DNA from: Methanosphaerula palustris E1-9c
Lineage (GTDB): Archaea; Halobacteriota; Methanomicrobia; Methanomicrobiales; Methanospirillaceae
Reading direction: 5' to 3'
Assembly (NCBI RefSeq): GCF_000021965.1
Contig: NC_011832.1
Location: 1,860,001 to 1,924,000 of the forward strand
Length of the DNA stretch: 64,000 nucleotides
Part shown: in pieces, positions 1 to 64,000 of the stretch
How positions within the stretch are numbered: position 1 is the stretch's first letter
How the letters are laid out: each line of letters opens with the position of its first letter
Translations under genes and position numbers: made by a program
The notes under the pieces: model-generated
Told to the model about the DNA's origin: nothing
What the model saw: the letters and a program-made list of their open reading frames with translations, nothing else
Database searches by the model: none

Positions 1-10600: not shown

Positions 10601-12301
10601 GGGAAAGTTGGTGGACCCGGTATTTCCAGTGACGTAGACCGCTCCTGCCGGATCGACGGCGAGGTCATAGGCGACGTCACTGGTCGTTCCTCCGAGGTAC
10701 GTTGCATACACCTTCGAGCCTGTCGCGGTGTACTTGGCGACGAACGCATCGGTTACCGTGGTGGTCCCTCCATGAACCGATTGGTATGGATTCAGGGTCG
10801 GGAAGTCAGTGGACTTGGTGGAACCAGAGACGTAGACGTTGCCGGCCGAATCGAGGCCGATCCCCATGATGCCAGGGGTTGATCCGGCGGTGCTCACATA
10901 ATTTGACCCCCCTTCATCCTTGGCGCCGCCGAGGTAGGTCAGATACATCAGTGAGCCATCAGAACCGATCCTGGCAAGGTAGGCATCGTACGTCCCGCTA
11001 AGGGCCGGCTGAGCGGCATCGGCGGTGACCGGGAGCGTGGGGCTGTTCGAAACCCCTGCTACATAGGCGCCTCCGGACGGGTCGGCGACGATGCCATTGG
11101 CACCTGTGCTAACCCCGTTTCCGGTGTTACCGTCGATATAGGTGGAGTAGACAAGCTGCGAGCCGGCAGGATTGGAGGGGTTCAACTTCGTCACGAACCC
11201 GGCCTTGCCCTCGTTGTTTGTGAGCTGGAAGGGCGACTGGAGAGGAAAATCAGTGGATGCCGTTACGCCAGCCAGGTAGATGTTTCCTGAACCATCGATA
11301 CTCATGCCCCGGACGACATCGTCCCCGGAACCGCCGAGGTACGAAGAGTAGAGGACCGCAGTCCCCTCGGGGTTCAGCTTCGTCACGAAGGCATCATTTG
11401 AGCCTCCAGGAGCCTGGTTGGAGTTCTGAATTGTGAAATCGGCCGAGCTGGTCAAGCCCGCGAGATAGATGTTGCCGGCCGAGTCGAGGCGGACGCGGGT
11501 GATGAAGTCCTGATTCGATCCGCCGAAGTACGAGGAGTAGAGCAGGGTCGGGTCGATGACGAGCGGCCGGGACTGGTCGTAGGCTCCGACCGTGAACCCG
11601 ACGGTCCCGTCGTCCTTCAGACGGTACGAAGACGTGACCGGTACCTTTATGCCGTCGATCGCCTGGTAGGCGACCGGGGCCTCGTCGGTCAGCACTCCGA
11701 GGGAGGTGGTGATGGCAAGCGAACCATTTTCAGCGATTGCGAGCCCGTCGATGCCGTCGTAGGCGATGGCGATCTGGTCGGGGCTGGTTCCGGGTGCGAC
11801 GACGAATTCACGCTTCAGGACACCCTGGGTACCGTTGTACCGGAGGTCGATGCCGGGGTACAGCTGCTGGTACTCGACCGATCGATAGGTCGGCACGTCA
11901 CTCTGCCATCTGGACGAGTCGTTGCCGAGGAAGAAGCTCGCGTTCCCGGGCAGGCGGTCGAGGCCGGCGATCGCCGGCGAGGCAGAGGAGCCGGGGAAGG
12001 TCATCGTGACTTCAGCGCTTTTCGTCGTGTTATTCACGTCCTGGCTGGCCGCGAGCACGATCCGATCCGGCTCAAACGCGATCGAGTGGCCGGCCGCATT
12101 GACCTGGTACTTCACCACGTCGGGCGACTGCCCCTGATTCTCGATGAAGCTGAGCGGGAGCGAGAGCGTCTGCTGGTTGATCGAGGCACCGGTGCCGGTG
12201 TCGTTGGGCAGTACAAGTCCGGCCAGGGCCGGGGTCGCCAGAGCGGCGATCATGATGATCATGAGGAGAAGGAACTCTCCTGGTTTACGGTAACGAATCA
12301 T
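4637..12301 (-). CDS. Giant secreted SBBP/PKD/DUF3344/CBM6 surface protein A
   Basis: A 2554-residue secreted modular protein. In order: signal peptide (1-28); DUF7948-like N-terminal domain of SBBP proteins (about 45-250, FIENQGQSPDVVKYQV); SBBP beta-propeller repeats (about 250-717, repeat type DSAGNVYVSGSTKSTDFP); five PKD domains (724-1143, WSWxFGDGxTSTxQNP); DUF3344 (1157-1402); two PKD; DUF3344 (1587-1837); two PKD; a PTT-rich linker (2012-2068); PKD; a second linker; two PKD-like domains (GSMGIQV type, 2199-2385); and a C-terminal CBM6 (2402-2554, LQAEDYD to NINWINFA). There is no C-terminal anchor, so attachment may be through carbohydrate binding. The start ATG has a good site (aggtgattt). 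PKD and CBM6 domains in archaeal surface proteins serve adhesion and glycan binding; the role of DUF3344 is unknown. Confidence 0.9.
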   Translation of the reverse strand: MIRYRKPGEFLLLMIIMIAALATPALAGLVLPNDTGTGASINQQTLSLPLSFIENQGQSPDVVKYQVNAAGHSIAFEPDRIVLAASQDVNNTTKSAEVTMTFPGSSASPAIAGLDRLPGNASFFLGNDSSRWQSDVPTYRSVEYQQLYPGIDLRYNGTQGVLKREFVVAPGTSPDQIAIAYDGIDGLAIAENGSLAITTSLGVLTDEAPVAYQAIDGIKVPVTSSYRLKDDGTVGFTVGAYDQSRPLVIDPTLLYSSYFGGSNQDFITRVRLDSAGNIYLAGLTSSADFTIQNSNQAPGGSNDAFVTKLNPEGTAVLYSSYLGGSGDDVVRGMSIDGSGNIYLAGVTASTDFPLQSPFQLTNNEGKAGFVTKLNPSNPAGSQLVYSTYIDGNTGNGVSTGANGIVADPSGGAYVAGVSNSPTLPVTADAAQPALSGTYDAYLARIGSDGSLMYLTYLGGAKDEGGSNYVSTAGSTPGIMGIGLDSAGNVYVSGSTKSTDFPTLNPYQSVHGGTTTVTDAFVAKYTATGSKVYATYLGGTTSDVAYDLAVDPAGAVYVTGNTGSTNFPLVNPAQSAMKGTSTAFITKIDPSGTSLDYSTYWGGSSGTNTPYSIAVDGAGDAYVAGATLSTDYPIINGAQSAFSGRTDGFVVKFGPAGNALYSTVIGGNGENCNNFFYGIGVNDQGDAVVGGSTSSNYPTTASAIQQTNRDTLPGYCGIFSILTDKAVADFTATPTTGYAPLSVQFNDTSKGSPTNWSWDFGDNATSTEQNATHTYTAAGLYSVNLTASNSLGSTHLQKTDYITVLDRPGLPEANFTANVTNGTAPLAVQFNDTSLGGNLTAWSWVFGDGATSTEQNPVHTYAAGGNYTVNLTVTNSGGSNSTEKVDYISVARQPLPEANFTANVTTGIAPLSVQFNDTSLGANLTAWSWAFGDGNISTEQNPIHTYATTGSYSVNLTVTNVSGSNSSVKTNYINVSAVPLPVANFTANVTTGFAPLSVQFNDTSLGTNLTAWSWSFGDGATSTVQNPINNYTTAGSYTVNLTVTNASGSNTTTKTDYIIVTASEAPIANFSANITNGTAPLAVQFNDTSLGVNLTAWSWAFGDGNTSTVQNPIYNYTAAGSYTVNLTVTNATGSDNEVKTNYINVSASVTPTPTVTVGPLSAVRHIFINTANGVKYNYDGATYGGPNNTYYVKADGGGLNELHLTNDANVASGQVTTTGAQNGTFYVTNTGGRGFDDDIILLVSVKGPIPDDFGIHLTSNGYTWTPSAAGVYNPTAPTDSSYVTGIDQTFSKADFIYGPQTWKPGPHQGSADLVTPYLPLYTGQDINDASTAQYLMFVDLKAGNVKQGVIPSATLNNGALKVDYSITNLSTRADFNGFAWANASNQGQGITWTNNVFNPGASGYSVTAPVAAPVAGFNASVTNGTAPLAVQFNDLSTGTPTSWSWDFGDGNTSTTQSPSHTYTAAGNYTVNLTATNAGGSNTTVKTNYITVTGSETPTAPVANFNANITNGTAPLAVQFTDLSTGAPVTWSWSFGDGNTSTVQNPAYTYAAAGNYTVNLTATNAGGSNTLVKTNYITVTSPAIPTPSPTPTITVAPLSAPKHIFINTANGVKYNLDGATYGGPNNTYYIKAEDPGMNELHLTNDVNAPYGQVTTTSAQNGTFYVSNTGGRGFDNDIILLVSVKGPIPNDFGIHVTSNGYTWTPAAAGVYNPTAPTDYTYVTGIDQTFSKADFIYGPQTWKPGPGDLVTPSLPLYYGQNISDASTAQYLMFIDLKAGNMKPGTFPGATLNNNGAMKVDYSFTNMSTQAAFNGYAWCSASNQGQGITWTNNPINSGASGYVVTAVPPAPVAGFSASVTNGTAPLAVQFNDQSTGTPASWSWDFGDGTTSTVQNPSHTYTVAGNYTVNLTATNAGGSNTITKTNYITVTGSESPSAPVANFNTNITNGTAPLAVQFTDLSTGAPVTWSWNFGDGNTSTMQNPVHTYAAAGNYTVNLTATNAGGSNTTVRTNYITVHAVVPPTTEPTTTAPTTAPTTTAPTTVPTTIPTTIATTIPTTVPTKIPTTVPTTIPVTPTPTMQPVTANFTANVTTGQTPLAVQFTDLSTGTISQYFWQFGDGGASFDKNPVHTYSAAGTYTVSLVAIGSTGAEVKTIPQYITVTGPGTPTVSPTATTPTPTGTTVTPTVTLTTATTTVTPLPTSSGHDLPIANFVVTYQAGAGSMGIQVTDATTNATTVKYDLGDGTTTAYKNFKYTYWQPGTYTITLIATNDAGSSTKTVTVTVPAGSPTTTTVSPTTMTVTPTQTPVNPNLPVANFTITFQGGSGSMGIQVTNTAVNATSVHYNLGDGTTTAYPNFTYTYWQPGNYTINQTATNAAGSTTRTINVTVPAVATPTTIPTTTVSPTVTGTAPVYNGTHAIPGQLQAEDYDLGGEGVAYHDTTPGNEGGVYRHDDVDIEQIDTDRSPSVGWTRAGEWLAYTVNINTAGTYTAGFRVASAHAGSSVQMYLDDGATPLAVVNVPNTGNDAAFQTLQVLVTLPAGQHRLKLAFPGNYANINWINFA

Positions 12302-12779
12302 GAATCAAATCACCTGTTGTGGGGAGCAGGCTGTGAGCCGTCCTCGACGATGCCACCCGGTCTGAATGGGCGCTGAGCGATAGGCAAGCCTGAGCAAGGC
12401 GAGCACCGGGTACTCAGAAAGAACCGACCCGTGGTGTGTGTCGACGGGTTGTTCAGACCGGATGGAATCGAACAGAAGAGATTACAAAAACACAATAGTT
12501 AATCGTTGTGGTTTGAATTTTTGGAGGTAAGTTAACTGCATTGTTTATTTTGGATCGCCTGAATCGGTCGGGGCCAGGTACTGCCTGTTCATATCGATTA
12601 TAGCCAGCCAGCGCGCGTCTATGCTACAAATAGGATCGCTCTCTCTGAATCAGGCAGGTTTTGACGTTCCTGTTCCGGGATTAAAACGGTTCCTTCCCAT
12701 CTTTCATTCATCAGTGATCGTGAGAGGAGAGTCTGTCGAGAGAGGGCGGGTCGAAAAAAGGGATTGTCCTTCTGCCCAT
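12302..12779 (-). promoter_or_regulatory. Promoter and long 5' leader of giant gene A
   Basis: This 478-bp gap holds no gene. At 12496-12560 an AT-rich promoter block (gttaac at 12531-12536, then cattgtttattt) matches the block upstream of gene B at 18165-18230. At 12421-12461 is a 41-bp segment conserved with one mismatch upstream of B. It can form a stem: GAAC plus GACCCGT pairs with ACGGGTTGTTC around an 11-nt loop, with one bulged C. The stem lies 120-160 nt before the start codon, inside the likely 5' untranslated leader. Nothing further is recognised between 12562 and 12779. Confidence 0.5.
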
Positions 12780-15700
12780 TCAGGCGAAGTTGATCCAGTT
12801 GATGTTGGCGTAGTTCCCCGGGAACGCAAGCTTCAGCCGGTGCTGCCCGGCCGGCAGGGTCACCGGGACCTGGAGGGTCTGGAAGGTCGCATCGTTGCCG
12901 GTGTTCGGGACGTTCACGGTTGCGATCGGGGTTGTGCCGTCGTCGAGATACACCTGGACGGACGAGCCGGCATGGGCCGAGGCGACCCGGAACCCGGCGG
13001 TGTAGGTGCCAGCCGTGTTGATGTTTACAGTGTAGGCGAGCCATTCGCCAGCACGGGTCCAGCCGACGCTCGGACTTCTGTCGGTGTCGATCTGTTCGAT
13101 GTCGACGTCGTCATGCCGGTAGACCCCGCCCTCGTTGCCGGCGGTGGTGTCGTGGTAGGCGATCCCTTCACCGCCGAGGTCGTAGTCCTCGGCCTGCAAC
13201 TGGCCGGGGATCGTGTGAGTCCCGTTGTAGGCCGGAACGGTGCCGGTCACGGTCGGCGAGACGGTGGTGGTTGGGATTGTCGTTGGGGTTGCCACCGCCG
13301 GCACGGTCACATTGATGGTCCTGGTGGTGGACCCGGCCGCGTTGGTTGCGGTCTGGTTGATCGTGTAGTTGCCGGGCTGCCAGTAGGTGTAGGTGAAGTT
13401 CGGATAGGCGGTGGTCGTCCCGTCGCCGAGGTTATAATGGACCGAGGTCGCATTCACCGCGGTGTTGGTGACCTGGATGCCCATCGAGCCCGAGCCTCCC
13501 TGGAATGTGATCGTGAAGTTGGCCACAGGCAGGTTCGGGTTGGTTGGTGTCTGGGTTGGCGTGATGGTCGGCGAGACGGTCGCCGTTGGAGTTGGCGTCA
13601 CGGTCATGGTCGTGGGTGACCCGGCCGGCACGGTCACCGTGACGGTCTTTGTCGAAGACCCGGCGTCATTGGTTGCGATCAGGGTGATCGTATAGGTGCC
13701 GGGCTGCCAGTAGGTGTACTTGAAATTCTTATAGGCGGTGGTGGTACCGTCGCCGAGGTCGTACTTCACGGTGGTGGCGTTCGTCGTGGCGTCGGTGACC
13801 TGGATGCCCATCGAGCCTGCGCCGGCCTGGTAGGTGACCACGAAGTTCGCGATCGGCAGGTCATGCCCGGACGAGGTCGGCAGCGGAGTCACGGTCGTCG
13901 TGACCGGGATGGTCGTTGTCACGGTGGGAGTGATGGTTGTTGTAGTGGTTGGAGCTGGCGTTGTCGTTGTCACCGTTGTTGTCACGGTCGGCGAGACTGT
14001 CGGAGTCCCTGGACCGGTGACGGTGATGTACTGTGGGATCGTCTTCACCTCAGCCCCGGTGGAACCGATGGCGACGAGGGAGACGGTGTAGGTGCCGGCT
14101 GCCGAGTAGGTGTGAACCGGGTTCTTATCGAACGAAGCCCCACCATCACCGAACTGCCAGAAGTACTGTCGGATCGTGCCGGTCGACAGGTCGGTGAACT
14201 GCACCGAGAGCGGGGTCTGGCCGGCCGTCACGTTCGCCGTGAAGTTGGCCGTCACCGGCTGCATGGTCGGAGTCGGGGTCACCGGGATCGTCGTCGGAAC
14301 TGTCGTCGGGATCTTTGTTGGTACTGTCGTTGGAATGGTTGTTGCTATCGTCGTTGGAATGGTTGTCGGTACGGTTGTTGGAGCGGTGGTGGTTGGTGCT
14401 GTCGTTGGTGGCACCACGGCGTGGATGGTAATATAGTTCGTCTTCGTGGTGGTGTTGGAACCGCCGGCGTTCGTAGCCGTCAGGTTCACGGTGTAGTTTC
14501 CGGCCGCCGCGTAGGTGTAGGCCGGGTTCTGCACCGTCGAGGTGTTGCCGTCACCGAAGTCCCACGACCAGGTCACCGGAGCTCCGGTCGACAGGTCGGT
14601 GAACTGCACAGCCAGTGGGGCAGTGCCGTTCGTGATGTTCGCGTTGAAGTTCGCGACCGGAGCCGTCGGAGTTTCTGACCCGGTGACGGTGATATAGTTC
14701 GTCCTCACCGAGGTGTTGGAACCGCTGGCATTCGTCGCCGTCAGGTTCACCGTGTAGTTCCCAGCCACAGTATAGGTGTGGGACGGGGACTGTGTCGTCG
14801 AGGTGTTGCCATCACCGAACGACCACGACCACGAGGTCGGAGCTCCGGTCGACGCATCGGTGAAGCCGACCGTCAGGGGGGCAGTGCCGTTCGTGACGTT
14901 CGCGTTGAAGTTCGCGACCGGAGCCGACGGGCTCTCGGACGCGGTGACGGTGATGTAGTTCGTCTTCGTGGTGGTGTTGGAACCGCCGGCGTTCGTCGCC
15001 GTCAGGTTCACCGTGTAGTTCCCGGCCACAGTATAGGTGTGGCTTGGGCTCTGCGTTGTCGATGTGTTGCCGTCACCGAAGTCCCACGACCACGAGGTCG
15101 GGGTACCGGTTGACAGGTCGTTGAACTGCACGGCCAGTGGGGCCGTTCCGTTCGTCACGCTCGCATTGAAGCCGGCGACGGGGGCAGCCACAGGGGCCGT
15201 GACCGAGTAGCCGCTGGCGCCCGGATTAAAGACATTGTTTGTCCAGGTGATCCCCTGCCCCTGGTTCGAGGCATTGGCCCAGGCGAATCCATTGAAATCT
15301 GCACGGGTGCTCAGGTTGGTGATACTGTAGTCCACCTTCAGGGCACCGTTGTTCAGCGTGGCACTGGGGATGACGCCCTGCTTTACGTTGCCGGCCTTGA
15401 GGTCGACGAACATCAGGTACTGGGCCGTCGAGGCGTCGTTGATGTCCTGCCCGGTGTAGAGCGGCAGGTATGGGGTCACCAGGTCGGCTGAGCCTTGATG
15501 GGGGCCGGGCTTCCAGGTCTGCGGGCCGTAGATGAAGTCGGCCTTCGAGAAGGTCTGGTCGATACCGGTCACGTAGGAGGAGTCGGTCGGGGCGGTCGGG
15601 TTGTAGGCTCCGGCAGCGGCTGGGGTCCAGACATATCCGTTCGAGGTCAGATGGATGCCGAAGTTGTCGGGGATCGGGCCCTTCACCGAGACGAGGAGGA

Positions 15701-17978
15701 TGATATCGTCATCGAATCCACGACCGCCGGTGTTCGTCACATAGAAGGTGCCGTTCTGGGCACCGGTCGTCGTGACCTGGCCGGAGGCAACATTCGCGTC
15801 GTTGGTGAGGTGCAGCTCGTTCAGTCCGCCACCGTCGGCCTTGACATAGTAGGTGTTGTTCGGGCCGCCGTAGGTCGCACCGTCATAGTTGTACTTCACG
15901 CCGTTCGCGGTATTGATGAAGATGTGCCGTATGGCTGACAGCGGGGCAACGGTGATCGTCGGCGTCGGGATCACCGGTGCAGAGACCGTGATGTAGCTGG
16001 TCTTCACCTCGTTGTCGGAGCCGGTCGCGTTCGTCACCGTGAGGTTCACGGTGTAACTGCCGGCTGTCGTGTAGTTATAGATCGGGTTCTGTTCGAGCGA
16101 CGTGTTGCCGTCGCCGAACGCCCACGACCATGCCGTCAGGTTCTCACCCAGCGAGGTGTCGTTGAACTGCACAGCCAGCGGGGCCGTACCGTTCGTGATG
16201 TTCGCGCTGAAGTTCGCGACCGGAACCGGGGTCACCGCTGTGGTGACGGTGATATAGTTCGTCTTCGTGGTAGTGTTGTTGCCGCCGGCGTTCGTCGCTG
16301 TCAGGTTCACGGTGTAGTTCCCGGCTGTCGCGTAGGTGTGGGCCGGCGACTGTTCGATCGAGGTGTTGCCGTCACCGAAGTTCCACGACCATGAGGTCGG
16401 GGTGCCGGTCGACTGGTCGGTGAAACCGACTGCCAGTGGAGCGGTGCCGTTCGTTACATTAGCGGTGAATCCGGCGACCGGAGCCATCGGGGTCTCAGAC
16501 TCAGTGACCGTGATGTAGTTCATCTTCACCGTTGTGTTGGACCCGCCGGCGTTGGTGGCCGTCAGGTTCACGGTGTAGTTCCCGGCCGTCGCGTAGGTAT
16601 AGGCCGGGTTCTGCGTTGTCGAGGTGTTCCCGTCACCGAAGTCCCACGACCAGCCCGTTGGAGAACCAGTCGATGCATCGGTGAACTGGACCGAGAGTGG
16701 TGCCGTGCCGTTCGTCACATTCGCCGTGAAGTCGGCGACCGGCTGCGACAGAGCGGAGAGAACCGTAACAACAGAGGTGTTACTGATTCCGCCATTCGAG
16801 GCGGTGATGTTTGCCGATCCTGGTGTAAGTGCAGTAAAGAGACCGGACTGGGAGATCGTGCCGACGGTCTCGTTGCTGGAGGACCAGGTATAGTTCAGGC
16901 CAGGGATATTCAGGCCGTCGCTATCGGTGGCTTTCCCGGCGAACTGTTTTGTCTCGCTGACATTGACCGTCGCCGATGCCGGGATGACGCTGACCGATGC
17001 CGTGGCTGAATGTGAGGCCCCAAAGTAGAACTGGGCCTGGTCCATCAGCGGAGCGGAATCGATCTGGTTCGAAACTCCAGTATTGTAAGAGGTATCCCCG
17101 ATGCCATCCCCGTTAGCATCCGTGCCGGAATAGGTACTCCAGTAATTGCCGAGAATGCCAATATGGGATGATCCCTGATAGGTGTACGGAACCGCCGCGG
17201 ACGTGACCCATGAGGCAATTGGGATGGTACCAGTGCCCAAAATAGGCGAAACCCCGTTAGGCACAATGAAATTGTTGCGGTCAATCACGTTTCCTGTGCC
17301 CATGGTTGACCCCAATTGGATGCAAGAAATCGTGTTGTCTTTAAACGTATTATTTTCAATAACTGCCGAAGTCGCGGGGACAGTTATTGAGATGACTCCT
17401 CTATTTAACATCGACGCGGGCGCAGTGTTCACGAAGGTATTGTTCAGCAGGCGGTTACCCGAGCCGGTTCCAAAATAGATCACTATGGGTGCAACATTAT
17501 TTCTGAAGGCATTATCTTGAAATGTATTATTTGTACCAAGGAGTTGAATAGCTGAATAATATGAAGGGCCATTGAAGGTCAGACCCTCAAAGATACACTG
17601 TCGGATGATCATATTCTGGGCGATGGGTGCAGCACCGGTTAATTGAATCCTTCCATTCGTAAACCTCATCTGCTCGATAATCGTTCCAGATCCCCTAATC
17701 GTACTTCCGGATCCTCCGAGATTGAGTGTTACGAGATCTGCTCCCTCCCCAGTGAGGGTAATGGCTTTTGTTAGTCCAGTGAAGGAGTAAGTCCCATTAT
17801 AGACATAGATTGTGTCGCCATCGACAACTGATGCACTATTAATCGCATCCGTCAGCGTCGTGAAGTCGCACCCGCTGGCACCAACAGTTACAGAAGATGC
17901 TGTAACCGGAGCCAGCAGCAGGACAGATGCCAGTAATATCATAATCAGAATCAAATCAAATCGTTTGCTTTGTATCAT
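12780..17978 (-). CDS. Giant secreted beta-helix/PKD/DUF3344/CBM6 surface protein B
   Basis: About 1732 residues from the ATG at 17978, chosen because caggtgaacgaatt precedes it; an ATG at 18020 would add 14 hydrophilic residues before the signal peptide. Order: signal peptide (1-27); right-handed parallel beta-helix of the NosD type (26-320), starting VGASGCDFTTLTDAINSA with many Asn/Thr turns; Big_2-like Ig domain (326-410); three PKD (411-664); DUF3344 (678-929); three PKD (931-1186); PTT linker; PKD; Thr-rich linker; two GSMGIQV-type PKD-like domains (1371-1562); CBM6 (1583-1731). Beta-helix domains commonly bind or cleave polysaccharide, but no catalytic residues can be assigned. From the first PTT linker on, it is nearly identical to proteins A and C. 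Confidence 0.9.
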   Translation of the reverse strand: MIQSKRFDLILIMILLASVLLLAPVTASSVTVGASGCDFTTLTDAINSASVVDGDTIYVYNGTYSFTGLTKAITLTGEGADLVTLNLGGSGSTIRGSGTIIEQMRFTNGRIQLTGAAPIAQNMIIRQCIFEGLTFNGPSYYSAIQLLGTNNTFQDNAFRNNVAPIVIYFGTGSGNRLLNNTFVNTAPASMLNRGVISITVPATSAVIENNTFKDNTISCIQLGSTMGTGNVIDRNNFIVPNGVSPILGTGTIPIASWVTSAAVPYTYQGSSHIGILGNYWSTYSGTDANGDGIGDTSYNTGVSNQIDSAPLMDQAQFYFGASHSATASVSVIPASATVNVSETKQFAGKATDSDGLNIPGLNYTWSSSNETVGTISQSGLFTALTPGSANITASNGGISNTSVVTVLSALSQPVADFTANVTNGTAPLSVQFTDASTGSPTGWSWDFGDGNTSTTQNPAYTYATAGNYTVNLTATNAGGSNTTVKMNYITVTESETPMAPVAGFTANVTNGTAPLAVGFTDQSTGTPTSWSWNFGDGNTSIEQSPAHTYATAGNYTVNLTATNAGGNNTTTKTNYITVTTAVTPVPVANFSANITNGTAPLAVQFNDTSLGENLTAWSWAFGDGNTSLEQNPIYNYTTAGSYTVNLTVTNATGSDNEVKTSYITVSAPVIPTPTITVAPLSAIRHIFINTANGVKYNYDGATYGGPNNTYYVKADGGGLNELHLTNDANVASGQVTTTGAQNGTFYVTNTGGRGFDDDIILLVSVKGPIPDNFGIHLTSNGYVWTPAAAGAYNPTAPTDSSYVTGIDQTFSKADFIYGPQTWKPGPHQGSADLVTPYLPLYTGQDINDASTAQYLMFVDLKAGNVKQGVIPSATLNNGALKVDYSITNLSTRADFNGFAWANASNQGQGITWTNNVFNPGASGYSVTAPVAAPVAGFNASVTNGTAPLAVQFNDLSTGTPTSWSWDFGDGNTSTTQSPSHTYTVAGNYTVNLTATNAGGSNTTTKTNYITVTASESPSAPVANFNANVTNGTAPLTVGFTDASTGAPTSWSWSFGDGNTSTTQSPSHTYTVAGNYTVNLTATNASGSNTSVRTNYITVTGSETPTAPVANFNANITNGTAPLAVQFTDLSTGAPVTWSWDFGDGNTSTVQNPAYTYAAAGNYTVNLTATNAGGSNTTTKTNYITIHAVVPPTTAPTTTAPTTVPTTIPTTIATTIPTTVPTKIPTTVPTTIPVTPTPTMQPVTANFTANVTAGQTPLSVQFTDLSTGTIRQYFWQFGDGGASFDKNPVHTYSAAGTYTVSLVAIGSTGAEVKTIPQYITVTGPGTPTVSPTVTTTVTTTTPAPTTTTTITPTVTTTIPVTTTVTPLPTSSGHDLPIANFVVTYQAGAGSMGIQVTDATTNATTVKYDLGDGTTTAYKNFKYTYWQPGTYTITLIATNDAGSSTKTVTVTVPAGSPTTMTVTPTPTATVSPTITPTQTPTNPNLPVANFTITFQGGSGSMGIQVTNTAVNATSVHYNLGDGTTTAYPNFTYTYWQPGNYTINQTATNAAGSTTRTINVTVPAVATPTTIPTTTVSPTVTGTVPAYNGTHTIPGQLQAEDYDLGGEGIAYHDTTAGNEGGVYRHDDVDIEQIDTDRSPSVGWTRAGEWLAYTVNINTAGTYTAGFRVASAHAGSSVQVYLDDGTTPIATVNVPNTGNDATFQTLQVPVTLPAGQHRLKLAFPGNYANINWINFA

Positions 17979-18093
17979 AATTCGTTCACCTGTTGAGGAA
18001 GACGGCACACGACCATCCATGACGATTCCAGCCGGCCTGAATCAGCGCTGAGAGAAAGGCAGGCCCAAAGAGGCACCACCTGGTGATCAGAAG

Positions 18094-18230
18094 GAACCGA
18101 CCCGTGGTGTGTGTCGACGGGTCGTTCAGACCGGGGGGAATCGAATAATTGTAGTTAAAAAATTATGATAGTTAACTGTTGTGCTTTATCTTCATTGATG
18201 ATAAGTTAACCACATTGTTTATTTGAGATC
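18094..18230 (-). promoter_or_regulatory. Promoter and leader stem of giant gene B
   Basis: Segment 18094-18134 repeats the leader stem found upstream of gene A, with a perfect 11-bp stem (GAAC+GACCCGT with ACGGGTCGTTC) and one bulged C. The single difference from the A copy turns a G-C pair into a G-U pair, so pairing is kept. The AT-rich block at 18165-18230 (gttaac at 18170 and 18213, then cattgttta) aligns with the A promoter over about 60 bp. Confidence 0.5.
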
Positions 18231-18302
18231 ACAGGTCCCAGTTTGGGCCATGTACCGACCATTTATCCCAGTAAAGACTGGTCGGCGCGCGCAAAAAAAA
18301 GA

Positions 18303-19133
18303 TTAGATGTTGATCTCCCAGCCGCTTGACCCGGTCCCGGAGTTTTGGTTCGTCCAGGAGACACCCTGTCCCTGGTTTGACTGGTTGCACCAGGCATAAC
18401 CGTTGAAGACGAGCTGGGCCGTTCCGAGGTCCTGAACAGTGTAGTCAACTCTCGTCGCACCACGGTTAACCAGGGACATGTTGTAGGTCTGGTTCACATT
18501 GGTGCCGAGGTTCCCCACCTTCAGATCGACGAATGACAGGTTGAAGTTCTTCGAAGTGTCTGACATACTCTGCCCATAATAGATGGGGTAGGCCGAACCT
18601 GTTGTACATGGTTTCCAATTCTGGGGGCCGTAGTCCTCGAAGTTGCTCGAAGTGAGGGTTTCGTTCACCCCAATGCCTTGACTGATAATGGATTTGTCAG
18701 GGAGAGAGCCATCTGCCGTCGGGGTCCAGGTATACCCACTCGAATTGACCTTGAGGGCAAAGTTGGATCCCGGTGTCCCGTTGAGGGCGGCCATCAGAAT
18801 GAGGTCGTCGTTATACCCGCGTCCACCGGTGTCAGAGATATAGAACGTGCCGGTGGAGTTGCTGCCGTGGTTCACCTGTCCACTGGGGGCATTCCAGGGA
18901 TCGTTTGTGATGTGAAGCGCGTTGAGCCCTCCTCCTGTCAATTTGAAATAATAGGAGCCAGGATCAGTTGTATAATCAAATCTCGCTCCATTAGTCATCC
19001 ATACATCCAATTGATTAAAACTTGACAGTGGATCTGCCGAGACCGGGCAGAGACTGACCAGACCAATTGATAGCAACAGCAGAACCATGGTAAGTCCCGC
19101 GGCTCTTTTGAATCTTTCTTCTTTTAATTTCAT
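18303..19133 (-). CDS. Secreted single-domain DUF3344 protein
   Basis: A 276-residue protein with a signal peptide (about 1-33, AGLTMVLLLLSIGLVSL) and one DUF3344 domain filling the rest. The domain landmarks are GGGLNALHIT, GTFYISDTGGRGYNDDLILM, YGPQNWKP, YPIYYGQ, FVDLKVG and NGYAWCNQSNQGQGVSWTN. There is no anchor or extra module. The counterpart in the second block is the gene at 54625-55485. An oligo-T tract at 18294-18301 follows the stop. The molecular role of DUF3344 is not established; secretion is inferred from the signal peptide. Confidence 0.88.
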   Translation of the reverse strand: MKLKEERFKRAAGLTMVLLLLSIGLVSLCPVSADPLSSFNQLDVWMTNGARFDYTTDPGSYYFKLTGGGLNALHITNDPWNAPSGQVNHGSNSTGTFYISDTGGRGYNDDLILMAALNGTPGSNFALKVNSSGYTWTPTADGSLPDKSIISQGIGVNETLTSSNFEDYGPQNWKPCTTGSAYPIYYGQSMSDTSKNFNLSFVDLKVGNLGTNVNQTYNMSLVNRGATRVDYTVQDLGTAQLVFNGYAWCNQSNQGQGVSWTNQNSGTGSSGWEINI

Positions 19134-19777
19134 ATAAACACCTTTACTCGGGACATCGACACACCATGTTCGATATACCCAGAATGCATCTTTGCTGAGG
19201 AATGATAAATAGTATTCTATTTAATCTTGGGTTAAATTAATCTAATAATGTTAATGTCCCGAAGATCAGACCGGGCGGTGCAGCCCGAATGATGGTAACC
19301 AGATCTTTATCACCAGATGGACTCCGTCGACAGAACGATTGCTGAGAACGGAAAGAGCGATCGAAAAAGAATCCAGGGGGCGTTCGAAAGGAATCCCGCC
19401 TTCGCGCTCCCCCAGGGATCAACAGGGTTTGGAGGAGGCCGGCCGTCCATCACCACCGCCCGGACGGGATCTGATCTGGAAGAAGCGGCGATCACATCGG
19501 TGACGTCGACCCGGCCTCAGTCGCGGTGCTGGGATCCTGGGGATGTCCAACCATGTTCCCGGTGCGAAAGGGAACGAGGCCTCATCGGGAAAGCCGGCAT
19601 CACGGTAACCGAATTCGACACCCGTCTGTGGAAAGGGGGAGGGGTGCCAGACGACAACGCCGTCGCCTGTGAAGACCGCCCGGCTCGGTGGTCTCCACCT
19701 GCGAAAAAGATCCAACCGTCGAGGGTCGTGAGCTCGCTCGCGGACGTCGGACCACCACGGATTCGCCTGCCCTGCTG
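19134..19777. other. Gene-free stretch with AT-rich promoter
   Basis: The part next to the DUF3344 gene (19205-19255) is AT-rich and includes tttaatcttgggttaaatt, a likely promoter for 18303-19133. The rest, 19257-19777, is GC-rich. Open frames of 60-200 codons occur on both strands there, but none has a recognisable domain, a ribosome binding site or protein-like composition. I see no gene in it. Confidence 0.5.
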
Positions 19778-20047
19778 TCAGTACTCGAAATGCTCTTTCT
19801 TTCCGACGGCCAGGACACAGATGACGAGCCGGTTGCGAATGATCCGGAACGTCGCCCGATATTCACCGATCCGAATCCGGTACCGGGGCTTCTCGGGCGG
19901 GCAGCCCCTGACCTTCTTCACGTCCTGACGATGAAATGGATTCGCCGCATACCGCTCGAGTGCGATCTCGATCCTGATACGTGCTGCCTGGGGCAGCACT
20001 GCAAACGCTCGCTCGGCCTGATGGGTGAAGACCACCTCATAGACCAT
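19778..20047 (-). CDS. RelE/ParE-family toxin
   Basis: An 89-residue basic protein of typical RelE size. It begins MVYEVVFTHQAERAFAVLP, followed by the central helix pair, and ends with the conserved strand YRIRIGEYRATFRI and an aromatic C-terminus (KKEHFEY). RelE toxins cleave mRNA in the ribosomal A site; ParE relatives poison gyrase. The R-x-R-I-G-x-Y-R pattern fits RelE. Its ATG overlaps the antitoxin stop by one base (TAATG), so the antitoxin is translated first. Confidence 0.88.
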   Translation of the reverse strand: MVYEVVFTHQAERAFAVLPQAARIRIEIALERYAANPFHRQDVKKVRGCPPEKPRYRIRIGEYRATFRIIRNRLVICVLAVGKKEHFEY

Positions 20048-20304
20048 TATTCCACCAGGGATCGGATCGCCCGATCATCCCCGAGGTCCCTCATGATCTC
20101 CCGCAGGCTGCGAACGCGGCCGGCCTCGATATCTCTCTCGCTCACCCGGATCGCTTCGATCTCTTCAGGGGAGAGCGATTCGTCATCGTACGCTGCATCA
20201 GCCAGCCGTCCGATGAGCTCATCGTAGGTCTCCCGCGGGTAGAGTTTCAGATCGTCCAGTTTCGCCTTGGTCTCTGATCGGAGCTGGACCGTTGTCGTCG
20301 ACAT
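20047..20304 (-). CDS. Antitoxin partner of the RelE-type toxin
   Basis: An 85-residue acidic protein immediately upstream of, and overlapping by one base, the toxin gene. The N-terminus TTTVQLRSETKAKLDDLK resembles the DNA-binding strand and helix of ribbon-helix-helix type archaeal antitoxins. The C-terminal half is acidic and helical, as expected for the toxin-binding tail. It probably neutralises the toxin and represses the operon through the palindrome just upstream. Confidence 0.8.
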   Translation of the reverse strand: MSTTTVQLRSETKAKLDDLKLYPRETYDELIGRLADAAYDDESLSPEEIEAIRVSERDIEAGRVRSLREIMRDLGDDRAIRSLVE

Positions 20305-20310
20305 GATTGG

Positions 20311-20340
20311 TTATAGGGCGCTATAGATGGTTATATTTTT
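20311..20340 (-). promoter_or_regulatory. Promoter and candidate operator of the RelE toxin-antitoxin operon
   Basis: A TATA-like tract (ttatattttt, reading AAAAATATAA on the transcribed strand) at 20331-20340 is followed at 20312-20325 by the inverted repeat TATAG-ggcg-CTATA. Direct repeats of GGTTATA flank it. The palindrome covers the expected transcription start, 8-20 bp from the antitoxin ATG, where an autorepressing antitoxin would bind. Confidence 0.5.
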
Positions 20341-20558
20341 TGGCACACCGACCGGGATCTCGACGCCCTGTGATGCGTCCCCCCGGTCCGGACCGGCCGG
20401 CTAACCTCGATCGCACCCGGACCGATCCCCGGACGACCGGCTCCGGCCGGAAGGGAACGTGGATCCATTAAAAAATACATGAAATATGATCCTGACAAAC
20501 GGATCGGGTCCTGAGGCAAAGAATATAAAAAAGGCGGGTAGTAACCAATCGGATGAAA
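20341..20558. other. Gene-free stretch
   Basis: GC-rich DNA with several ccgg-rich inverted repeats, then a short A-rich run at 20527-20532 beyond the end of the hepT pseudogene. I see no gene. Confidence 0.5.
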
Positions 20559-21043
20559 TTATTCTCTATCTTTCTCCTCCTTCAAAATTCGTATGAGTGC
20601 GATCTTCAGGGGAGGGAGATCCTGTTCAACCGTCGTCCATAACCGCTGGACATGCACATCAAAATAAGCATGGACCGATGTGTCCCGGGTGCCGGCAATA
20701 GCCCGTCAGGGAACATCCGGATATTTCTTCCGGGCTGATTCCAGGACGTGCTTTGCCGCTTCACCGATAATCTCAAGCGCACGGGTTACGGCAAAGACCT
20801 TCTCTTCATTAATCAGGAAATCCCCGGGTTCCATACCTTGAATATAGTGTTGAACGCAACATCCTTGACCAATCGTAGACTCACAGGAGTCGGAGATTGG
20901 TCTATTTTGGATTAGGTGCGTTAACACTATTTGAGAAAACCGGGAATGTATCAACTTTCAGGTTTTCGAATAAAAAAAATTGCCTTTTCTGCAGCATGCA
21001 ACATATCCTCAAGATATACCATGTATTCCCGCGAAGATTTCAT
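20559..21043 (-). pseudogene. hepT: Broken HepT-type toxin gene (insertion plus nonsense mutation)
   Basis: The start ATG at 21043 overlaps the MNT stop (ATGA). The first 25 codons read MKSSREYMVYLEDMLHAAEK and continue to FFI. A 128-bp insertion (20845-20972) then shifts the frame. Removing it joins FFI directly to QGMEPGDFLINEEKVFAV and on to ALEIIGEAAKHV. A second lesion is a TGA at 20706-20708 exactly where HepT proteins have Trp (KYPDVP-W-RAIAG). Beyond it the same frame continues with the HepT RNase motif R-x4-H-x-Y (RDTSVHAYF) to a TAA at 20559-20561. The repaired protein would be about 118 aa, normal for HepT. HepT is the toxin of MNT/HepT modules; this copy cannot be made as it stands. 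Confidence 0.85.
20845..20972. mobile_element. Small palindromic insertion in hepT with 5-bp target duplication
   Basis: About 123 bp of foreign DNA flanked by direct GAATA repeats (20840-20844 and 20968-20972) interrupts hepT. Segment 20845-20930 is a long imperfect palindrome: tagtgttgaacgca near the left end and tgcgttaacacta on the right, with nested arms gaccaatc/gattggtc and gactc/gagtc around a 4-nt loop. A second small inverted repeat (gaaaacc/ggttttc) ends the insert. Excising one repeat plus the insert restores the reading frame. It has no coding capacity and resembles a MITE. No related transposase is in the window. Confidence 0.6.
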
Positions 21044-21369
21044 AAGGGAACTGCCTCACCAAGGATACGATGGCGGAGCGCAGGCTTGATGGTCTCTTCT
21101 TCAACAAGGTCGACCGGGACACCGAGATAGGCGGACAATTCCTGTTCAAGGGCGACCAGATTAAAAAGAGAGATCTTCTGAACCGGATCAAACGCTATCA
21201 GGATATCCAGATCGCTTCTTGTTGTCTGTTCATCCCGCACCCACGAACCAAAAATCTTCATGGAGGTGACCCCGTATGTACGCCTCAATTCCGGCAACCT
21301 CTCCCGAAGAAGACCTTTCATATCTTCCAGAGACCGTGTCATCCGGGTTCTATGGATCATTCTTTTCAT
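21040..21369 (-). CDS. MNT-type minimal nucleotidyltransferase (antitoxin of MNT/HepT)
   Basis: About 109 residues from the ATG at 21369, which follows gggagaattatc. The nucleotidyltransferase core is intact: GSWVRDEQTTRSDLDILIAF has the GS-x-R and S-D-x-D-x-L pattern that binds metal and ATP, and a third acidic residue follows in VPVDLVEEE. In characterised MNT/HepT systems the MNT protein neutralises HepT by AMPylating a tyrosine near the HepT active site. Here the partner gene directly downstream is broken, so this antitoxin is an orphan unless it acts elsewhere. Confidence 0.85.
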   Translation of the reverse strand: MKRMIHRTRMTRSLEDMKGLLRERLPELRRTYGVTSMKIFGSWVRDEQTTRSDLDILIAFDPVQKISLFNLVALEQELSAYLGVPVDLVEEETIKPALRHRILGEAVPL

Positions 21370-21710
21370 GATAATTCTCCCAAGGCTCCACATATTCCTT
21401 GTTTTGGGGTTTCTGTAAGGACAGGGTTTGATCGCACCTACGGTGTTTCTCTCCAGTAATGATGAATGATCGAATAACCATAAAGGTATACCCATCAAAA
21501 AGACTCTCAAGAGATCATAAAAATGGGGGATCAAGAGGGATCTTCCCATTCACCCTGAGGAGGAACGAGTTGCATGCTGTAACCGATGCCCCGGGATCCC
21601 GGTGATACAATTCACCCGGCGATCCGAAGAATCCGGTGAAAAAGACCAAAACCAGGTGAGATGCTGGAATGCAATGGAGAGATCTGGAACCAATGGAGGG
21701 ATTGAACACC

Positions 21711-22013
21711 ATGGACCCGGAAACCGATATCACGCAGCTCCTTCTCAGAAAACGGGATGAGATCATCTCGATGGCAGAGCAAAGAGGAGCCAGAAATATC
21801 CGAATCTTTGGATCCATTGCACGGAACGAAGCCCGTCCTGACAGTGATATCGATCTCCTGATCGACCTGGACCCGGATCGGAGTCTTCTGGATGTCGGGG
21901 GTCTTGCCATGGATCTTTCACGGCTGCTCGATCGACCGGTCGACATCGTGACCGAAGCAGGACTCCGGGACCGGATACGTGCACGGGTGTTGCGGGAAGC
22001 ACGGGCCTTATGA
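21711..22013 (+). CDS. Second MNT-type minimal nucleotidyltransferase
   Basis: About 100 residues from the ATG at 21711, chosen for the ggaggga site before it; the same leader and start are preserved in the scar at 56140-56175. The catalytic pattern is intact: [19 protein letters not shown], then DRPVDIVTE. It is divergent in sequence from the MNT at 21040 and on the opposite strand, so this is an independent module. The stop overlaps the ATG of the following hepT remnant (ATGA). The expected role is antitoxin by AMP transfer, but the partner is not functional. Confidence 0.85.
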
Positions 22014-22237
22014 GAGATGATCCCGAGCGTCTCCTGGATTGTCTGGAAGCCATTGAGCGAATTGAAAAGGTTGCAGGAGACCTCCCCGGAGTTCAGGGAT
22101 CGAAACCCTGGCATCCTAGGGTCGGATATCATCGGTTTGAGAGACATCCTCACCACCATTTCGGGATCGACCGTGATGCAGTCTGGAACGTGATCGAACA
22201 CAACCTGCCGGCATTAAAAAAACAGGTTCAGGAATAA
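22010..22237 (+). pseudogene. hepT: Remnant of a second HepT-type toxin gene
   Basis: The open frame starts like HepT ([20 protein letters not shown]) and ends like HepT (HFGIDRDAVWNVIEHNLPAL), but the middle is wrong. The central helices around the usual LEIIGEA segment, some 25-30 codons, are missing. The stretch 22083-22150 is in another frame, where it still reads SPEFRDRNPGILGSDIIGLR, and about two bases are lost before the R-x4-H-x-Y motif. The 75-residue product would lack most of the fold. HepT proteins are usually 110-120 aa. This is a decayed toxin beside an intact antitoxin. Confidence 0.75.
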
Positions 22238-22344
22238 CAGCCGGAAAAATCACGGCGAGGAGAGCCGGTATCCCCTGGGAGGGAATGACCCCACAGCCTG
22301 CCAGCGTCAGAAACGGATCTCTGGTCGGATCGATAATCTCCTCG

Positions 22345-23175
22345 TCATCCCCCGCCGTGACCCTTGCCATCGCCGTGATGATGCTTCCCCCCACCACCAC
22401 CGCCGCCGTCGCCCTTCCTCCCGGTCGGCCGGTCGCCGACATAGGCGTGGACGCCGTTGATCACCACCTCCCGGTCCGGCCCGGACGGCCCTTCGAGCGT
22501 GACCATCTGTCCGGTCTTCACCTTCGTCTCCTTCAGCAGGTTATCCCGCTTCCCGTGCATCTGGATATCCTCGAGCCGGACGTGGAACCCGAACGACTTC
22601 TTCAGCACCATCTGCACCACCCCGGTGTGGGCGATCTGGCGCATACAGTTCGCCGGCAGGAACCGGGCCCGGAAACCGATCGCCGGCTCGGTCCTGATCA
22701 GGTCCGCCCGCCCCTCGAACGCGACCTCCCGGTACGCCTTCAGATCGAAGACCTTCGGACTCCGCCGGGCTGCCAGCGGCCCGACCGTGTGACAGCGGAG
22801 GATCCCCGAGACCGGGTCCCCGTCGAGCACCCGGAGGACATGCTGAATCGGGCATCCCGGGTCGACCGGCCGGCCGATCACGATCGCCCCCGGCCCGATC
22901 CCCAGACGTTCGACCAGCTCCGGCCGAAACGGCTGGATGTACCGCTGCGCCGAGGGCTCACCCGGGAGCGGTCTGAGGATGAAATCGTACTCCGACCCGA
23001 GCAGGTCGGTCCCGTCGTAGACCTCCAGCAGCGCCGACTCATCCAGGTCCAGCCGGCGGGCCTGGTGCGGGCAGTCGGCGAGGACCCGCGTCCCGTTCCG
23101 CATCCCCTCGACAAACTCGCGGCAGCTGCGGACCCCGCAGGCCCCGCAGTCCTTCCCCGGCGGCTCCCACACCAC
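22345..23175 (-). CDS. Fe-S cluster protein with Gly/His-rich C-terminal tail
   Basis: A 276-residue protein with a GTG start 3 bp after the GTPase stop. It opens with a cysteine cluster KDCGACGVRSCREF (residues 8-21), continued by a later Cys at ADCPHQA: the four-cysteine 4Fe-4S pattern seen in corrinoid and CODH/ACS-type Fe-S domains. The middle (about 60-240) has further cysteines (DPGCPIQH, ILRCHTV, PANCMRQ). The tail is low-complexity, with seven consecutive Gly followed by KHHHGDGKGHGGG, resembling nickel-binding tails of HypB or SlyD. It is the last gene of an operon with a GTPase and an ABC ATPase. A role in metallocentre assembly is inferred, not shown. Confidence 0.75.
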   Translation of the reverse strand: MVWEPPGKDCGACGVRSCREFVEGMRNGTRVLADCPHQARRLDLDESALLEVYDGTDLLGSEYDFILRPLPGEPSAQRYIQPFRPELVERLGIGPGAIVIGRPVDPGCPIQHVLRVLDGDPVSGILRCHTVGPLAARRSPKVFDLKAYREVAFEGRADLIRTEPAIGFRARFLPANCMRQIAHTGVVQMVLKKSFGFHVRLEDIQMHGKRDNLLKETKVKTGQMVTLEGPSGPDREVVINGVHAYVGDRPTGRKGDGGGGGGGKHHHGDGKGHGGG

Positions 23176-23178
23176 CGT

Positions 23179-23892
23179 TCAGTCCCCCCGGTAGAGTTCG
23201 TCGGTGGTGTCCAGGGTCCGAATGACCCCGAAGTGGTTCCGCCAGCCGATCTCCTTCTTCCCGGCACAGATCGTGCAGACCCCGAGCGGCGGAGCCCCCC
23301 GGAGGACGATCCCTGCCGGGTCGTCGATCGGAGGACAGCCCTCGACCGCCCGGAAGAGGTACCGGAGGCCGGTCCCCTCGATCGCATTCGTCTCGATGAT
23401 ATCGATCCCCGGCGTCACCCGCCGAATCGCCTCCCGGAAGACCTCCTTCTCGGCCTGCGAGACCAGGTCCGTCTTGGTCACGACCGCGATATCGGCGAAG
23501 GCGATCATCGGCGCCATCTTCAGCGGCGAGTTCGTCCCCGAGATCGCCGGCAGCACCACGATCCCGAGCGACTGAGTGGTGTACGGCGTGCACCTGAGAC
23601 AGAGCCCGGCCGACTCGACGATCAGCAGGTCGGCCTTCTCCTCCACGGCCCAGGTCAGCGCATCGGCGAGCACCAGGATCCCGGTGTGGTCCGGACAGAG
23701 ATCCCCCGAGTAGACCTTCTTCGTCGGGATCGAGAACTCGGCCGCGAGCTCCTCGGCCTCGAAGGCCTGGACCACATCGATCTTCAGATAGACCGTCCGG
23801 TACCGTCCGGCGAACTGCCTGAGGAGCTGCCGGACAACGGCCGTCTTCCCGGCGCTCGGCGGGCCGGCCACGATGAGGAGACGCATCCTCAT
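23179..23892 (-). CDS. SIMIBI-class GTPase, HypB/CooC-like metallocentre maturation factor
   Basis: 237 residues from the ATG at 23892, which overlaps the TGA of the ABC gene (ATGA). A longer frame upstream of this start is the shadow of the ABC gene. The P-loop AGPPSAGKTAV lies at residues 9-19, the switch region KIDVVQAFEAEEL follows, and the guanine-specificity motif is TKTDL. Two CxxC pairs (CLRC near 107 and CTIC near 212) could hold a metal. HypB, UreG and CooC proteins use nucleotide hydrolysis to load nickel or to activate metalloenzymes. The enzyme served here is not identified. Confidence 0.8.
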   Translation of the reverse strand: MRMRLLIVAGPPSAGKTAVVRQLLRQFAGRYRTVYLKIDVVQAFEAEELAAEFSIPTKKVYSGDLCPDHTGILVLADALTWAVEEKADLLIVESAGLCLRCTPYTTQSLGIVVLPAISGTNSPLKMAPMIAFADIAVVTKTDLVSQAEKEVFREAIRRVTPGIDIIETNAIEGTGLRYLFRAVEGCPPIDDPAGIVLRGAPPLGVCTICAGKKEIGWRNHFGVIRTLDTTDELYRGD

Positions 23893-24662
23893 ACCCCCCC
23901 GGTCAGGAGCTCGCCGGCCCGGATCCGTTCCCGGATCGCATGCAGCCGGCCGTCCATCGCGGCCACCTCGGCGAGCGTCTCGGCCTCGACATCCCCCGGC
24001 TCGAGCACCGAGACGACGGCCCCGTTCCGCATCACGATCCGCCGATCCGAGAGGAGGGCGACGAACGGGTCGTGGGTGACGAAGAGGACGGCCCTGCCGT
24101 ACTCCCGCAGCCGGGCCATCACCCGGTCCTTGAAGATCCCGGCGTTCTCCACCTCGTCGAGGAGGATGATCGGGGTGTTGCTGACCAGCAGGGCGTCGGC
24201 GATCATCAGCGACCGGGTCTGCCCCCCGGAGAGCCGGGTCATCCGCATCTCTCCCGAGAGCGCCTCGCCGGTGAACTCGTTCGCGAGCGCGATCGTCTCG
24301 TCGACCGTCTCCGCCGAATCGAGCCCGCGGGCCGCACAGTGCATCTCGAGGAACTGCCGGACCTGCAGATCGGCCAGGCACTTGCTCGTCTGGGCAATCA
24401 GGGCGATTGGCTTGTTCGCCGGATCCCGGCAGATCTGCTCGGGCGGCGCCTCTCCGTTCACCAGCACCGTCCGGCCGGTCACCGTGTCCTGCTCGGCGAA
24501 GACCTCGATGTCGTTGATCAGCGCCGACTTGCCCGACCCCGTCGGGCCGACGATCGATATCGTATCGCCGGCGCGGATGGTCAGTTCGTCGAATGGCTCT
24601 CGATGGCCGTCCTTCGCCGTTCCCGGAAGGATGGTGATTGTCTGAATCGTGAAGTGTTCCAC
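23889..24662 (-). CDS. ABC-type ATPase, first gene of the maturation operon
   Basis: A 257-residue single-domain ABC ATPase: Walker A GPTGSGKSAL, signature LSGGQTRSL, Walker B PIILLDEVENAG and switch histidine VTHDPF. No permease gene is adjacent. Instead the gene is translationally coupled to a GTPase and an Fe-S protein, so it may be a soluble energy-coupling factor rather than part of a membrane transporter. That is an inference from context. The upstream 124 bp is shared with the divergent DUF3344 gene at 24787 and is AT-rich (cataacgttaagttgattt near 24690). Confidence 0.82.
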   Translation of the reverse strand: MEHFTIQTITILPGTAKDGHREPFDELTIRAGDTISIVGPTGSGKSALINDIEVFAEQDTVTGRTVLVNGEAPPEQICRDPANKPIALIAQTSKCLADLQVRQFLEMHCAARGLDSAETVDETIALANEFTGEALSGEMRMTRLSGGQTRSLMIADALLVSNTPIILLDEVENAGIFKDRVMARLREYGRAVLFVTHDPFVALLSDRRIVMRNGAVVSVLEPGDVEAETLAEVAAMDGRLHAIRERIRAGELLTGGV

Positions 24663-24786
24663 AGAACTGCTTCGAACCGGACAGGAATAAACATAACGTT
24701 AAGTTGATTTAGTGAATTTGATAAGAACATTTGTTATCCATTGAGATACTACTTCAATCATACAACTCGCAGGCAGGAGATGACAG

Positions 24787-25872
24787 ATGCAGAGAAGAGA
24801 TGAGAACGGACACGGTTGGTATCGCCAGAAGACACAGCCCCCAAAGAGAAGGGGAGGAGGGCTCGCCCTTCTTCTCTTCCTGGGCATCCTCCTCTTCATC
24901 CCCCCGGGTGGAGCGGCCCCCATCGCCGACTATAATAATGTCATGATACACGTGGCCAATCCCGAAGGCCCGGCCTACAATGTCTTCGGAAACGGGTCCT
25001 ACCTGAGCCGGTTCGAGGGGGTCGACCGCGGGCTCAACGCCCTGCACATCTCCACCGACCCTGCCGTGAACTTCGGCCAGGTGACGACGACCGCCAACCA
25101 GTCAGGAACCTTCTACGCCACCGACTCGGGCGGCAAGGGCTACGAGGACGATATCCTCCTCCTCGTCGCCGTGAACGGCACGATCCCCGACGACTTCAAA
25201 CTCCATGTCACGGCCGACGGCTACACCTGGACCCCGAACCCCATCAGCAATACGGCCCCGACCTCCTCCACCTACAACGCCACCACTCTCGACGAGACCT
25301 TCACGAAAGCCGACCTCATCTACGGCCCGCAGAACTGGAAACCGACCGGCAACGGCTACTCCTATCCGATCTATTACGGACAGGACACGAACGACACGAC
25401 CAACACCTTCCAGGTGATGCTCATCGATCTGAACGCCGGCGTGCTCAGACCGAACGCAGCGCTCGAGAACCAGGGAGCCGTCAGGATCCACTACTCGTTC
25501 GAGAACCTCTCCTCGTTCGCGGCCTTCAACGTCTACGGCTACTGCAAGACCTCGAACAACGGCTTCGACATGATCGCCTGGACGAACTCGCTGATGCCAG
25601 ACCGGACCCCAAGCGGCTACTCGGTCACGGCCTCGTCGCCGGTTTTGAAGATCCTTCCCCTCCCGGATCAGCAGCATGCCCCCCTGGACCATGACGGCGA
25701 CGGACGATACGAAGACCTGAACGGAAACGGACAGGCCGACTTCTCAGACGTGGTCCTCTTCTTCAACCAGATGGACTGGATCGCGGAGAATGAACCCGTC
25801 GACGCCTTCGACTTCAACAAGAACGGAAAGATCGACTTCGGCGACGTGGTCTCCCTCTTCATCAGGATCTGA
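24787..25872 (+). CDS. Secreted DUF3344 protein with dockerin-like C-terminus
   Basis: 361 residues. A basic N-terminus (PPKRRGGG) leads into a signal helix (LALLLFLGILLF, about 26-37) ending near GGAAP. DUF3344 spans about 45-285 (RGLNALHISTDP, YATDSGGKGYEDDILLLVAV, YGPQNWKP, YPIYYGQD). The C-terminus (about 300-361) has two calcium-loop repeats of dockerin type I form: DHDGDGRYEDLNGNGQADF and DFNKNGKIDFGDV. The ribosome binding site is ggagatgacag. The DUF3344 domain is very close to the third DUF3344 of giant protein C. Dockerins bind cohesins, but no cohesin is visible in the window. A scar of a second copy of this gene is at 56239-56340. Confidence 0.88.
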   Translation: MQRRDENGHGWYRQKTQPPKRRGGGLALLLFLGILLFIPPGGAAPIADYNNVMIHVANPEGPAYNVFGNGSYLSRFEGVDRGLNALHISTDPAVNFGQVTTTANQSGTFYATDSGGKGYEDDILLLVAVNGTIPDDFKLHVTADGYTWTPNPISNTAPTSSTYNATTLDETFTKADLIYGPQNWKPTGNGYSYPIYYGQDTNDTTNTFQVMLIDLNAGVLRPNAALENQGAVRIHYSFENLSSFAAFNVYGYCKTSNNGFDMIAWTNSLMPDRTPSGYSVTASSPVLKILPLPDQQHAPLDHDGDGRYEDLNGNGQADFSDVVLFFNQMDWIAENEPVDAFDFNKNGKIDFGDVVSLFIRI

Positions 25873-25973
25873 CCATTCCCCCCTTTTTTCCAATCGACCC
25901 GCACCCCGGAGATCGAAGGTTTTCGTTCCCGGACATATAAACAAAGTTAGGTTAACTAAAAAGAATACTTAAT

Positions 25974-26224
25974 AACATTTATATCAACCCACTCCAACAC
26001 TAGTTTAGGTAGATTTCGTTTGGTGAAATCTCCACTTTCTCTGCCAGTGATCGATGTGTGGCCCATACTGGATATGTACAGACCCCACTGGACCCGTCCA
26101 CTCCCTGGCAGGGAATCATTCGGATAAAAAATAACTGCAATCGGTGATACTGTGACCACGCCTGTTCTCTGGATAGACCCTTCATGCGTCACTGATTGTA
26201 CACCCCCCACTGGTGATGGAAACC
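25974..26224 (+). promoter_or_regulatory. Promoter and long conserved 5' leader with hairpin
   Basis: A TATA-like element (tttatatca, 25978-25986) lies about 240 nt before the start at 26225. The leader is conserved with that of 56689-59052: a hairpin at 26011-26031 (AGATTTC, 7-nt loop, GAAATCT), the identical 15-mer ggatatgtacagacc at 26070-26084, and a ggcag-gaatcattc segment near 26115-26129. Untranslated conservation of this length suggests a regulatory RNA leader. Confidence 0.5.
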
Positions 26225-28762
26225 ATGCCTGACACAAAACATACGATACAGACCTACCTCATGGTAATACTGCTCCTGACCATGGCGCTGCTGGTAGCCC
26301 CTGCAGGTGCAGAACTTGTACAGTCGAACGGAACAACCTCTATCGGTGTCGATCAGACCCAGGAACTGAAAGATACTGCAGCCTTCTCCGCCAACAAACA
26401 TGTATTCTTCAATGTGGCGAACGACGCCGGCGTGAAGTACAACTATGACGGCGCACTCTACAGCGGCCCGAGCAACACCTACTACATGAAGTTCGATGGA
26501 GGCGGATTGAATGCCCTTCATATCACCAGCGACCCCGCGAGCCCGTACGGGAATGTGATCGCGTCGAACGCCCAATCCGGTACCTTCTTTCTCTCCGACA
26601 CCGGGGGGAGAGGATTTGATGACGATGGCATCCTGATGATCGCCGTAAAAGGGGATGTCCCGAACGACTTCAGGGTCCATATCCGGGCGAGCGGCTACAC
26701 CTGGACACCGGCCACTTCCGGAGTTTACAATCCAACCATCCCGAGCTCAGTCACCTACCAGCCGGTCTCCCTTGACGAAACGTTCACCAGGGACGACCTC
26801 ATCTACGGCCCGCAGAACTGGAAACCATGTTCGGTGGCGAACTATCCGATCTATAACGGACAGGATATGACGAACACCCAGGACACCTACCAGATGATGT
26901 TCGTCGATCTGAAGTCAGGGATCATCGGCAAGAATTCCACCGCCGGCGCCCCGGCACTTACGGACAATGGTGCGATCCGGGTCGATTACTCCTTCGAAAA
27001 CCTGAACACCTTCGCTGCCTTCGATGCCTTTGCATGGTGCAGTGCCTCCAACCAGGGGCAGGGGATCACCTGGACGAATGAGGTCGCCGCAGCCGGCTCG
27101 TCCTCGGGGTCCGCGAACGGCTACACCGTCACCGGTGTCCCACGGGCACCGGTCGCCGCCTTCACCGCAAATACCGTAAGCGGCCCGGCACCCCTTTCGA
27201 TCGGGTTCACCGATCAGTCGACCAACACCCCGACGGCCTGGTCGTGGAACTTCGGCGACGGGACCACCTCGACCGAGCAGAATCCATCCCACACCTACAC
27301 GACAGACGGTACCTACTCGGTCGCCCTGACCGCGAGCAACGCCGGCGGCAGTAACACGGTCACCAGGACCAGTTATATCACCGTCCGCTCCACGACCCCC
27401 ACGACAGGGCCGACAACGGTGCCGACAACCGGCAACACCACCGTGCCGACGACGGTGACGACGATCCCCACCACCGGAACGACAACGGTCGCGACACCAA
27501 CCCCAACCATCACAACACCGCCGCTGGCGGCCAACTTCACGGCGAACGTGACGGCCGGCCAGTCCCCACTCGCCGTGCAGTTCACCGACTCGACGACCGG
27601 TGCGGTCCAGAGTTATTTCTGGCAGTTCGGCGACGGCGGGGCCTCGTATGACAGGAACCCGGTGCACACTTACACGACAGCCGGCACCTACACCGTCTCC
27701 CTCATCGTCAGCGGCCCCACCGGAACCCAGGTGAAGACGAACGAGCAGTACATCACCGTCACGGCGGTAGTGCCGACCATGACGACGGTGGCCCCGCTCA
27801 CCAATTATCACCACAACTATCTCCAGGTCTCAAACACTGAAGGTGCCCGCTTCGATCTCCACAACAACGGTACCTATTACCAGAAGAGCGACGGGGGCGG
27901 GACCAATGCGATCTGGATGACCGGAACCCCGTCGGTTCCGCAGGGTCAGACGATCAACACCACCAACCAGTCGGGCGTCTTCTACCTGACCGATACCGGG
28001 GGAAGAGGGTTCGACGACGATGGCATCCTCATGCTTGCGGTCAACGGGACGATCCCTGACGACTTCAAGGTCCATATCCGAGCGAGCGGGTATGCCTGGA
28101 CACCGATTCCAAACTACCTTTCACCAACCGCGAACGATATAACCTATGTCGACGGCTCGATCGATGAGATCTTCACCAAGGACGACTTCATCTACGGCCC
28201 GCAGATCTGGAAGCCGGCCGGGCAGGCGAACTACCCGATCTATAACGGACAGAATCTGTCCGACACGCAGAACACCTTCCGGCTGATGTTCATCGATCTG
28301 CGTGCAGGCATCCTCGGCAAGAGCTCCAAAGCCGGAATCTCCACGCTGCAGAACAACGGTGCGATCAAGGTCGAGTACTCGTTCGATCATCTGAACACCT
28401 TAGCCGCCTTCAACGCCTACGCCTGGTGCGAGAACTCCACCCTGGGCGAAGGGATATCATGGACGAACGGGGTCAACGCCATAGGCCAGTCCTCGGTTGC
28501 AAGCGGCTACACCGTGTCGGGGATGTCGACTTCGACGGCCCCGATCACTATCCCATCGGCGACCCGCCCCCCCACCGACCCCAACAGGGATGGACTGTAT
28601 GAAGACCTGAACGGAGACGGCGTGGCCGACTTCAACGACGTGGTCCTCTTCTTCAACCAGATGGACTGGATCGCGGTGAACGAGCCGGTCACCGCCTTCG
28701 ACTTCAATAAAAACGGCTCCGTCGACTTCGATGACGTCGTTCTGCTCTTCAATATGCTCTGA
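26225..28762 (+). CDS. Secreted PKD protein with two DUF3344 domains and dockerin-like end
   Basis: 845 residues from the ATG at 26225 (MPDTKHTIQTYLMVILLLTM). This start was chosen because GGTGATGG precedes it and the paralogue at 56689 starts at the same residue. Order: signal peptide (1-31); DUF3344 (about 55-300); PKD (309-388); PTT linker (389-430); PKD (434-513); DUF3344 (526-768); dockerin-like pair (784-845: RDGLYEDLNGDGVADFNDV and DFNKNGSVDFDDV). The first DUF3344 resembles those of the Thr-rich proteins, unlike the first DUF3344 of the 56689 paralogue, which resembles giants A and B. The domains have been swapped between genes. Confidence 0.9.
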   Translation: MPDTKHTIQTYLMVILLLTMALLVAPAGAELVQSNGTTSIGVDQTQELKDTAAFSANKHVFFNVANDAGVKYNYDGALYSGPSNTYYMKFDGGGLNALHITSDPASPYGNVIASNAQSGTFFLSDTGGRGFDDDGILMIAVKGDVPNDFRVHIRASGYTWTPATSGVYNPTIPSSVTYQPVSLDETFTRDDLIYGPQNWKPCSVANYPIYNGQDMTNTQDTYQMMFVDLKSGIIGKNSTAGAPALTDNGAIRVDYSFENLNTFAAFDAFAWCSASNQGQGITWTNEVAAAGSSSGSANGYTVTGVPRAPVAAFTANTVSGPAPLSIGFTDQSTNTPTAWSWNFGDGTTSTEQNPSHTYTTDGTYSVALTASNAGGSNTVTRTSYITVRSTTPTTGPTTVPTTGNTTVPTTVTTIPTTGTTTVATPTPTITTPPLAANFTANVTAGQSPLAVQFTDSTTGAVQSYFWQFGDGGASYDRNPVHTYTTAGTYTVSLIVSGPTGTQVKTNEQYITVTAVVPTMTTVAPLTNYHHNYLQVSNTEGARFDLHNNGTYYQKSDGGGTNAIWMTGTPSVPQGQTINTTNQSGVFYLTDTGGRGFDDDGILMLAVNGTIPDDFKVHIRASGYAWTPIPNYLSPTANDITYVDGSIDEIFTKDDFIYGPQIWKPAGQANYPIYNGQNLSDTQNTFRLMFIDLRAGILGKSSKAGISTLQNNGAIKVEYSFDHLNTLAAFNAYAWCENSTLGEGISWTNGVNAIGQSSVASGYTVSGMSTSTAPITIPSATRPPTDPNRDGLYEDLNGDGVADFNDVVLFFNQMDWIAVNEPVTAFDFNKNGSVDFDDVVLLFNML

Positions 28763-29065
28763 AGAGAGTCCCCTTTTTTTCAGATCTGGTAAAATCTTCA
28801 ACAATCACGACTGATTGAGTCACTGGTGTGGGTATGGAGAATCCTGTTGACCGTGATCCCCCTGAAAGGGTTCCGATAGTAGAGTGCCTTTCAGGTCCAC
28901 TCCGAATCTAAAAAAAAGTTCACTGTTTTCTCTCATGATATTTTCTCTCATGATAGCATGCTGAAGAGGGATGGGAATGCCCGCATCGTCATCAAATTCC
29001 TTCCCCGGGTCGTGGGGGTACACACCGTCTGTGACCGGACGAATCGTAGCGGACAGCCATCCCCT
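28763..29065. other. Convergent intergenic region with terminator and short tandem repeat
   Basis: An oligo-T run (T8, 28773-28780) 10 bp after the DUF3344 stop is the likely terminator. At 28925-28954 the 15-mer ttttctctcatgata is repeated twice in tandem. No gene is seen. Confidence 0.5.
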
Positions 29066-29677
29066 TCACAGTAAAAACGGGATCAGCATCTTCGTCTCGT
29101 TCATATATGCCCGGTATTCATCCCCGAACTTCGCGACCAGCGCCTTCTCCTCGACATGGATCCGGTATCCGTACACACCACAGGAAGCCAGCAGCAGGAC
29201 CAGAACCGCACCCCACGACAGGAGGGCAACGCCTATTCCGATCATAATCATAATTCCCCCCGTATAGGACGGGTGGCGGACATACCGGTACGGTCCTTTC
29301 CGGATGATAGTCTGTCCTTCCTGGACACTGACGAGCGCGGAGAAGAACCCCCCGAGGAGGGCAATGGACCACTGCCGGAGGAAGACCCCGAAGACCATCA
29401 ACGCGATTCCGGGATAGAACAGCCAGCCGGGCAAGAGAGCAACGCCTGCCAGGGAAAGACCGAAGGCCAGATAGATTGCTACGAGGAGACCGAAAATCAC
29501 AACCAGCCCAGACCGCCGATCCTTCGTCTCGAGTCTTGTCCCTTCGCGGTAGCGGCGGAGCCGTGGAAAGATCATGGCCCCGATGATCTCACTGGCCATC
29601 CAGCCGAAGAATGCGATCGTAAAAAGGAGTGCCTCAGTGCCGGAAGCGGAGATGGGAAGCTGGGAGATTATCACCAT
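29066..29677 (-). CDS. Membrane methyltransferase of the ICMT/PEMT type
   Basis: About 203 residues from the ATG at 29677, which has a perfect ggtgatc ribosome binding site; the longer frame from 29743 has none. Four to five hydrophobic segments can be seen. The C-terminal catalytic region carries the isoprenylcysteine-carboxyl-methyltransferase-like motif GPYRYVRHPSYTGG and the final EEKALVAKFGDEYRAYM. Archaeal relatives are uncharacterised and probably methylate a lipid or small hydrophobic substrate using SAM. The gene sits alone between convergent and parallel DUF3344 genes. Confidence 0.82.
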   Translation of the reverse strand: MVIISQLPISASGTEALLFTIAFFGWMASEIIGAMIFPRLRRYREGTRLETKDRRSGLVVIFGLLVAIYLAFGLSLAGVALLPGWLFYPGIALMVFGVFLRQWSIALLGGFFSALVSVQEGQTIIRKGPYRYVRHPSYTGGIMIMIGIGVALLSWGAVLVLLLASCGVYGYRIHVEEKALVAKFGDEYRAYMNETKMLIPFLL

Positions 29678-29860
29678 TGAACGATCACCGACATACTGCG
29701 AGAATATGAGAGTCGACCAGATATAGGATTGCTGCCTGAACAATCCACCTCTCGTGATCGTCTGTGAGGAGATAACCGGAACAGAGTAATCTTGTTCATA
29801 CCGGAAAAGATCGTTCGGGAAAGAGACCCGATCGATCGAATGTCAAAAAAAGAGAGTGGT

Positions 29861-31909
29861 TCAGTCTTTCTCCTGCAGATCATCCAGCAGACCGTCCTTC
29901 AGATTCCTCCTCTGCCTGAGGTACAGAAGCCCGATCACGAGCAGGAGGAGAAGCAGGATCATGATGATCAACCCTGCAAAGACGAGCAGAGCGAACAGGA
30001 GTGCTGCCCCAATCAGCAGAAGCAGACTCAGGTCCGACGATGAGAGCCGATCGATGGTCGACTGGATCATCGAGAGGAAATTCTGTGACGAACTCTGATC
30101 GCGGGAAGAGGCGGCACCCGACGAACCGGAGATAGAGACCGGCGAGTACTCGTTCTGGTTTCCGGTATCGATCAGAGGGAGCGTCGGTGTCGTCATCACC
30201 GGGGTGCTGGTATTCACCAGCGTCGGGGTGGGCGTGGTATCGGCTGACTGTGTCTGGGTCGGCGTGGCGGTCGTGGGAGCCGGCGTCGCCGTCGTCCCGA
30301 CCGTCCCACCGACTCCAGTGTAATCGTCGCTCGAAGAACCGGAGGAGGAGTCGCCGGTCGAGACTGGCCCTCCGGCGGAATTACTGCTGGTACTACCCGT
30401 CGACGGTGAAGAAGACTGGGTAGCGATCGTCTGGGTACTCCCTGAGGAAACAGTCGCCTGCACGGTGGTGGCGCTGGATGCGACCGTCTGTGTACTCTGC
30501 GAGGTCACGGTTGCCTGCACAGGCGGAACAGTTGCTCCGACCATCCATGCACCTGATGTGGAAGACGCGACCTGAGAACCACTGGTCGCAGCCTGGGTCG
30601 GAACGGCGGTCTGGACATGTGAGGGGAAGAGCGTGCTCAGGACAGGAACTGAAACCGACGGTTCGGGACTCTGAGTTGTGGTGACCGAGGGAGCGACGGT
30701 CAGCGATGGTTGGGCGGTGGTCTGGGAGACGGTGACCGCGGCGGTCGTGCCGGTGGTCACCGGAGCACTGGTCGTGATGACGGTGCCGGCTGTCTGCGTG
30801 GACGTCACCGTTGCAGTCCCGGCCACCGTCACCGTCGCAGATGTCGTCGGCGTGGTCTTGATGGTCGTCGTGGAGGTCGGAACGGTGGTGAGGGTCGCCG
30901 ACGTGGTCGGCTCGGTCGTCAGGGTGGTGACCGGGACCATCGTCGTCGATGTCGGCTCGGTCGTATTGACGATGACGGTCGGCGTGGCATTCACCGTCGT
31001 CTCGACAGAGGTTGGGGTCTCTGTCGGTGAGACTGATACCGTCGTATTCGGGGTCGTAGTCGTGGTGGTCGGTTCTGTTGTGGTCGGTACCGTTGTCAGG
31101 GTGGGCTCGATCCCTTTCACTGTGACACCGCTGCTCCCCGCTTCAGAGAGCCGGTTGGTCCAGGAGATCCCCTCTCCCTGGTTGGAGTTCAGGCACCAGG
31201 CATAGGTGTTGAACGCAGCGAACGAGTTCAGATTCGAAAACGAGTATTCGACCCTGATCGCTCCGTTGTCCGTAAGGGGAGGAGCGCTGGTGTTCACACT
31301 TCCCTGGCCGAGGATGCCTGCATGCAGATCGATGAACATCAGGTGGAACTGCTGCGTGGAGTCACTCATATCCTGGCCGTCATAGATCGGGTAGTTCTCC
31401 GGCCCGGCTGGCCTCCAGTTCTGAGGACCGTAGGCGAAATCGGATTTGGTGAAGGTGCTGTCGACGGACCCATCCTGGTAGGTGATCTCCTCCGGCTTCT
31501 GGTTAATCACCGTGGACGGCGTCCAGGTGTAGCCGCTCGCCCGGATATGGACGCTGAAATCGTCGGGGACATCCCCCTTCACCGCGAGCATGAGGATCCC
31601 GTCGTCGTCAAACCCTCTCCCTCCGGTATCGGTCAGAAAGAAGGAACCCGACTGGGAGTCAGACGCGATCGAGTTCCCACCATAATTCGAGGAGTCGCTG
31701 GAGATATGAAGCGCATTCAGACCGCCTCCATCGAACTTGAGATATCGCTCTCCGCCATTCGCCATGGCGAGATTGATATGATAGTGATCGGGGAGTACGC
31801 TCTCTGCTCCGACTGGAACAGTAATGGTGAGTGCGAGCAGTATCAGGGCGAAACTGATCAGCACTGACAGCGATGCACGGTAGTTCAGGTTACGTAAATG
31901 TTTTGTCAT
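29861..31909 (-). CDS. Thr/Ser-rich DUF3344 protein with C-terminal membrane anchor, copy 1
   Basis: 682 residues. Signal peptide (1-36, SVLISFALILLALTITVPVG); DUF3344 (about 45-270: GGGLNALHISSD, DTGGRGFDDDGILMLAV, YGPQNWRP, YPIYDGQDMSD); a long linker of Thr, Pro, Val, Ser and Gln (about 275-600) likely to be glycosylated; a GSSGAASSRDQSSSQ stretch and a short amphipathic helix; then a hydrophobic region of about 45 residues (LSLLLLIGAALLFALLVFAG) ending in basic LRQRR. This gives an extracellular head on a stalk fixed in the membrane. It is the tandem duplicate of the next gene; a third copy is at 59294. Confidence 0.88.
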   Translation of the reverse strand: MTKHLRNLNYRASLSVLISFALILLALTITVPVGAESVLPDHYHINLAMANGGERYLKFDGGGLNALHISSDSSNYGGNSIASDSQSGSFFLTDTGGRGFDDDGILMLAVKGDVPDDFSVHIRASGYTWTPSTVINQKPEEITYQDGSVDSTFTKSDFAYGPQNWRPAGPENYPIYDGQDMSDSTQQFHLMFIDLHAGILGQGSVNTSAPPLTDNGAIRVEYSFSNLNSFAAFNTYAWCLNSNQGEGISWTNRLSEAGSSGVTVKGIEPTLTTVPTTTEPTTTTTTPNTTVSVSPTETPTSVETTVNATPTVIVNTTEPTSTTMVPVTTLTTEPTTSATLTTVPTSTTTIKTTPTTSATVTVAGTATVTSTQTAGTVITTSAPVTTGTTAAVTVSQTTAQPSLTVAPSVTTTQSPEPSVSVPVLSTLFPSHVQTAVPTQAATSGSQVASSTSGAWMVGATVPPVQATVTSQSTQTVASSATTVQATVSSGSTQTIATQSSSPSTGSTSSNSAGGPVSTGDSSSGSSSDDYTGVGGTVGTTATPAPTTATPTQTQSADTTPTPTLVNTSTPVMTTPTLPLIDTGNQNEYSPVSISGSSGAASSRDQSSSQNFLSMIQSTIDRLSSSDLSLLLLIGAALLFALLVFAGLIIMILLLLLLVIGLLYLRQRRNLKDGLLDDLQEKD

Positions 31910-31934
31910 AATATCATCTCATAGTATCAGAAAT

Positions 31935-32012
31935 TTGCTGGAATGATCATCTATCCGGGTATGAACCGGGGATAGACGACGGTCACGCCAACCAGCCAGG
32001 GCGGCAGATCCG
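31935..32012 (-). pseudogene. ecfT 3'-end fragment between the tandem Thr-rich genes
   Basis: The sequence catctatccgggtatgaac and the following cggggatagacgacggtcac (about 31949-31986), with a GC-rich continuation (ccaaccagccagggcggcag), matches the 3' end of the EcfT gene at 34022-34080. The fragment was carried along when the segment was duplicated in tandem. It encodes nothing. Confidence 0.6.
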
Positions 32013-32020
32013 GGCATGGT

Positions 32021-33982
32021 TCAATTCTCATGCTGTTCCTCCCTCCTCTGCCGGAGATACAGGATCCCGACCAGAAGCAGCAGCAGGAGCAGGACCATGA
32101 TGATCAACCCTGCAAAGACGAGCAGGAAGAAGAACAGGACCGCTCCGATCAGCAGAAGCAGACTCAAGTCCGACGATGATAGCCGATCGATGGTCGACTG
32201 GATCGTCGAGAGGAAACTCTGAGATGAACTCCGATCGCGGGACGAGGCGGCACCCGACGAACCGGAGATAGAGACCGGCGAGTACTCGTTCTGGTTCCCG
32301 GTATCGATAAGGGGGAGCGTCGGCGTCGTCATCACCGGGGTGCTGGAATTCGCCTGAGTCGGGGTGGGCGTTGTATCGGCTGACTGCGTCTGGGTCGGCG
32401 TGGCGGTCGTGGGGGCCGGCGTCGCCGTCGTCCCAACCGTCCCTCCGACTCCGGTGTAGTCGTCGCTCGATGAACCGGAGGAGGAGTCTCCGGTCGAAAC
32501 CGGCCCTTCTGCGGAATTGCTACCGGCCGGCTGTGAAGAGGATTGGGTAGCGATCGTCTGGGTACTCCCTGAGGAAACAGTCGCCTGCACAGTGGTGGCG
32601 CCGGACGCGACCGTCTGTGCATTCTGCGGGGTCGCGGTTGCCTGTACAGTGACATCTGATACGACCGTCCCTGTACCGACTGTTGGAGACTGCGTCTGAG
32701 GAGCACTGGTCACTGCAGCCTGGGTCGGAACGGCGGTCTGGGCATGTGAAGGGAAGAGTGTGCTCAGAACAGGAACTGAAACCGACGGTTCGGGACTCTG
32801 GGTCTCCGTGGCCGATGGAACGGTGGTCAGCGATGCCGGGACTGTCGTCTGGGAGACGATGACTCCGGGGGTCGTGCCGGTTGGCAGGGAGGTCGGAGTC
32901 ACCAGAACGCCAGCAGTAGTGGCGGTGCTGACCGGCTGCGTGGACGTCACTGTCGTACCGGTCGCTGCAGTCGGCGTGGTCGGAGCGGAGGTGGGAGATA
33001 CCGTGGTGGAGGGGACCGCCGTCGTTGTCGGTGTGGTTTCATTGATGGTGACGGTTGATGTAACATTCACGGTCGTCTCGACAGACGTTGGGGTCTCTGT
33101 CGGCGTGACCGATACCGTCTCGTTCGGGGTTGCAACCGTCGTTGTCGGTTCTGTTGTCGTCGGTTCTGTCGTGGGGGTGGGTTCAGTCCCCTTCACCGTG
33201 AAACCGCTGCTGCCCGCTGCAGAGAGACGATTGGTCCATGTGACCCCTTCCCCCTGGTTGGAGTTCAGACACCAGGCATAGGCGTCGAACGCGGCGAAGG
33301 TATTCAAATTCTCGAACGAGTACTCGACCCTGATCGCACCATTATCCTGAAGAGTCGAAGGATCGATGCCTGATTTCTGGCCCAGAATCCCTGCATTCAG
33401 ATCGATAAAAACCAGATGGAACTGCTGCGAAGCATCCCCCATATCCTGGCCATCATAGATCGGATAGTTCGACGCAGGGCTCGGCTTCCAGTTCTGAGGT
33501 CCGTAGGCAAAATCTCCCTTTGAGAAGGTACTGTCGACAGATCCATCCTCATGAGCATAGATACTGGGTTTTTGATTAACCACAGAGGACGGCGTCCAGG
33601 TGTAGCCGCTCGCCCGGATATGGACCTTGAAGTCGTCAGGGACGTCACCCTTTACGGCGAGCATCAGGATCCCGTCGTCATCAAACCCTCTCCCCCCGGT
33701 ATCGGTCATAAAGAAGGAGCCCGACTGGGAGTCAGACGCGATCGAATTTCCAAAATAATTCGAGGAGTCGCCGGAGATGTGAAGCGCATTCATCCCGGGA
33801 TCGTCAAGCTTGAAGTATCGCTCTCCACCATTCACCGTGGCGATATTGATATGATAGTGATCGGAAAGTACACTCTCTGCTCCAACAGGAACAGTAATGG
33901 TGATTGCGAGCAGGATCAGGACGATACTGGTCAGTACTGACAGCGATGCACGATAGTTCGGATCAGTCATCTGGTTTGTCAT
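32021..33982 (-). CDS. Thr/Ser-rich DUF3344 protein with C-terminal membrane anchor, copy 2
   Basis: 653 residues with the same architecture as its downstream neighbour: signal peptide (1-37), DUF3344 (about 46-270, with GMNALHISGDS in place of GGGLNALHISS), Thr/Ser/Pro stalk (about 275-570), and a C-terminal hydrophobic region ending in YLRQRREEQHEN. The stalks differ most, with unequal repeat numbers, while the signal peptide, the DUF3344 domain and the last 100 residues are nearly the same. It lies 41 bp from the intact ecfT, so this copy keeps the original position and 29861 is probably the derived one. Confidence 0.88.
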   Translation of the reverse strand: MTNQMTDPNYRASLSVLTSIVLILLAITITVPVGAESVLSDHYHINIATVNGGERYFKLDDPGMNALHISGDSSNYFGNSIASDSQSGSFFMTDTGGRGFDDDGILMLAVKGDVPDDFKVHIRASGYTWTPSSVVNQKPSIYAHEDGSVDSTFSKGDFAYGPQNWKPSPASNYPIYDGQDMGDASQQFHLVFIDLNAGILGQKSGIDPSTLQDNGAIRVEYSFENLNTFAAFDAYAWCLNSNQGEGVTWTNRLSAAGSSGFTVKGTEPTPTTEPTTTEPTTTVATPNETVSVTPTETPTSVETTVNVTSTVTINETTPTTTAVPSTTVSPTSAPTTPTAATGTTVTSTQPVSTATTAGVLVTPTSLPTGTTPGVIVSQTTVPASLTTVPSATETQSPEPSVSVPVLSTLFPSHAQTAVPTQAAVTSAPQTQSPTVGTGTVVSDVTVQATATPQNAQTVASGATTVQATVSSGSTQTIATQSSSQPAGSNSAEGPVSTGDSSSGSSSDDYTGVGGTVGTTATPAPTTATPTQTQSADTTPTPTQANSSTPVMTTPTLPLIDTGNQNEYSPVSISGSSGAASSRDRSSSQSFLSTIQSTIDRLSSSDLSLLLLIGAVLFFFLLVFAGLIIMVLLLLLLLVGILYLRQRREEQHEN

Positions 33983-34023
33983 TGAATTGTCCCATAGTCT
34001 CGGAAATTTTTCGAAATACTCGT

Positions 34024-34863
34024 CTATCCGGGAACGAGCCGGGGATAGACGACGGTCAACCCCACCAGCCCGGCCAGCAGGGCGCCCATGATCAGGTCCC
34101 GCTGCCCGGGATGGGGGGGGTGGTAACAGGTCGTTCTCGTTCCCGATCCAAATCCCCTGGCCTGCAGGGCATCGGCCACCAGCCGGGCCCGGTTCAGCAC
34201 CGCGATGATCATCGGGATCACCAGAGCCATCAGCATCTCTGCTTTCCGGACCCAGGACCCCTGCTCGAAGTCGAGCCCCCGCGAGCGCTGGGCATCCATG
34301 ATATGCCCGAGATCGGCGCTCAGAGCCGTGGTGGAGCGGAGCGCATACCCGAGAGAGAAGGTGAAGGTGTCCGGGACACCCAGGGCCTTCAGAGCGTGGA
34401 TGACCGACGTGCAGGAGGTCGTCATGATGAAGAGGACGCCGAACCCGGCGATCGTGAGCAGCCGGACACCCATCGCCGCGGCGAAGAGGAACCCCCCGGT
34501 ACTCAGGGTAGGATGGAGCATGCCCAGGTCCACTGAGTAAAAGACCGTGCCCGTCGACTCCTTCGGAAAGAGCATGTCGATGAAGACGATGAAGAGGAGC
34601 AGGGGGGAGAACGTCCAGAAGGCCCGACCCAGGGGCTGGAGCAGACCGGAGATCCCGGCCAGCATCAGGACGAAGAGCAGGGCTGCCAGCAGGGGGAGGA
34701 GGGAGTCCTGGATCAGCGAGACTCCACTGATCACGACCAGCGCCCCCATCTTGGTCCGGGGGTCCAGGCGGTGAAGAAACGAGGTCCCGGGGGTGAACCT
34801 CGCCCAGGCCGCATTCCCCTCCAGCCGCCGACCTGAGGAACGGCGATTATGCACCAATCCCAT
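34024..34863 (-). CDS. ecfT: ECF transporter transmembrane T component (EcfT)
   Basis: 279 residues with about six membrane segments and the two coupling-helix motifs of EcfT/CbiQ proteins, DAQRSRGLDF and ADALQARGF (the A-x-x-R-G pattern that docks on the ATPases). EcfT links ATP hydrolysis in the A subunits to toppling of the substrate-binding S subunit. Its start overlaps the fused ATPase gene by 17 bp, so it is the last gene of the operon. Two scars of its 3' end occur elsewhere, at 31935 and 61339. Confidence 0.88.
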   Translation of the reverse strand: MGLVHNRRSSGRRLEGNAAWARFTPGTSFLHRLDPRTKMGALVVISGVSLIQDSLLPLLAALLFVLMLAGISGLLQPLGRAFWTFSPLLLFIVFIDMLFPKESTGTVFYSVDLGMLHPTLSTGGFLFAAAMGVRLLTIAGFGVLFIMTTSCTSVIHALKALGVPDTFTFSLGYALRSTTALSADLGHIMDAQRSRGLDFEQGSWVRKAEMLMALVIPMIIAVLNRARLVADALQARGFGSGTRTTCYHPPHPGQRDLIMGALLAGLVGLTVVYPRLVPG

Positions 34864-36352
34864 CGGTCACCTCCTGGATGCGGCCGCCGGTGAGGGTGAC
34901 GACCCGGTCCGCACAGAGCCGGACGAATGCCTGGTCATGGGTGACCACGAGGACCGTCCTGCCGGCATCCCCCAGCAGGCGGAGGACCCGTGCCAGTTTC
35001 AGCTTCAGCGTCCAGTCGAGACCGAGGGTCGGCTCGTCCATCACCAGGATCGGGGACTCCATCATCAGCAGCCCGGCGATCGCGACCCGCTGCTTCTCCC
35101 CGACAGAGAGGGCCAGCGGCGGGGCCGTGAGCCTCAGGGAACCGAGATTCAGATCTGCAAGCACCTGCTTGATTCTCCGGTTGATCTCAGGGGCAGGAAC
35201 CCTGAAATTCTTCGGCCCAAAGGCCAGTTCATCGGCGATCGTCTCAGCAAAGAGCTGGTAATCGGCATGCTGGAAGAGCACACCCACCGTCTGTGAGATC
35301 TGGGCGACCGTTGAACCGGCGATCGATCTCCCATCCACCAGCACCTCCCCAAAATCCGGCTTTATCAGACCGTTGAGCAGGCGGAGCAGCGTCGACTTCC
35401 CGGAACCGTTGGCCCCGACGAGGACCGTGATCTCAGAGGGCCGGATCCGGAGGTCGACGGCGTTCAGGACAGGAGCGACCGAACCGGGGTACTGATAGGT
35501 CACCCCGGAGAGGCGAAGACCCGGGGAACGATCCCCCCCGAAGTCACTCCCTGACTCCCTTCGCATGTTCCGGCCCACAGGTCTGCACTCGTCTTCTGGA
35601 GGGAGGAGAATGTCGTCCCTCTCCAGAATCCCGGCCATCACCGCATCCGGGGAACCGTCATAGATGAGACGCCCCCTATTCAGGACGAGGTACCGCCCCT
35701 TCAGCGAGCCAAGCCGGTCCAGCCGGTGCTCGGTGATGAAGAGGGTCATCCCCCGCTTTTGAACGAGGGAACCGAGACACGCACTGAGAGCCTCGGCTCC
35801 CAGGCGATCGAGGCCGGAGAAGGGTTCGTCGAGGATGAGCAGATCGGGCCCGGTCACCACCACCGAGGCTACCGCGACCCGCTGCCGTTCTCCCCAGGAG
35901 AGCTGGTCCAGCGAGCGGCCCAGCAGGTGGGTGATACCGAGCAGGTCCGCGATGGACGCGATCGCCTGCTCCATCGCTTTCTCCTCCACCCCCCTCTGCT
36001 CCAGCCCGAAGGCCAGTTCGGTGTCGACCTCGCTGGAGAAGAACTGGGTGTCGGGATCCTGAAAGACCATGCCCACGGTGGAGGCCAGTTCATGGACCGG
36101 GCAGGTGCTGGTATCCTTTCCTGCCACCATGACCTGCCCCGTCATCGTACCGCGGGTGCTCTGCGGGATCAGACCGTTCAGGCATCGGAGAAGGGTCGAC
36201 TTCCCCGAACCGCTCGGTCCGGTGAGGATGACGATTTCACCCTGTTCGACCGAGAAGGAGATATGATCGAGGGCAGGCACACTCTCACCCCCGGAAGTAC
36301 GGGAATACTGAAAGGAGAGATCTGCGATCTCAAGGATGTCAGGTCCGCTCAT
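34847..36352 (-). CDS. ecfA: ECF transporter energy-coupling ATPase, fused A-A' domains
   Basis: 501 residues containing two complete ABC ATPase domains in one chain, instead of separate EcfA1 and EcfA2. Domain 1 (about 5-235): Walker A GPSGSGKST at 45-53, signature LSWGERQR, Walker B LLILDEPFSG. Domain 2 (about 275-498): Walker A GANGSGKST, signature LSVGEKQR, Walker B ILVMDEPTLG, switch VTHDQAF. It overlaps the S gene by 14 bp and ecfT by 17 bp. Fused EcfA proteins are known in archaea and actinobacteria. Confidence 0.92.
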   Translation of the reverse strand: MSGPDILEIADLSFQYSRTSGGESVPALDHISFSVEQGEIVILTGPSGSGKSTLLRCLNGLIPQSTRGTMTGQVMVAGKDTSTCPVHELASTVGMVFQDPDTQFFSSEVDTELAFGLEQRGVEEKAMEQAIASIADLLGITHLLGRSLDQLSWGERQRVAVASVVVTGPDLLILDEPFSGLDRLGAEALSACLGSLVQKRGMTLFITEHRLDRLGSLKGRYLVLNRGRLIYDGSPDAVMAGILERDDILLPPEDECRPVGRNMRRESGSDFGGDRSPGLRLSGVTYQYPGSVAPVLNAVDLRIRPSEITVLVGANGSGKSTLLRLLNGLIKPDFGEVLVDGRSIAGSTVAQISQTVGVLFQHADYQLFAETIADELAFGPKNFRVPAPEINRRIKQVLADLNLGSLRLTAPPLALSVGEKQRVAIAGLLMMESPILVMDEPTLGLDWTLKLKLARVLRLLGDAGRTVLVVTHDQAFVRLCADRVVTLTGGRIQEVTDGIGA

Positions 36353-36887
36353 CTGCCTCGATCACCCCAGCCTTGAGAAGGCGCCTGAGGACCAGCGATG
36401 CAAGGATGCCGCCGATTCCTCCGAAGATCAGGTGGGTCACCGAAGCGACACCGATCCCGATCAGAATGAGATTGGTCTGGACTCCAAAGAAGAACTGGAC
36501 CCCGTAGTTCACCACCATCTTGGCCATATTTCCGAATACTCCACCGATGAACCCGACCAGGGGGTTGGTGAACTGGTACCCGAAGATGAGGGCGGTGAGA
36601 TCGATCGCTCCACCGAGGGCCAGGTACTTGAAGAGGTCGAAGAGATGAAGCGGATCGTTCCCGAAGAATGAGGCCAGAACCCCGGATATCAGACCGATAT
36701 AGAGCCCTGCCCCCGGCTTTCTGACCACCCGTACCCCGATGATGACCGGGATGACCCAGTAGATACCGGAACTACCCGGAAGATGAAGGGGAATCTCGAA
36801 GAGCCGGTTCAGAACAAAGACCATCGCCCCGATGAGGGAGAGGAGGGCCGTCTCATAGAGGGAGAAGTAGCCCCTCAGTTCCACCAT
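36339..36887 (-). CDS. ECF transporter substrate-binding S component, substrate unknown
   Basis: 182 residues with about six hydrophobic segments (TALLSLIGAMVFVLNRLFEI, GIYWVIPVIIGVRVV, GLYIGLISGVLASFF, LALGGAIDLTALIFGY and others), the size of ECF S components. The RKPGAGL stretch recalls YkoE-type S proteins, but this is too weak to name thiamine as the substrate. The ATG directly abuts the stop of the upstream DUF3344-like gene, so these two proteins are made together. The substrate cannot be read from the sequence. Confidence 0.75.
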   Translation of the reverse strand: MVELRGYFSLYETALLSLIGAMVFVLNRLFEIPLHLPGSSGIYWVIPVIIGVRVVRKPGAGLYIGLISGVLASFFGNDPLHLFDLFKYLALGGAIDLTALIFGYQFTNPLVGFIGGVFGNMAKMVVNYGVQFFFGVQTNLILIGIGVASVTHLIFGGIGGILASLVLRRLLKAGVIEADERT

Positions 36888-37673
36888 TCAGAGCGCCTCC
36901 GAAGGGGCCGAGGTGATCGAAAGTTTGAACGAGTCAGGCTGAGGCCGGTCGACGGCGATCATCAGAAGCACGTGATCCACCTCGCTCCCTCCCGTCGTGG
37001 TGATAAAAAAACTCCCATTCTGTGCTGTCGTGTTCGTCATCTGCCCCTTCTTCGCAGCCGTATCGGTGGTGATATGAAGGGCATCGAGCCCGCCCCAGGG
37101 ATGATCGAAGGAGATGTTCACCGGCCCTGAGGTCGCTGCATCCCGGCCGGCAACGATCACAGAGAAGGGGCCGGTCTGAGCGAGGGGGGTGACCCCGGCT
37201 ACTGGCTCGCCTGGCTCAGCTTCCCCCTGGACCATATACCCGTTGGCACCATACCCGGTCTGCCGGTTCGTCCAGAACTTGCGTGGCGTGCCGCCCCACC
37301 CGTAGATAGCAAAGACCATCCTTCCCGAAAGGTTCTGGACCCTGTACGAGACCCTCACGGGATTGCTCTGATCCTGATACATGTTCTGTCCCTCGGGGGT
37401 GCCGTTCAGATCGATGAAACTGAGATACCAGCCTTCCTCTGTCTGGTTCTTCTCGTCCGGGTCGATGTTGAGTGGAGGCACATATGGACGCCAGGACTGC
37501 GGGCCGTACATGAGATCCGCCATTGATAGGGAGACACTCTGGTTGATGTTCGTTTCAGCGGTATCCTGATCGGTCTGGTCCACACCTCCTGCAGTCATCT
37601 GAAGAGCCACCATGAGGATGGTGAACGCTCCCATCAGAACCAGTGCGGCCAGAATCCGCCGTGCATACTTCAG
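36888..37673 (-). CDS. DUF3344-like protein with swapped halves, in the ECF operon
   Basis: About 248 residues from the first ATG (37634), or 261 if translation starts at the CTG at 37673. The CTG start gives a convincing signal sequence (KYARRILAALVLMGAFTIL), lies one base after the upstream TGA and follows agaggga; the ATG start would cut that sequence and has no ribosome binding site. The mature part holds both halves of a DUF3344 domain in reverse order. First comes the half that is normally C-terminal (LMYGPQSWRPY, LSFIDLNG, VRVSYRVQNLSG, AIYGWGG, FWTNRQ). After a linker near residue 150 (ATG numbering) comes the half that is normally N-terminal (GGLDALHITTDT, GSFFITTTGGSEVDHVLLMIAV, PDSFKL). 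Context suggests an extracytoplasmic accessory of the ECF transporter. Confidence 0.7.
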   Translation of the reverse strand: MKYARRILAALVLMGAFTILMVALQMTAGGVDQTDQDTAETNINQSVSLSMADLMYGPQSWRPYVPPLNIDPDEKNQTEEGWYLSFIDLNGTPEGQNMYQDQSNPVRVSYRVQNLSGRMVFAIYGWGGTPRKFWTNRQTGYGANGYMVQGEAEPGEPVAGVTPLAQTGPFSVIVAGRDAATSGPVNISFDHPWGGLDALHITTDTAAKKGQMTNTTAQNGSFFITTTGGSEVDHVLLMIAVDRPQPDSFKLSITSAPSEAL

Positions 37674-37674
37674 T

Positions 37675-38373
37675 TCAGTCCCTCTTGATCGGGAAGAGTT
37701 CGCCGTCGCGCTCCTCTACAAACAGGATCGCCCTTCCATTGACCGGACAGGCTTTGGGAGATTTCCCTTCCGGATTCTGCACGGTTCCGCTGGTGACTCT
37801 CGGCCCTGCGATATTCCAGACCTCATCGATGCCGCCCGCGAGCAGCTCCTCCACCGTGCTGGGACCGGTGAAATCCCGGATCTTGCCCAGTTGCAGAAAC
37901 CGCCCGTCATTCCGCGTCGAAGCGAGCGCGAGCCCTGCCATCGCCCCGATCACCCCGTCCTCAGTCCCGCCAAGCCCCAGGAGTGGGATATTCAGATTTC
38001 GGGCAAGGGTCCGCGCCCTGATCTGGTCCAGGATCGTATGCTGCGCATCGCGTCCATAGGCCACCAGGGAAGGGGCTATCTGTTCGGTGAGGGCGACCGC
38101 GACTCCAGGATCGCTCCCATCGATGAAATCGTCGAGCATCATATCCTGCGCCAGGGAGAAAACATATGCTGCAATCCGCGGATTCTCTTCGCAGATATGG
38201 ATGACTCCACAGGAATTATGAGAGGTGTAGGGAATATCCTCATGAACATAGAGTTGATGGCGAGTCACCCCGTAGACCAGGAATTCTTCTGCTATGGCAT
38301 CGGCAATCGTTCTGGCCAGTCGACCTGTTCCACGGGACTCCAGATTGTCTGTATCATCAAGTGCGAGATAAAT
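37675..38373 (-). CDS. TiaS-like DDTD-motif protein, short form
   Basis: About 232 residues. The family motif LALDDTDNLESRGTGRLAR lies upstream of the first ATG/GTG/TTG in frame (GTG at 38268), so the true start must be a rarer codon. An ATT at 38371-38373, seven bases after gaggagga, is the best candidate. The pattern matches the N-terminal catalytic part of TiaS, which attaches agmatine to C34 of tRNA-Ile2 (DDTD, then NSCGVIHI and GTEDGVIGAMAGLALA). The OB-fold and zinc ribbon of full-length TiaS (about 400 aa) are missing, so a different role is likely. It is the first gene of the ECF operon. Confidence 0.65.
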   Translation of the reverse strand: MYLALDDTDNLESRGTGRLARTIADAIAEEFLVYGVTRHQLYVHEDIPYTSHNSCGVIHICEENPRIAAYVFSLAQDMMLDDFIDGSDPGVAVALTEQIAPSLVAYGRDAQHTILDQIRARTLARNLNIPLLGLGGTEDGVIGAMAGLALASTRNDGRFLQLGKIRDFTGPSTVEELLAGGIDEVWNIAGPRVTSGTVQNPEGKSPKACPVNGRAILFVEERDGELFPIKRD

Positions 38374-38410
38374 CGTCTTCTCCTCCTCGGATATATTACT
38401 ATTAAATAGA

Positions 38411-38424
38411 CATAATTTAAATTT
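38411..38424 (-). promoter_or_regulatory. TATA box of the TiaS-like/ECF operon
   Basis: The AT-only stretch ataatttaaatttt reads aaatttaaatta on the transcribed strand. It lies about 45 bp upstream of the proposed ATT start, which leaves a short leader with a strong ribosome binding site. Next to it, at 38441-38446, is gttaac, a hexamer that also occurs in the promoters of the surface-protein genes. Confidence 0.45.
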
Positions 38425-38460
38425 TTTGATTTTTTATTAAAGTTAACTTAATTGTATAAA

Positions 38461-39987
38461 CTACTTCCCAGACTTCGGGCCGGCATCCCTGATGATCCCC
38501 CTGACCGCTGCCAGGATCCCGGCAAACTCCTCCGCATCGGGGCTCCATTTCGCAAACTCCACCAGGCTGCACCGCTGGAGAATCATCTGAACCTTCAGAA
38601 GATCGGCACCCTGCCCGACAGGGAGAGCGAGCACCTCCTGATCGGTGGACGAGGTTCCATCGCCGTAATGATACGAGAGGAAGAGACGGAGCGCCTCTCC
38701 TGCCGAGCCATAACCTCGCTGAGGAGCACCCTGTGCATAGTAAGCAGCAGCCATCACCAGAAGATCCTCAGCTGCCTTCCGGTAGTCGAAGGGCGACTGG
38801 ACCTCCAGAGCCAGAGCCGAATCCCTCCTCCTCCGCCACCGTCGGTACAGGATGACCCCGCCGGCGAAACAGAGCACCGCGAGCAGGGTGAGGACTACCG
38901 GATGCAGCAGCGCGAGGAGCATCGGAATCAGATTGGAGGGGACGGCCGGAGGCCGGTGAAGGGTGAGCCCCGAAATCGTGGTATTGTTGATCACCGTCGC
39001 TGCCGCGGTGGCCTTGTTCTCCTTGCGGTCCGCCCAGGTCAGGGCCACCACCGCCGTTCTGTTGGTGGTGGTGTTGATATCGGTCTGCACCCCCGAGTAG
39101 CCGTCGCCGTGGAGATTGTCGGCGAATGCCCGGTAGGTGGCATTCTTCTCCAGCAGCGGCGGAAGGGAGAGCAAGGCTGAGGACTTCTGGTCGGCGAAGA
39201 GGAGGGTGGCATTGTCCATCCCCCCGTTCAGGGTCGCCTCCTCCCCGGACTTCTTTGCGAAGTGGTAGAGGAATTGCCCGGTGGTGTTCGAGACCGGCGT
39301 CACCTGCCGATCATCGACCGTGAACCCCTGCACCTGGAGGGAGGCGAGGATATCGCGGATCGTGGAATCGTTCTCGATCACCTGTTCGAGGGCCGTCTGC
39401 CGCAGGGCGGTCAGGTTCTCCTCCTGTCTGAACTGGTTCTGCAGTGCCCCGGCATCGCTCGGGATCTGTCCGCTCTGCAGGGCCTGATCGATACTCTCCC
39501 CCTGCCCCTGCTGATCCGCCGGCACCGTTGTCCGGGGTGCCGGCAGATCCGTGCTGACCAGGGGATCCTTCACATTCTTCTGCCCGGGATCGTTCGCCGT
39601 CACATGGACGACGAGCGGAGAGAGGGCGACCTCGCGGTCGACCCCTGCTTCGGTATAGGCAAACCTGAGCGAGACCGTCAGCGTCATCGGCTGATCATAG
39701 GGCCCCAGGTGCAGGTTCAGACTGTGCGCACCGTCAGGGATCTTGAATGAGGCGGACTGGACCGCAGATTCCGGACCTGCGCCTTCATCACCGACCGACG
39801 TTCGTTCGAGCGTCCCCTTGACCTCATGGCCATAGGTATTGGTCAGGACCAGGGGGATGGTGGCCTGGGCCCCCTGCTGGATATAATACTCCTTCTGATC
39901 CGAGGTGATGGTGATCTCCTGGGCCGCTGCAGAACTGAACAGGACGAGAGAGAGCAGCAGCACGAGGCAGAGTGCTCGACGCATCAT
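38461..39987 (-). CDS. BatD-like membrane protein of the MoxR/VWA operon
   Basis: 508 residues: signal peptide (1-22), a beta-rich extracytoplasmic region (about 23-345: ITSDQKEYYIQQGAQATI, Ig-like), one transmembrane helix (about 347-375, LIPMLLALLHPVVLTLLAVL) followed by basic YRRWRRRRD, and a helical cytoplasmic domain (385-508). Topology and gene order match BatD/DUF4129-like proteins of MoxR-VWA operons. Its start overlaps the VWA gene stop (ATGA). The exact biochemical role of these proteins is not established. Confidence 0.72.
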   Translation of the reverse strand: MMRRALCLVLLLSLVLFSSAAAQEITITSDQKEYYIQQGAQATIPLVLTNTYGHEVKGTLERTSVGDEGAGPESAVQSASFKIPDGAHSLNLHLGPYDQPMTLTVSLRFAYTEAGVDREVALSPLVVHVTANDPGQKNVKDPLVSTDLPAPRTTVPADQQGQGESIDQALQSGQIPSDAGALQNQFRQEENLTALRQTALEQVIENDSTIRDILASLQVQGFTVDDRQVTPVSNTTGQFLYHFAKKSGEEATLNGGMDNATLLFADQKSSALLSLPPLLEKNATYRAFADNLHGDGYSGVQTDINTTTNRTAVVALTWADRKENKATAAATVINNTTISGLTLHRPPAVPSNLIPMLLALLHPVVLTLLAVLCFAGGVILYRRWRRRRDSALALEVQSPFDYRKAAEDLLVMAAAYYAQGAPQRGYGSAGEALRLFLSYHYGDGTSSTDQEVLALPVGQGADLLKVQMILQRCSLVEFAKWSPDAEEFAGILAAVRGIIRDAGPKSGK

Positions 39988-40934
39988 GGAATGATCCGCC
40001 TCTTGCCGTAGCGAAGGTAGAGCTCAGCGAGGAGGACCAGGAGTACCCCGGCAAACAGAATCGGCTGAATGCTGGTCTCCTCCTTCTCCCGGACGATCTC
40101 CTTGTTCAGCCCGGCATAGATCTGGTGCAGGGTCTGCTCGTCCACCGAGGTGTAATAGGTCCCGCCGGTCTTCTCTGCGATCGACTGCAGGGCCGCTTCA
40201 TCGAGGGTCGCGTACTGGGGCGTGCCCGTCGGGTCGGTTCCGAGCAGGACCGGACTCTTCGAGCCCAGCCCGACCGTAAAGACCTGGACCTTGTTCTGAG
40301 CGGCGAAGGCCGTGGCATCCTCAGGGGAGATCACGCCGGCGTTGCCCACCCCGTCGGAGAGGAGGACGACCACCTTCTTCTGGTTCGGGATCGAGTCGGC
40401 CATGTCGACGGCCAGGGCCAGCCCGTCACCGAGCGCCGTCTGTCCGTTCTTCTGCTCGATCGCCGCCGTCTTCTCCATCACCCGGTCCTTGTCCGGGGAG
40501 AGATACGCCGCCGTCGTCGCTCCGGACTCGAAGATCACGACACCGGCATAGTCCTTCGGGTCGAGGGATTTGATCAGCACCGAGGCCGATTCCTTCGCCG
40601 CCTCAAGGCGGGTCGGCTGGTAATCGTTCGCTGCCATACTCCCGGAGTCGTCAATGGCGAGGACGACGCTGACCCCGTCCCGGGTCTGGTCCAGGGGAAG
40701 GTGCGGATTCGCCAGCCCGACGATCACGAGCGCGATCGCCACCAGCGAGAGGATGAACAGGTACTGGGGACGCCGGGACGGCTTCTTCTCGCCGAGGGCA
40801 GACTTCAGAAAGGCGACATGCGAGAAGGCCATCGCGGTGTTCTTCCTGCTTCTGACCGCACGACGGTACAGATAGCAGAGAATCGGTATTCCGATCAGAC
40901 CCACGAGCCAGAGGGGATTGGTAAAGCCGGGCAT
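39984..40934 (-). CDS. BatA/BatB-like VWA-domain membrane protein
   Basis: 316 residues: TM1 (5-23, LWLVGLIGIPILCYLY), TM2 (about 58-76), a von Willebrand A domain (about 86-265) with an intact MIDAS site (DDSGS at 95-99 plus the later conserved Thr and Asp), and TM3 near the C-terminus (291-308) with a basic end. VWA domains bind metal and ligands. In MoxR operons they act with the AAA ATPase in assembly or stress tolerance. It lies 2 bp after the DUF58 gene. Confidence 0.88.
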   Translation of the reverse strand: MPGFTNPLWLVGLIGIPILCYLYRRAVRSRKNTAMAFSHVAFLKSALGEKKPSRRPQYLFILSLVAIALVIVGLANPHLPLDQTRDGVSVVLAIDDSGSMAANDYQPTRLEAAKESASVLIKSLDPKDYAGVVIFESGATTAAYLSPDKDRVMEKTAAIEQKNGQTALGDGLALAVDMADSIPNQKKVVVLLSDGVGNAGVISPEDATAFAAQNKVQVFTVGLGSKSPVLLGTDPTGTPQYATLDEAALQSIAEKTGGTYYTSVDEQTLHQIYAGLNKEIVREKEETSIQPILFAGVLLVLLAELYLRYGKRRIIP

Positions 40935-40936
40935 GA

Positions 40937-41827
40937 CTATCTCCCCCCGGCGGTACCGGCCCGCCGGCCGCAGAAGAGGCGTTTGAGCGGGATGTCGTAG
41001 GGTTCATCGGTCCCGAGGTCGACCTGGCCGACCCGGCACCGCCGGCACATCTCAGTGAAGGTACCGGTCGCGGCCTCGGTCGCCAGCCGGTATCGCTCCC
41101 GGATCGCCGGGTCCGAGGTGTCGACGAGCAGCTGTTCGCCGCTCTCCTCGTCCTCGAACATCATCAGCCCGCAGTCGGGGAGGTCGTGCTCCCGGGGATC
41201 GGTGACCCGGATCGCCGAGACCTCGTGGTGCAGGCGGAGGAGCGAGAGGGCACGGGCCGGGTCCTCAGTGAAGAAGTCCGAGATGACGATCACCGAGGAC
41301 TGGCGCTTGAGAAGGGGAGTGAACTCCCGGAGGACCTTGCCGAGATCGGTCCTCCCCGGATGCGGGGTGAAGGCGATCAGGGTGTTCAGCAGGGCGATCA
41401 GGTGCCTTCGTCCCCGCCGGGCCGGAATATACTGTTCGATCCGATCGGTGAAGATGCAGAGACCGATCAGTTCGTGCTGTTTCTGGGCCGCGAACATCAG
41501 CGAGGCCGTCACTTCAAGGATGCGCTGGGCTTTGCTGACGTCGCTGCCGAACGAGCCGGAGGCCGACCCGTCGATCAGGAAATAGTACCGCTGATCCCGC
41601 TCTTCTGAGAAATCCTTGATATACGGCTTGTTCAGCCGGGCGGTCACCTTCCAGTCGATCGTCCGGACGTCGTCGCCGGGGACGTACTCCCGGATCTCGG
41701 AGAACTCGATCCCCTGTCCTTTGAAGAGGGACCGGTGTTCGCCGGCTGCGAGACCCTCCACCAGGATACCGGTCTTCAGTTCGATGGTATGCAGGCTGCG
41801 GAGCAGTGTCTTGAGGTCTGTCATCAT
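40937..41827 (-). CDS. DUF58 protein
   Basis: 296 residues with the DUF58 hallmark YVPGDDVRTIDWKVTARL (about 48-65), followed by a degenerate VWA-like fold with D-x-S-x-S (DGSAS). DUF58 genes almost always sit between moxR and VWA genes, as here, and their products are believed to work with MoxR. There is no membrane segment. It follows moxR by 15 bp. Confidence 0.88.
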   Translation of the reverse strand: MMTDLKTLLRSLHTIELKTGILVEGLAAGEHRSLFKGQGIEFSEIREYVPGDDVRTIDWKVTARLNKPYIKDFSEERDQRYYFLIDGSASGSFGSDVSKAQRILEVTASLMFAAQKQHELIGLCIFTDRIEQYIPARRGRRHLIALLNTLIAFTPHPGRTDLGKVLREFTPLLKRQSSVIVISDFFTEDPARALSLLRLHHEVSAIRVTDPREHDLPDCGLMMFEDEESGEQLLVDTSDPAIRERYRLATEAATGTFTEMCRRCRVGQVDLGTDEPYDIPLKRLFCGRRAGTAGGR

Positions 41828-41842
41828 ACGCTCCAGCCGGGA

Positions 41843-42832
41843 TCACGGGACACGGATGGTGTCGAGGATCGTATCGATCATCCGATCGGTCGAGATCTCC
41901 TCTGCTTCGGCCGTATAGGTCCTGATGATCCGGTGACGAAGGACGCTGTGGGCCACGACCTTGATGTCGTGGGGGATCACGTACCCCCGTCCGTTCAGCA
42001 GGGCATGAGCCTTCGCAGTCAGGACGAGGTTGATGGAGGCACGCGGCGAGGCCCCGCAGGCGATGTATTCTCCGATCGACAAGCCATAGGTCTTAGGGTT
42101 GCGGGTGGCGTCGACCAGTTCGGCGACGTACCGCTTGATATCAGGGCTCGCATAGATCGTACGCGTGAAGGCCTGCATCGCGCGGAGTTGCTGCTCGTTC
42201 AAGAGAGGCGACGGGCGAACCGGGACCGTCTCCGAGAACCGGTCTAGGATCCGGATCTCCTCCTCCAGGCTCGGATAGGTCATGAGCACCTTCAGCATGA
42301 ACCGGTCGAGCTGGGCTTCGGGAAGCGAGTAGGTCCCTTCGGATTCGATCGGGTTCTGGGTGGCCAGCACGAAGAACGGCTCTTCGAGCGGGAAGGTGTC
42401 TCCCTGGATGGTCACCTGCCGCTCCTGCATCGCTTCGAGCAGGGCCGACTGGACCTTCGGCGGGGCACGGTTGATCTCATCGGCGAGGACGAACTGGTGG
42501 AAGATCGGCCCCTTGGTGGTGCTGAAGACCGCCTCGTTCTGGTTGTAGATCTTGGTGCCGATGATATCGGCGGGGAGGAGGTCCGGGGTGAACTGGAGGC
42601 GGACGAACCCGCAGTCCAGGCATTCGGAGAGGGTCTTGATCAGCAGGGTCTTGGCGATGCCGGGCACCCCTTCGAGCAGGACGTGGCCGCCAGCGAGGAG
42701 GGCGATCATCAACTGATCGATCACCGCCTCCTGGCCGACTATTATGGTGCTGATCTCCTGCCGGAGCTCTGTGAGCGGTTGTTGGTATGTCAGTGCGGTG
42801 GTGTTCTTTACGGCAATATCCGGGGCTATCAT
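41843..42832 (-). CDS. moxR: MoxR-family AAA+ ATPase
   Basis: 329 residues: Walker A GVPGIAKT (55-62), Walker B VLADEINRAPP, sensor 1 LATQNPIE and the MoxR lid domain (SLPEAQLDRFMLKVLMTYPS onward). MoxR ATPases act as chaperones for metal insertion or assembly of surface or respiratory proteins. It is the first gene of a four-gene operon with DUF58, VWA and BatD-like genes. A fragment of a second copy survives at 61475-61697. Confidence 0.92.
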   Translation of the reverse strand: MIAPDIAVKNTTALTYQQPLTELRQEISTIIVGQEAVIDQLMIALLAGGHVLLEGVPGIAKTLLIKTLSECLDCGFVRLQFTPDLLPADIIGTKIYNQNEAVFSTTKGPIFHQFVLADEINRAPPKVQSALLEAMQERQVTIQGDTFPLEEPFFVLATQNPIESEGTYSLPEAQLDRFMLKVLMTYPSLEEEIRILDRFSETVPVRPSPLLNEQQLRAMQAFTRTIYASPDIKRYVAELVDATRNPKTYGLSIGEYIACGASPRASINLVLTAKAHALLNGRGYVIPHDIKVVAHSVLRHRIIRTYTAEAEEISTDRMIDTILDTIRVP

Positions 42833-42910
42833 CAGTGGTACTCCAATTACATCATCATGTGGTTCAAAAAGGGTTGTAAAGAGAGAATGGGATCGATCTC
42901 TCTGTCGCGA

Positions 42911-43960
42911 TCATGGGGACCCACTCAGTCCAAGCGAATGGAAGAGCGTTGAGATCCAGCCGGTGATCGTCTCCATCAGACCGGAAGGATGCTGTGCTGC
43001 CGGCGATGACGTCGGTGCTGCGCCCGAATTGTTACCATTGCGAGGATGAGCCGGCGTGGATCGGCTGGCAGGATCCAGAGTGGTCGTGTTCGAGGGGGTG
43101 AAGTCGGAGAGGGACTCTGAACCGTAGACCACATACCCGCTACTCCCGGTTTCAGAGACCTGGTTGGTCCACGAGATCCCCTGGCCCTGGTTGGACATAT
43201 TGTTGTAGGCATAGGTGTTGAAGGCGGTCTTGGTCTTCAGGTTGTCAAAGGAGTACTCCACCTTTGCAGCCCCGCTATCCTTGATGCCACTGAGATTGCT
43301 GTTGGAACCCAGGGCACCGACCTTCGTATCGACGAAGAGAAGCGAATAGGTGTTGGCCGGGTCCTTCATATCCTCACCTTCGATCAGGGGATAATTCGCA
43401 AGCCCGGCCGGTTTCCAGGCCTGGGGCGCATAGGTGAAATCAGATGCTGTGAAGGTTTCGTTCAGGGCCCCGTCCACATAGGTGAGGTCGTTCTTATCCG
43501 GCGGCTGGTTCAGGACAGGAACCGGGTCCCACTGGTACCCGCTCGAGTTGATATGGACCTTGAAATCATCGGGAACCTTTCCCTGAACCGCGAGCATCAG
43601 GATGAGATCGTCATCAAAACCCCGTCCCCCGGTATCCGAGAGGAAAAAACTCCCCGAGGTACTGGTGGAATTGGTCACCTGCCCAAACGGCTCAGCAGGA
43701 TTAGTCGTGATATGCAGGGCATTCAACCCGCCACCATCAAACTTGATGTAATAGGTGTTGTTATGGAAGAGATCAAATCTGGCGCCATCACTGTTGGCGA
43801 CCTGGATATTGATATGGTTCTTCGCGGGAATCTGTTCCTTAACGGTATCTGCGGCCAGCACCGGCAGGACACAGACCAGGAGCAGCGCCAAAAGCATCAC
43901 GCAGCTGAGTACGGCATATCTCCTCCGGGTTGTATGATTGTGCATCGTTCTTTCATCCAT
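42911..43960 (-). CDS. Secreted DUF3344 protein with hydrophobic C-terminal helix
   Basis: About 349 residues from the ATG at 43960; the frame extends to 44005 but the extra residues precede a normal signal peptide (VLSCVMLLALLLVCVLPVLA). DUF3344 spans about 40-280 (GGGLNALHITTNP, FFLSDTGGRGFDDDLILMLAV, YAPQAWKP, YPLIEGEDMKD, QGQGISWTN). After a Thr/Pro/Asn linker, the last 25 residues form a short hydrophobic-amphipathic helix (ETITGWISTLFHSLGLSG) that may attach to the membrane or a partner. The paralogue at 61765-62814 is close throughout. Confidence 0.87.
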   Translation of the reverse strand: MDERTMHNHTTRRRYAVLSCVMLLALLLVCVLPVLAADTVKEQIPAKNHINIQVANSDGARFDLFHNNTYYIKFDGGGLNALHITTNPAEPFGQVTNSTSTSGSFFLSDTGGRGFDDDLILMLAVQGKVPDDFKVHINSSGYQWDPVPVLNQPPDKNDLTYVDGALNETFTASDFTYAPQAWKPAGLANYPLIEGEDMKDPANTYSLLFVDTKVGALGSNSNLSGIKDSGAAKVEYSFDNLKTKTAFNTYAYNNMSNQGQGISWTNQVSETGSSGYVVYGSESLSDFTPSNTTTLDPASRSTPAHPRNGNNSGAAPTSSPAAQHPSGLMETITGWISTLFHSLGLSGSP

Positions 43961-44005
43961 GTCTGGTACGTCTCCGATCTCTTGTTGAGAGACTGTGGAT
44001 AACAT

Positions 44006-44404
44006 TATCCTAGTTTTAGGTAATCAATCTTCTTAAACTTTTCACATATAAATTATATTTAATTAACATGATGTGAATTGTCCCGATATCACCCGATTCA
44101 AGACCGTATCGTGATAAAACACAGGGAGATATCACCTGAGGTCAGATCAGAACCTGCAAAAATTTCGCCCATGAGAGCAGATACGCCGACAGATCTACCA
44201 CGGATACAAAAAAAACAAAGATATCCGAACTCGGTCGAATTCTCGATGTATTGACATTTTTACCCAGATTAGAGGGATAGTGAGGTATAATAAGAGGGTT
44301 TCAACAGAGTCCATTTTTCAAAAGAGCCTTCCTCGCTCTGGGAGATCTCATCTGAAAGATAAGCCTGAGGCCTGCGAAAAAAAAGGGATTGTCCTTCCGC
44401 CCGT
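44006..44404. other. Gene-free junction between the two paralogous blocks
   Basis: 44006-44080 is an AT-rich promoter (gtaatcaatcttc and ttaattaac motifs shared with 62870-62935) for the DUF3344 gene at 42911. 44340-44404 repeats the DNA downstream of giant gene A (tcatctgaaagataagcctg versus tcacctgaaagataagcctg), with an oligo-A tract (T on the coding strand) ending near 44385 that terminates gene C. 44085-44330 holds no recognisable gene. Confidence 0.55.
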
Positions 44405-47400
44405 TCAGGCGAAGTTGATCCAGTTGATGTTGGCGTAGTTCCCCGGGAACTTCAGCACGAGCCGGTGCTGCCCGGCCGGCAGGGTCACCAGGACCTGGAG
44501 GGTCTGGAAGGCCGCATCGTTGCCGGTGTTCGGGACGTTCACCACGGCGAGAGGTGTCGCGCCGTCGTCGAGATACATCTGGACGGACGAGCCGGCATGG
44601 GCCGAGGCGACCCGGAACCCGGCGGTGTAGGTGCCGGCCGTGTTGATGTTCACGGTATAGGCGAGCCATTCGCCAGCACGGGTCCAGCCGACGCTCGGAC
44701 TTCTGTCGGTGTCGATCTGTTCGATGTCGACGTCGTCATGCCGGTAGACCCCGCCCTCGTTGCCGGCGGTGGTGTCGTGGTAGGCGATCCCTTCACCGCC
44801 GAGGTCGTAGTCCTCGGCCTGCAACTGGCCGGGGATCGTGTGAGTCCCGTTGTAGACCGGAGCGGTGCCGGTCACGGTCGGCGAGATGGTTGTTGTTGGA
44901 ATTGTCGTTGGGGTTGCCACTGCCGGCACGGTCACATTGATGGTCCTGGTGGTGGACCCGGCCGCGTTGGTTGCAGTCTGGTTGATCGTGTAGTTACCGG
45001 GCTGCCAGTAGGTGTAGGTGAAGTTCGGATAGGCGGTGGTCGTCCCGTCGCCGAGGTTATAATGGACCGAGGTCGCATTCACCGCGGTGTTAGTGACCTG
45101 GATGCCCATCGAGCCGATGCCGCCGGGGAAGGTGACGGTGAAGTTGGCCACCGGCAGGTTCGGGTTTACGGGTGTCTGGGTGACTGTTGGTGTGACCGGT
45201 ACGGTCGCCGTTGGAGTTGGCGTCACGGTCGTGGTCGTCGGCGAACCGGCCGGCACCGTCACTGTGACGGTCTTTGTGGAAGACCCGGCGTCGTTGGTTG
45301 CGATCAGTTTGATCGTGTAGGTGCCGGGCTGCCAGTAGGTGTACTTGAAGTTCTTATAGGCGGTGATGGTACCGTCGCCGAGGTCGTACTTCACGGTGGT
45401 GGCATTCGTCGTGGCGTCGGTGACCTGGATGCCCATCGAGCCTGCGCCGGCCTGGTAGGTGACCACGAAGTTCGCGATCGGCAGGTCATGCCCCGACGAG
45501 GTCGGCAGCGGGGTCACGGTCGTCGTTGCGGTCGTCAACGTCACAGTTGGGGTGACGGTTGTTGTAGTGGTTGGCGCCGTTGTCGTTGTCGTCACGGTCG
45601 GCGAGACCGTCGGTGTTCCCGGACCGGTGACGGTGATGTACTGTGGAATTGTCTTCACCTCTGCCCCGGTCGAACCGATGGCGACGAGGGAGACGGTGTA
45701 GGTGCCGGCTGCCGAGTAGGTGTGGACTGGGTTCTTATCGAACGAAGCCCCACCGTCACCGAACTGCCAGAAGTACTGTCGGATCGTGCCGGTCGACAGG
45801 TCAGTGAACTGCACCGACAGCGGGGACTGGCCAGTCGTCACGTTCGCCGTGAAGTTGGCCGTCACCGGCTGCATGGTCGGGGTTGGGGTCACGGTCGTCG
45901 GGATTGTCGTCGGGATTTTAGTTGGTACTGTCGTTGCGATGGTGGTTGCTATCGTCGTTGGAATGGTCGTCGGTAGGGTTGTTGCGATGGTTGTTGCTAT
46001 CGTCGTTGGAATGGTTGTCGGTACGGTTGTTGTCGGTGCCGTCGTTGGTTCTGTTGTCGGCGGCACCACAGCGTGGACGGTGATGTAGTTCGTCCTCACC
46101 GTGGTGTTGGACCCGCCGGCATTCGTCGCTGTCAGGTTCACCGTGTAGTTCCCGGCTGCCGCGTAGTTGTGAACCGGGTTCTGCATCGTCGAGGTGTTGC
46201 CGTCACCGAAGTTCCACGACCAGGTCACCGGAGCTCCGGTCGACAGGTCAGTGAACCCGACCGAGAGCGGGACGGTACCGTTCGTGATGTTCGCGTTGAA
46301 GTTCGCGACCGGAGCCGACGGGCTCTCGGACGCGGTGACGGTGATGTAGTTCGTTTTCGTGATGGTGTTCGACCCGCCAGCGTTCGTCGCCGTCAGGTTC
46401 ACAGTGTAGTTTCCAGCCACGGTATAGGTGTGGCTCGGGTTCTGTACCGTCGAGGTGTTCCCGTCACCGAAGTTCCACGACCATGAGGTCGGGGTGCCAG
46501 TCGACTGGTCAGTGAAGCCGACCGAGAGTGGGGCAGTGCCGTTCGTCACACTCGCGTTGAAGTTCGCGACCGGAGCCGGGGTCACCGGCGTGGTGACTGT
46601 GATGTAGTTCGTCTTCGTGGTGGTGTTGGACCCGCCGGCGTTCGTCGCCGTCAGGTTCACCGAGTAGTTTCCGGCCGCCACATAGGTGTGGGACGGGGAC
46701 TGTGTCGTCGAGGTGGTGCCGTCACCGAAGTCCCACGACCACGAGGTCGGGGTACCGGTTGACAGGTCGGTGAACTGGACCGAAAGCGGAGCGGTGCCGT
46801 TCGTCACGTTCGCGCTGAAGCCAGCGACCGGGGCCGGCAACGGGGCCGTCACCGAGTAGCCGCTCGGGGTCCGATCTGACATGAGCGAGTTCGACCAGGC
46901 GACCATGTCGCTGCCGTTGTTCGAGGTCTGGCAGTAGCCGTAGACGTTGAAGGCCGCGAGCGAGGTGAGGTTCTCGAACGAGTAGTGGATCCGGACGGCT
47001 CCCTGGTTGGTGAGCGCCGCGTTCGGTCTGAGCACGCCGGCGTTCAGGTCGACGAACATCAGTTTGAAGGTGTTGGTCGTGTCGGCGGTGTCCTGTCCGT
47101 AGTAGATCGGATAGGAGTAACCGTTGCCGGTCGGTTTCCAGACCTGCGGCCCGTAGATGAGGTCGGCCTTCGTGAAGGTCTCGTCAAGGGTGGTACCGTT
47201 GTAGGTGGAGGAGGTCGGGGGCTGGTTGCTGATGGGGTTCGGCGTCCAGGTGTAGCCGTCGGCCGTGACATGCAGTTTGAAGTCGTCAGGGACCGTGCCG
47301 TTCACAGCGACGAGGAGGAGGATCTCGTCCTCGTAGCCCTTGCCGCCCGAGTCGGTGGCGTAGAAGGTTCCGGACTGTGCCGCCGTCTGGGTCACCTGGC

Positions 47401-50400
47401 CGAAGTTCACGGCCGGGTCGGTGGAGATGTGCAGGGCGTTGAGCCCGCGGTCGGCACCTTCGAACATGATCTTGTAGGTGTTGTTGCCGAAGGCGTTGTA
47501 CTTGATGCCACCGGTATTCGCCATGGTGACGAAGATGTTGTTGTAGTCGGGGAGGACGCCGCCTGTCGGCGCTGTGACCGTCGGCGTCGGGGTCACCGCT
47601 GCGGTGACCGTGATGTAGTTCGTCTTCGTGGTGGTGTTACTCCCGCCGGCATTCGTCGCCGTCAGGTTCACCGTGTAGTTTCCAGCCGCCGCGTAGGTGT
47701 GGCTCGGGTTCTGCAGGGTTGATGTGTTGCCGTCACCGAAGTTCCACGACCAGGTCACCGGAGCTCCGGTCGACAGGTCGGTGAACCCGACCGAGAGCGG
47801 TGCCGTGCCGTTCGTGATGTTCGCGCTGAAGTTTGATACCGGAGCCGGGGTCATCGGCGTGGTGACGGTGATATAATTCGTCTTCGTGGTGGTGTTGGAT
47901 CCGCCGGCGTTCGTCGCCGTCAAGTTCACGGTGTAGTTTCCGGCCACCGAGTAGGTGTAGACCGGGTTCTGCACCGTCGAGGTGTTGCCGTCACCGAAGT
48001 TCCACGACCAGTTCGTTGGGGAACCGGTCGACGCATCGGTGAAACCGACCGAGAGCGGAGCGGTACCGTTCGTCACGTTCGCCGTGAAGTTCGCCGTCGG
48101 GGCTGTCAGGGCGGGCGCCCCCAGAACCTGGTAACTGCTGGTGGTGACGTCATTGGTCATGATGGTCCCGGTGCCGTGGTTGGACTGCATGAACCAGCCA
48201 TAGGTGTTGAAGACGGCCGTGCTTGAGAGATTGGTGAACTCGTAATCGACCTTGATCATACCGTTGTCCGGTACGCTCGCGTTCTGAAGCGCCCCGACCC
48301 TGAGGTCAACGAACATCAGATGGTACTGGTTCGCCGGGTCGGACTGGTCTTCGCCGCCAAAGATCGGGTAGTCTGGCTGCCCGGCCGGCTTCCAGCTCTG
48401 CGGACCATAGACGAAGTCGTTCTTCGTGAAGGTCTGGTTTACTGCCCCGTCAAGGTGGGTGGAGACAGCCGGCAGGTCCTGGTTGGTGATGCCCGGAGTT
48501 CCTGGATCAAAGTCATTGCCGCTCGATCGTATGTGGACCTTGAAGTCATCGGGGATCGATCCATTGACGGCCAGCATCAGGATCCCATCGGCTGCGGTCT
48601 TCTGGCCACCGGAGAAGGTGATCCAGAACGAGCCGGTCTGGCTGGCGGTCCTGGTGATATCGGCAGCGGTCCAGGCATTGCTTGCCGATGAGATGTGCAT
48701 GGGGTTCAGCCCGCCGTTGTTCTGCCGGAAGTTGACAAAGTACGTATTGGGAACATACGTGTACGTTATGCCGTCAGTGTTACTGGCAACAACACCGCCC
48801 GGGACATCATATTTCACGCCTTCATCATTGGCTACGCGGATGTTGATGCCGCGGTAGTTCGAGAGCGGAGCGGAATTGGTGTTCAGTACGTCGATGAAAT
48901 CTGTTTTCGTTGAGATGTTATAGTCATCCGAGTTGGAGACGTTGAGCGAAACCGTGTAGTTCCCGATCGCTGTGTAGGTGTGGCTCGGGTTCTGCACCGT
49001 CGCGGTGTTTCCGTCACCGAACGACCACGACCAGTTCGTTGGCGAGCCGGTCGACAGGTCGGTGAAACCGACCGAGAGCGGAGCCGCGCCATTCGTCACG
49101 TTCGCATTGAAATTCGCGACCGGAGCCGTCGGGGTCTCTGACCCGGTGACGGTGATGTAGTTCGTCTTCGTGGTGGTGTTGGACCCGCCGGCGTTCGTCG
49201 CCGTCAGGTTCACGGTGTAGTTCCCGGCCGCCGCATAGGTGTAGACCGGGTTCTGTACCGTCGAGGTGTTTCCGTCACCGAACGACCACGACCAGTTCGT
49301 CGGGGAGCCGGTCGACTGGTCGGTGAAACCAACCGATAGGGGTGCGGTGCCGGTCGTCACGTCCGACGTGAAGTTCGCTGCCAGAGGCATCGGGAGTATG
49401 GGGGAGTAACTCTCAACCGGGGCCATCAGGGGTGCAGGATCGACCTGGTTATAACCCATACTATACGGGGTATCCCCTATACCATCCCCATTGGCATCCA
49501 CGCCCGTGTAGGTGGAATAGTAATTACCGAGGACCCCGGTGTACTGTTTATTCTGATAGGTATAGAGTACTGCCGTTGGTGTACTCCATGGGAACTGTGA
49601 AGGGCCAATACCTAACATTATGATCGGATTTATCCCAGCGGGTGCGGTAAAACGGTTGAGATAGACGGCACCGGGTTTTCCCCCTCCATATAACTCCAGA
49701 CTGGGAATGTTGTTGTTACTGAATGAATTATTCCGGATTATGGACCCCGTAGCAAAATTATCGATAGTTATTACACCCCTATTAACTAGAGCACCTTTAT
49801 ACAGCGGGGAGTTGGTGTTCGTAAAAGTATTATTTTCGACGATATTTACTCCCTTGGTCATATAGATCAGGGAATATACAGCATTATTTCTGAAGATATT
49901 TCCAGAAAAGGTGTTATTTGTTCCAGATAGCGTTATATCACTAGCAGTAGTTCTAGATCCCGACCACCCCACTTTCATCAATTCAAAGATGCAATTTCGA
50001 ATTATCATGTCCTTTGCCGGGAAATTATTATTAAGATCTTGGGAGGGAAAACTCATAAGCCCATTCGTGAAACGGACATTCTCGATTATTGTCCCGGTTC
50101 CCGTGAGAGTAGCAGGATTACCATTGAGATCAAATGTTACAGAATTTGCATCTTCACCACTGAGTATGATGGATTTTGAAAATGTGCTGGGGAATATGTA
50201 GGTGCCATTGTAAACATAGACGGTATCGCCGTCGACCACCGATGCGCTATTCATCGCATCCATCAGCGTCGTGAAGTCACATCCGCTGGCACCAACCGTC
50301 CAGGTCGTTGCCCCGGAGACCGTGATATAATTCGATTTGATCGTAGTGTTGGTCCCATCTGAATTGGTGACCGTCAGGTTCACCGAATAGACACCGTGTT

Positions 50401-53400
50401 TCGGATAGGTGAAGGTCGGGTTCTGTGTGGTGGCGTCGACCGTCCCGTCGTTGTTGAAGTCCCAGGACCAGGCCGTTGGGCTGCCGGTCGAGGCGTCGGT
50501 GAACTGAACCGTGAGTGGTAAGGAACCGGAGGTCACGTTCGCCGTGAAGCCGGCGACCGGAGCCATCGGGGTTCCTGAACCGGTGACGGTGATGTAGTTC
50601 GTCTTCACCGAGGTGTTGGAACCGCCGGCGTTCGTCGCCGTCAGGTTGACGGTGTAGTTCCCAGTTGACGCGTAGGTATGGCTCGGGTTCTGTTCAATCG
50701 AGGTGTTACCGTCACCAAACGACCACGACCAGTTCATTGGAGAACCGGTCGACGCATCGGTGAAACCGACCGAGAGTGGTGCGGTACCGTTCGTGATGTT
50801 CGCCGTGAAGCCGGCGACTGGAGCCGGGGGTATAGCCGTGACCGAGTAGCCACTGGCAGTTAGGCCGGTGAGCGCATTGGTCCAGCCCATGCCGGACTTC
50901 CCGGTCCCGCCGGCGTTGTTGTTCCATCCATAAATATTGAACGCCGCGGAATCCGTCAGGTTGGTGAAGGTGTACTCGACCTTCACGGCCCCTTCATTCA
51001 TCAGGCTTGCATAGCCCGTGTACTTGCTCCCGATTAACCCAGCACGGGTGTCGATGAATGCCAGGCTGAACTGGTTATCGGAGCTGGCCATATCCTCCCC
51101 ATAGAAGATCGGATAGAGGCTGTTGCTGCCGCTTGGTTTCCAGTTCTGTGGCCCATACACGAAGTCGCTCTTGTTGAAGGTCTCGTCCAGCGCAGTTGCC
51201 TGGTACGTGTATGCGTCTGAGGAGGGCGCTGCTGAACTGGGGGTCCATGTGTACCCGCTGGTCTTGATCCGGACCGCGAAATCGTCCGGCAGGGTACCGT
51301 TGACCGCGAGCATCAGGACGGCCTCGTCCTGGTAGCCCCGACCCCCACTGTCCGTTACATAGAAGGTCCCGGATTGGGCCGGCGAGACGGTGACCTGCCC
51401 GGCGTTGACCGCGGGGTCGGTGGAAATATGGACAGCGTTCAGCCCGCCGCCGTTGTTGTTGATGTAATACGTGCCGTTGCCGGCCGTGTCCCACCGTATG
51501 CCGCCATCGTTGGCAGCCCGGACATAGATGCCGGTGTAGTCGGGGAGGACGCCGCCCGGTGCGGGCGTGACCGTCGGCGTCGGGGTCAACGGTGCGGTGA
51601 CGGTGATGAAGTTCGTCTTCACGGTATTGTCAGACCCGGTCGCATTCGTCACCGTGAGGTTGACCGTATACGTGCCGGCCGCCGTGTAATTGTTGACCGG
51701 GTTCTGCTCGGTCGAGGTGTTTCCATCGCCGAATGCCCACGACCAGTTCGTGAGATTTTCACCCAGCGAGGTGTCGTTGAACTGCACGGCCAGCGGAGTG
51801 GTGCCGGTCGTCACGTTCGCCGAGAAGTTGGCGACCGGCATGACCGGGCGGTCGAGAACCGTGATGTAGTTAGTCTTGAGCAGGTGCGTGCTCCCAAGTG
51901 AGTTTGAGACGGTCAGGTTGACCGAGTAGATGCCGGGTGAGGTGTAGTTCTTGATTGGGTTCTGCTCGGTCGAGGTGGTGGTGTCGCCGAAGTCCCAGGA
52001 CCAGTCCATCGGAGAGCCGGCTGAGGTGTCGTTGAACTGCACGGAGAGCGGCGCGTTGCCGGAGATCGGCGTGGCGGTGAAGCCGGCCACGGCCTTGTTG
52101 GTCAGGATCGATAAGGCGCCGGTATCGAAATAAGGCGTGATCGCCCTGTTGGTCGTCTGGAGTGCGGAGTTGGTCAGCGGGTAATTCGAGGCTTGGGTCA
52201 TACCACCCACAACAGCGTCACCCGCGTCATTGACGGCGATGCCATAGAAGTAGGTTGTGCTATCGGCGAGTCCGATACAGGTCGAGTAGAGCATCGTTCC
52301 AGCGGGTGAGTACTTGACGGCAAAACCCCTACCAGAGTTGGTCGCCCCTGCTGTCCCATTCATGATCGTGAAATCATTACTGGTCGAATAACCAGTCACA
52401 TACGCATCGCCACTTCCATCAACTGTGATGCCATATGGATTACTACTACCAGTCCCTCCAAACTTGGTCGAATAATCCAGGGAGACGAACGAGGGGTCGA
52501 TCTTCGTGAGGAAGACACTCCCGCTCCCCGCCCACCCGTATGCCGCGGTTAAGGAATTTGTGAAACCAGTAACATAGACCGCCCCGGCAGCATCGACAGC
52601 GAGATCGTATATTTTATCAGCAGCACTCCCACCGAGGTATGACACATATACCTCCGAACCGCTCGAGGTGTACTTGGCGACGAATCCATCGTATTTAGAT
52701 GCAGTCGCTCCCGAGTTACCGCCACAGATCGGTTGGAATACACCGGCTGTGATCGGGAAGTTGTTGGCGGAGGCGAGGGACTTGGTATAACCACCCATGT
52801 AGACATTACCTGCCGCGTCGAGGGCAAGCCCCATAGAACACTTAGTACTGGAAGAACTATCTAAATAGGAATCCCCTTCGTTCAAAGAGCCACCGAGATA
52901 GGTCGCATAACTGAGTGACCCGTCGGAGGCGAACCTGGCAAGGTAGGCGTCATCCCACCCGCCGGTCTTATTCTGAGCGGCATCGGCAGTGACCGGGAAG
53001 TTGGTGCAGTCCGTATAACCTGATACCCAGGCCCCTCCAGACTGGTCAGCGACGATTGAGATGGCACCCGTTGTATTGGTTGTCGAAGCCGTGCCGGGGT
53101 TACTATCGAGGCTGCCGAGGTACGTGGAGAAGACGAGTTGCGAGCCGGGAGGATTGGACGGCTTGATCTTGGCGACAAATCCCGCCGCGGTACCGTTCTT
53201 AGCTGTCTGGAAGGGGGACTGAAGGGGGAGATCTGTGGCGGATGTCGTGCCACCGCAGATATAGATGTTCCCTGCGCCATCGACACTCAGTCCCTGGGCG
53301 TTCTCGTTCCCGGAACCGCCGTAGTACGTGGAGTAGAGGACCGCGGTCCCCTCGGGGTTCAGTTCCGTCACGAAGGCGTCGCTGCCTCCACTTTCAGATC

Positions 53401-54292
53401 CCTGGTTCGCGTTCTGGAGGGGAATGTCTGTCGACAGGGTATATCCTGCAATGTAGATATTTCCCGCCGCATCGAGGCGAACACGATTGATGCAGTCCAT
53501 GTTCGACCCGCCGAAGTACGAGGAGTAGAGGAGGGTCGGGTCGATGATGAGCGGTCTGGAGCAGTCGTACTTTCCGACAGCGAACCCGACGGTACTGTCG
53601 TCCTTCAGACGGTACGAGGCATTGACCGGTACCTTCACGCCATCGATCTCCTGGTAAGCGACCGGGGCCTGATCGGTCAGCGCGCCGAGGGAGGTGTTGA
53701 TCAAGAGCGAACCGTCGGCTGTGAGCGCCAGTCCGTCAATACCGTCGTAGGCGATCGCGATCCGGTTCAGATCGGCGCCTGCTGCGACGGCGAACTCACG
53801 CTTCAAGACCCCCTCGGTCCCGTTATAGCGGAGGTCGATGCCCGGATATAACTGCTGGTACCTGATCGATCTATAGGTCGGCAGATCACTCTGCCACTTG
53901 GACGAGTCACTCCCGAGGAAGAAACTTGCCTTCCCCGGCAAGGGTTCGGTGCCGGTGATCCCCGGGGAAGTCGATGCGCCCGGGAAGGTCATCGTGACAT
54001 TGCTCCTCTGAGTCGTGTTGTTCACGACCTGACTGGTCGTGAGCACGATCCGATCGGGTTCGAAGGCGAGTGAGTGCCCGTCGGCATACACCTGATACTT
54101 CACCGCATCAGCCGCCTGACCGTGATTCTCGATGAAACTGAGCGGGAGCGAGAGCGTCTGAGCCTGCACCGTTGCAGAATCGACTGTAGTATTCGTGGGC
54201 AATACAAGTCCGGCCAGGGCCGGGGTCGCCAGAGCGGCGATAAAGATGATCAGGATGAGAAGGAACTCTCCTGGTTTATGGAAACTAATCAT
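44405..54292 (-). CDS. Giant secreted surface protein C (SBBP, beta-helix, PKD, three DUF3344, CBM6)
   Basis: A 3295-residue protein, the largest here. Order: signal peptide (1-28); DUF7948-like domain (35-260); SBBP repeats (264-734); two PKD (736-897); DUF3344 (914-1154); two PKD; parallel beta-helix (1327-1627, VGASGCDFTTLMDAMNSA); two PKD; DUF3344 (1811-2059); two PKD; DUF3344 (2246-2479); three PKD; PTT linker; PKD; Thr linker; two GSMGIQV-type PKD-like domains; CBM6 (3144-3295). The N-terminus is paralogous to protein A, the internal beta-helix to the N-terminus of protein B, and the C-terminus to both, so C is a mosaic. The ribosome binding site taggagaaatgattc precedes the ATG. It is likely secreted and glycan-binding, with no anchor at the C-terminus. 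Confidence 0.9.
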   Translation of the reverse strand: MISFHKPGEFLLILIIFIAALATPALAGLVLPTNTTVDSATVQAQTLSLPLSFIENHGQAADAVKYQVYADGHSLAFEPDRIVLTTSQVVNNTTQRSNVTMTFPGASTSPGITGTEPLPGKASFFLGSDSSKWQSDLPTYRSIRYQQLYPGIDLRYNGTEGVLKREFAVAAGADLNRIAIAYDGIDGLALTADGSLLINTSLGALTDQAPVAYQEIDGVKVPVNASYRLKDDSTVGFAVGKYDCSRPLIIDPTLLYSSYFGGSNMDCINRVRLDAAGNIYIAGYTLSTDIPLQNANQGSESGGSDAFVTELNPEGTAVLYSTYYGGSGNENAQGLSVDGAGNIYICGGTTSATDLPLQSPFQTAKNGTAAGFVAKIKPSNPPGSQLVFSTYLGSLDSNPGTASTTNTTGAISIVADQSGGAWVSGYTDCTNFPVTADAAQNKTGGWDDAYLARFASDGSLSYATYLGGSLNEGDSYLDSSSSTKCSMGLALDAAGNVYMGGYTKSLASANNFPITAGVFQPICGGNSGATASKYDGFVAKYTSSGSEVYVSYLGGSAADKIYDLAVDAAGAVYVTGFTNSLTAAYGWAGSGSVFLTKIDPSFVSLDYSTKFGGTGSSNPYGITVDGSGDAYVTGYSTSNDFTIMNGTAGATNSGRGFAVKYSPAGTMLYSTCIGLADSTTYFYGIAVNDAGDAVVGGMTQASNYPLTNSALQTTNRAITPYFDTGALSILTNKAVAGFTATPISGNAPLSVQFNDTSAGSPMDWSWDFGDTTTSTEQNPIKNYTSPGIYSVNLTVSNSLGSTHLLKTNYITVLDRPVMPVANFSANVTTGTTPLAVQFNDTSLGENLTNWSWAFGDGNTSTEQNPVNNYTAAGTYTVNLTVTNATGSDNTVKTNFITVTAPLTPTPTVTPAPGGVLPDYTGIYVRAANDGGIRWDTAGNGTYYINNNGGGLNAVHISTDPAVNAGQVTVSPAQSGTFYVTDSGGRGYQDEAVLMLAVNGTLPDDFAVRIKTSGYTWTPSSAAPSSDAYTYQATALDETFNKSDFVYGPQNWKPSGSNSLYPIFYGEDMASSDNQFSLAFIDTRAGLIGSKYTGYASLMNEGAVKVEYTFTNLTDSAAFNIYGWNNNAGGTGKSGMGWTNALTGLTASGYSVTAIPPAPVAGFTANITNGTAPLSVGFTDASTGSPMNWSWSFGDGNTSIEQNPSHTYASTGNYTVNLTATNAGGSNTSVKTNYITVTGSGTPMAPVAGFTANVTSGSLPLTVQFTDASTGSPTAWSWDFNNDGTVDATTQNPTFTYPKHGVYSVNLTVTNSDGTNTTIKSNYITVSGATTWTVGASGCDFTTLMDAMNSASVVDGDTVYVYNGTYIFPSTFSKSIILSGEDANSVTFDLNGNPATLTGTGTIIENVRFTNGLMSFPSQDLNNNFPAKDMIIRNCIFELMKVGWSGSRTTASDITLSGTNNTFSGNIFRNNAVYSLIYMTKGVNIVENNTFTNTNSPLYKGALVNRGVITIDNFATGSIIRNNSFSNNNIPSLELYGGGKPGAVYLNRFTAPAGINPIIMLGIGPSQFPWSTPTAVLYTYQNKQYTGVLGNYYSTYTGVDANGDGIGDTPYSMGYNQVDPAPLMAPVESYSPILPMPLAANFTSDVTTGTAPLSVGFTDQSTGSPTNWSWSFGDGNTSTVQNPVYTYAAAGNYTVNLTATNAGGSNTTTKTNYITVTGSETPTAPVANFNANVTNGAAPLSVGFTDLSTGSPTNWSWSFGDGNTATVQNPSHTYTAIGNYTVSLNVSNSDDYNISTKTDFIDVLNTNSAPLSNYRGINIRVANDEGVKYDVPGGVVASNTDGITYTYVPNTYFVNFRQNNGGLNPMHISSASNAWTAADITRTASQTGSFWITFSGGQKTAADGILMLAVNGSIPDDFKVHIRSSGNDFDPGTPGITNQDLPAVSTHLDGAVNQTFTKNDFVYGPQSWKPAGQPDYPIFGGEDQSDPANQYHLMFVDLRVGALQNASVPDNGMIKVDYEFTNLSSTAVFNTYGWFMQSNHGTGTIMTNDVTTSSYQVLGAPALTAPTANFTANVTNGTAPLSVGFTDASTGSPTNWSWNFGDGNTSTVQNPVYTYSVAGNYTVNLTATNAGGSNTTTKTNYITVTTPMTPAPVSNFSANITNGTAPLSVGFTDLSTGAPVTWSWNFGDGNTSTLQNPSHTYAAAGNYTVNLTATNAGGSNTTTKTNYITVTAAVTPTPTVTAPTGGVLPDYNNIFVTMANTGGIKYNAFGNNTYKIMFEGADRGLNALHISTDPAVNFGQVTQTAAQSGTFYATDSGGKGYEDEILLLVAVNGTVPDDFKLHVTADGYTWTPNPISNQPPTSSTYNGTTLDETFTKADLIYGPQVWKPTGNGYSYPIYYGQDTADTTNTFKLMFVDLNAGVLRPNAALTNQGAVRIHYSFENLTSLAAFNVYGYCQTSNNGSDMVAWSNSLMSDRTPSGYSVTAPLPAPVAGFSANVTNGTAPLSVQFTDLSTGTPTSWSWDFGDGTTSTTQSPSHTYVAAGNYSVNLTATNAGGSNTTTKTNYITVTTPVTPAPVANFNASVTNGTAPLSVGFTDQSTGTPTSWSWNFGDGNTSTVQNPSHTYTVAGNYTVNLTATNAGGSNTITKTNYITVTASESPSAPVANFNANITNGTVPLSVGFTDLSTGAPVTWSWNFGDGNTSTMQNPVHNYAAAGNYTVNLTATNAGGSNTTVRTNYITVHAVVPPTTEPTTAPTTTVPTTIPTTIATTIATTLPTTIPTTIATTIATTVPTKIPTTIPTTVTPTPTMQPVTANFTANVTTGQSPLSVQFTDLSTGTIRQYFWQFGDGGASFDKNPVHTYSAAGTYTVSLVAIGSTGAEVKTIPQYITVTGPGTPTVSPTVTTTTTAPTTTTTVTPTVTLTTATTTVTPLPTSSGHDLPIANFVVTYQAGAGSMGIQVTDATTNATTVKYDLGDGTITAYKNFKYTYWQPGTYTIKLIATNDAGSSTKTVTVTVPAGSPTTTTVTPTPTATVPVTPTVTQTPVNPNLPVANFTVTFPGGIGSMGIQVTNTAVNATSVHYNLGDGTTTAYPNFTYTYWQPGNYTINQTATNAAGSTTRTINVTVPAVATPTTIPTTTISPTVTGTAPVYNGTHTIPGQLQAEDYDLGGEGIAYHDTTAGNEGGVYRHDDVDIEQIDTDRSPSVGWTRAGEWLAYTVNINTAGTYTAGFRVASAHAGSSVQMYLDDGATPLAVVNVPNTGNDAAFQTLQVLVTLPAGQHRLVLKFPGNYANINWINFA

Positions 54293-54540
54293 GAATCATT
54301 TCTCCTATTGAGGAAGAAGGCGCGTGGCCGTCCTCGAAGATACCCATCCAATTGTATTGGGTACGTGCCAGAGACACACTGACGAAAGATGAAACCCAAT
54401 CATCGGATAGGACCATATCGATTGCGTTTTCAGGACCGTTTTAGCCGGACACCAGTGCTAATATGTATTTAAAACAATAAAATAACATATAAATGTTTTT
54501 AATTTTTACTTAAGATTAATAAAATTTGTTTTACTATTTT
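54293..54540 (-). promoter_or_regulatory. Leader and AT-rich promoter of giant gene C
   Basis: 54460-54540 is strongly AT-rich (for example aacatataaatgtttttaat) and is the probable promoter. The leader between it and the start differs from the A and B leaders but also contains a stem (acccat ... attgggt at 54343-54363). Confidence 0.4.
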
Positions 54541-54577
54541 CCGATTGATCCAACCAGCCGAGATAGCAGATCTGTAA

Positions 54578-54602
54578 CTCCCTCCGTCTCTGACGGAGGG
54601 AG
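54578..54602 (-). terminator. Perfect 10-bp hairpin after the small DUF3344 gene
   Basis: CTCCCTCCGT and ACGGAGGGAG form a perfect 10-bp stem around a 5-nt loop, 22 bp beyond the stop codon at 54625. A short T run (from ggaaaaat) lies between stop and stem. It probably ends or protects the transcript. Confidence 0.5.
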
Positions 54603-54624
54603 ATCGATGTGGGAAAAATGGGGA

Positions 54625-55485
54625 TTATTCGTAAGGGTTGTTAATGTCCAGGCCGCTTGCACCAGTGGTGGAGAGGGCGTTCGTCCAGGAGATACCCTTA
54701 CCGGCGTTCGACTGGTTGCACCAGGCATAGACGTTGTAGGCCAGCGGGATATCCTCTCCTCCAGAGGTAAGGCCCGTTACATTGTAATCGACCTTAACAG
54801 TCCCGTTGTTGATCAGCGAGTCCGCATATTTGACCGTATAGTTCGAACCGAGGTCGCCCAGGTTCAGATCGATGAAGCTCACATCATATGATGGATCTGT
54901 GCTGGTTCCCTGACCATCGAAGATATCATATCCTGCAACAGAATTAGGCTTCTGGTCCTGAGAGGTATACTCGGAGAAATTACTCGCGGTGAAGTACTGG
55001 TTCACGGCGCCATTGACATAGTGAAGGTCACTTTTGGCGGGGACCTGGTTTAAAACTGCAGTGGGCTGCCACCGGTACCCACTCGCATTGATACCGAGGC
55101 TGAATCCACTCGGGACAGGGTGTTGGACCGCGACCATCAGGACGAGGTCGTCGTTGAACCCGCGACCCCCGTTGTCGGCGAGGTAGAAGGTTCCGGATTC
55201 ACTGCCACTCGCGGTGTAATTATGGTTGACCTGACCGGCAGATACGAGAGGCGAATTGGTGATGTGGATCTGGTTTCCACCGCTGTCATACTTGACATAA
55301 TAGGACTGGTTGAGGCCGCCTGAGGAGAGGTTGGACCAAAACGCACCATTCGTCATATCGATCCAAGTGTGATGGTACGGGATATCAATCGCCGCCACTG
55401 GGCTGAATGCGACCATCCCGACTGAGAGTAACAGTACGATCATTGTGAGTCGTGCTGCTCGTTTAATTTTAGCATCTTCTTTCAA
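54625..55485 (-). CDS. Secreted single-domain DUF3344 protein (second-block copy)
   Basis: 286 residues from a TTG start at 55485 preceded by aaaggtgaaatc. Signal peptide (about 1-32, LTMIVLLLSVGMVAFSPVAA), then one DUF3344 domain (GNQIHITNSP, TFYLADNGGRGFNDDLVLMVAV, YNVYAWCNQSNAGKGISWTN). The usual YGPQNWKP motif is altered (EYTSQDQKPN) and the YPIYYGQ motif is reduced (YDIFDGQG), so this copy is among the most diverged. Its counterpart in the first block is 18303-19133. Confidence 0.85.
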   Translation of the reverse strand: MKEDAKIKRAARLTMIVLLLSVGMVAFSPVAAIDIPYHHTWIDMTNGAFWSNLSSGGLNQSYYVKYDSGGNQIHITNSPLVSAGQVNHNYTASGSESGTFYLADNGGRGFNDDLVLMVAVQHPVPSGFSLGINASGYRWQPTAVLNQVPAKSDLHYVNGAVNQYFTASNFSEYTSQDQKPNSVAGYDIFDGQGTSTDPSYDVSFIDLNLGDLGSNYTVKYADSLINNGTVKVDYNVTGLTSGGEDIPLAYNVYAWCNQSNAGKGISWTNALSTTGASGLDINNPYE

Positions 55486-55945
55486 GATTTCACCTTTCTT
55501 TGGGCGCCCCGATTTCTTGAGTCGAAGAACCCTGAATAGCCCTATAGCTTGACCCGCATATTAATATTTTCATTTTAATTTTTAAATATTGTTTAATAAA
55601 TGAAATTTACAAATCGCACCTAAAAAAATTTTACCAATTAATCTGGTTCTGGTCTTTAGACCGCCTGTTGGTTCACCTCCATGGGGTGAAGAAGATATCA
55701 AGAACAGGTCCGTTGAAACCCCCTAAAAACCAACCATGTCCCCTCCTCTCCATTGAAAAGGGAAAGATCCTCATCTACTGAAAGAGATACTAGAACATAT
55801 GAGCGAGAGCCCTGATCCTCTCAGAGACGAAAACTGTGTCAAAATTGATCGATATAGGCCAATTATATGCTTCCGAGGGCTGAAAGGCACACCTGAGCGA
55901 ACAAAGACAGAGAAGAGAATCCCCGATCATCCTCTACCATGACCA
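55486..55945. other. AT-rich promoter and unassigned DNA
   Basis: 55555-55620 is AT-rich and is the likely promoter of the gene at 54625-55485. 55640-55945 has no coding signal I can support; it contains a small inverted repeat (ttcacctccatggggtgaa, 55672-55690). Confidence 0.5.
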
Positions 55946-56056
55946 TCGCCGTGGCGCTTTTCCCCCACTACCCCCGCTGCCGTCTACCCTTCTTCCCGAC
56001 TAACTTGGCCGCCTACATAGGCGTGGACCCTGTGGATCCCCACCTCCAGTTGGAAT
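55946..56056 (-). pseudogene. Scar of the Fe-S/His-tail protein gene
   Basis: About 110 bp resembling 22369-22475, the region that encodes the Gly/His-rich C-terminus of the Fe-S protein. It shares ccatcgccgtg, the ccaccac-rich stretch and acataggcgtggac, then diverges. No reading frame survives. Confidence 0.6.
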
Positions 56057-56060
56057 GGTT

Positions 56061-56195
56061 CACCTGGTGATCCGAAGAATCCAGTGAAGAAACACTGGGA
56101 CGTGGTGAGATATCGAAATACATTTTAAGTTCTGGTTCCTGGAGGCACTGAACACCATGGACCCGGAAACCAGGCATCCCGTGGTCGATATCATC
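56061..56195 (+). pseudogene. Scar of the MNT/HepT locus
   Basis: 56061-56175 resembles the leader and start of the MNT gene at 21603-21730: gtgatccgaagaatcc, then ggaggcactgaacaccatgg and acccggaaacc. The text then jumps to ggcatcccgtggtcgatatc, matching the hepT remnant at 22109-22130. Unlike the first copy, this one keeps ccgtgg (Pro-Trp), so it split off before that hepT codon decayed. Confidence 0.6.
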
Positions 56196-56238
56196 ATAGG
56201 TATAAGGTGGTGTTACACTGAATCATCAATGTCCACCC

Positions 56239-56340
56239 CAGGACTGTAACGGCGACGGACGATATGTGAACCAGAACGAAAACGGGCAGGCTGACTTCGA
56301 CGACGTGATGCTCCCCCATTCATTCAGATCTGACCGGATT
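56239..56340 (+). pseudogene. Scar of a DUF3344-dockerin gene
   Basis: Reads DCNGDGRYVNQNENGQADFD in one frame, the first calcium loop of the dockerin-like end at 25690-25760, then breaks off into LPHSFRSD and a TGA. The rest of the gene is gone. Confidence 0.65.
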
Positions 56341-56442
56341 GATCAACCTTCAACCGGGGTGTGGATCTGATGCAGATCTTCAAACCCGATCTTCGCAGAC
56401 AGTAAATCATTTTTTATTGATTAGATAGGTTATTTAATAATG

Positions 56443-56688
56443 TTTATATCACTATACTTCAACTGGTGATCAGGTAGATTTCGCTTCGTGCAATCTCCCC
56501 CTTCTCTGTCAATGATCACGGCGTAGTCCATTCTGGATATGTACAGACCTTTACCAGAGTGATACACCGCCACTGGCAGTGAATCATTCAGAAAAAGACC
56601 CGCAAATCCGTGATACGGTGACCATGCCTGTTTAGGGAATGATCTTCACGCATCGCTTATAGTTCCCCCCAACCTGGTGAAATGAATC
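56443..56688 (+). promoter_or_regulatory. Promoter and conserved 5' leader, second copy
   Basis: A TATA-like tttatatc at 56443-56450 is followed by a leader homologous to that at 25974-26224: hairpin AGATT/AATCT at 56476-56496, the identical 15-mer ggatatgtacagacc at 56535-56549 and ggcagtgaatcattc near 56575. Its length to the start codon is almost the same as in the first copy. Confidence 0.5.
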
Positions 56689-59052
56689 ATGCCCGACTCA
56701 AAACATACGACACTGACCTTTCTCATACTGATACTGCTCCTGGCCGTGGTGCTGCTGGTAGCACCCGCAGGTGCAGAACCTGTACAGACGAACGGAACAT
56801 CATCCATCGGAGTCGACCAGACCCAGGAACTGAAAGATTCCGCAGCCCTCCCCGCACCCCGGCATATCTTCATCAACGTGGCGAACGATGCCGGCGTGAA
56901 GTACAACCTGGACGGAGCGGCCCTGGGCGGCCCGGACAACACCTACTATATCAAGGCAGACAACGGGGGCCTGAACGAACTGCACATCACCAGCGACGTG
57001 AACGCACCCTACGGCCAGGTCACGACCTCCGGCGCCCAGTCCGGAACCTTCTATGTCTCGAACACCGGGGGGAGGGGCTCTGATGACGACATCATCCTCC
57101 TCGTCTCGGTGAAGGGACCGATCCCCGACGATTTCAGTTTCCATGTGAAGTCGAGCGGCTATACCTGGACCCCGTCGACCGTCATGAATGCGAATCCCAC
57201 CGAATATCACTATGTGACAGGAGTCGACGAGACCTTTACGAAGTCGGACCTGATCTACGGACCACAGACCTGGAAACCCGGCTCTGGAGATCTGCCCCTC
57301 TACTACGGACAGGACATCAACGACGCCTCGACGGCACAGTACCTGATGTTCATCGATCTCAAAGCCGGAAACATGAAGCCGGCAACATTCCCGAATGACA
57401 CCCTGATCAACAATGGAGCATTGAAGATTGATTACAGTTTCACAAACCTGAATACCTTTGCCGCCTTCAATGGATACGCCTGGTGCCTTTCAACGACCCA
57501 GGGGCAGGGGATCACATGGACGAACCAGCCCTTCACCGATGCCGCCAGCGGATACACGGTGACCGGCATCCCACGCCCGACCACAACAGCAACCACCACG
57601 GTTCCAACTTCGGCACAAACAACAGCAATCACCACGGTTCCAACATCAGCACAAACAACAGTACCGACCACAGGTCCGACTGCTGTGTATACGACTGTAC
57701 CAACGACACGAGCAACAACCATCGCAACGACAGTATCTACGTCTGTGCCGACGACACCTCCAGTGACCCCGACTCCCACGGTGCAGCCGCTGGTGACCAA
57801 CTTCACGGCGAACGTGACTGCCGGCCAGTCCCCACTCCCGGTGCAGTTCAACGATACGACGACTGGTGCAGTCCAGAGTTACTTCTGGCAGTTCGGCGAC
57901 GGCGGTGCCTCGTTCGATCAGAACCCTGTGCACACCTACACGACCGCCGGCACCTACACCGTCTCCCTCGTCGCCAGCGGCTCGAACGGAGCTCAGGTGA
58001 AGACGATCGAGCGGTACATCAATGTCACCGTACCAGCGACACCAACCCCAACCGTGACGATGGCAGGTCAAATCCCCAATCACTACCACAACTATCTCCA
58101 TGTTGCAAACGATGAAGGTCCGCGTTTCGACTCTTATAACAATGGAACCTACTACCAGGGGCAGGACAATGGAGGGCTCAACGCCGTCTGGCTGACCCAG
58201 AACCTGTCTACCGTTCAGGGTCAGAAGATCACCACCAGCAATAAATCGGGCACCTTCTATATGATGGATACCGGTGGCCGGGGATGGGAAGATGACGGAC
58301 TGGTGATGCTCGCGGTCAACGGGACGATCCCGGATGACTTCAAGGTACACATCCGGACAAGCGGCTATACCTGGACTCCGATCTCAAAGAATCTCAGACC
58401 AACCATCGACCAGATCACCTATGTGGACGGGGCGCTCGACGAAACATTCACAAAGGACGATCTCATCTATGGCCCACAGCTCTGGAGGCCGGCAGGGGCG
58501 GCAAACTATCCGATCTATGACGGCCAGAATATGACGGATACCAACAACACCTTCCGGATAATGTTCATCGACCTGCGTGCAGGAGTCATCGGCTCGAACA
58601 CCACCGCGGGATCTCCGCCCCTTCAGAACAATGGTGGAATCAGGGTCGATTACTCGTTCGAAAACCTGACCACGTTCGCCGCCTTCGATATCTATGGCTA
58701 CTGCAAGGACTCCAACGCGGGAGAGGGGATCTCATGGACAAATGCTGTGAACACCTTCAGCCAGATCTCACACGGTCAGGCGTCGATTGGAAGTGGACTC
58801 TGTGTGATTGGTGTGCCGTCTTCGACAGCCCCGATCACTATCCCATCAGCGACCCACCCCCCCACCGACCCCAACGGCGACGGTCTGTATGAAGACCTGA
58901 ACGGAGACGGAGCTGCAGACTTCAACGATGTGGTCCTCTTCTTCAACCAGATGGACTGGATCGCCGACAATGAACCGGTCACCACCTTCGACTTCAATAA
59001 AAACGGCTCCATCGACTTCGATGACGTGGTCCTCCTCTTCAACATGCTCTGA
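56689..59052 (+). CDS. Secreted PKD protein with two DUF3344 domains and dockerin-like end (second-block copy)
   Basis: 787 residues: signal peptide (1-31); DUF3344 (about 58-294); Thr/Pro linker (295-360); one PKD (366-447); DUF3344 (463-710); dockerin-like pair (GDGLYEDLNGDGAADFNDV, DFNKNGSIDFDDV). Compared with the paralogue at 26225 it has lost one PKD, and its first DUF3344 is of the A/B giant type (GGPDNTYYIKA, LLVSVKGPIPDDF) rather than the Thr-rich type. The start ATG follows cctggtgaaatgaatc. An oligo-T tract at 59064-59070 ends the transcript. Confidence 0.9.
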   Translation: MPDSKHTTLTFLILILLLAVVLLVAPAGAEPVQTNGTSSIGVDQTQELKDSAALPAPRHIFINVANDAGVKYNLDGAALGGPDNTYYIKADNGGLNELHITSDVNAPYGQVTTSGAQSGTFYVSNTGGRGSDDDIILLVSVKGPIPDDFSFHVKSSGYTWTPSTVMNANPTEYHYVTGVDETFTKSDLIYGPQTWKPGSGDLPLYYGQDINDASTAQYLMFIDLKAGNMKPATFPNDTLINNGALKIDYSFTNLNTFAAFNGYAWCLSTTQGQGITWTNQPFTDAASGYTVTGIPRPTTTATTTVPTSAQTTAITTVPTSAQTTVPTTGPTAVYTTVPTTRATTIATTVSTSVPTTPPVTPTPTVQPLVTNFTANVTAGQSPLPVQFNDTTTGAVQSYFWQFGDGGASFDQNPVHTYTTAGTYTVSLVASGSNGAQVKTIERYINVTVPATPTPTVTMAGQIPNHYHNYLHVANDEGPRFDSYNNGTYYQGQDNGGLNAVWLTQNLSTVQGQKITTSNKSGTFYMMDTGGRGWEDDGLVMLAVNGTIPDDFKVHIRTSGYTWTPISKNLRPTIDQITYVDGALDETFTKDDLIYGPQLWRPAGAANYPIYDGQNMTDTNNTFRIMFIDLRAGVIGSNTTAGSPPLQNNGGIRVDYSFENLTTFAAFDIYGYCKDSNAGEGISWTNAVNTFSQISHGQASIGSGLCVIGVPSSTAPITIPSATHPPTDPNGDGLYEDLNGDGAADFNDVVLFFNQMDWIADNEPVTTFDFNKNGSIDFDDVVLLFNML

Positions 59053-59293
59053 GAGCGATCCCTTTTTTTAAAAAATATTGTTGAATACCGGATACTCTTC
59101 CGATCACCTCGATCACCGACACCCACCAGATGATGAGTATGAGGGGTCAGCTACCAGGGAGAGGGGCCTGGCCGCCGGCACGTGAGTCTCCGACGATCAC
59201 TCCAGCATGACGGAGTCATGGTCAGAGTGTCAATGCAGGAAACCAGAATAGATCGTTCTATAGAGATCCCGATCGATCAAAAAAAAGGGTGGT

Positions 59294-61306
59294 TCAGTCT
59301 TTAATCTGTAGATCTTTCTGCAGATTCGTCCTCTGCCGGAGATACAGAAGCCCGATCACGAGCAGGAGCAGAAGCAGAACCATGATGATCAGCCCTGCAA
59401 AGACGAGCAGAGCGAACAGTAGTACTGCCCCGATCAGCAGAAGCAGACTCAGATCTGACGATGAGAGCCGATCGATGGTCGACTGGATCGTCGAGAGGAA
59501 GTTCTGTGACGAACTCCGATCCCGGGACGAGGCGGCACCGGACGAACCGGAGATAGAGACCGGCGAGAACTCGTTCTGGTTCCCGGTATCGAGAAGAGGG
59601 AGGGTCGGCGTCGTCATCACCGGGGTGCTGGTGTTCATCTGCGTCGGAGAGGGCGTTGGAGCGGCGGACTGCGTCTGGGTCGGAGTGGCAGTCGTGGGGA
59701 TCGACGTCGCCGTCGTTCCGACCGTCCCTCCGACTCCGGTGTAGTCATCGCTCGAAGAACCGGATGATGAGTCGCCGGTCGAAACCGGCCCTCCGGCGGA
59801 ATTACTACTGGTACTACCCGTCGACGGTGAAGAAGACTGGGTTGCGATCGTCTGAGAATATTGAGAGGAGGAAGTAGCCGGCACCGCGGTGGCGATCGAT
59901 GCGACTGTCTGCACACCCTGAGCGGTCACGGTCGCCTGGGCAGAGGAAGCACTGGGTACGACCGTCCCCGCACCTGATGTGGGAGACTGGACCTGGGAAG
60001 CACCGGTCACCGCCTGGGCCGGAGCAGAGGTCTGGATGCGTGAAGGGAAGAGCGTGCTCAGGGCGGGCACCGTCACCGACGGCTCAGAACTAGTGGTCCC
60101 CATGGCCGATGGAACAGCGGTGAGCGATGCCTGCACTGTGGTCTCTGAGACCGTGACCCCGGTGGTGGTGCCGACGGTCACAGGAAGAGCGGTGGCGGTG
60201 TTGACCGGCTGAGATGACGTCGCCGTCACCGTCGAGGTGACCGTCACGGTCGTACCGGGCGTGGCAGTCGGCGTCGTCGTCGACGTGGTGAGCGGCATCA
60301 CGGTGGAAGGAACCGCCATCGTCGAAGTCACGGTGATCGTCGTTGCAGGTGTCGTTTGATTGACGATGACGGTCGGCGTGACATTCAGCGTCGTCTCGAT
60401 GATAGTGGGTGTCTCTGTCGGGGTAACAGATACCGTCGTGTTCGGCGTCGTAACCGTCGTGGTGGGTTCTGTCGTGGTCGGTAGTGGTGTGGGGGTGGGC
60501 TCGATCCCTTTCACCGTGAACCCGCTGCTGCCCGAATCAGAGAGACGATTGGTCCATGAGATCCCCATACCCTGGGTGGAGTTCAGCACCCAGGCATAGG
60601 CATCGAAGGCGGCGAACGTGGTCATGTGTTCGAACGAATACTCGACCTTGATGGCACCATAGTCCGTAAGAGGAGGAGCGCTGGAATTCACCCCATTCTT
60701 ACCGATGACCCCGGTATGCGTATCGATGAACATCAGATGGAACTGCTGCGAAGCATCCCCCATATCCTGACCGTCATAGATCGGATAGTTCATGGGCCCG
60801 GCCGGCCTCCAGTTCTGGGGTCCATACGTGAAATCCGACTTGGTGAAGGTGCTATCGATCGTCCCATCCACATACGTGGTTTCATTTGGTAACTGATTGG
60901 CCACAGTGGATGGGGTCCAGGTATAGCCGCTCGTCCGGATGTGAACCTTGAAGTCATCCGGGACATCCCCCTTCACCGCGAGCAGGAGAATCCCGTCATC
61001 ATCAGAACCTCTCCCCCCGCTATCGGTGATATAGAAGACCCCCGACTGGGAATCTGAAGCGATCGAACTCCCGTAATATTGCGAGGGGTCTCCAGAGATA
61101 TGAAACGCATTCAGACCTCCTCCTGAATCAAATTTAAGATATCGCTCCCCCCCATTCGCCATGGCGATATTGATATGATAGTTGCCAGGGAGTACGCTCT
61201 CAGCTCCGACAGGAACAGTAATAATGAGTGCGAGTAGGATCAGGGCGAAACTGATCACCACCGACAGTGAAGCATAATAGTTTGGGTGAATTATCTTAAG
61301 TGTCAT
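59294..61306 (-). CDS. Thr/Ser-rich DUF3344 protein with C-terminal membrane anchor, copy 3
   Basis: 670 residues with the architecture of 29861 and 32021: signal peptide (1-36), DUF3344 (about 46-275, GGLNAFHISGDP, SDDDGILLLAVKGDV, YGPQNWRP), Thr/Pro/Ser stalk (about 278-590), a GSSGAASSRDRSSSQNFL segment and a long C-terminal hydrophobic region ending LRQRTNLQKDLQIKD. It is present once in this block, so the pair in the first block arose after, or was reduced independently of, the block duplication. Confidence 0.88.
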   Translation of the reverse strand: MTLKIIHPNYYASLSVVISFALILLALIITVPVGAESVLPGNYHINIAMANGGERYLKFDSGGGLNAFHISGDPSQYYGSSIASDSQSGVFYITDSGGRGSDDDGILLLAVKGDVPDDFKVHIRTSGYTWTPSTVANQLPNETTYVDGTIDSTFTKSDFTYGPQNWRPAGPMNYPIYDGQDMGDASQQFHLMFIDTHTGVIGKNGVNSSAPPLTDYGAIKVEYSFEHMTTFAAFDAYAWVLNSTQGMGISWTNRLSDSGSSGFTVKGIEPTPTPLPTTTEPTTTVTTPNTTVSVTPTETPTIIETTLNVTPTVIVNQTTPATTITVTSTMAVPSTVMPLTTSTTTPTATPGTTVTVTSTVTATSSQPVNTATALPVTVGTTTGVTVSETTVQASLTAVPSAMGTTSSEPSVTVPALSTLFPSRIQTSAPAQAVTGASQVQSPTSGAGTVVPSASSAQATVTAQGVQTVASIATAVPATSSSQYSQTIATQSSSPSTGSTSSNSAGGPVSTGDSSSGSSSDDYTGVGGTVGTTATSIPTTATPTQTQSAAPTPSPTQMNTSTPVMTTPTLPLLDTGNQNEFSPVSISGSSGAASSRDRSSSQNFLSTIQSTIDRLSSSDLSLLLLIGAVLLFALLVFAGLIIMVLLLLLLVIGLLYLRQRTNLQKDLQIKD

Positions 61307-61338
61307 TGAATCATCTCCATCGAATAGATTTTAAGGCC

Positions 61339-61471
61339 CGTCCATCCGGAAACAGGCAGGCGATAGACAAACACCAGATCGTCTGGCCAGCAAGGCAGCG
61401 GCCATCAGCATCTCGGCTTTCCGGATCCTGGAACGCTGAGCATCCACGATATGCCCGAGACCGGCGGTCAG
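61339..61471 (-). pseudogene. Scar of ecfT
   Basis: About 130 bp homologous to ecfT: its 3' end (cgtccatccggaaacaggca, as at 34022-34041), then, after an internal deletion, the region of 34227-34325 (gccatcagcatctcggcttt and atatgcccgaga). It encodes nothing. Confidence 0.7.
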
Positions 61472-61474
61472 GGG

Positions 61475-61697
61475 ACTCGGAGAGGGTTTTGATCAGCAGG
61501 ATCTTTGCGATATAGGGCACACCTTTGAGCAGGAGATGCCCGCCGGGCGAGGAGGGCGATATCAGATGATCGATCACCGGCGCCTGCCCCACACAGATCG
61601 TGTTGATCTCCTGACAGAATGGGGTGAGCGGTTGCTGATAGGTCAGTGCATTCGTGTTTGTTATGGCAATATCCAGGGCTATCGTCTTTGGTGCTCC
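61475..61697 (-). pseudogene. Scar of moxR (5' part)
   Basis: Homologous to 42621-42845, the N-terminal third of moxR, including the P-loop region (tcagcaggatctttgcgata on the plus strand) and the start region. It has frameshifts, and Ile replaces a conserved Gly in the P-loop. It joins directly to the ecfT scar, which marks one large deletion. Confidence 0.72.
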
Positions 61698-61764
61698 ATC
61701 AAATCATCTTGCAGTTCAAACCGTTCAATGAAGAGAGAGGATGAGATCGTTCTCTCTGTCGTGA

Positions 61765-62814
61765 TCATGGGGACCCACTCAGTCCAAGCGAATGGAAGAG
61801 CGCTGAAAACCAGCCGGTGATCGTATCCACCAGACCTAGATTATGCTGTGATGCCGGCGATGACGTCGGTGCCGCGCCCGAATTGTTGCCATTACGGGGA
61901 TGCGCCGGCGTGGATCGGCTGGCAGGATCCAGGGTGGTCGTGTTCGATGGGGTGAAGTCGGAGAGGGACTGCGAACCATAGACATCATAGCCGCTGCTGC
62001 CGGTATCGGAGACCCGGTTGCTCCATGAGATCCCCTGGCCCTGATTGGACTGATCATTGTAGGAGTAGATATTGAAGGCAGCCTTGGTCGTCATATTCTC
62101 AAGGGAGTACTCCACCTTTGCAGCCCCATTGTCCCGCATGCCGGCGAGATTACTGTTAGAACCCAGGGCACCGACGTTCAGGTCGACGAAGAGGAGCGAG
62201 TAGGTGTTGGCCGGGTCCTTCATATCCTCCCCTTCGATCAGGGGATAATTCTCCGGTCCGGCTGGTTTCCAAGCCTGAGGTGCATATATGAAATCAGATC
62301 CTGTGAAGGTCTCGTTCAACGCCCCCTCAGTATAGGTCATATTGCTCAGATCGGGTGGTTGGTTCAGGACAGGAACTGGAACCCACCGATATCCATCTGA
62401 TCGAATATTGACCTTGAAATCGGCGGGAACTTTCCCCTGCACCGCGAGCATCAGAATGAGATCGTCATCAAAACCCCTCCCGCCGGTATCTGATACATAA
62501 AAGAACCCGGACGAACTGGTGGTATTGGTCACCTGCCCGAACGGCTCATTTGGATTGTTCGTAATATGCAGAGAACTTAACCCGCCACCATCAAATTTGA
62601 TATAATAGGTGTTGTTGTGGAAGAGATCAAACCTGGCGCCATCAGTGTTGGAAACCTGGACATTGATATGGTTCTTCGCGGAGATCTGTTCCTTAACGGT
62701 ATCTGCGGCCAGAACCGGCAGAACACATACCAAAACCAGGACCAGGGTCATCACACAGATGAAAGCAGCGAATGATCTTCGGTTTTTTGAAAATTTCACA
62801 GGTCTTTTATTCAT
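61765..62814 (-). CDS. Secreted DUF3344 protein with hydrophobic C-terminal helix (second-block copy)
   Basis: 349 residues: signal peptide (about 1-36, AAFICVMTLVLVLVCVLPVL), DUF3344 (about 42-280: GGGLSSLHITNNP, YVSDTGGRGFDDDLILMLAV, YAPQAWKP, YPLIEGEDMKD), a Thr/Pro/Asn linker identical in long stretches to the 42911 paralogue, and a C-terminal helix (DTITGWFSALFHSLGLSG). The conserved 3' flank between this gene and the moxR scar matches that between 42911 and moxR. Confidence 0.87.
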   Translation of the reverse strand: MNKRPVKFSKNRRSFAAFICVMTLVLVLVCVLPVLAADTVKEQISAKNHINVQVSNTDGARFDLFHNNTYYIKFDGGGLSSLHITNNPNEPFGQVTNTTSSSGFFYVSDTGGRGFDDDLILMLAVQGKVPADFKVNIRSDGYRWVPVPVLNQPPDLSNMTYTEGALNETFTGSDFIYAPQAWKPAGPENYPLIEGEDMKDPANTYSLLFVDLNVGALGSNSNLAGMRDNGAAKVEYSLENMTTKAAFNIYSYNDQSNQGQGISWSNRVSDTGSSGYDVYGSQSLSDFTPSNTTTLDPASRSTPAHPRNGNNSGAAPTSSPASQHNLGLVDTITGWFSALFHSLGLSGSP

Positions 62815-63130
62815 AGAGAGCGCGCCTCCATTCCCATTTTGAGTGATACCTGGAGACTATATTCATAACTAGTATGTAATCAATCTTCGTAAACTTATCA
62901 GATATTTAATCAATTTAATTAACCTTACGAGATCGTTTTTTTGTTCAGAGAGATCCGAAAGCCAGTGCACTTCGTGATAGGATGAGTACGGTGGAAGCAC
63001 GTGTTCAAATAAAAATTCCAGAAATTGCCTCCTCTGTTGTCAGAATTAGAGAGAAGATTCTGGGGAAAACCTGAAATCAAAAGATTTTTGTGGGCGCTCC
63101 TCATAATTAGCCATTGCAGGAGGGATCGCA
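62815..63130. other. Divergent intergenic region
   Basis: 62865-62935 is AT-rich and shares gtaatcaatcttc and ttaattaac with the promoter at 44006-44080; it drives the DUF3344 gene. 62940-63130 shows no gene. A strong ribosome-binding-like tract (gcaggaggga) lies at 63116-63125. Confidence 0.5.
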
Positions 63131-63178
63131 ATAGATTTCCCAACCATTCTCCACACCCTGAAGAGTGTCGACCAGGAG

Positions 63179-63703
63179 TTGAATGATAACGATCTGGCAT
63201 CGGTCTGGGTCAGGCGTGGAGAAGAGAATCTGAAGGATGGCAACTACAGGAAGGCAGCCTGGTGCTTTACGAATGCGATCGAGCGCGAACCAGAGAACAG
63301 TCTGGCATGGATGGGGAAGAGCAGATCCCTCAAACACCTCGGAAAAGAGGAGGAAGCGCTCGCCTGCTATGATCGAGCGATAAAGATCGGACCGCACAAG
63401 TTCGACACCTGGCTTGAGAAGGGATTTGGTCTGATCGATCTCGATCAGCAGGAGGAGGCGATCTGGTGCTTTGAGATCGCCCTGGAGATCAATGCTAAAG
63501 ACAGCACGGCATGGCTGATGAAAGGGCTCTGCCTGAAGGCACTCGATCGATCAGAGGACGCATTGGAGGCGCTCGAATATTCCCTGGACCTTGACCCACA
63601 GCGGGGCACAACCTGGGCGGTGACCGGTGAGGTGATGGATCTTCTCGATCGACCGGACGAGGCGAGGATCTGCAGGGAGACGGCGAAGAAGCTCGGCGTC
63701 TAG
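63179..63703 (+). CDS. Small TPR-repeat protein
   Basis: 174 residues with about four tetratricopeptide repeats (YRKAAWCFTNAIEREPEN, EEALACYDRAIKIGPHK, EEAIWCFEIALEINAKD, DALEALEYSLDLDP), the same Cys-Phe/Tyr style as the TPR protein at 3037. The TTG at 63179 is the only standard start in frame, but the nearest ribosome-binding tract (aggag) ends right at it. The frame stays open upstream, and an ATA at 63131 sits seven bases after a perfect ggagg; that would add 16 residues. A protein-protein interaction role is assumed from the fold. Confidence 0.8.
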   Translation: MNDNDLASVWVRRGEENLKDGNYRKAAWCFTNAIEREPENSLAWMGKSRSLKHLGKEEEALACYDRAIKIGPHKFDTWLEKGFGLIDLDQQEEAIWCFEIALEINAKDSTAWLMKGLCLKALDRSEDALEALEYSLDLDPQRGTTWAVTGEVMDLLDRPDEARICRETAKKLGV

Positions 63704-63717
63704 GCAGGGCACCCAGG

Positions 63718-63725
63718 TATAAATA
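63718..63725 (+). promoter_or_regulatory. TATA box of msrB
   Basis: A perfect tataaata lies 22 bp before the msrB ATG. At the usual archaeal spacing of about 26 bp from the box centre, transcription would begin at or next to the start codon, so the msrB mRNA is probably leaderless. This fits the lack of a ribosome binding site. Confidence 0.6.
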
Positions 63726-63746
63726 GTCCGATGACATCCACCATGC

Positions 63747-64000
63747 ATGGAACAAACGGCAGATGGGACTCATTCGGTACCGATCTTCTCCGTGGCAACC
63801 GGCAGGATCGATATGGTTGAGATGGTCGTGCATACCGACGCCGAATGGCAGCGCCTGCTCACAGAAGACCAGTTTAGAGTGGCACGAAAGAAGGGGACTG
63901 AGCCGGCCGGCACCGGGATTTATGCCCATTGCGAAGCAAAAGGGATCTATACCTGTGTCTGCTGCGGAACCGACCTCTTCTCCTCAGCGAAGAAGTTCGA
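63747..64000 (+). CDS. msrB: Peptide methionine sulfoxide reductase B, N-terminal part (partial)
   Basis: 84 codons to the window edge. After a short N-terminal extension the sequence follows MsrB: TDAEWQRLLTEDQFRVARKK, GTEPAGTGIYAHCEAKGIYT and CVCCGTDLFSSAKKF, with the CxxC that holds the structural zinc. MsrB reduces methionine-R-sulfoxide in proteins using thioredoxin-type donors. The catalytic Cys lies beyond the window. Confidence 0.88.
   Translation, partial: MEQTADGTHSVPIFSVATGRIDMVEMVVHTDAEWQRLLTEDQFRVARKKGTEPAGTGIYAHCEAKGIYTCVCCGTDLFSSAKKF

What the first reader, a model, noticed from the sequence alone, without database searches (positions are those of the whole stretch)
18303..62814. 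Two paralogous surface-protein blocks, the second stripped of its non-surface genes
Gene order and strands match between 4.6-44.0 kb and 44.4-62.8 kb: giant protein(s), small DUF3344, [accessory scar], PKD/DUF3344/dockerin (+), Thr-rich DUF3344 (-), [ecfT-moxR scar], DUF3344 (-). In the second block the toxin-antitoxin genes, maturation operon, dockerin gene, ECF operon and MoxR operon survive only as short scars, while every DUF3344 class except the dockerin-only and swapped forms remains intact. This looks like duplication followed by selective retention of surface proteins.
Basis: partly seen in the sequence, partly recalled or inferred. Interest (0 to 1): 0.85.

Follow-up and report, generated by a model that had tools for sequence, protein, structure and literature searches.

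The report
Stripped duplicate of a surface-protein locus
In a peat-bog methane-making archaeon, a chromosome stretch coding for surface proteins was copied next to itself, and the copy then lost its transporter and helper genes, leaving fragments, while its surface-protein genes stayed intact.

Summary
The window lies in a 2,922,917-bp single-contig genome, the published length of Methanosphaerula palustris E1-9C. The two collinear blocks are real. Block 2 (44.34-62.93 kb) holds surface genes in the order and strand of block 1 (4.57-44.08 kb). Between them lie remnants: cbiQ pieces joined to the first ~75 codons of moxR, a FeS-gene end, a nucleotidyltransferase-gene start and a dockerin-gene end; five control comparisons gave no match. 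Relative G004 shows four elements of block-1 order once; trees make three gene classes lineage-specific duplicates. Best reading: one tandem duplication, then loss of the core operons from copy 2.

Corrections: the repeated domain is not DUF3344; the small pair looks older (dS 2.0 against 0.5-0.9; sisterhood not excluded); one display domain was exchanged. 'Selective' retention rests on open frames and dN/dS 0.23-0.44, not on counts: only two runs of genes were lost.

Context: core genes sit beside such surface genes in 30 of 30 loci read in the order (most chosen for that); one other genome carries a stripped core.

The parts
4637..12301 (-). giant A: DUF7948, beta-propeller repeats, 12 PKD stretches, C-terminal CBM_6; two copies of the surface domain
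   Evidence: Pfam; domain positions
12780..18020 (-). giant B: 9 PKD stretches, CBM_6, one surface domain; no DUF7948 match
   Evidence: Pfam
18303..19133 (-). small surface gene, type 1
   Evidence: groups with G091/G128 small genes in tree, 88/52
20047..20304 (-). DUF7557 antitoxin-like gene; no trace found in block 2
   Evidence: Pfam; tblastn
20381..20455 (-). fragment of the FeS gene inside block 1, left of the nucleotidyltransferase gene; may explain the swapped order of scar pieces in block 2
   Evidence: matches 22856-22932, 78%
20706..20954 (-). HepT-like gene
   Evidence: Pfam
21040..21549 (-). nucleotidyltransferase-domain gene
   Evidence: Pfam
21669..22013 (+). second nucleotidyltransferase (MNT-like) gene; its start survives as a scar in block 2
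   Evidence: Pfam
22345..24662 (-). accessory operon: FeS protein (22345-23175), HypB-like GTPase (23179-about 23880), ABC ATPase (23889-24662)
   Evidence: Pfam; same three genes beside surface genes in G091, G075, G128, G159
24787..25872 (+). surface-domain gene with sub-threshold dockerin; lost from block 2, but its domain is sister to one in giant C
   Evidence: Pfam; tree 100/99; pS 0.23
26213..28762 (+). PKD/surface/dockerin-like gene, block 1
   Evidence: Pfam
29861..31909 (-). Thr-rich surface gene 1a with C-terminal hydrophobic stretch
   Evidence: sequence; tree
32021..33982 (-). Thr-rich surface gene 1b
   Evidence: sequence; tree
34024..38268 (-). ECF operon: CbiQ (T), fused double ATPase, PF09819 S component, permuted surface-domain protein (36888-37634), 197-aa protein (37675-38268)
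   Evidence: Pfam; halves of the permuted protein match opposite halves of the domain
38461..42832 (-). MoxR operon: 508-aa Bat-like, VWA/BatA, DUF58, MoxR
   Evidence: Pfam
42911..44005 (-). 364-aa surface gene, block 1
44405..54292 (-). giant C, block 2 (3295 aa): DUF7948, 14 PKD stretches, CBM_6, three surface domains
   Evidence: Pfam
54625..55485 (-). small surface gene, type 2; probably an older paralogue of the block-1 small gene
   Evidence: dS 2.04; groups with G012 small gene 100/99; sisterhood with type 1 not rejected
55936..56047 (-). scar: 3' end of FeS gene (matches 22360-22471, 75%)
56059..56171 (+). scar: upstream region and first codons of the nucleotidyltransferase gene (matches 21611-21725, 77%)
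56222..56680 (+). scar: end of the dockerin gene with an internal deletion, then the upstream region of the PKD gene (matches 25667-26216)
56689..59052 (+). PKD/surface/dockerin-like gene, block 2; first domain derived from the giant-type domain
   Evidence: 100/98 with giant A/B domains; p-AU 0.0034 against pairing of first domains
59294..61306 (-). Thr-rich surface gene, block 2
   Evidence: tree 100/97 with 1a and 1b
61339..61471 (-). scar: pieces of cbiQ (matching 34226-34263 and 34283-34323; a weak third, 34021-34109, E 0.005)
61460..61690 (-). scar: first about 75 codons of moxR (matching 42607-42832), truncated but still an open frame; two compensating one-base gaps in the DNA alignment
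61765..62814 (-). 349-aa surface gene, block 2
   Evidence: tree sister of 42911-44005, 100/99; dS 0.55

Best explanation
A locus in which large surface proteins surround two core operons (MoxR-DUF58-VWA-Bat and an ECF transporter with a permuted surface-type domain) was duplicated in direct tandem in the Methanosphaerula lineage. In the right-hand copy the core and accessory operons were removed by several deletions, leaving fragments, while the surface genes stayed under purifying selection. The intact left-hand core serves both copies (inferred). Afterwards surface domains were exchanged between paralogues, and parts of the downstream third of the giant genes were homogenised by gene conversion. 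Shown: collinearity, scars, tree positions, open frames. Inferred: one duplication event, order of deletions, shared use of one core.
For: Direct collinear matches that include non-coding and broken-gene sequence, without other strong match in the genome and absent from five controls. Relative G004 shows the same order and strands once: S382(+), S551(-), CbiQ to MoxR(-), S416(-). The 364/349-aa pair (100/99), the Thr-rich trio (100/97) and the second PKD domains (99/96) are sisters to the exclusion of 13 relatives sampled. dS of the retained pairs lies at 0.47-0.61, with PKD at 0.87. moxR scar differences at codon positions 1/2/3 are 12/76, 12/75, 24/74, as expected if the copy died early. Pairs have dN/dS 0.23-0.44. 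Giant genes show runs of identical 4-fold sites: A-C at codons 1955-2000 reached in 3 of 5000 shuffles, B-C at codons 1385-1440 in 6 of 5000.
Against: The small pair (dS 2.04) and the first PKD domains (p-AU 0.0034) do not fit one event without replacement or reciprocal loss. Two scar pieces are in swapped order. The search at genus level found no second genome of the genus, so lineage specificity is bracketed only by other genera. The S416 gene of G004 is not firmly placed with the 364/349 pair (62/10). The gene-conversion scan is not significant for Thr-rich pairs (4997, 1045, 1134 of 5000 shuffles reach the observed value), the 364/349 pair (3520), the small pair (4834) or giants A-B (264), and marginal for PKD (233). 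The moxR remnant is truncated but has no stop, and its position 1-2/position 3 ratio (about 0.5) is not higher than that of the retained surface pairs (0.43-0.64), so neither shows decay by itself.
Confidence: 0.72

Rival explanations
1. Block 2 is a xenologue: a stripped or whole block from a sister species recombined in beside the resident block.
For: dS about 0.5 between blocks would also fit divergence between species; the small gene of block 2 groups with G012 and that of block 1, weakly, with G091/G128.
Against: Three other gene classes are each other's nearest relatives among 73 domains. No donor is known; the genus search reached only this genome.
Confidence: 0.13
2. Piecemeal duplication: surface genes were copied several times separately, carrying scraps of flanking genes with them.
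For: Unequal ages (small pair, PKD domain 1); swapped order of two scar pieces.
Against: Order and strand of four gene classes (giant, PKD, Thr-rich, 364/349) agree with block 1 over 18.6 kb, with scars of the right genes in both gaps. The cbiQ-moxR scar sits exactly between the two surface genes that flank the full operons in block 1, as in G004.
Confidence: 0.12
3. No selection for surface genes: a few chance deletions removed redundant genes, and what remains is simply what was not yet deleted.
For: Lost genes lie in two runs, and those runs also took two surface-family genes. Chance of both lost runs being the non-surface ones is 1 in 10 (my arithmetic). Some genomes do keep extra copies: 9 of 101 genomes with the 197-aa gene have more than one match, G019 has a second close MoxR.
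Against: At dS about 0.5, frames of up to 3,295 codons remain open with dN/dS 0.23-0.44. In the stretches read from 29 relatives, no core gene is seen twice in 28, setting aside an extra ECF-ATPase partial match in G004 and in G142, while surface domains number 1-12 (several stretches are cut).
Confidence: 0.25
4. Block 2 is ancestral and the core operons inserted later into block 1.
For: None beyond block 2 being shorter.
Against: Block 2 holds parts of the core genes, and the core lies beside surface genes in relatives.
Confidence: 0.01

Closest known systems
Tandem segmental duplication with differential gene loss (general process; recalled, not from a call)
   Same: Direct neighbouring copies, partial pseudogenes, purifying selection on kept genes, later conversion between copies.
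   Different: An archaeal surface locus; loss hits the transporter and MoxR operons as whole runs, and display domains are exchanged between copies.
PF11824 DUF3344 surface domain
   Same: Similar length; repeated in large proteins of the same order (43 of 120 genomes). In G057 and G077 both domains even lie in one open frame (2673 and 3531 aa).
   Different: No profile match and no profile-profile match; M. palustris has none over the cut-off. In G091 and G045 the DUF3344 genes lie far from the surface locus described here.
YkoEDC group I ECF transporter (PMC5037267, passages only)
   Same: S component (here PF09819), one ATPase with two fused domains, one T component, in one operon.
   Different: Extra permuted surface-type protein and 197-aa protein in the operon; no Rfam match, so no THI box found in the window; the S-component profile reaches no solved chain at E up to 1. 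Substrate unknown.
G159 locus (L075-L078), a relative in another family of the order
   Same: Surface genes with a stripped core: intact 197-aa gene beside a broken cbiQ (stop, internal gaps), ECF S, ECF A and permuted gene missing there.
   Different: Two further cores are kept; the three 197-aa proteins are only 53-65% identical, so an old event or transfer.

Membership tests
DUF3344 (PF11824) | match to the Pfam profile above its cut-off | tested here: not met
   0 of 18 domains match it at E up to 10 (HMMER's filters drop most matches above 0.1); own genome 0 over cut-off; 43 of 120 genomes of the order do match
DUF3344 (PF11824) | distant similarity by profile-profile comparison | tested here: not met
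   hhalign probability 0.1% with 12 DUF3344 domains from relatives; a permuted relationship was not tested
tandem segmental duplication | direct collinear copies including non-coding sequence | tested here: met
   two scar pieces in swapped order
tandem segmental duplication | copies are each other's closest relatives | tested here: inconclusive
   met for the 364/349 pair, Thr-rich trio and PKD second domain; not for the PKD first domain (p-AU 0.0034) nor, in the best tree, for the small pair (p-AU 0.30)
tandem segmental duplication | similar synonymous divergence of all pairs | tested here: inconclusive
   0.47-0.61 for giants, Thr-rich and 364/349; 0.87 PKD; 2.04 small pair
YkoEDC-type ECF transporter | S component, fused double ATPase and T component in one operon | tested here: met
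   Pfam (PF09819, two ABC_tran stretches in one 501-aa protein, CbiQ)
YkoEDC-type ECF transporter | sequence match to the solved YkoE | tested here: inconclusive
   no chain at E up to 1 with a 10-sequence profile
YkoEDC-type ECF transporter | THI-box control of the operon | tested here: not met
   no Rfam family at gathering score in the window
YkoEDC-type ECF transporter | thiamine binding | not testable with these tools
   needs a binding assay
dockerin domain proteins | Dockerin_1 above curated cut-off | tested here: inconclusive
   22.2, 22.2 and 21.3 bits against 22.9

The most novel reading that the evidence does not exclude
The surface proteins and the permuted domain in the ECF operon are parts of one uptake system: many surface-displayed copies of the domain capture a scarce micronutrient, the permuted single-domain protein hands it to one ECF transporter, and MoxR/Bat proteins help assemble the array. 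Duplication then pays only for capture proteins, so copies of the transporter and MoxR core are stripped again and again while display domains multiply and recombine.
Probability: 0.17. Interest if true: 0.7.

Novelty: new member of a known kind. Interest (0 to 1): 0.45.

Why it matters
It gives a readable case in archaea of how a surface-protein repertoire grows: whole-locus duplication, loss of the machinery from one copy, then domain exchange. It points to a core (MoxR operon plus ECF operon with a permuted surface domain) that keeps company with an unnamed surface family in several families of the Methanomicrobiales, which makes a link between surface arrays and nutrient uptake testable. 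It also removes a wrong label: the family is not DUF3344.

Tried and rejected
DUF3344 membership: rejected. Fold of the domain: AlphaFold model of 42914-43867 with 18 window sequences, mean pLDDT 70.4, pTM 0.72; Foldseek had 0 PDB matches at E up to 0.001, and the second look gave best Z 7.4, in the range its note calls common; I draw from it only that the model is mostly strands. Solved-structure searches with the domain profile, the 197-aa protein and the S component found nothing at E up to 1. Rfam at gathering score: nothing. Third block beyond the window: no collinear run of scars in 20 kb left and 40 kb right; isolated matches only (an antitoxin-like, a dockerin-like, an ABC and an 84-base match). 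Microhomology at deletion joints: neighbouring pieces overlap by 8-24 bases in the cbiQ/moxR scar, but the block-1 sequences at the cbiQ-moxR joint are only loosely alike; not claimed. Codon-position ratio as a test of decay: not discriminating. Literature: Methanosphaerula palustris + genome (62 papers, 12 listed, one read whole); DUF3344 (2 papers; of one I saw a table passage, of the other only the listing); Methanomicrobiales + surface protein + PKD domain (0 papers); archaea + MoxR + DUF58 + surface + gene cluster (1 paper, listing only); archaea + gene conversion + tandem duplication + cell surface (7 papers, listing only, none on this by title); YkoE + ECF transporter + S component (2 papers; passages of one); archaea + segmental duplication + surface + pseudogene (22 papers, 10 listed, none on this by title); Methanosphaerula + dockerin (0); two of Methanomicrobiales / MoxR / ECF transporter (4 papers, listing only). 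I found no description of this locus in those searches; most subscription papers are not in that library.


Full report
Where it is. The window is bases 1860001-1924000 of a 2,922,917-base single-contig genome. That is exactly the published length of Methanosphaerula palustris E1-9C (PMC4645200, read whole); the identification rests on this equality. The search with the 364-aa protein found 19 matches at E up to 1e-5 in the genome, all in this window.

What the genes are. The surface genes share an unnamed domain of about 230-250 residues. None of 18 members matches a Pfam family with significance (best E 0.034). PF11824 (DUF3344) has no match over its cut-off in this genome, although 43 of 120 genomes of the order carry it; profile-profile comparison gives 0.1%. 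In two relatives (G057, G077) DUF3344 and this domain lie in one open frame, so they are different domains that can share a protein. Between the surface genes of block 1 lie: a toxin-antitoxin-like group (DUF7557, HepT-like, two nucleotidyltransferases), an operon FeS-HypB-like-ABC, an ECF operon (PF09819 S component, fused double ATPase, CbiQ, a permuted surface-domain protein, a 197-aa protein) and a MoxR-DUF58-VWA-Bat operon. The permutation is seen in sequence: the N-terminal half of that protein matches the C-terminal half of the domain and the reverse.

The two blocks. Nucleotide self-comparison gives direct matches from 4573/44340 at the left to 44076/62932 at the right. Outside the surface genes, block 2 keeps only pieces: 55936-56047 (FeS gene end, 75%), 56059-56171 (nucleotidyltransferase start, 77%), 56222-56339 and 56275-56680 (dockerin-gene end and PKD upstream region), 61339-61471 (pieces of cbiQ, the outermost weak) and 61460-61764 (first ~75 codons of moxR and upstream, 77%). 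The accessory scar matches nothing else in the genome at E below 0.07. For the cbiQ-moxR segment the hits are block 1 or other surface genes. Searches of the two scar segments against three 20-kb flanks, the first 4.5 kb of the window, and with reversed queries gave no match at E 0.01.

Direction. Block 2 holds joined fragments of genes that are whole in block 1, so block 2 is the reduced one. In relative G004 four elements have the same order and strands once: surface gene (+), surface gene (-) that is sister to the Thr-rich trio (99/93), CbiQ to MoxR (-), surface gene (-) whose place in the tree is unsure (62/10). The moxR remnant differs from intact moxR at 12/76, 12/75 and 24/74 sites of codon positions 1, 2, 3, which fits loss soon after duplication. 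But the same ratio is seen in live surface pairs, and the remnant, though cut to 72 of 329 residues, has no stop, so this is no proof of decay.

Ages. dS (Nei-Gojobori, own script): giants A-C 0.60, B-C 0.60, A-B 0.47; Thr-rich 0.49-0.61; 364/349 0.55; PKD 0.87; small pair 2.04. In a tree of 73 domains, 18 from the window and the rest from 13 relatives, the 364/349 pair (100/99), the Thr-rich trio (100/97) and the second PKD domains (99/96) are sisters. The small genes are not: type 2 groups with G012 (100/99), type 1 weakly with G091/G128 (88/52); a clade test does not reject their sisterhood (p-AU 0.30). I read the small pair as older paralogues, each kept in a different block (inference). 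The first PKD domains are not sisters (p-AU 0.0034): the block-2 one groups with domains of giants A and B (100/98). The domain of the dockerin gene, which block 2 lost, is sister to a domain of giant C (100/99, pS 0.23). So display domains move between paralogues. Homogenised runs in the downstream third of the giant genes are significant for A-C and B-C (3 and 6 of 5000 shuffles), borderline for A-B (264) and PKD (233), and absent for the other pairs.

Swapped scar order. The FeS piece precedes the nucleotidyltransferase piece in block 2, the reverse of block 1. Block 1 itself carries a fragment of the FeS gene at 20381-20455, left of the nucleotidyltransferase (78%). A second FeS copy left of the toxin-antitoxin genes in the ancestor would explain both; this is inference.

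Context in the order. The domain occurs in 41 of 199 genomes of the order at E up to 1e-8. The 197-aa core protein occurs in 101 of 199, and in 37 of the 41 (64 of the other 158; Fisher p 4e-9; relatedness not corrected). I read loci in 30 of the 41 genomes. Six relatives (G051, G031, G091, G075, G128, G047) were picked by surface hits alone, before the 197-aa search; the other 23 were picked knowing that MoxR or the 197-aa gene lay near. All 30, M. palustris included, have core genes next to surface genes, sometimes with surface genes between the MoxR and ECF operons or between the ECF ATPase and CbiQ (G051, G089, G045) (several loci are cut by the 20-kb fetch limit). Surface-domain counts per relative's locus run from 1 to 12. 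In the stretches read, no core gene is seen twice in 28 of 29 relatives, setting aside a partial ECF-ATPase match in G004 (likely another ABC gene) and in G142 (50 codons with a stop, beside its own ECF ATPase; not followed up). Elsewhere in the genomes extra copies do occur: 9 of 101 genomes have more than one 197-aa match, and G019 has a second close MoxR. The exception within the locus, G159, has two cores and a third reduced to an intact 197-aa gene and a cbiQ piece with a stop and gaps: a second, separate stripped core. Surface genes also occur away from the core in some genomes, for example G026 and G075, and four of the 41 genomes lack the 197-aa gene (G029, G116, G152, G158).

How it works, as far as can be said. 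Shown: duplicated locus, stripped core, open surface genes with pairwise dN/dS 0.23-0.44. Inferred: one core serves both copies; extra core copies here are redundant, extra surface proteins are useful. The ECF triple has the layout of YkoEDC (PMC5037267, passages only), but no riboswitch was found and the substrate is unknown. That the surface domain and the permuted domain in the ECF operon bind the same ligand is a guess worth testing.

Verdict. The process is of a known kind; the company of this surface family with a MoxR/ECF core in several families of the order is the more interesting lead.

Noticed in passing
36888-37634: Circularly permuted form of the surface domain inside the ECF operon; seen in 27 of 29 relatives' loci read, the other two (G075, G047) being cut before that place.
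   Followed up: partly
37675-38268: 197-aa core protein, 36-64% identical in other genomes of the order, without Pfam match; weak NCBIfam hit to the C-terminal part of methanogenesis marker protein 11 (E 0.0013, far under the cut-off).
   Followed up: partly
22345-24662: FeS, HypB-like and ABC operon that accompanies the surface locus in G091, G075, G128 and G159; function unknown.
   Followed up: partly
L077 3553-4394 (G159): Independent stripped core: broken cbiQ directly beside an intact 197-aa gene, with two further cores nearby.
   Followed up: partly
L056/L057 (G051), L083 (G045), L105/L106 (G089): Surface genes between the ECF ATPase gene and cbiQ, splitting the operon.
   Followed up: no
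L112 14824-14973 (G142): Extra 50-codon ECF-ATPase match with a stop just after the ECF ATPase gene; remnant or frameshift.
   Followed up: no
G057:C1 35293-38811 and G077:C29 355033-359820: Open frames that hold both DUF3344 (PF11824) and the surface domain described here.
   Followed up: no
L014 9440-11569 (window scale 93440-95569): Array of repeats about 60% identical in DNA to the C-terminal ends of the three giant genes, about 29 kb right of the window.
   Followed up: no
L014 1798-2000 (window scale 85798-86000): Minus-strand match of about 60% to the dockerin-like ends of three window genes.
   Followed up: no
L015 5121-6839 (window scale -14879 to -13161): Tandem repeat with a period of about 420 bases left of the window.
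   Followed up: no
22285-24645: 786-aa ORF on the plus strand is antisense to the FeS/HypB-like/ABC operon and rich in Arg and Pro; likely not a gene.
   Followed up: yes

Follow-up and report, generated by a model that had tools for sequence, protein, structure and literature searches.

In group I ECF metal importers, an accessory protein is anchored in the membrane and has a portion outside the cytoplasm (PMC2667541, PMC7689651). The operon described here resembles three such systems, CbiMNQO, NikMNQO and NikKMLQO, in combining S, T and A modules with a membrane-anchored accessory protein. It differs from them in that its accessory protein is an unrelated, permuted beta domain common to giant surface proteins, and in that its S component is YkoE-like with a ligand predicted to be molybdenum or tungsten (Mo/W). 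The S component of YkoEDC, the Bacillus HMP/thiamine ECF importer (PDB 5edl), belongs to the same Pfam family, PF09819, but the account of it in PMC5037267 describes no extracytoplasmic partner of this kind, and two of its ligand contacts, E77 and Q95, are missing from the S component studied here. With the importers TupABC, WtpABC and ModABC, the system has gene clusters and an MMP11-like gene in common, and the ligand class is likely the same, whereas those importers rely on PBP-fold binding proteins where this one has a permuted beta domain together with an ECF S component. Below, PERM denotes the permuted protein, MMP11L the MMP11-like gene, MoSto the molybdenum storage protein, and "standard" the non-permuted order of the domain. 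The window is the whole stretch of Methanosphaerula palustris E1-9c DNA that was analysed (64,000 nucleotides).

Organization of the PERM-ECF operon

Five genes on the minus strand, separated by gaps of 0-1 base or overlapping slightly, make up the operon. It begins with MMP11L (37675..38373), whose product carries a TiaS TCKD-like (ATP-dependent kinase) domain, followed by PERM (36888..37673), which encodes 261 aa from a TTG codon: an N-terminal membrane helix, then the second half and then the first half of a surface domain. The S-component gene (36339..36887) matches PF09819, the YkoE family, with 36.8 bits, above the cut-off; it is followed by EcfA (34847..36352), a single chain with two fused ABC ATPase domains, and by EcfT (34024..34863; PF02361). 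S, T and paired ATPase domains are thus all found in one operon, as expected of an ECF importer. The stop codon of PERM (36888-36890) touches the S-component ATG (36887) exactly, as the initial annotation had described, and alignment with relatives likewise favours the TTG start at 37673 that it had chosen, which supplies the N-terminal membrane helix. Secretion and topology are inferred throughout. Read from its sequence only, an A+T-rich gap 5' of the operon (38374..38460, minus strand) is a probable promoter.

Upstream, also on the minus strand, lies a companion operon encoding a MoxR AAA+ ATPase (41843..42832), a DUF58 protein (40937..41827), a BatA/vWA protein (39984..40934) and a 508-aa membrane protein (38461..39987). 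This MoxR-DUF58-BatA operon is conserved and usually adjoins the PERM-ECF operon.

The MMP11-like protein is similar to the TiaS kinase domain (E 5e-4 to 8e-4) and scores 34 bits against TIGR03280 (MMP11), for which the family cut-off is 255.8; by these scores it is a relative of MMP11 and TiaS, not a member. A true MMP11 is encoded elsewhere in the M. palustris genome, and a literature search for MMP11 by that name found no paper. Where relatives of MMP11L start (38373-38379, minus strand), the gene has no ATG, GTG or TTG, and the ATG of relatives aligns with AAG. ATT or ACG, sitting 5-8 bases past a GGAGG site, is the likely start; starting at 38268, the first canonical in-frame codon, would cut off the DDTD motif.

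A surface-domain family distinct from DUF3344

Besides PERM, the window contains 18 standard copies of the domain. The largest carriers are giant surface proteins of the minus strand, one of 3295 aa (44405..54292) with 14 PKD domains, CBM6, SBBP repeats and three standard domains, and one of 2554 aa (4637..12301) with 12 PKD domains, CBM6 and two standard domains; a further PKD/CBM6 surface protein (12780..18020, minus strand) has one. Two secreted proteins (29861..31909 and 32021..33982, minus strand) combine the standard domain with a long T/S-rich stalk and a C-terminal membrane anchor, and the former has a close paralogue at 59294..61306 (minus strand). Another pair of close paralogues occupies 42911..44005 and 61765..62814, and single standard-domain proteins are encoded at 18303..19133 and 54625..55485 (all minus strand). 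The plus strand contributes a protein with one standard domain (24787..25872) and two with two standard domains and PKD (26213..28762 and 56689..59052); weak C-terminal matches to dockerin type I in these three proteins hint at a cohesin-dockerin surface assembly.

The initial annotation had assigned PERM to DUF3344, a label that we reject. PF11824 matched nothing in the whole genome, though it did match in a control genome, and hhalign of the 63 standard domains against 19 genuine DUF3344 domains, drawn from proteins of the phylum, gave a probability of 0.1%. Archaeal surface proteins with DUF3344 are likewise encoded in tandem clusters and contain repeated domains, which raised the question of whether such clusters are counterparts of the present system; they lie close to other ABC ATPases but lack PERM, S and MMP11L, so this idea was also set aside. 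In the genuine DUF3344 clusters of several genomes (L150, L152, L157, L159) we observed a short ABC ATPase of ~220 aa, possibly a second pairing of surface proteins with a transporter.

A Pfam and NCBIfam scan of the permuted and standard proteins returned no family matches, and on sequence evidence both forms belong to an unnamed family that has no model in either collection. A sequence search of the PDB found no relatives of the domain, and Foldseek with the permuted and standard models found no confident structural relative. The PERM model weakly matched the copper protein CorA (E 0.02, TM 0.31), which did not recur among the best 50 Foldseek matches of the standard model, the better of the two. 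The CorA/MopE surface copper proteins of methanotrophs are comparable as surface-displayed domains that capture a trace metal, a role that we propose for the PERM family, but the fold match is weak and the conserved residues differ.

Circular permutation of PERM

A profile built from 63 standard domains matches PERM twice and in swapped order: profile positions ~125-236 align to residues 35-137 of the 248-aa reading (E 5e-17) and positions 23-95 to residues 169-242 (E 3e-21). The former is the second half of the domain (37224..37532, minus strand), including R49 and T122, and the latter the first half (36909..37130, minus strand), including H187, T189, T212 and T214. As encoded, the two pieces score 66.4 and 52.7 bits; rejoined in the standard order, they give one match of 117.6 bits over profile positions 23-236 (E 8e-37). 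The second half precedes the first in all 34 PERM homologues tested, so the swap is not attributable to chance or to an assembly fault. In most of these other homologues the match stays split after rejoining (median best score of 55.8 after and 55.4 before), because the old linker between the halves (profile ~96-120) has been lost. Within its own genome (one contig of 2,922,917 bases), tblastn of PERM gave 27 matches, all inside the window, in which the halves of the query align to the standard copies in swapped order.

Both orders are predicted to fold as one unit. AlphaFold modelled the standard form (43115-43828, from the protein at 42911..44005; pLDDT 96, pTM 0.93) and PERM (pLDDT 84, pTM 0.82) each as one compact domain, in agreement with the expectation that the halves pack as one fold. 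In a tree of 97 domains, one branch separates permuted from standard forms with support of 100/98. The permuted copy of G224, a genome of another family in which the five-gene operon is present, falls on the tree between the standard clade and the main group of permuted copies, and we found no standard domain in that genome. The permuted form could therefore be the older one, on a tree that has no outgroup.

We conclude that PERM is a circular permutant of the surface domain, that the permutation is real and ancient, and that PERM is an accessory of an ECF system, a joint conclusion in which we have very high confidence; in this respect the reading of swapped halves made at the outset was correct. 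A tandem duplication of the domain and a later truncation, leaving B1-A2 from A1-B1-A2-B2 (A and B being the first and second halves), are the probable origin of the permutation. This route is plausible because direct tandem standard copies do exist, three residues apart in one open reading frame (L102, 948-4181).

Linkage to ECF genes across genomes

The block of MMP11L, PERM, S and EcfA is intact in 20 of 20 genomes examined and in one genome of another family, as seen in 21 larger loci. EcfT follows directly in 19 of the 20; in the exception, G037, it lies ~20 kb further on with standard-domain genes in between, a layout that Methanogenium cariaci resembles. Across 199 genomes of the order, the S component tracks the domain family, with the family found in 40 and S in 36. 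The four genomes that have the family without S comprise three fragmented assemblies and G013, where a single standard protein but no PERM is encoded. When contigs were searched with a single sequence, no matches were obtained; with an alignment as the query, named carriers included Methanoculleus, Methanofollis, Methanoregulaceae, Methanogenium and Methanocorpusculum.

PERM adjoins S in every homologue examined, and the operon with S, EcfA and EcfT is conserved in every genome examined, which points to an accessory role of PERM in uptake. The idea that the protein is tied to uptake therefore stands, detached from the DUF3344 identity first given to it, and neither of the two results named at the outset as refuting it, halves that fail to pack together or homologues without ECF genes, was seen. 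Two observations concern copy number and loss. One genome (G153; L200, L088) has two complete PERM-ECF systems on the same contig, ~20 kb apart, and in another (G055:C125, 1156-1962) an MMP11-like gene with an internal stop lies with a PERM fragment, suggesting loss of the system.

Gene neighbourhoods and the candidate ligand

Many genomes have an MMP11L locus and lack PERM. Tungstate/molybdate genes were nearby in 12 of 20 such loci, compared with none of 35 background loci (0/20 random and 0/15 DUF3344; Fisher P = 3e-7). The neighbours are TupABC, WtpABC, ModABC, MOT1 and MoSto, the last identified by its match to PDB 2ogx (E 1e-60), often together with MoeA and Fwd. Against the same background, 11 of 60 windows near PERM contained Mo/W genes (P = 0.004). 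In G001 and G007, which represent two genera, the PERM-ECF block is flanked by FwdAB-MoeA-MoeA and WtpABC-MOT1-ModABC-MoSto, with TupABC at the end; G075 has the same Mo/W array, including MMP11L, without the PERM-ECF block. In 14 of 19 genomes, from 6 of 9 genera, WtpA and PERM are at most 35 kb apart, where 0.8 genomes would be expected, although this limit was set after the data were seen, the expectation assumes random placement, and related genomes are not independent. All seven of the PERM-linked WtpA proteins that were scanned scored above the curated cut-off. Most PERM genomes also encode TupA, so the PERM system is not a simple replacement; in G043 and G066, which have the ECF operon, TupA and WtpA matched only weakly. 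For M. palustris the linkage comes from relatives, as neither the window nor its 20-kb flanks contain a Mo/W gene.

From these comparative neighbourhoods, the ligand of the operon is probably molybdenum or tungsten in some form. The initial annotation had anticipated that the operon might disclose the ligand class of the whole family, and this is partly borne out, in that comparative genomics points to Mo/W and not to a vitamin. To our knowledge, no S component transports an oxyanion, and a literature search of titles and abstracts found no paper describing an ECF importer of molybdate or tungstate.

MMP11L also occurs at sites unrelated to Mo/W (L187, L189, L192-L196). At L187 and L189 it sits beside apparent purine, pyrimidine and arginine biosynthesis genes, a non-transport context. 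At L184 (7287-12050), a FecCD-type ABC importer and a binding protein flank the MMP11-like gene; this could be a MolBCA-like molybdate importer or one for another ligand. Other families have YkoE-type ECF operons in which the S component is fused to a C-terminal SUOX-like (PF00174) domain and followed by a fused EcfA and EcfT (L256, L257 and L259 in G206, G224 and G233); L257 encodes further SUOX-like lipoproteins, and a TupA or MoSto gene lies ~6 kb from the operon at L256 and L257, which is suggestive only. Such operons share with the PERM-ECF system a YkoE-type importer with extracytoplasmic accessory domains, two of them near TupA/MoSto, but their accessory domain is SUOX-like and partly fused to S.

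These fusions bear on an alternative that we consider unlikely, namely that the importer carries the organic part of the Mo/W pathway (molybdopterin, a pterin precursor or a metal-pterin complex) and not a bare oxyanion. Such a cargo would suit an S component of YkoE type (the known ligand of that family is a pyrimidine-containing compound), an MMP11-like protein of the kinase type, and relatives fused to a molybdopterin-binding type of domain close to TupA/MoSto. The SUOX match, however, was weak in one of the two proteins tested (E 0.022), and the genes around MMP11L encode mostly importers of oxyanions and storage proteins.

Alternative functions of the operon

Its family label would make the S component a transporter of thiamine, HMP or another vitamin, and group I YkoE does bind thiamine, through Y46, W49, E77, Q95 and D131 (PDB 5edl; PMC5037267). 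We mapped these residues through an archaeal YkoE aligned both to 5edl and to our set of S components, a procedure in which Y46 and D131 could not be placed with confidence. The counterpart of E77 is small or hydrophobic, that of Q95 is Leu, Met or Ile, and that of W49 is Trp in many rows and not in all, so by its contact residues S does not group with the thiamine transporters. A PDB sequence search found no relatives of S, and an Rfam scan of 18 kb of the operon region detected no TPP or other riboswitch. After the residue comparison we gave up thiamine import as the default reading, and with linkage to Mo/W genes instead, a vitamin ligand is improbable.

Somewhat more doubtful still is that the domain serves in adhesion or the cell wall, in which case PERM would be a sensory or structural partner and the ECF link would concern regulation and not ligand handling. 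The standard copies do reside on fibrillar PKD/CBM6/dockerin proteins, which fits such a role; the position of PERM beside S in every homologue examined does not, and G224 has the permuted form alone, with its ECF operon.

Residues kept in both forms of the domain lie in both halves, which fits a site between the halves that survived permutation. A basic residue (K138 in the standard form, R49 in PERM) is K or R in 100/100% of sequences, a His (H38, H187) is present in 60/63 standard and 33/33 permuted domains (97/100%), and four Ser/Thr positions and one Gln are also kept, whereas no Asp/Glu or Cys column reaches 80% in both forms. An anion is a better fit to such a set than a metal cation. 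Import of Ni, Co or Cu, with PERM acting like CbiN, NikN or NikK, is thus the least probable reading of all: the group I-like architecture and the weak CorA match speak for it, set against a single conserved His, the lack of acidic or Cys residues conserved in both forms, and the failure of CorA to recur with the standard model.

Proposed model and implications

We propose a group I-like ECF importer, probably for molybdenum or tungsten species, that consists of PERM, S, fused EcfAA' and EcfT and in which PERM, tethered to the membrane and circularly permuted, would serve as the receptor subunit. Among these species we lean, more tentatively, towards an oxyanion, whether bare or thio. Standard copies on the giant surface proteins, with up to three standard domains, PKD spacers and CBM6, would gather the ligand outside the cell or keep a buffer of it there. 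With its N-terminal helix fixing it in the membrane next to S, PERM would receive the ligand and present it to S, by analogy with CbiN, NikN and NikK beside CbiM and NikM. EcfA would then hydrolyse ATP and EcfT would move S, releasing the ligand, and the MMP11-like TiaS-kinase-type protein, the first product of the operon, may act inside the cell on the ligand or its cofactor. We infer ligand capture, ligand identity, handover and the role of the MMP11-like protein.

The system might, if we are right on the oxyanion as well, be the first ECF importer for molybdate or tungstate (or a thio form), in which the permuted antenna domain acts as receptor at the membrane and the standard copies make up an extracellular coat that scavenges Mo/W. 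An unnamed, much-copied archaeal surface domain is now tied to an importer, and it provides a clean example of a circular permutation that has persisted across an order of methanogens. Hydrogenotrophic methanogens need molybdenum or tungsten for formylmethanofuran dehydrogenase, and the operon predicts a new route by which they may obtain either metal.
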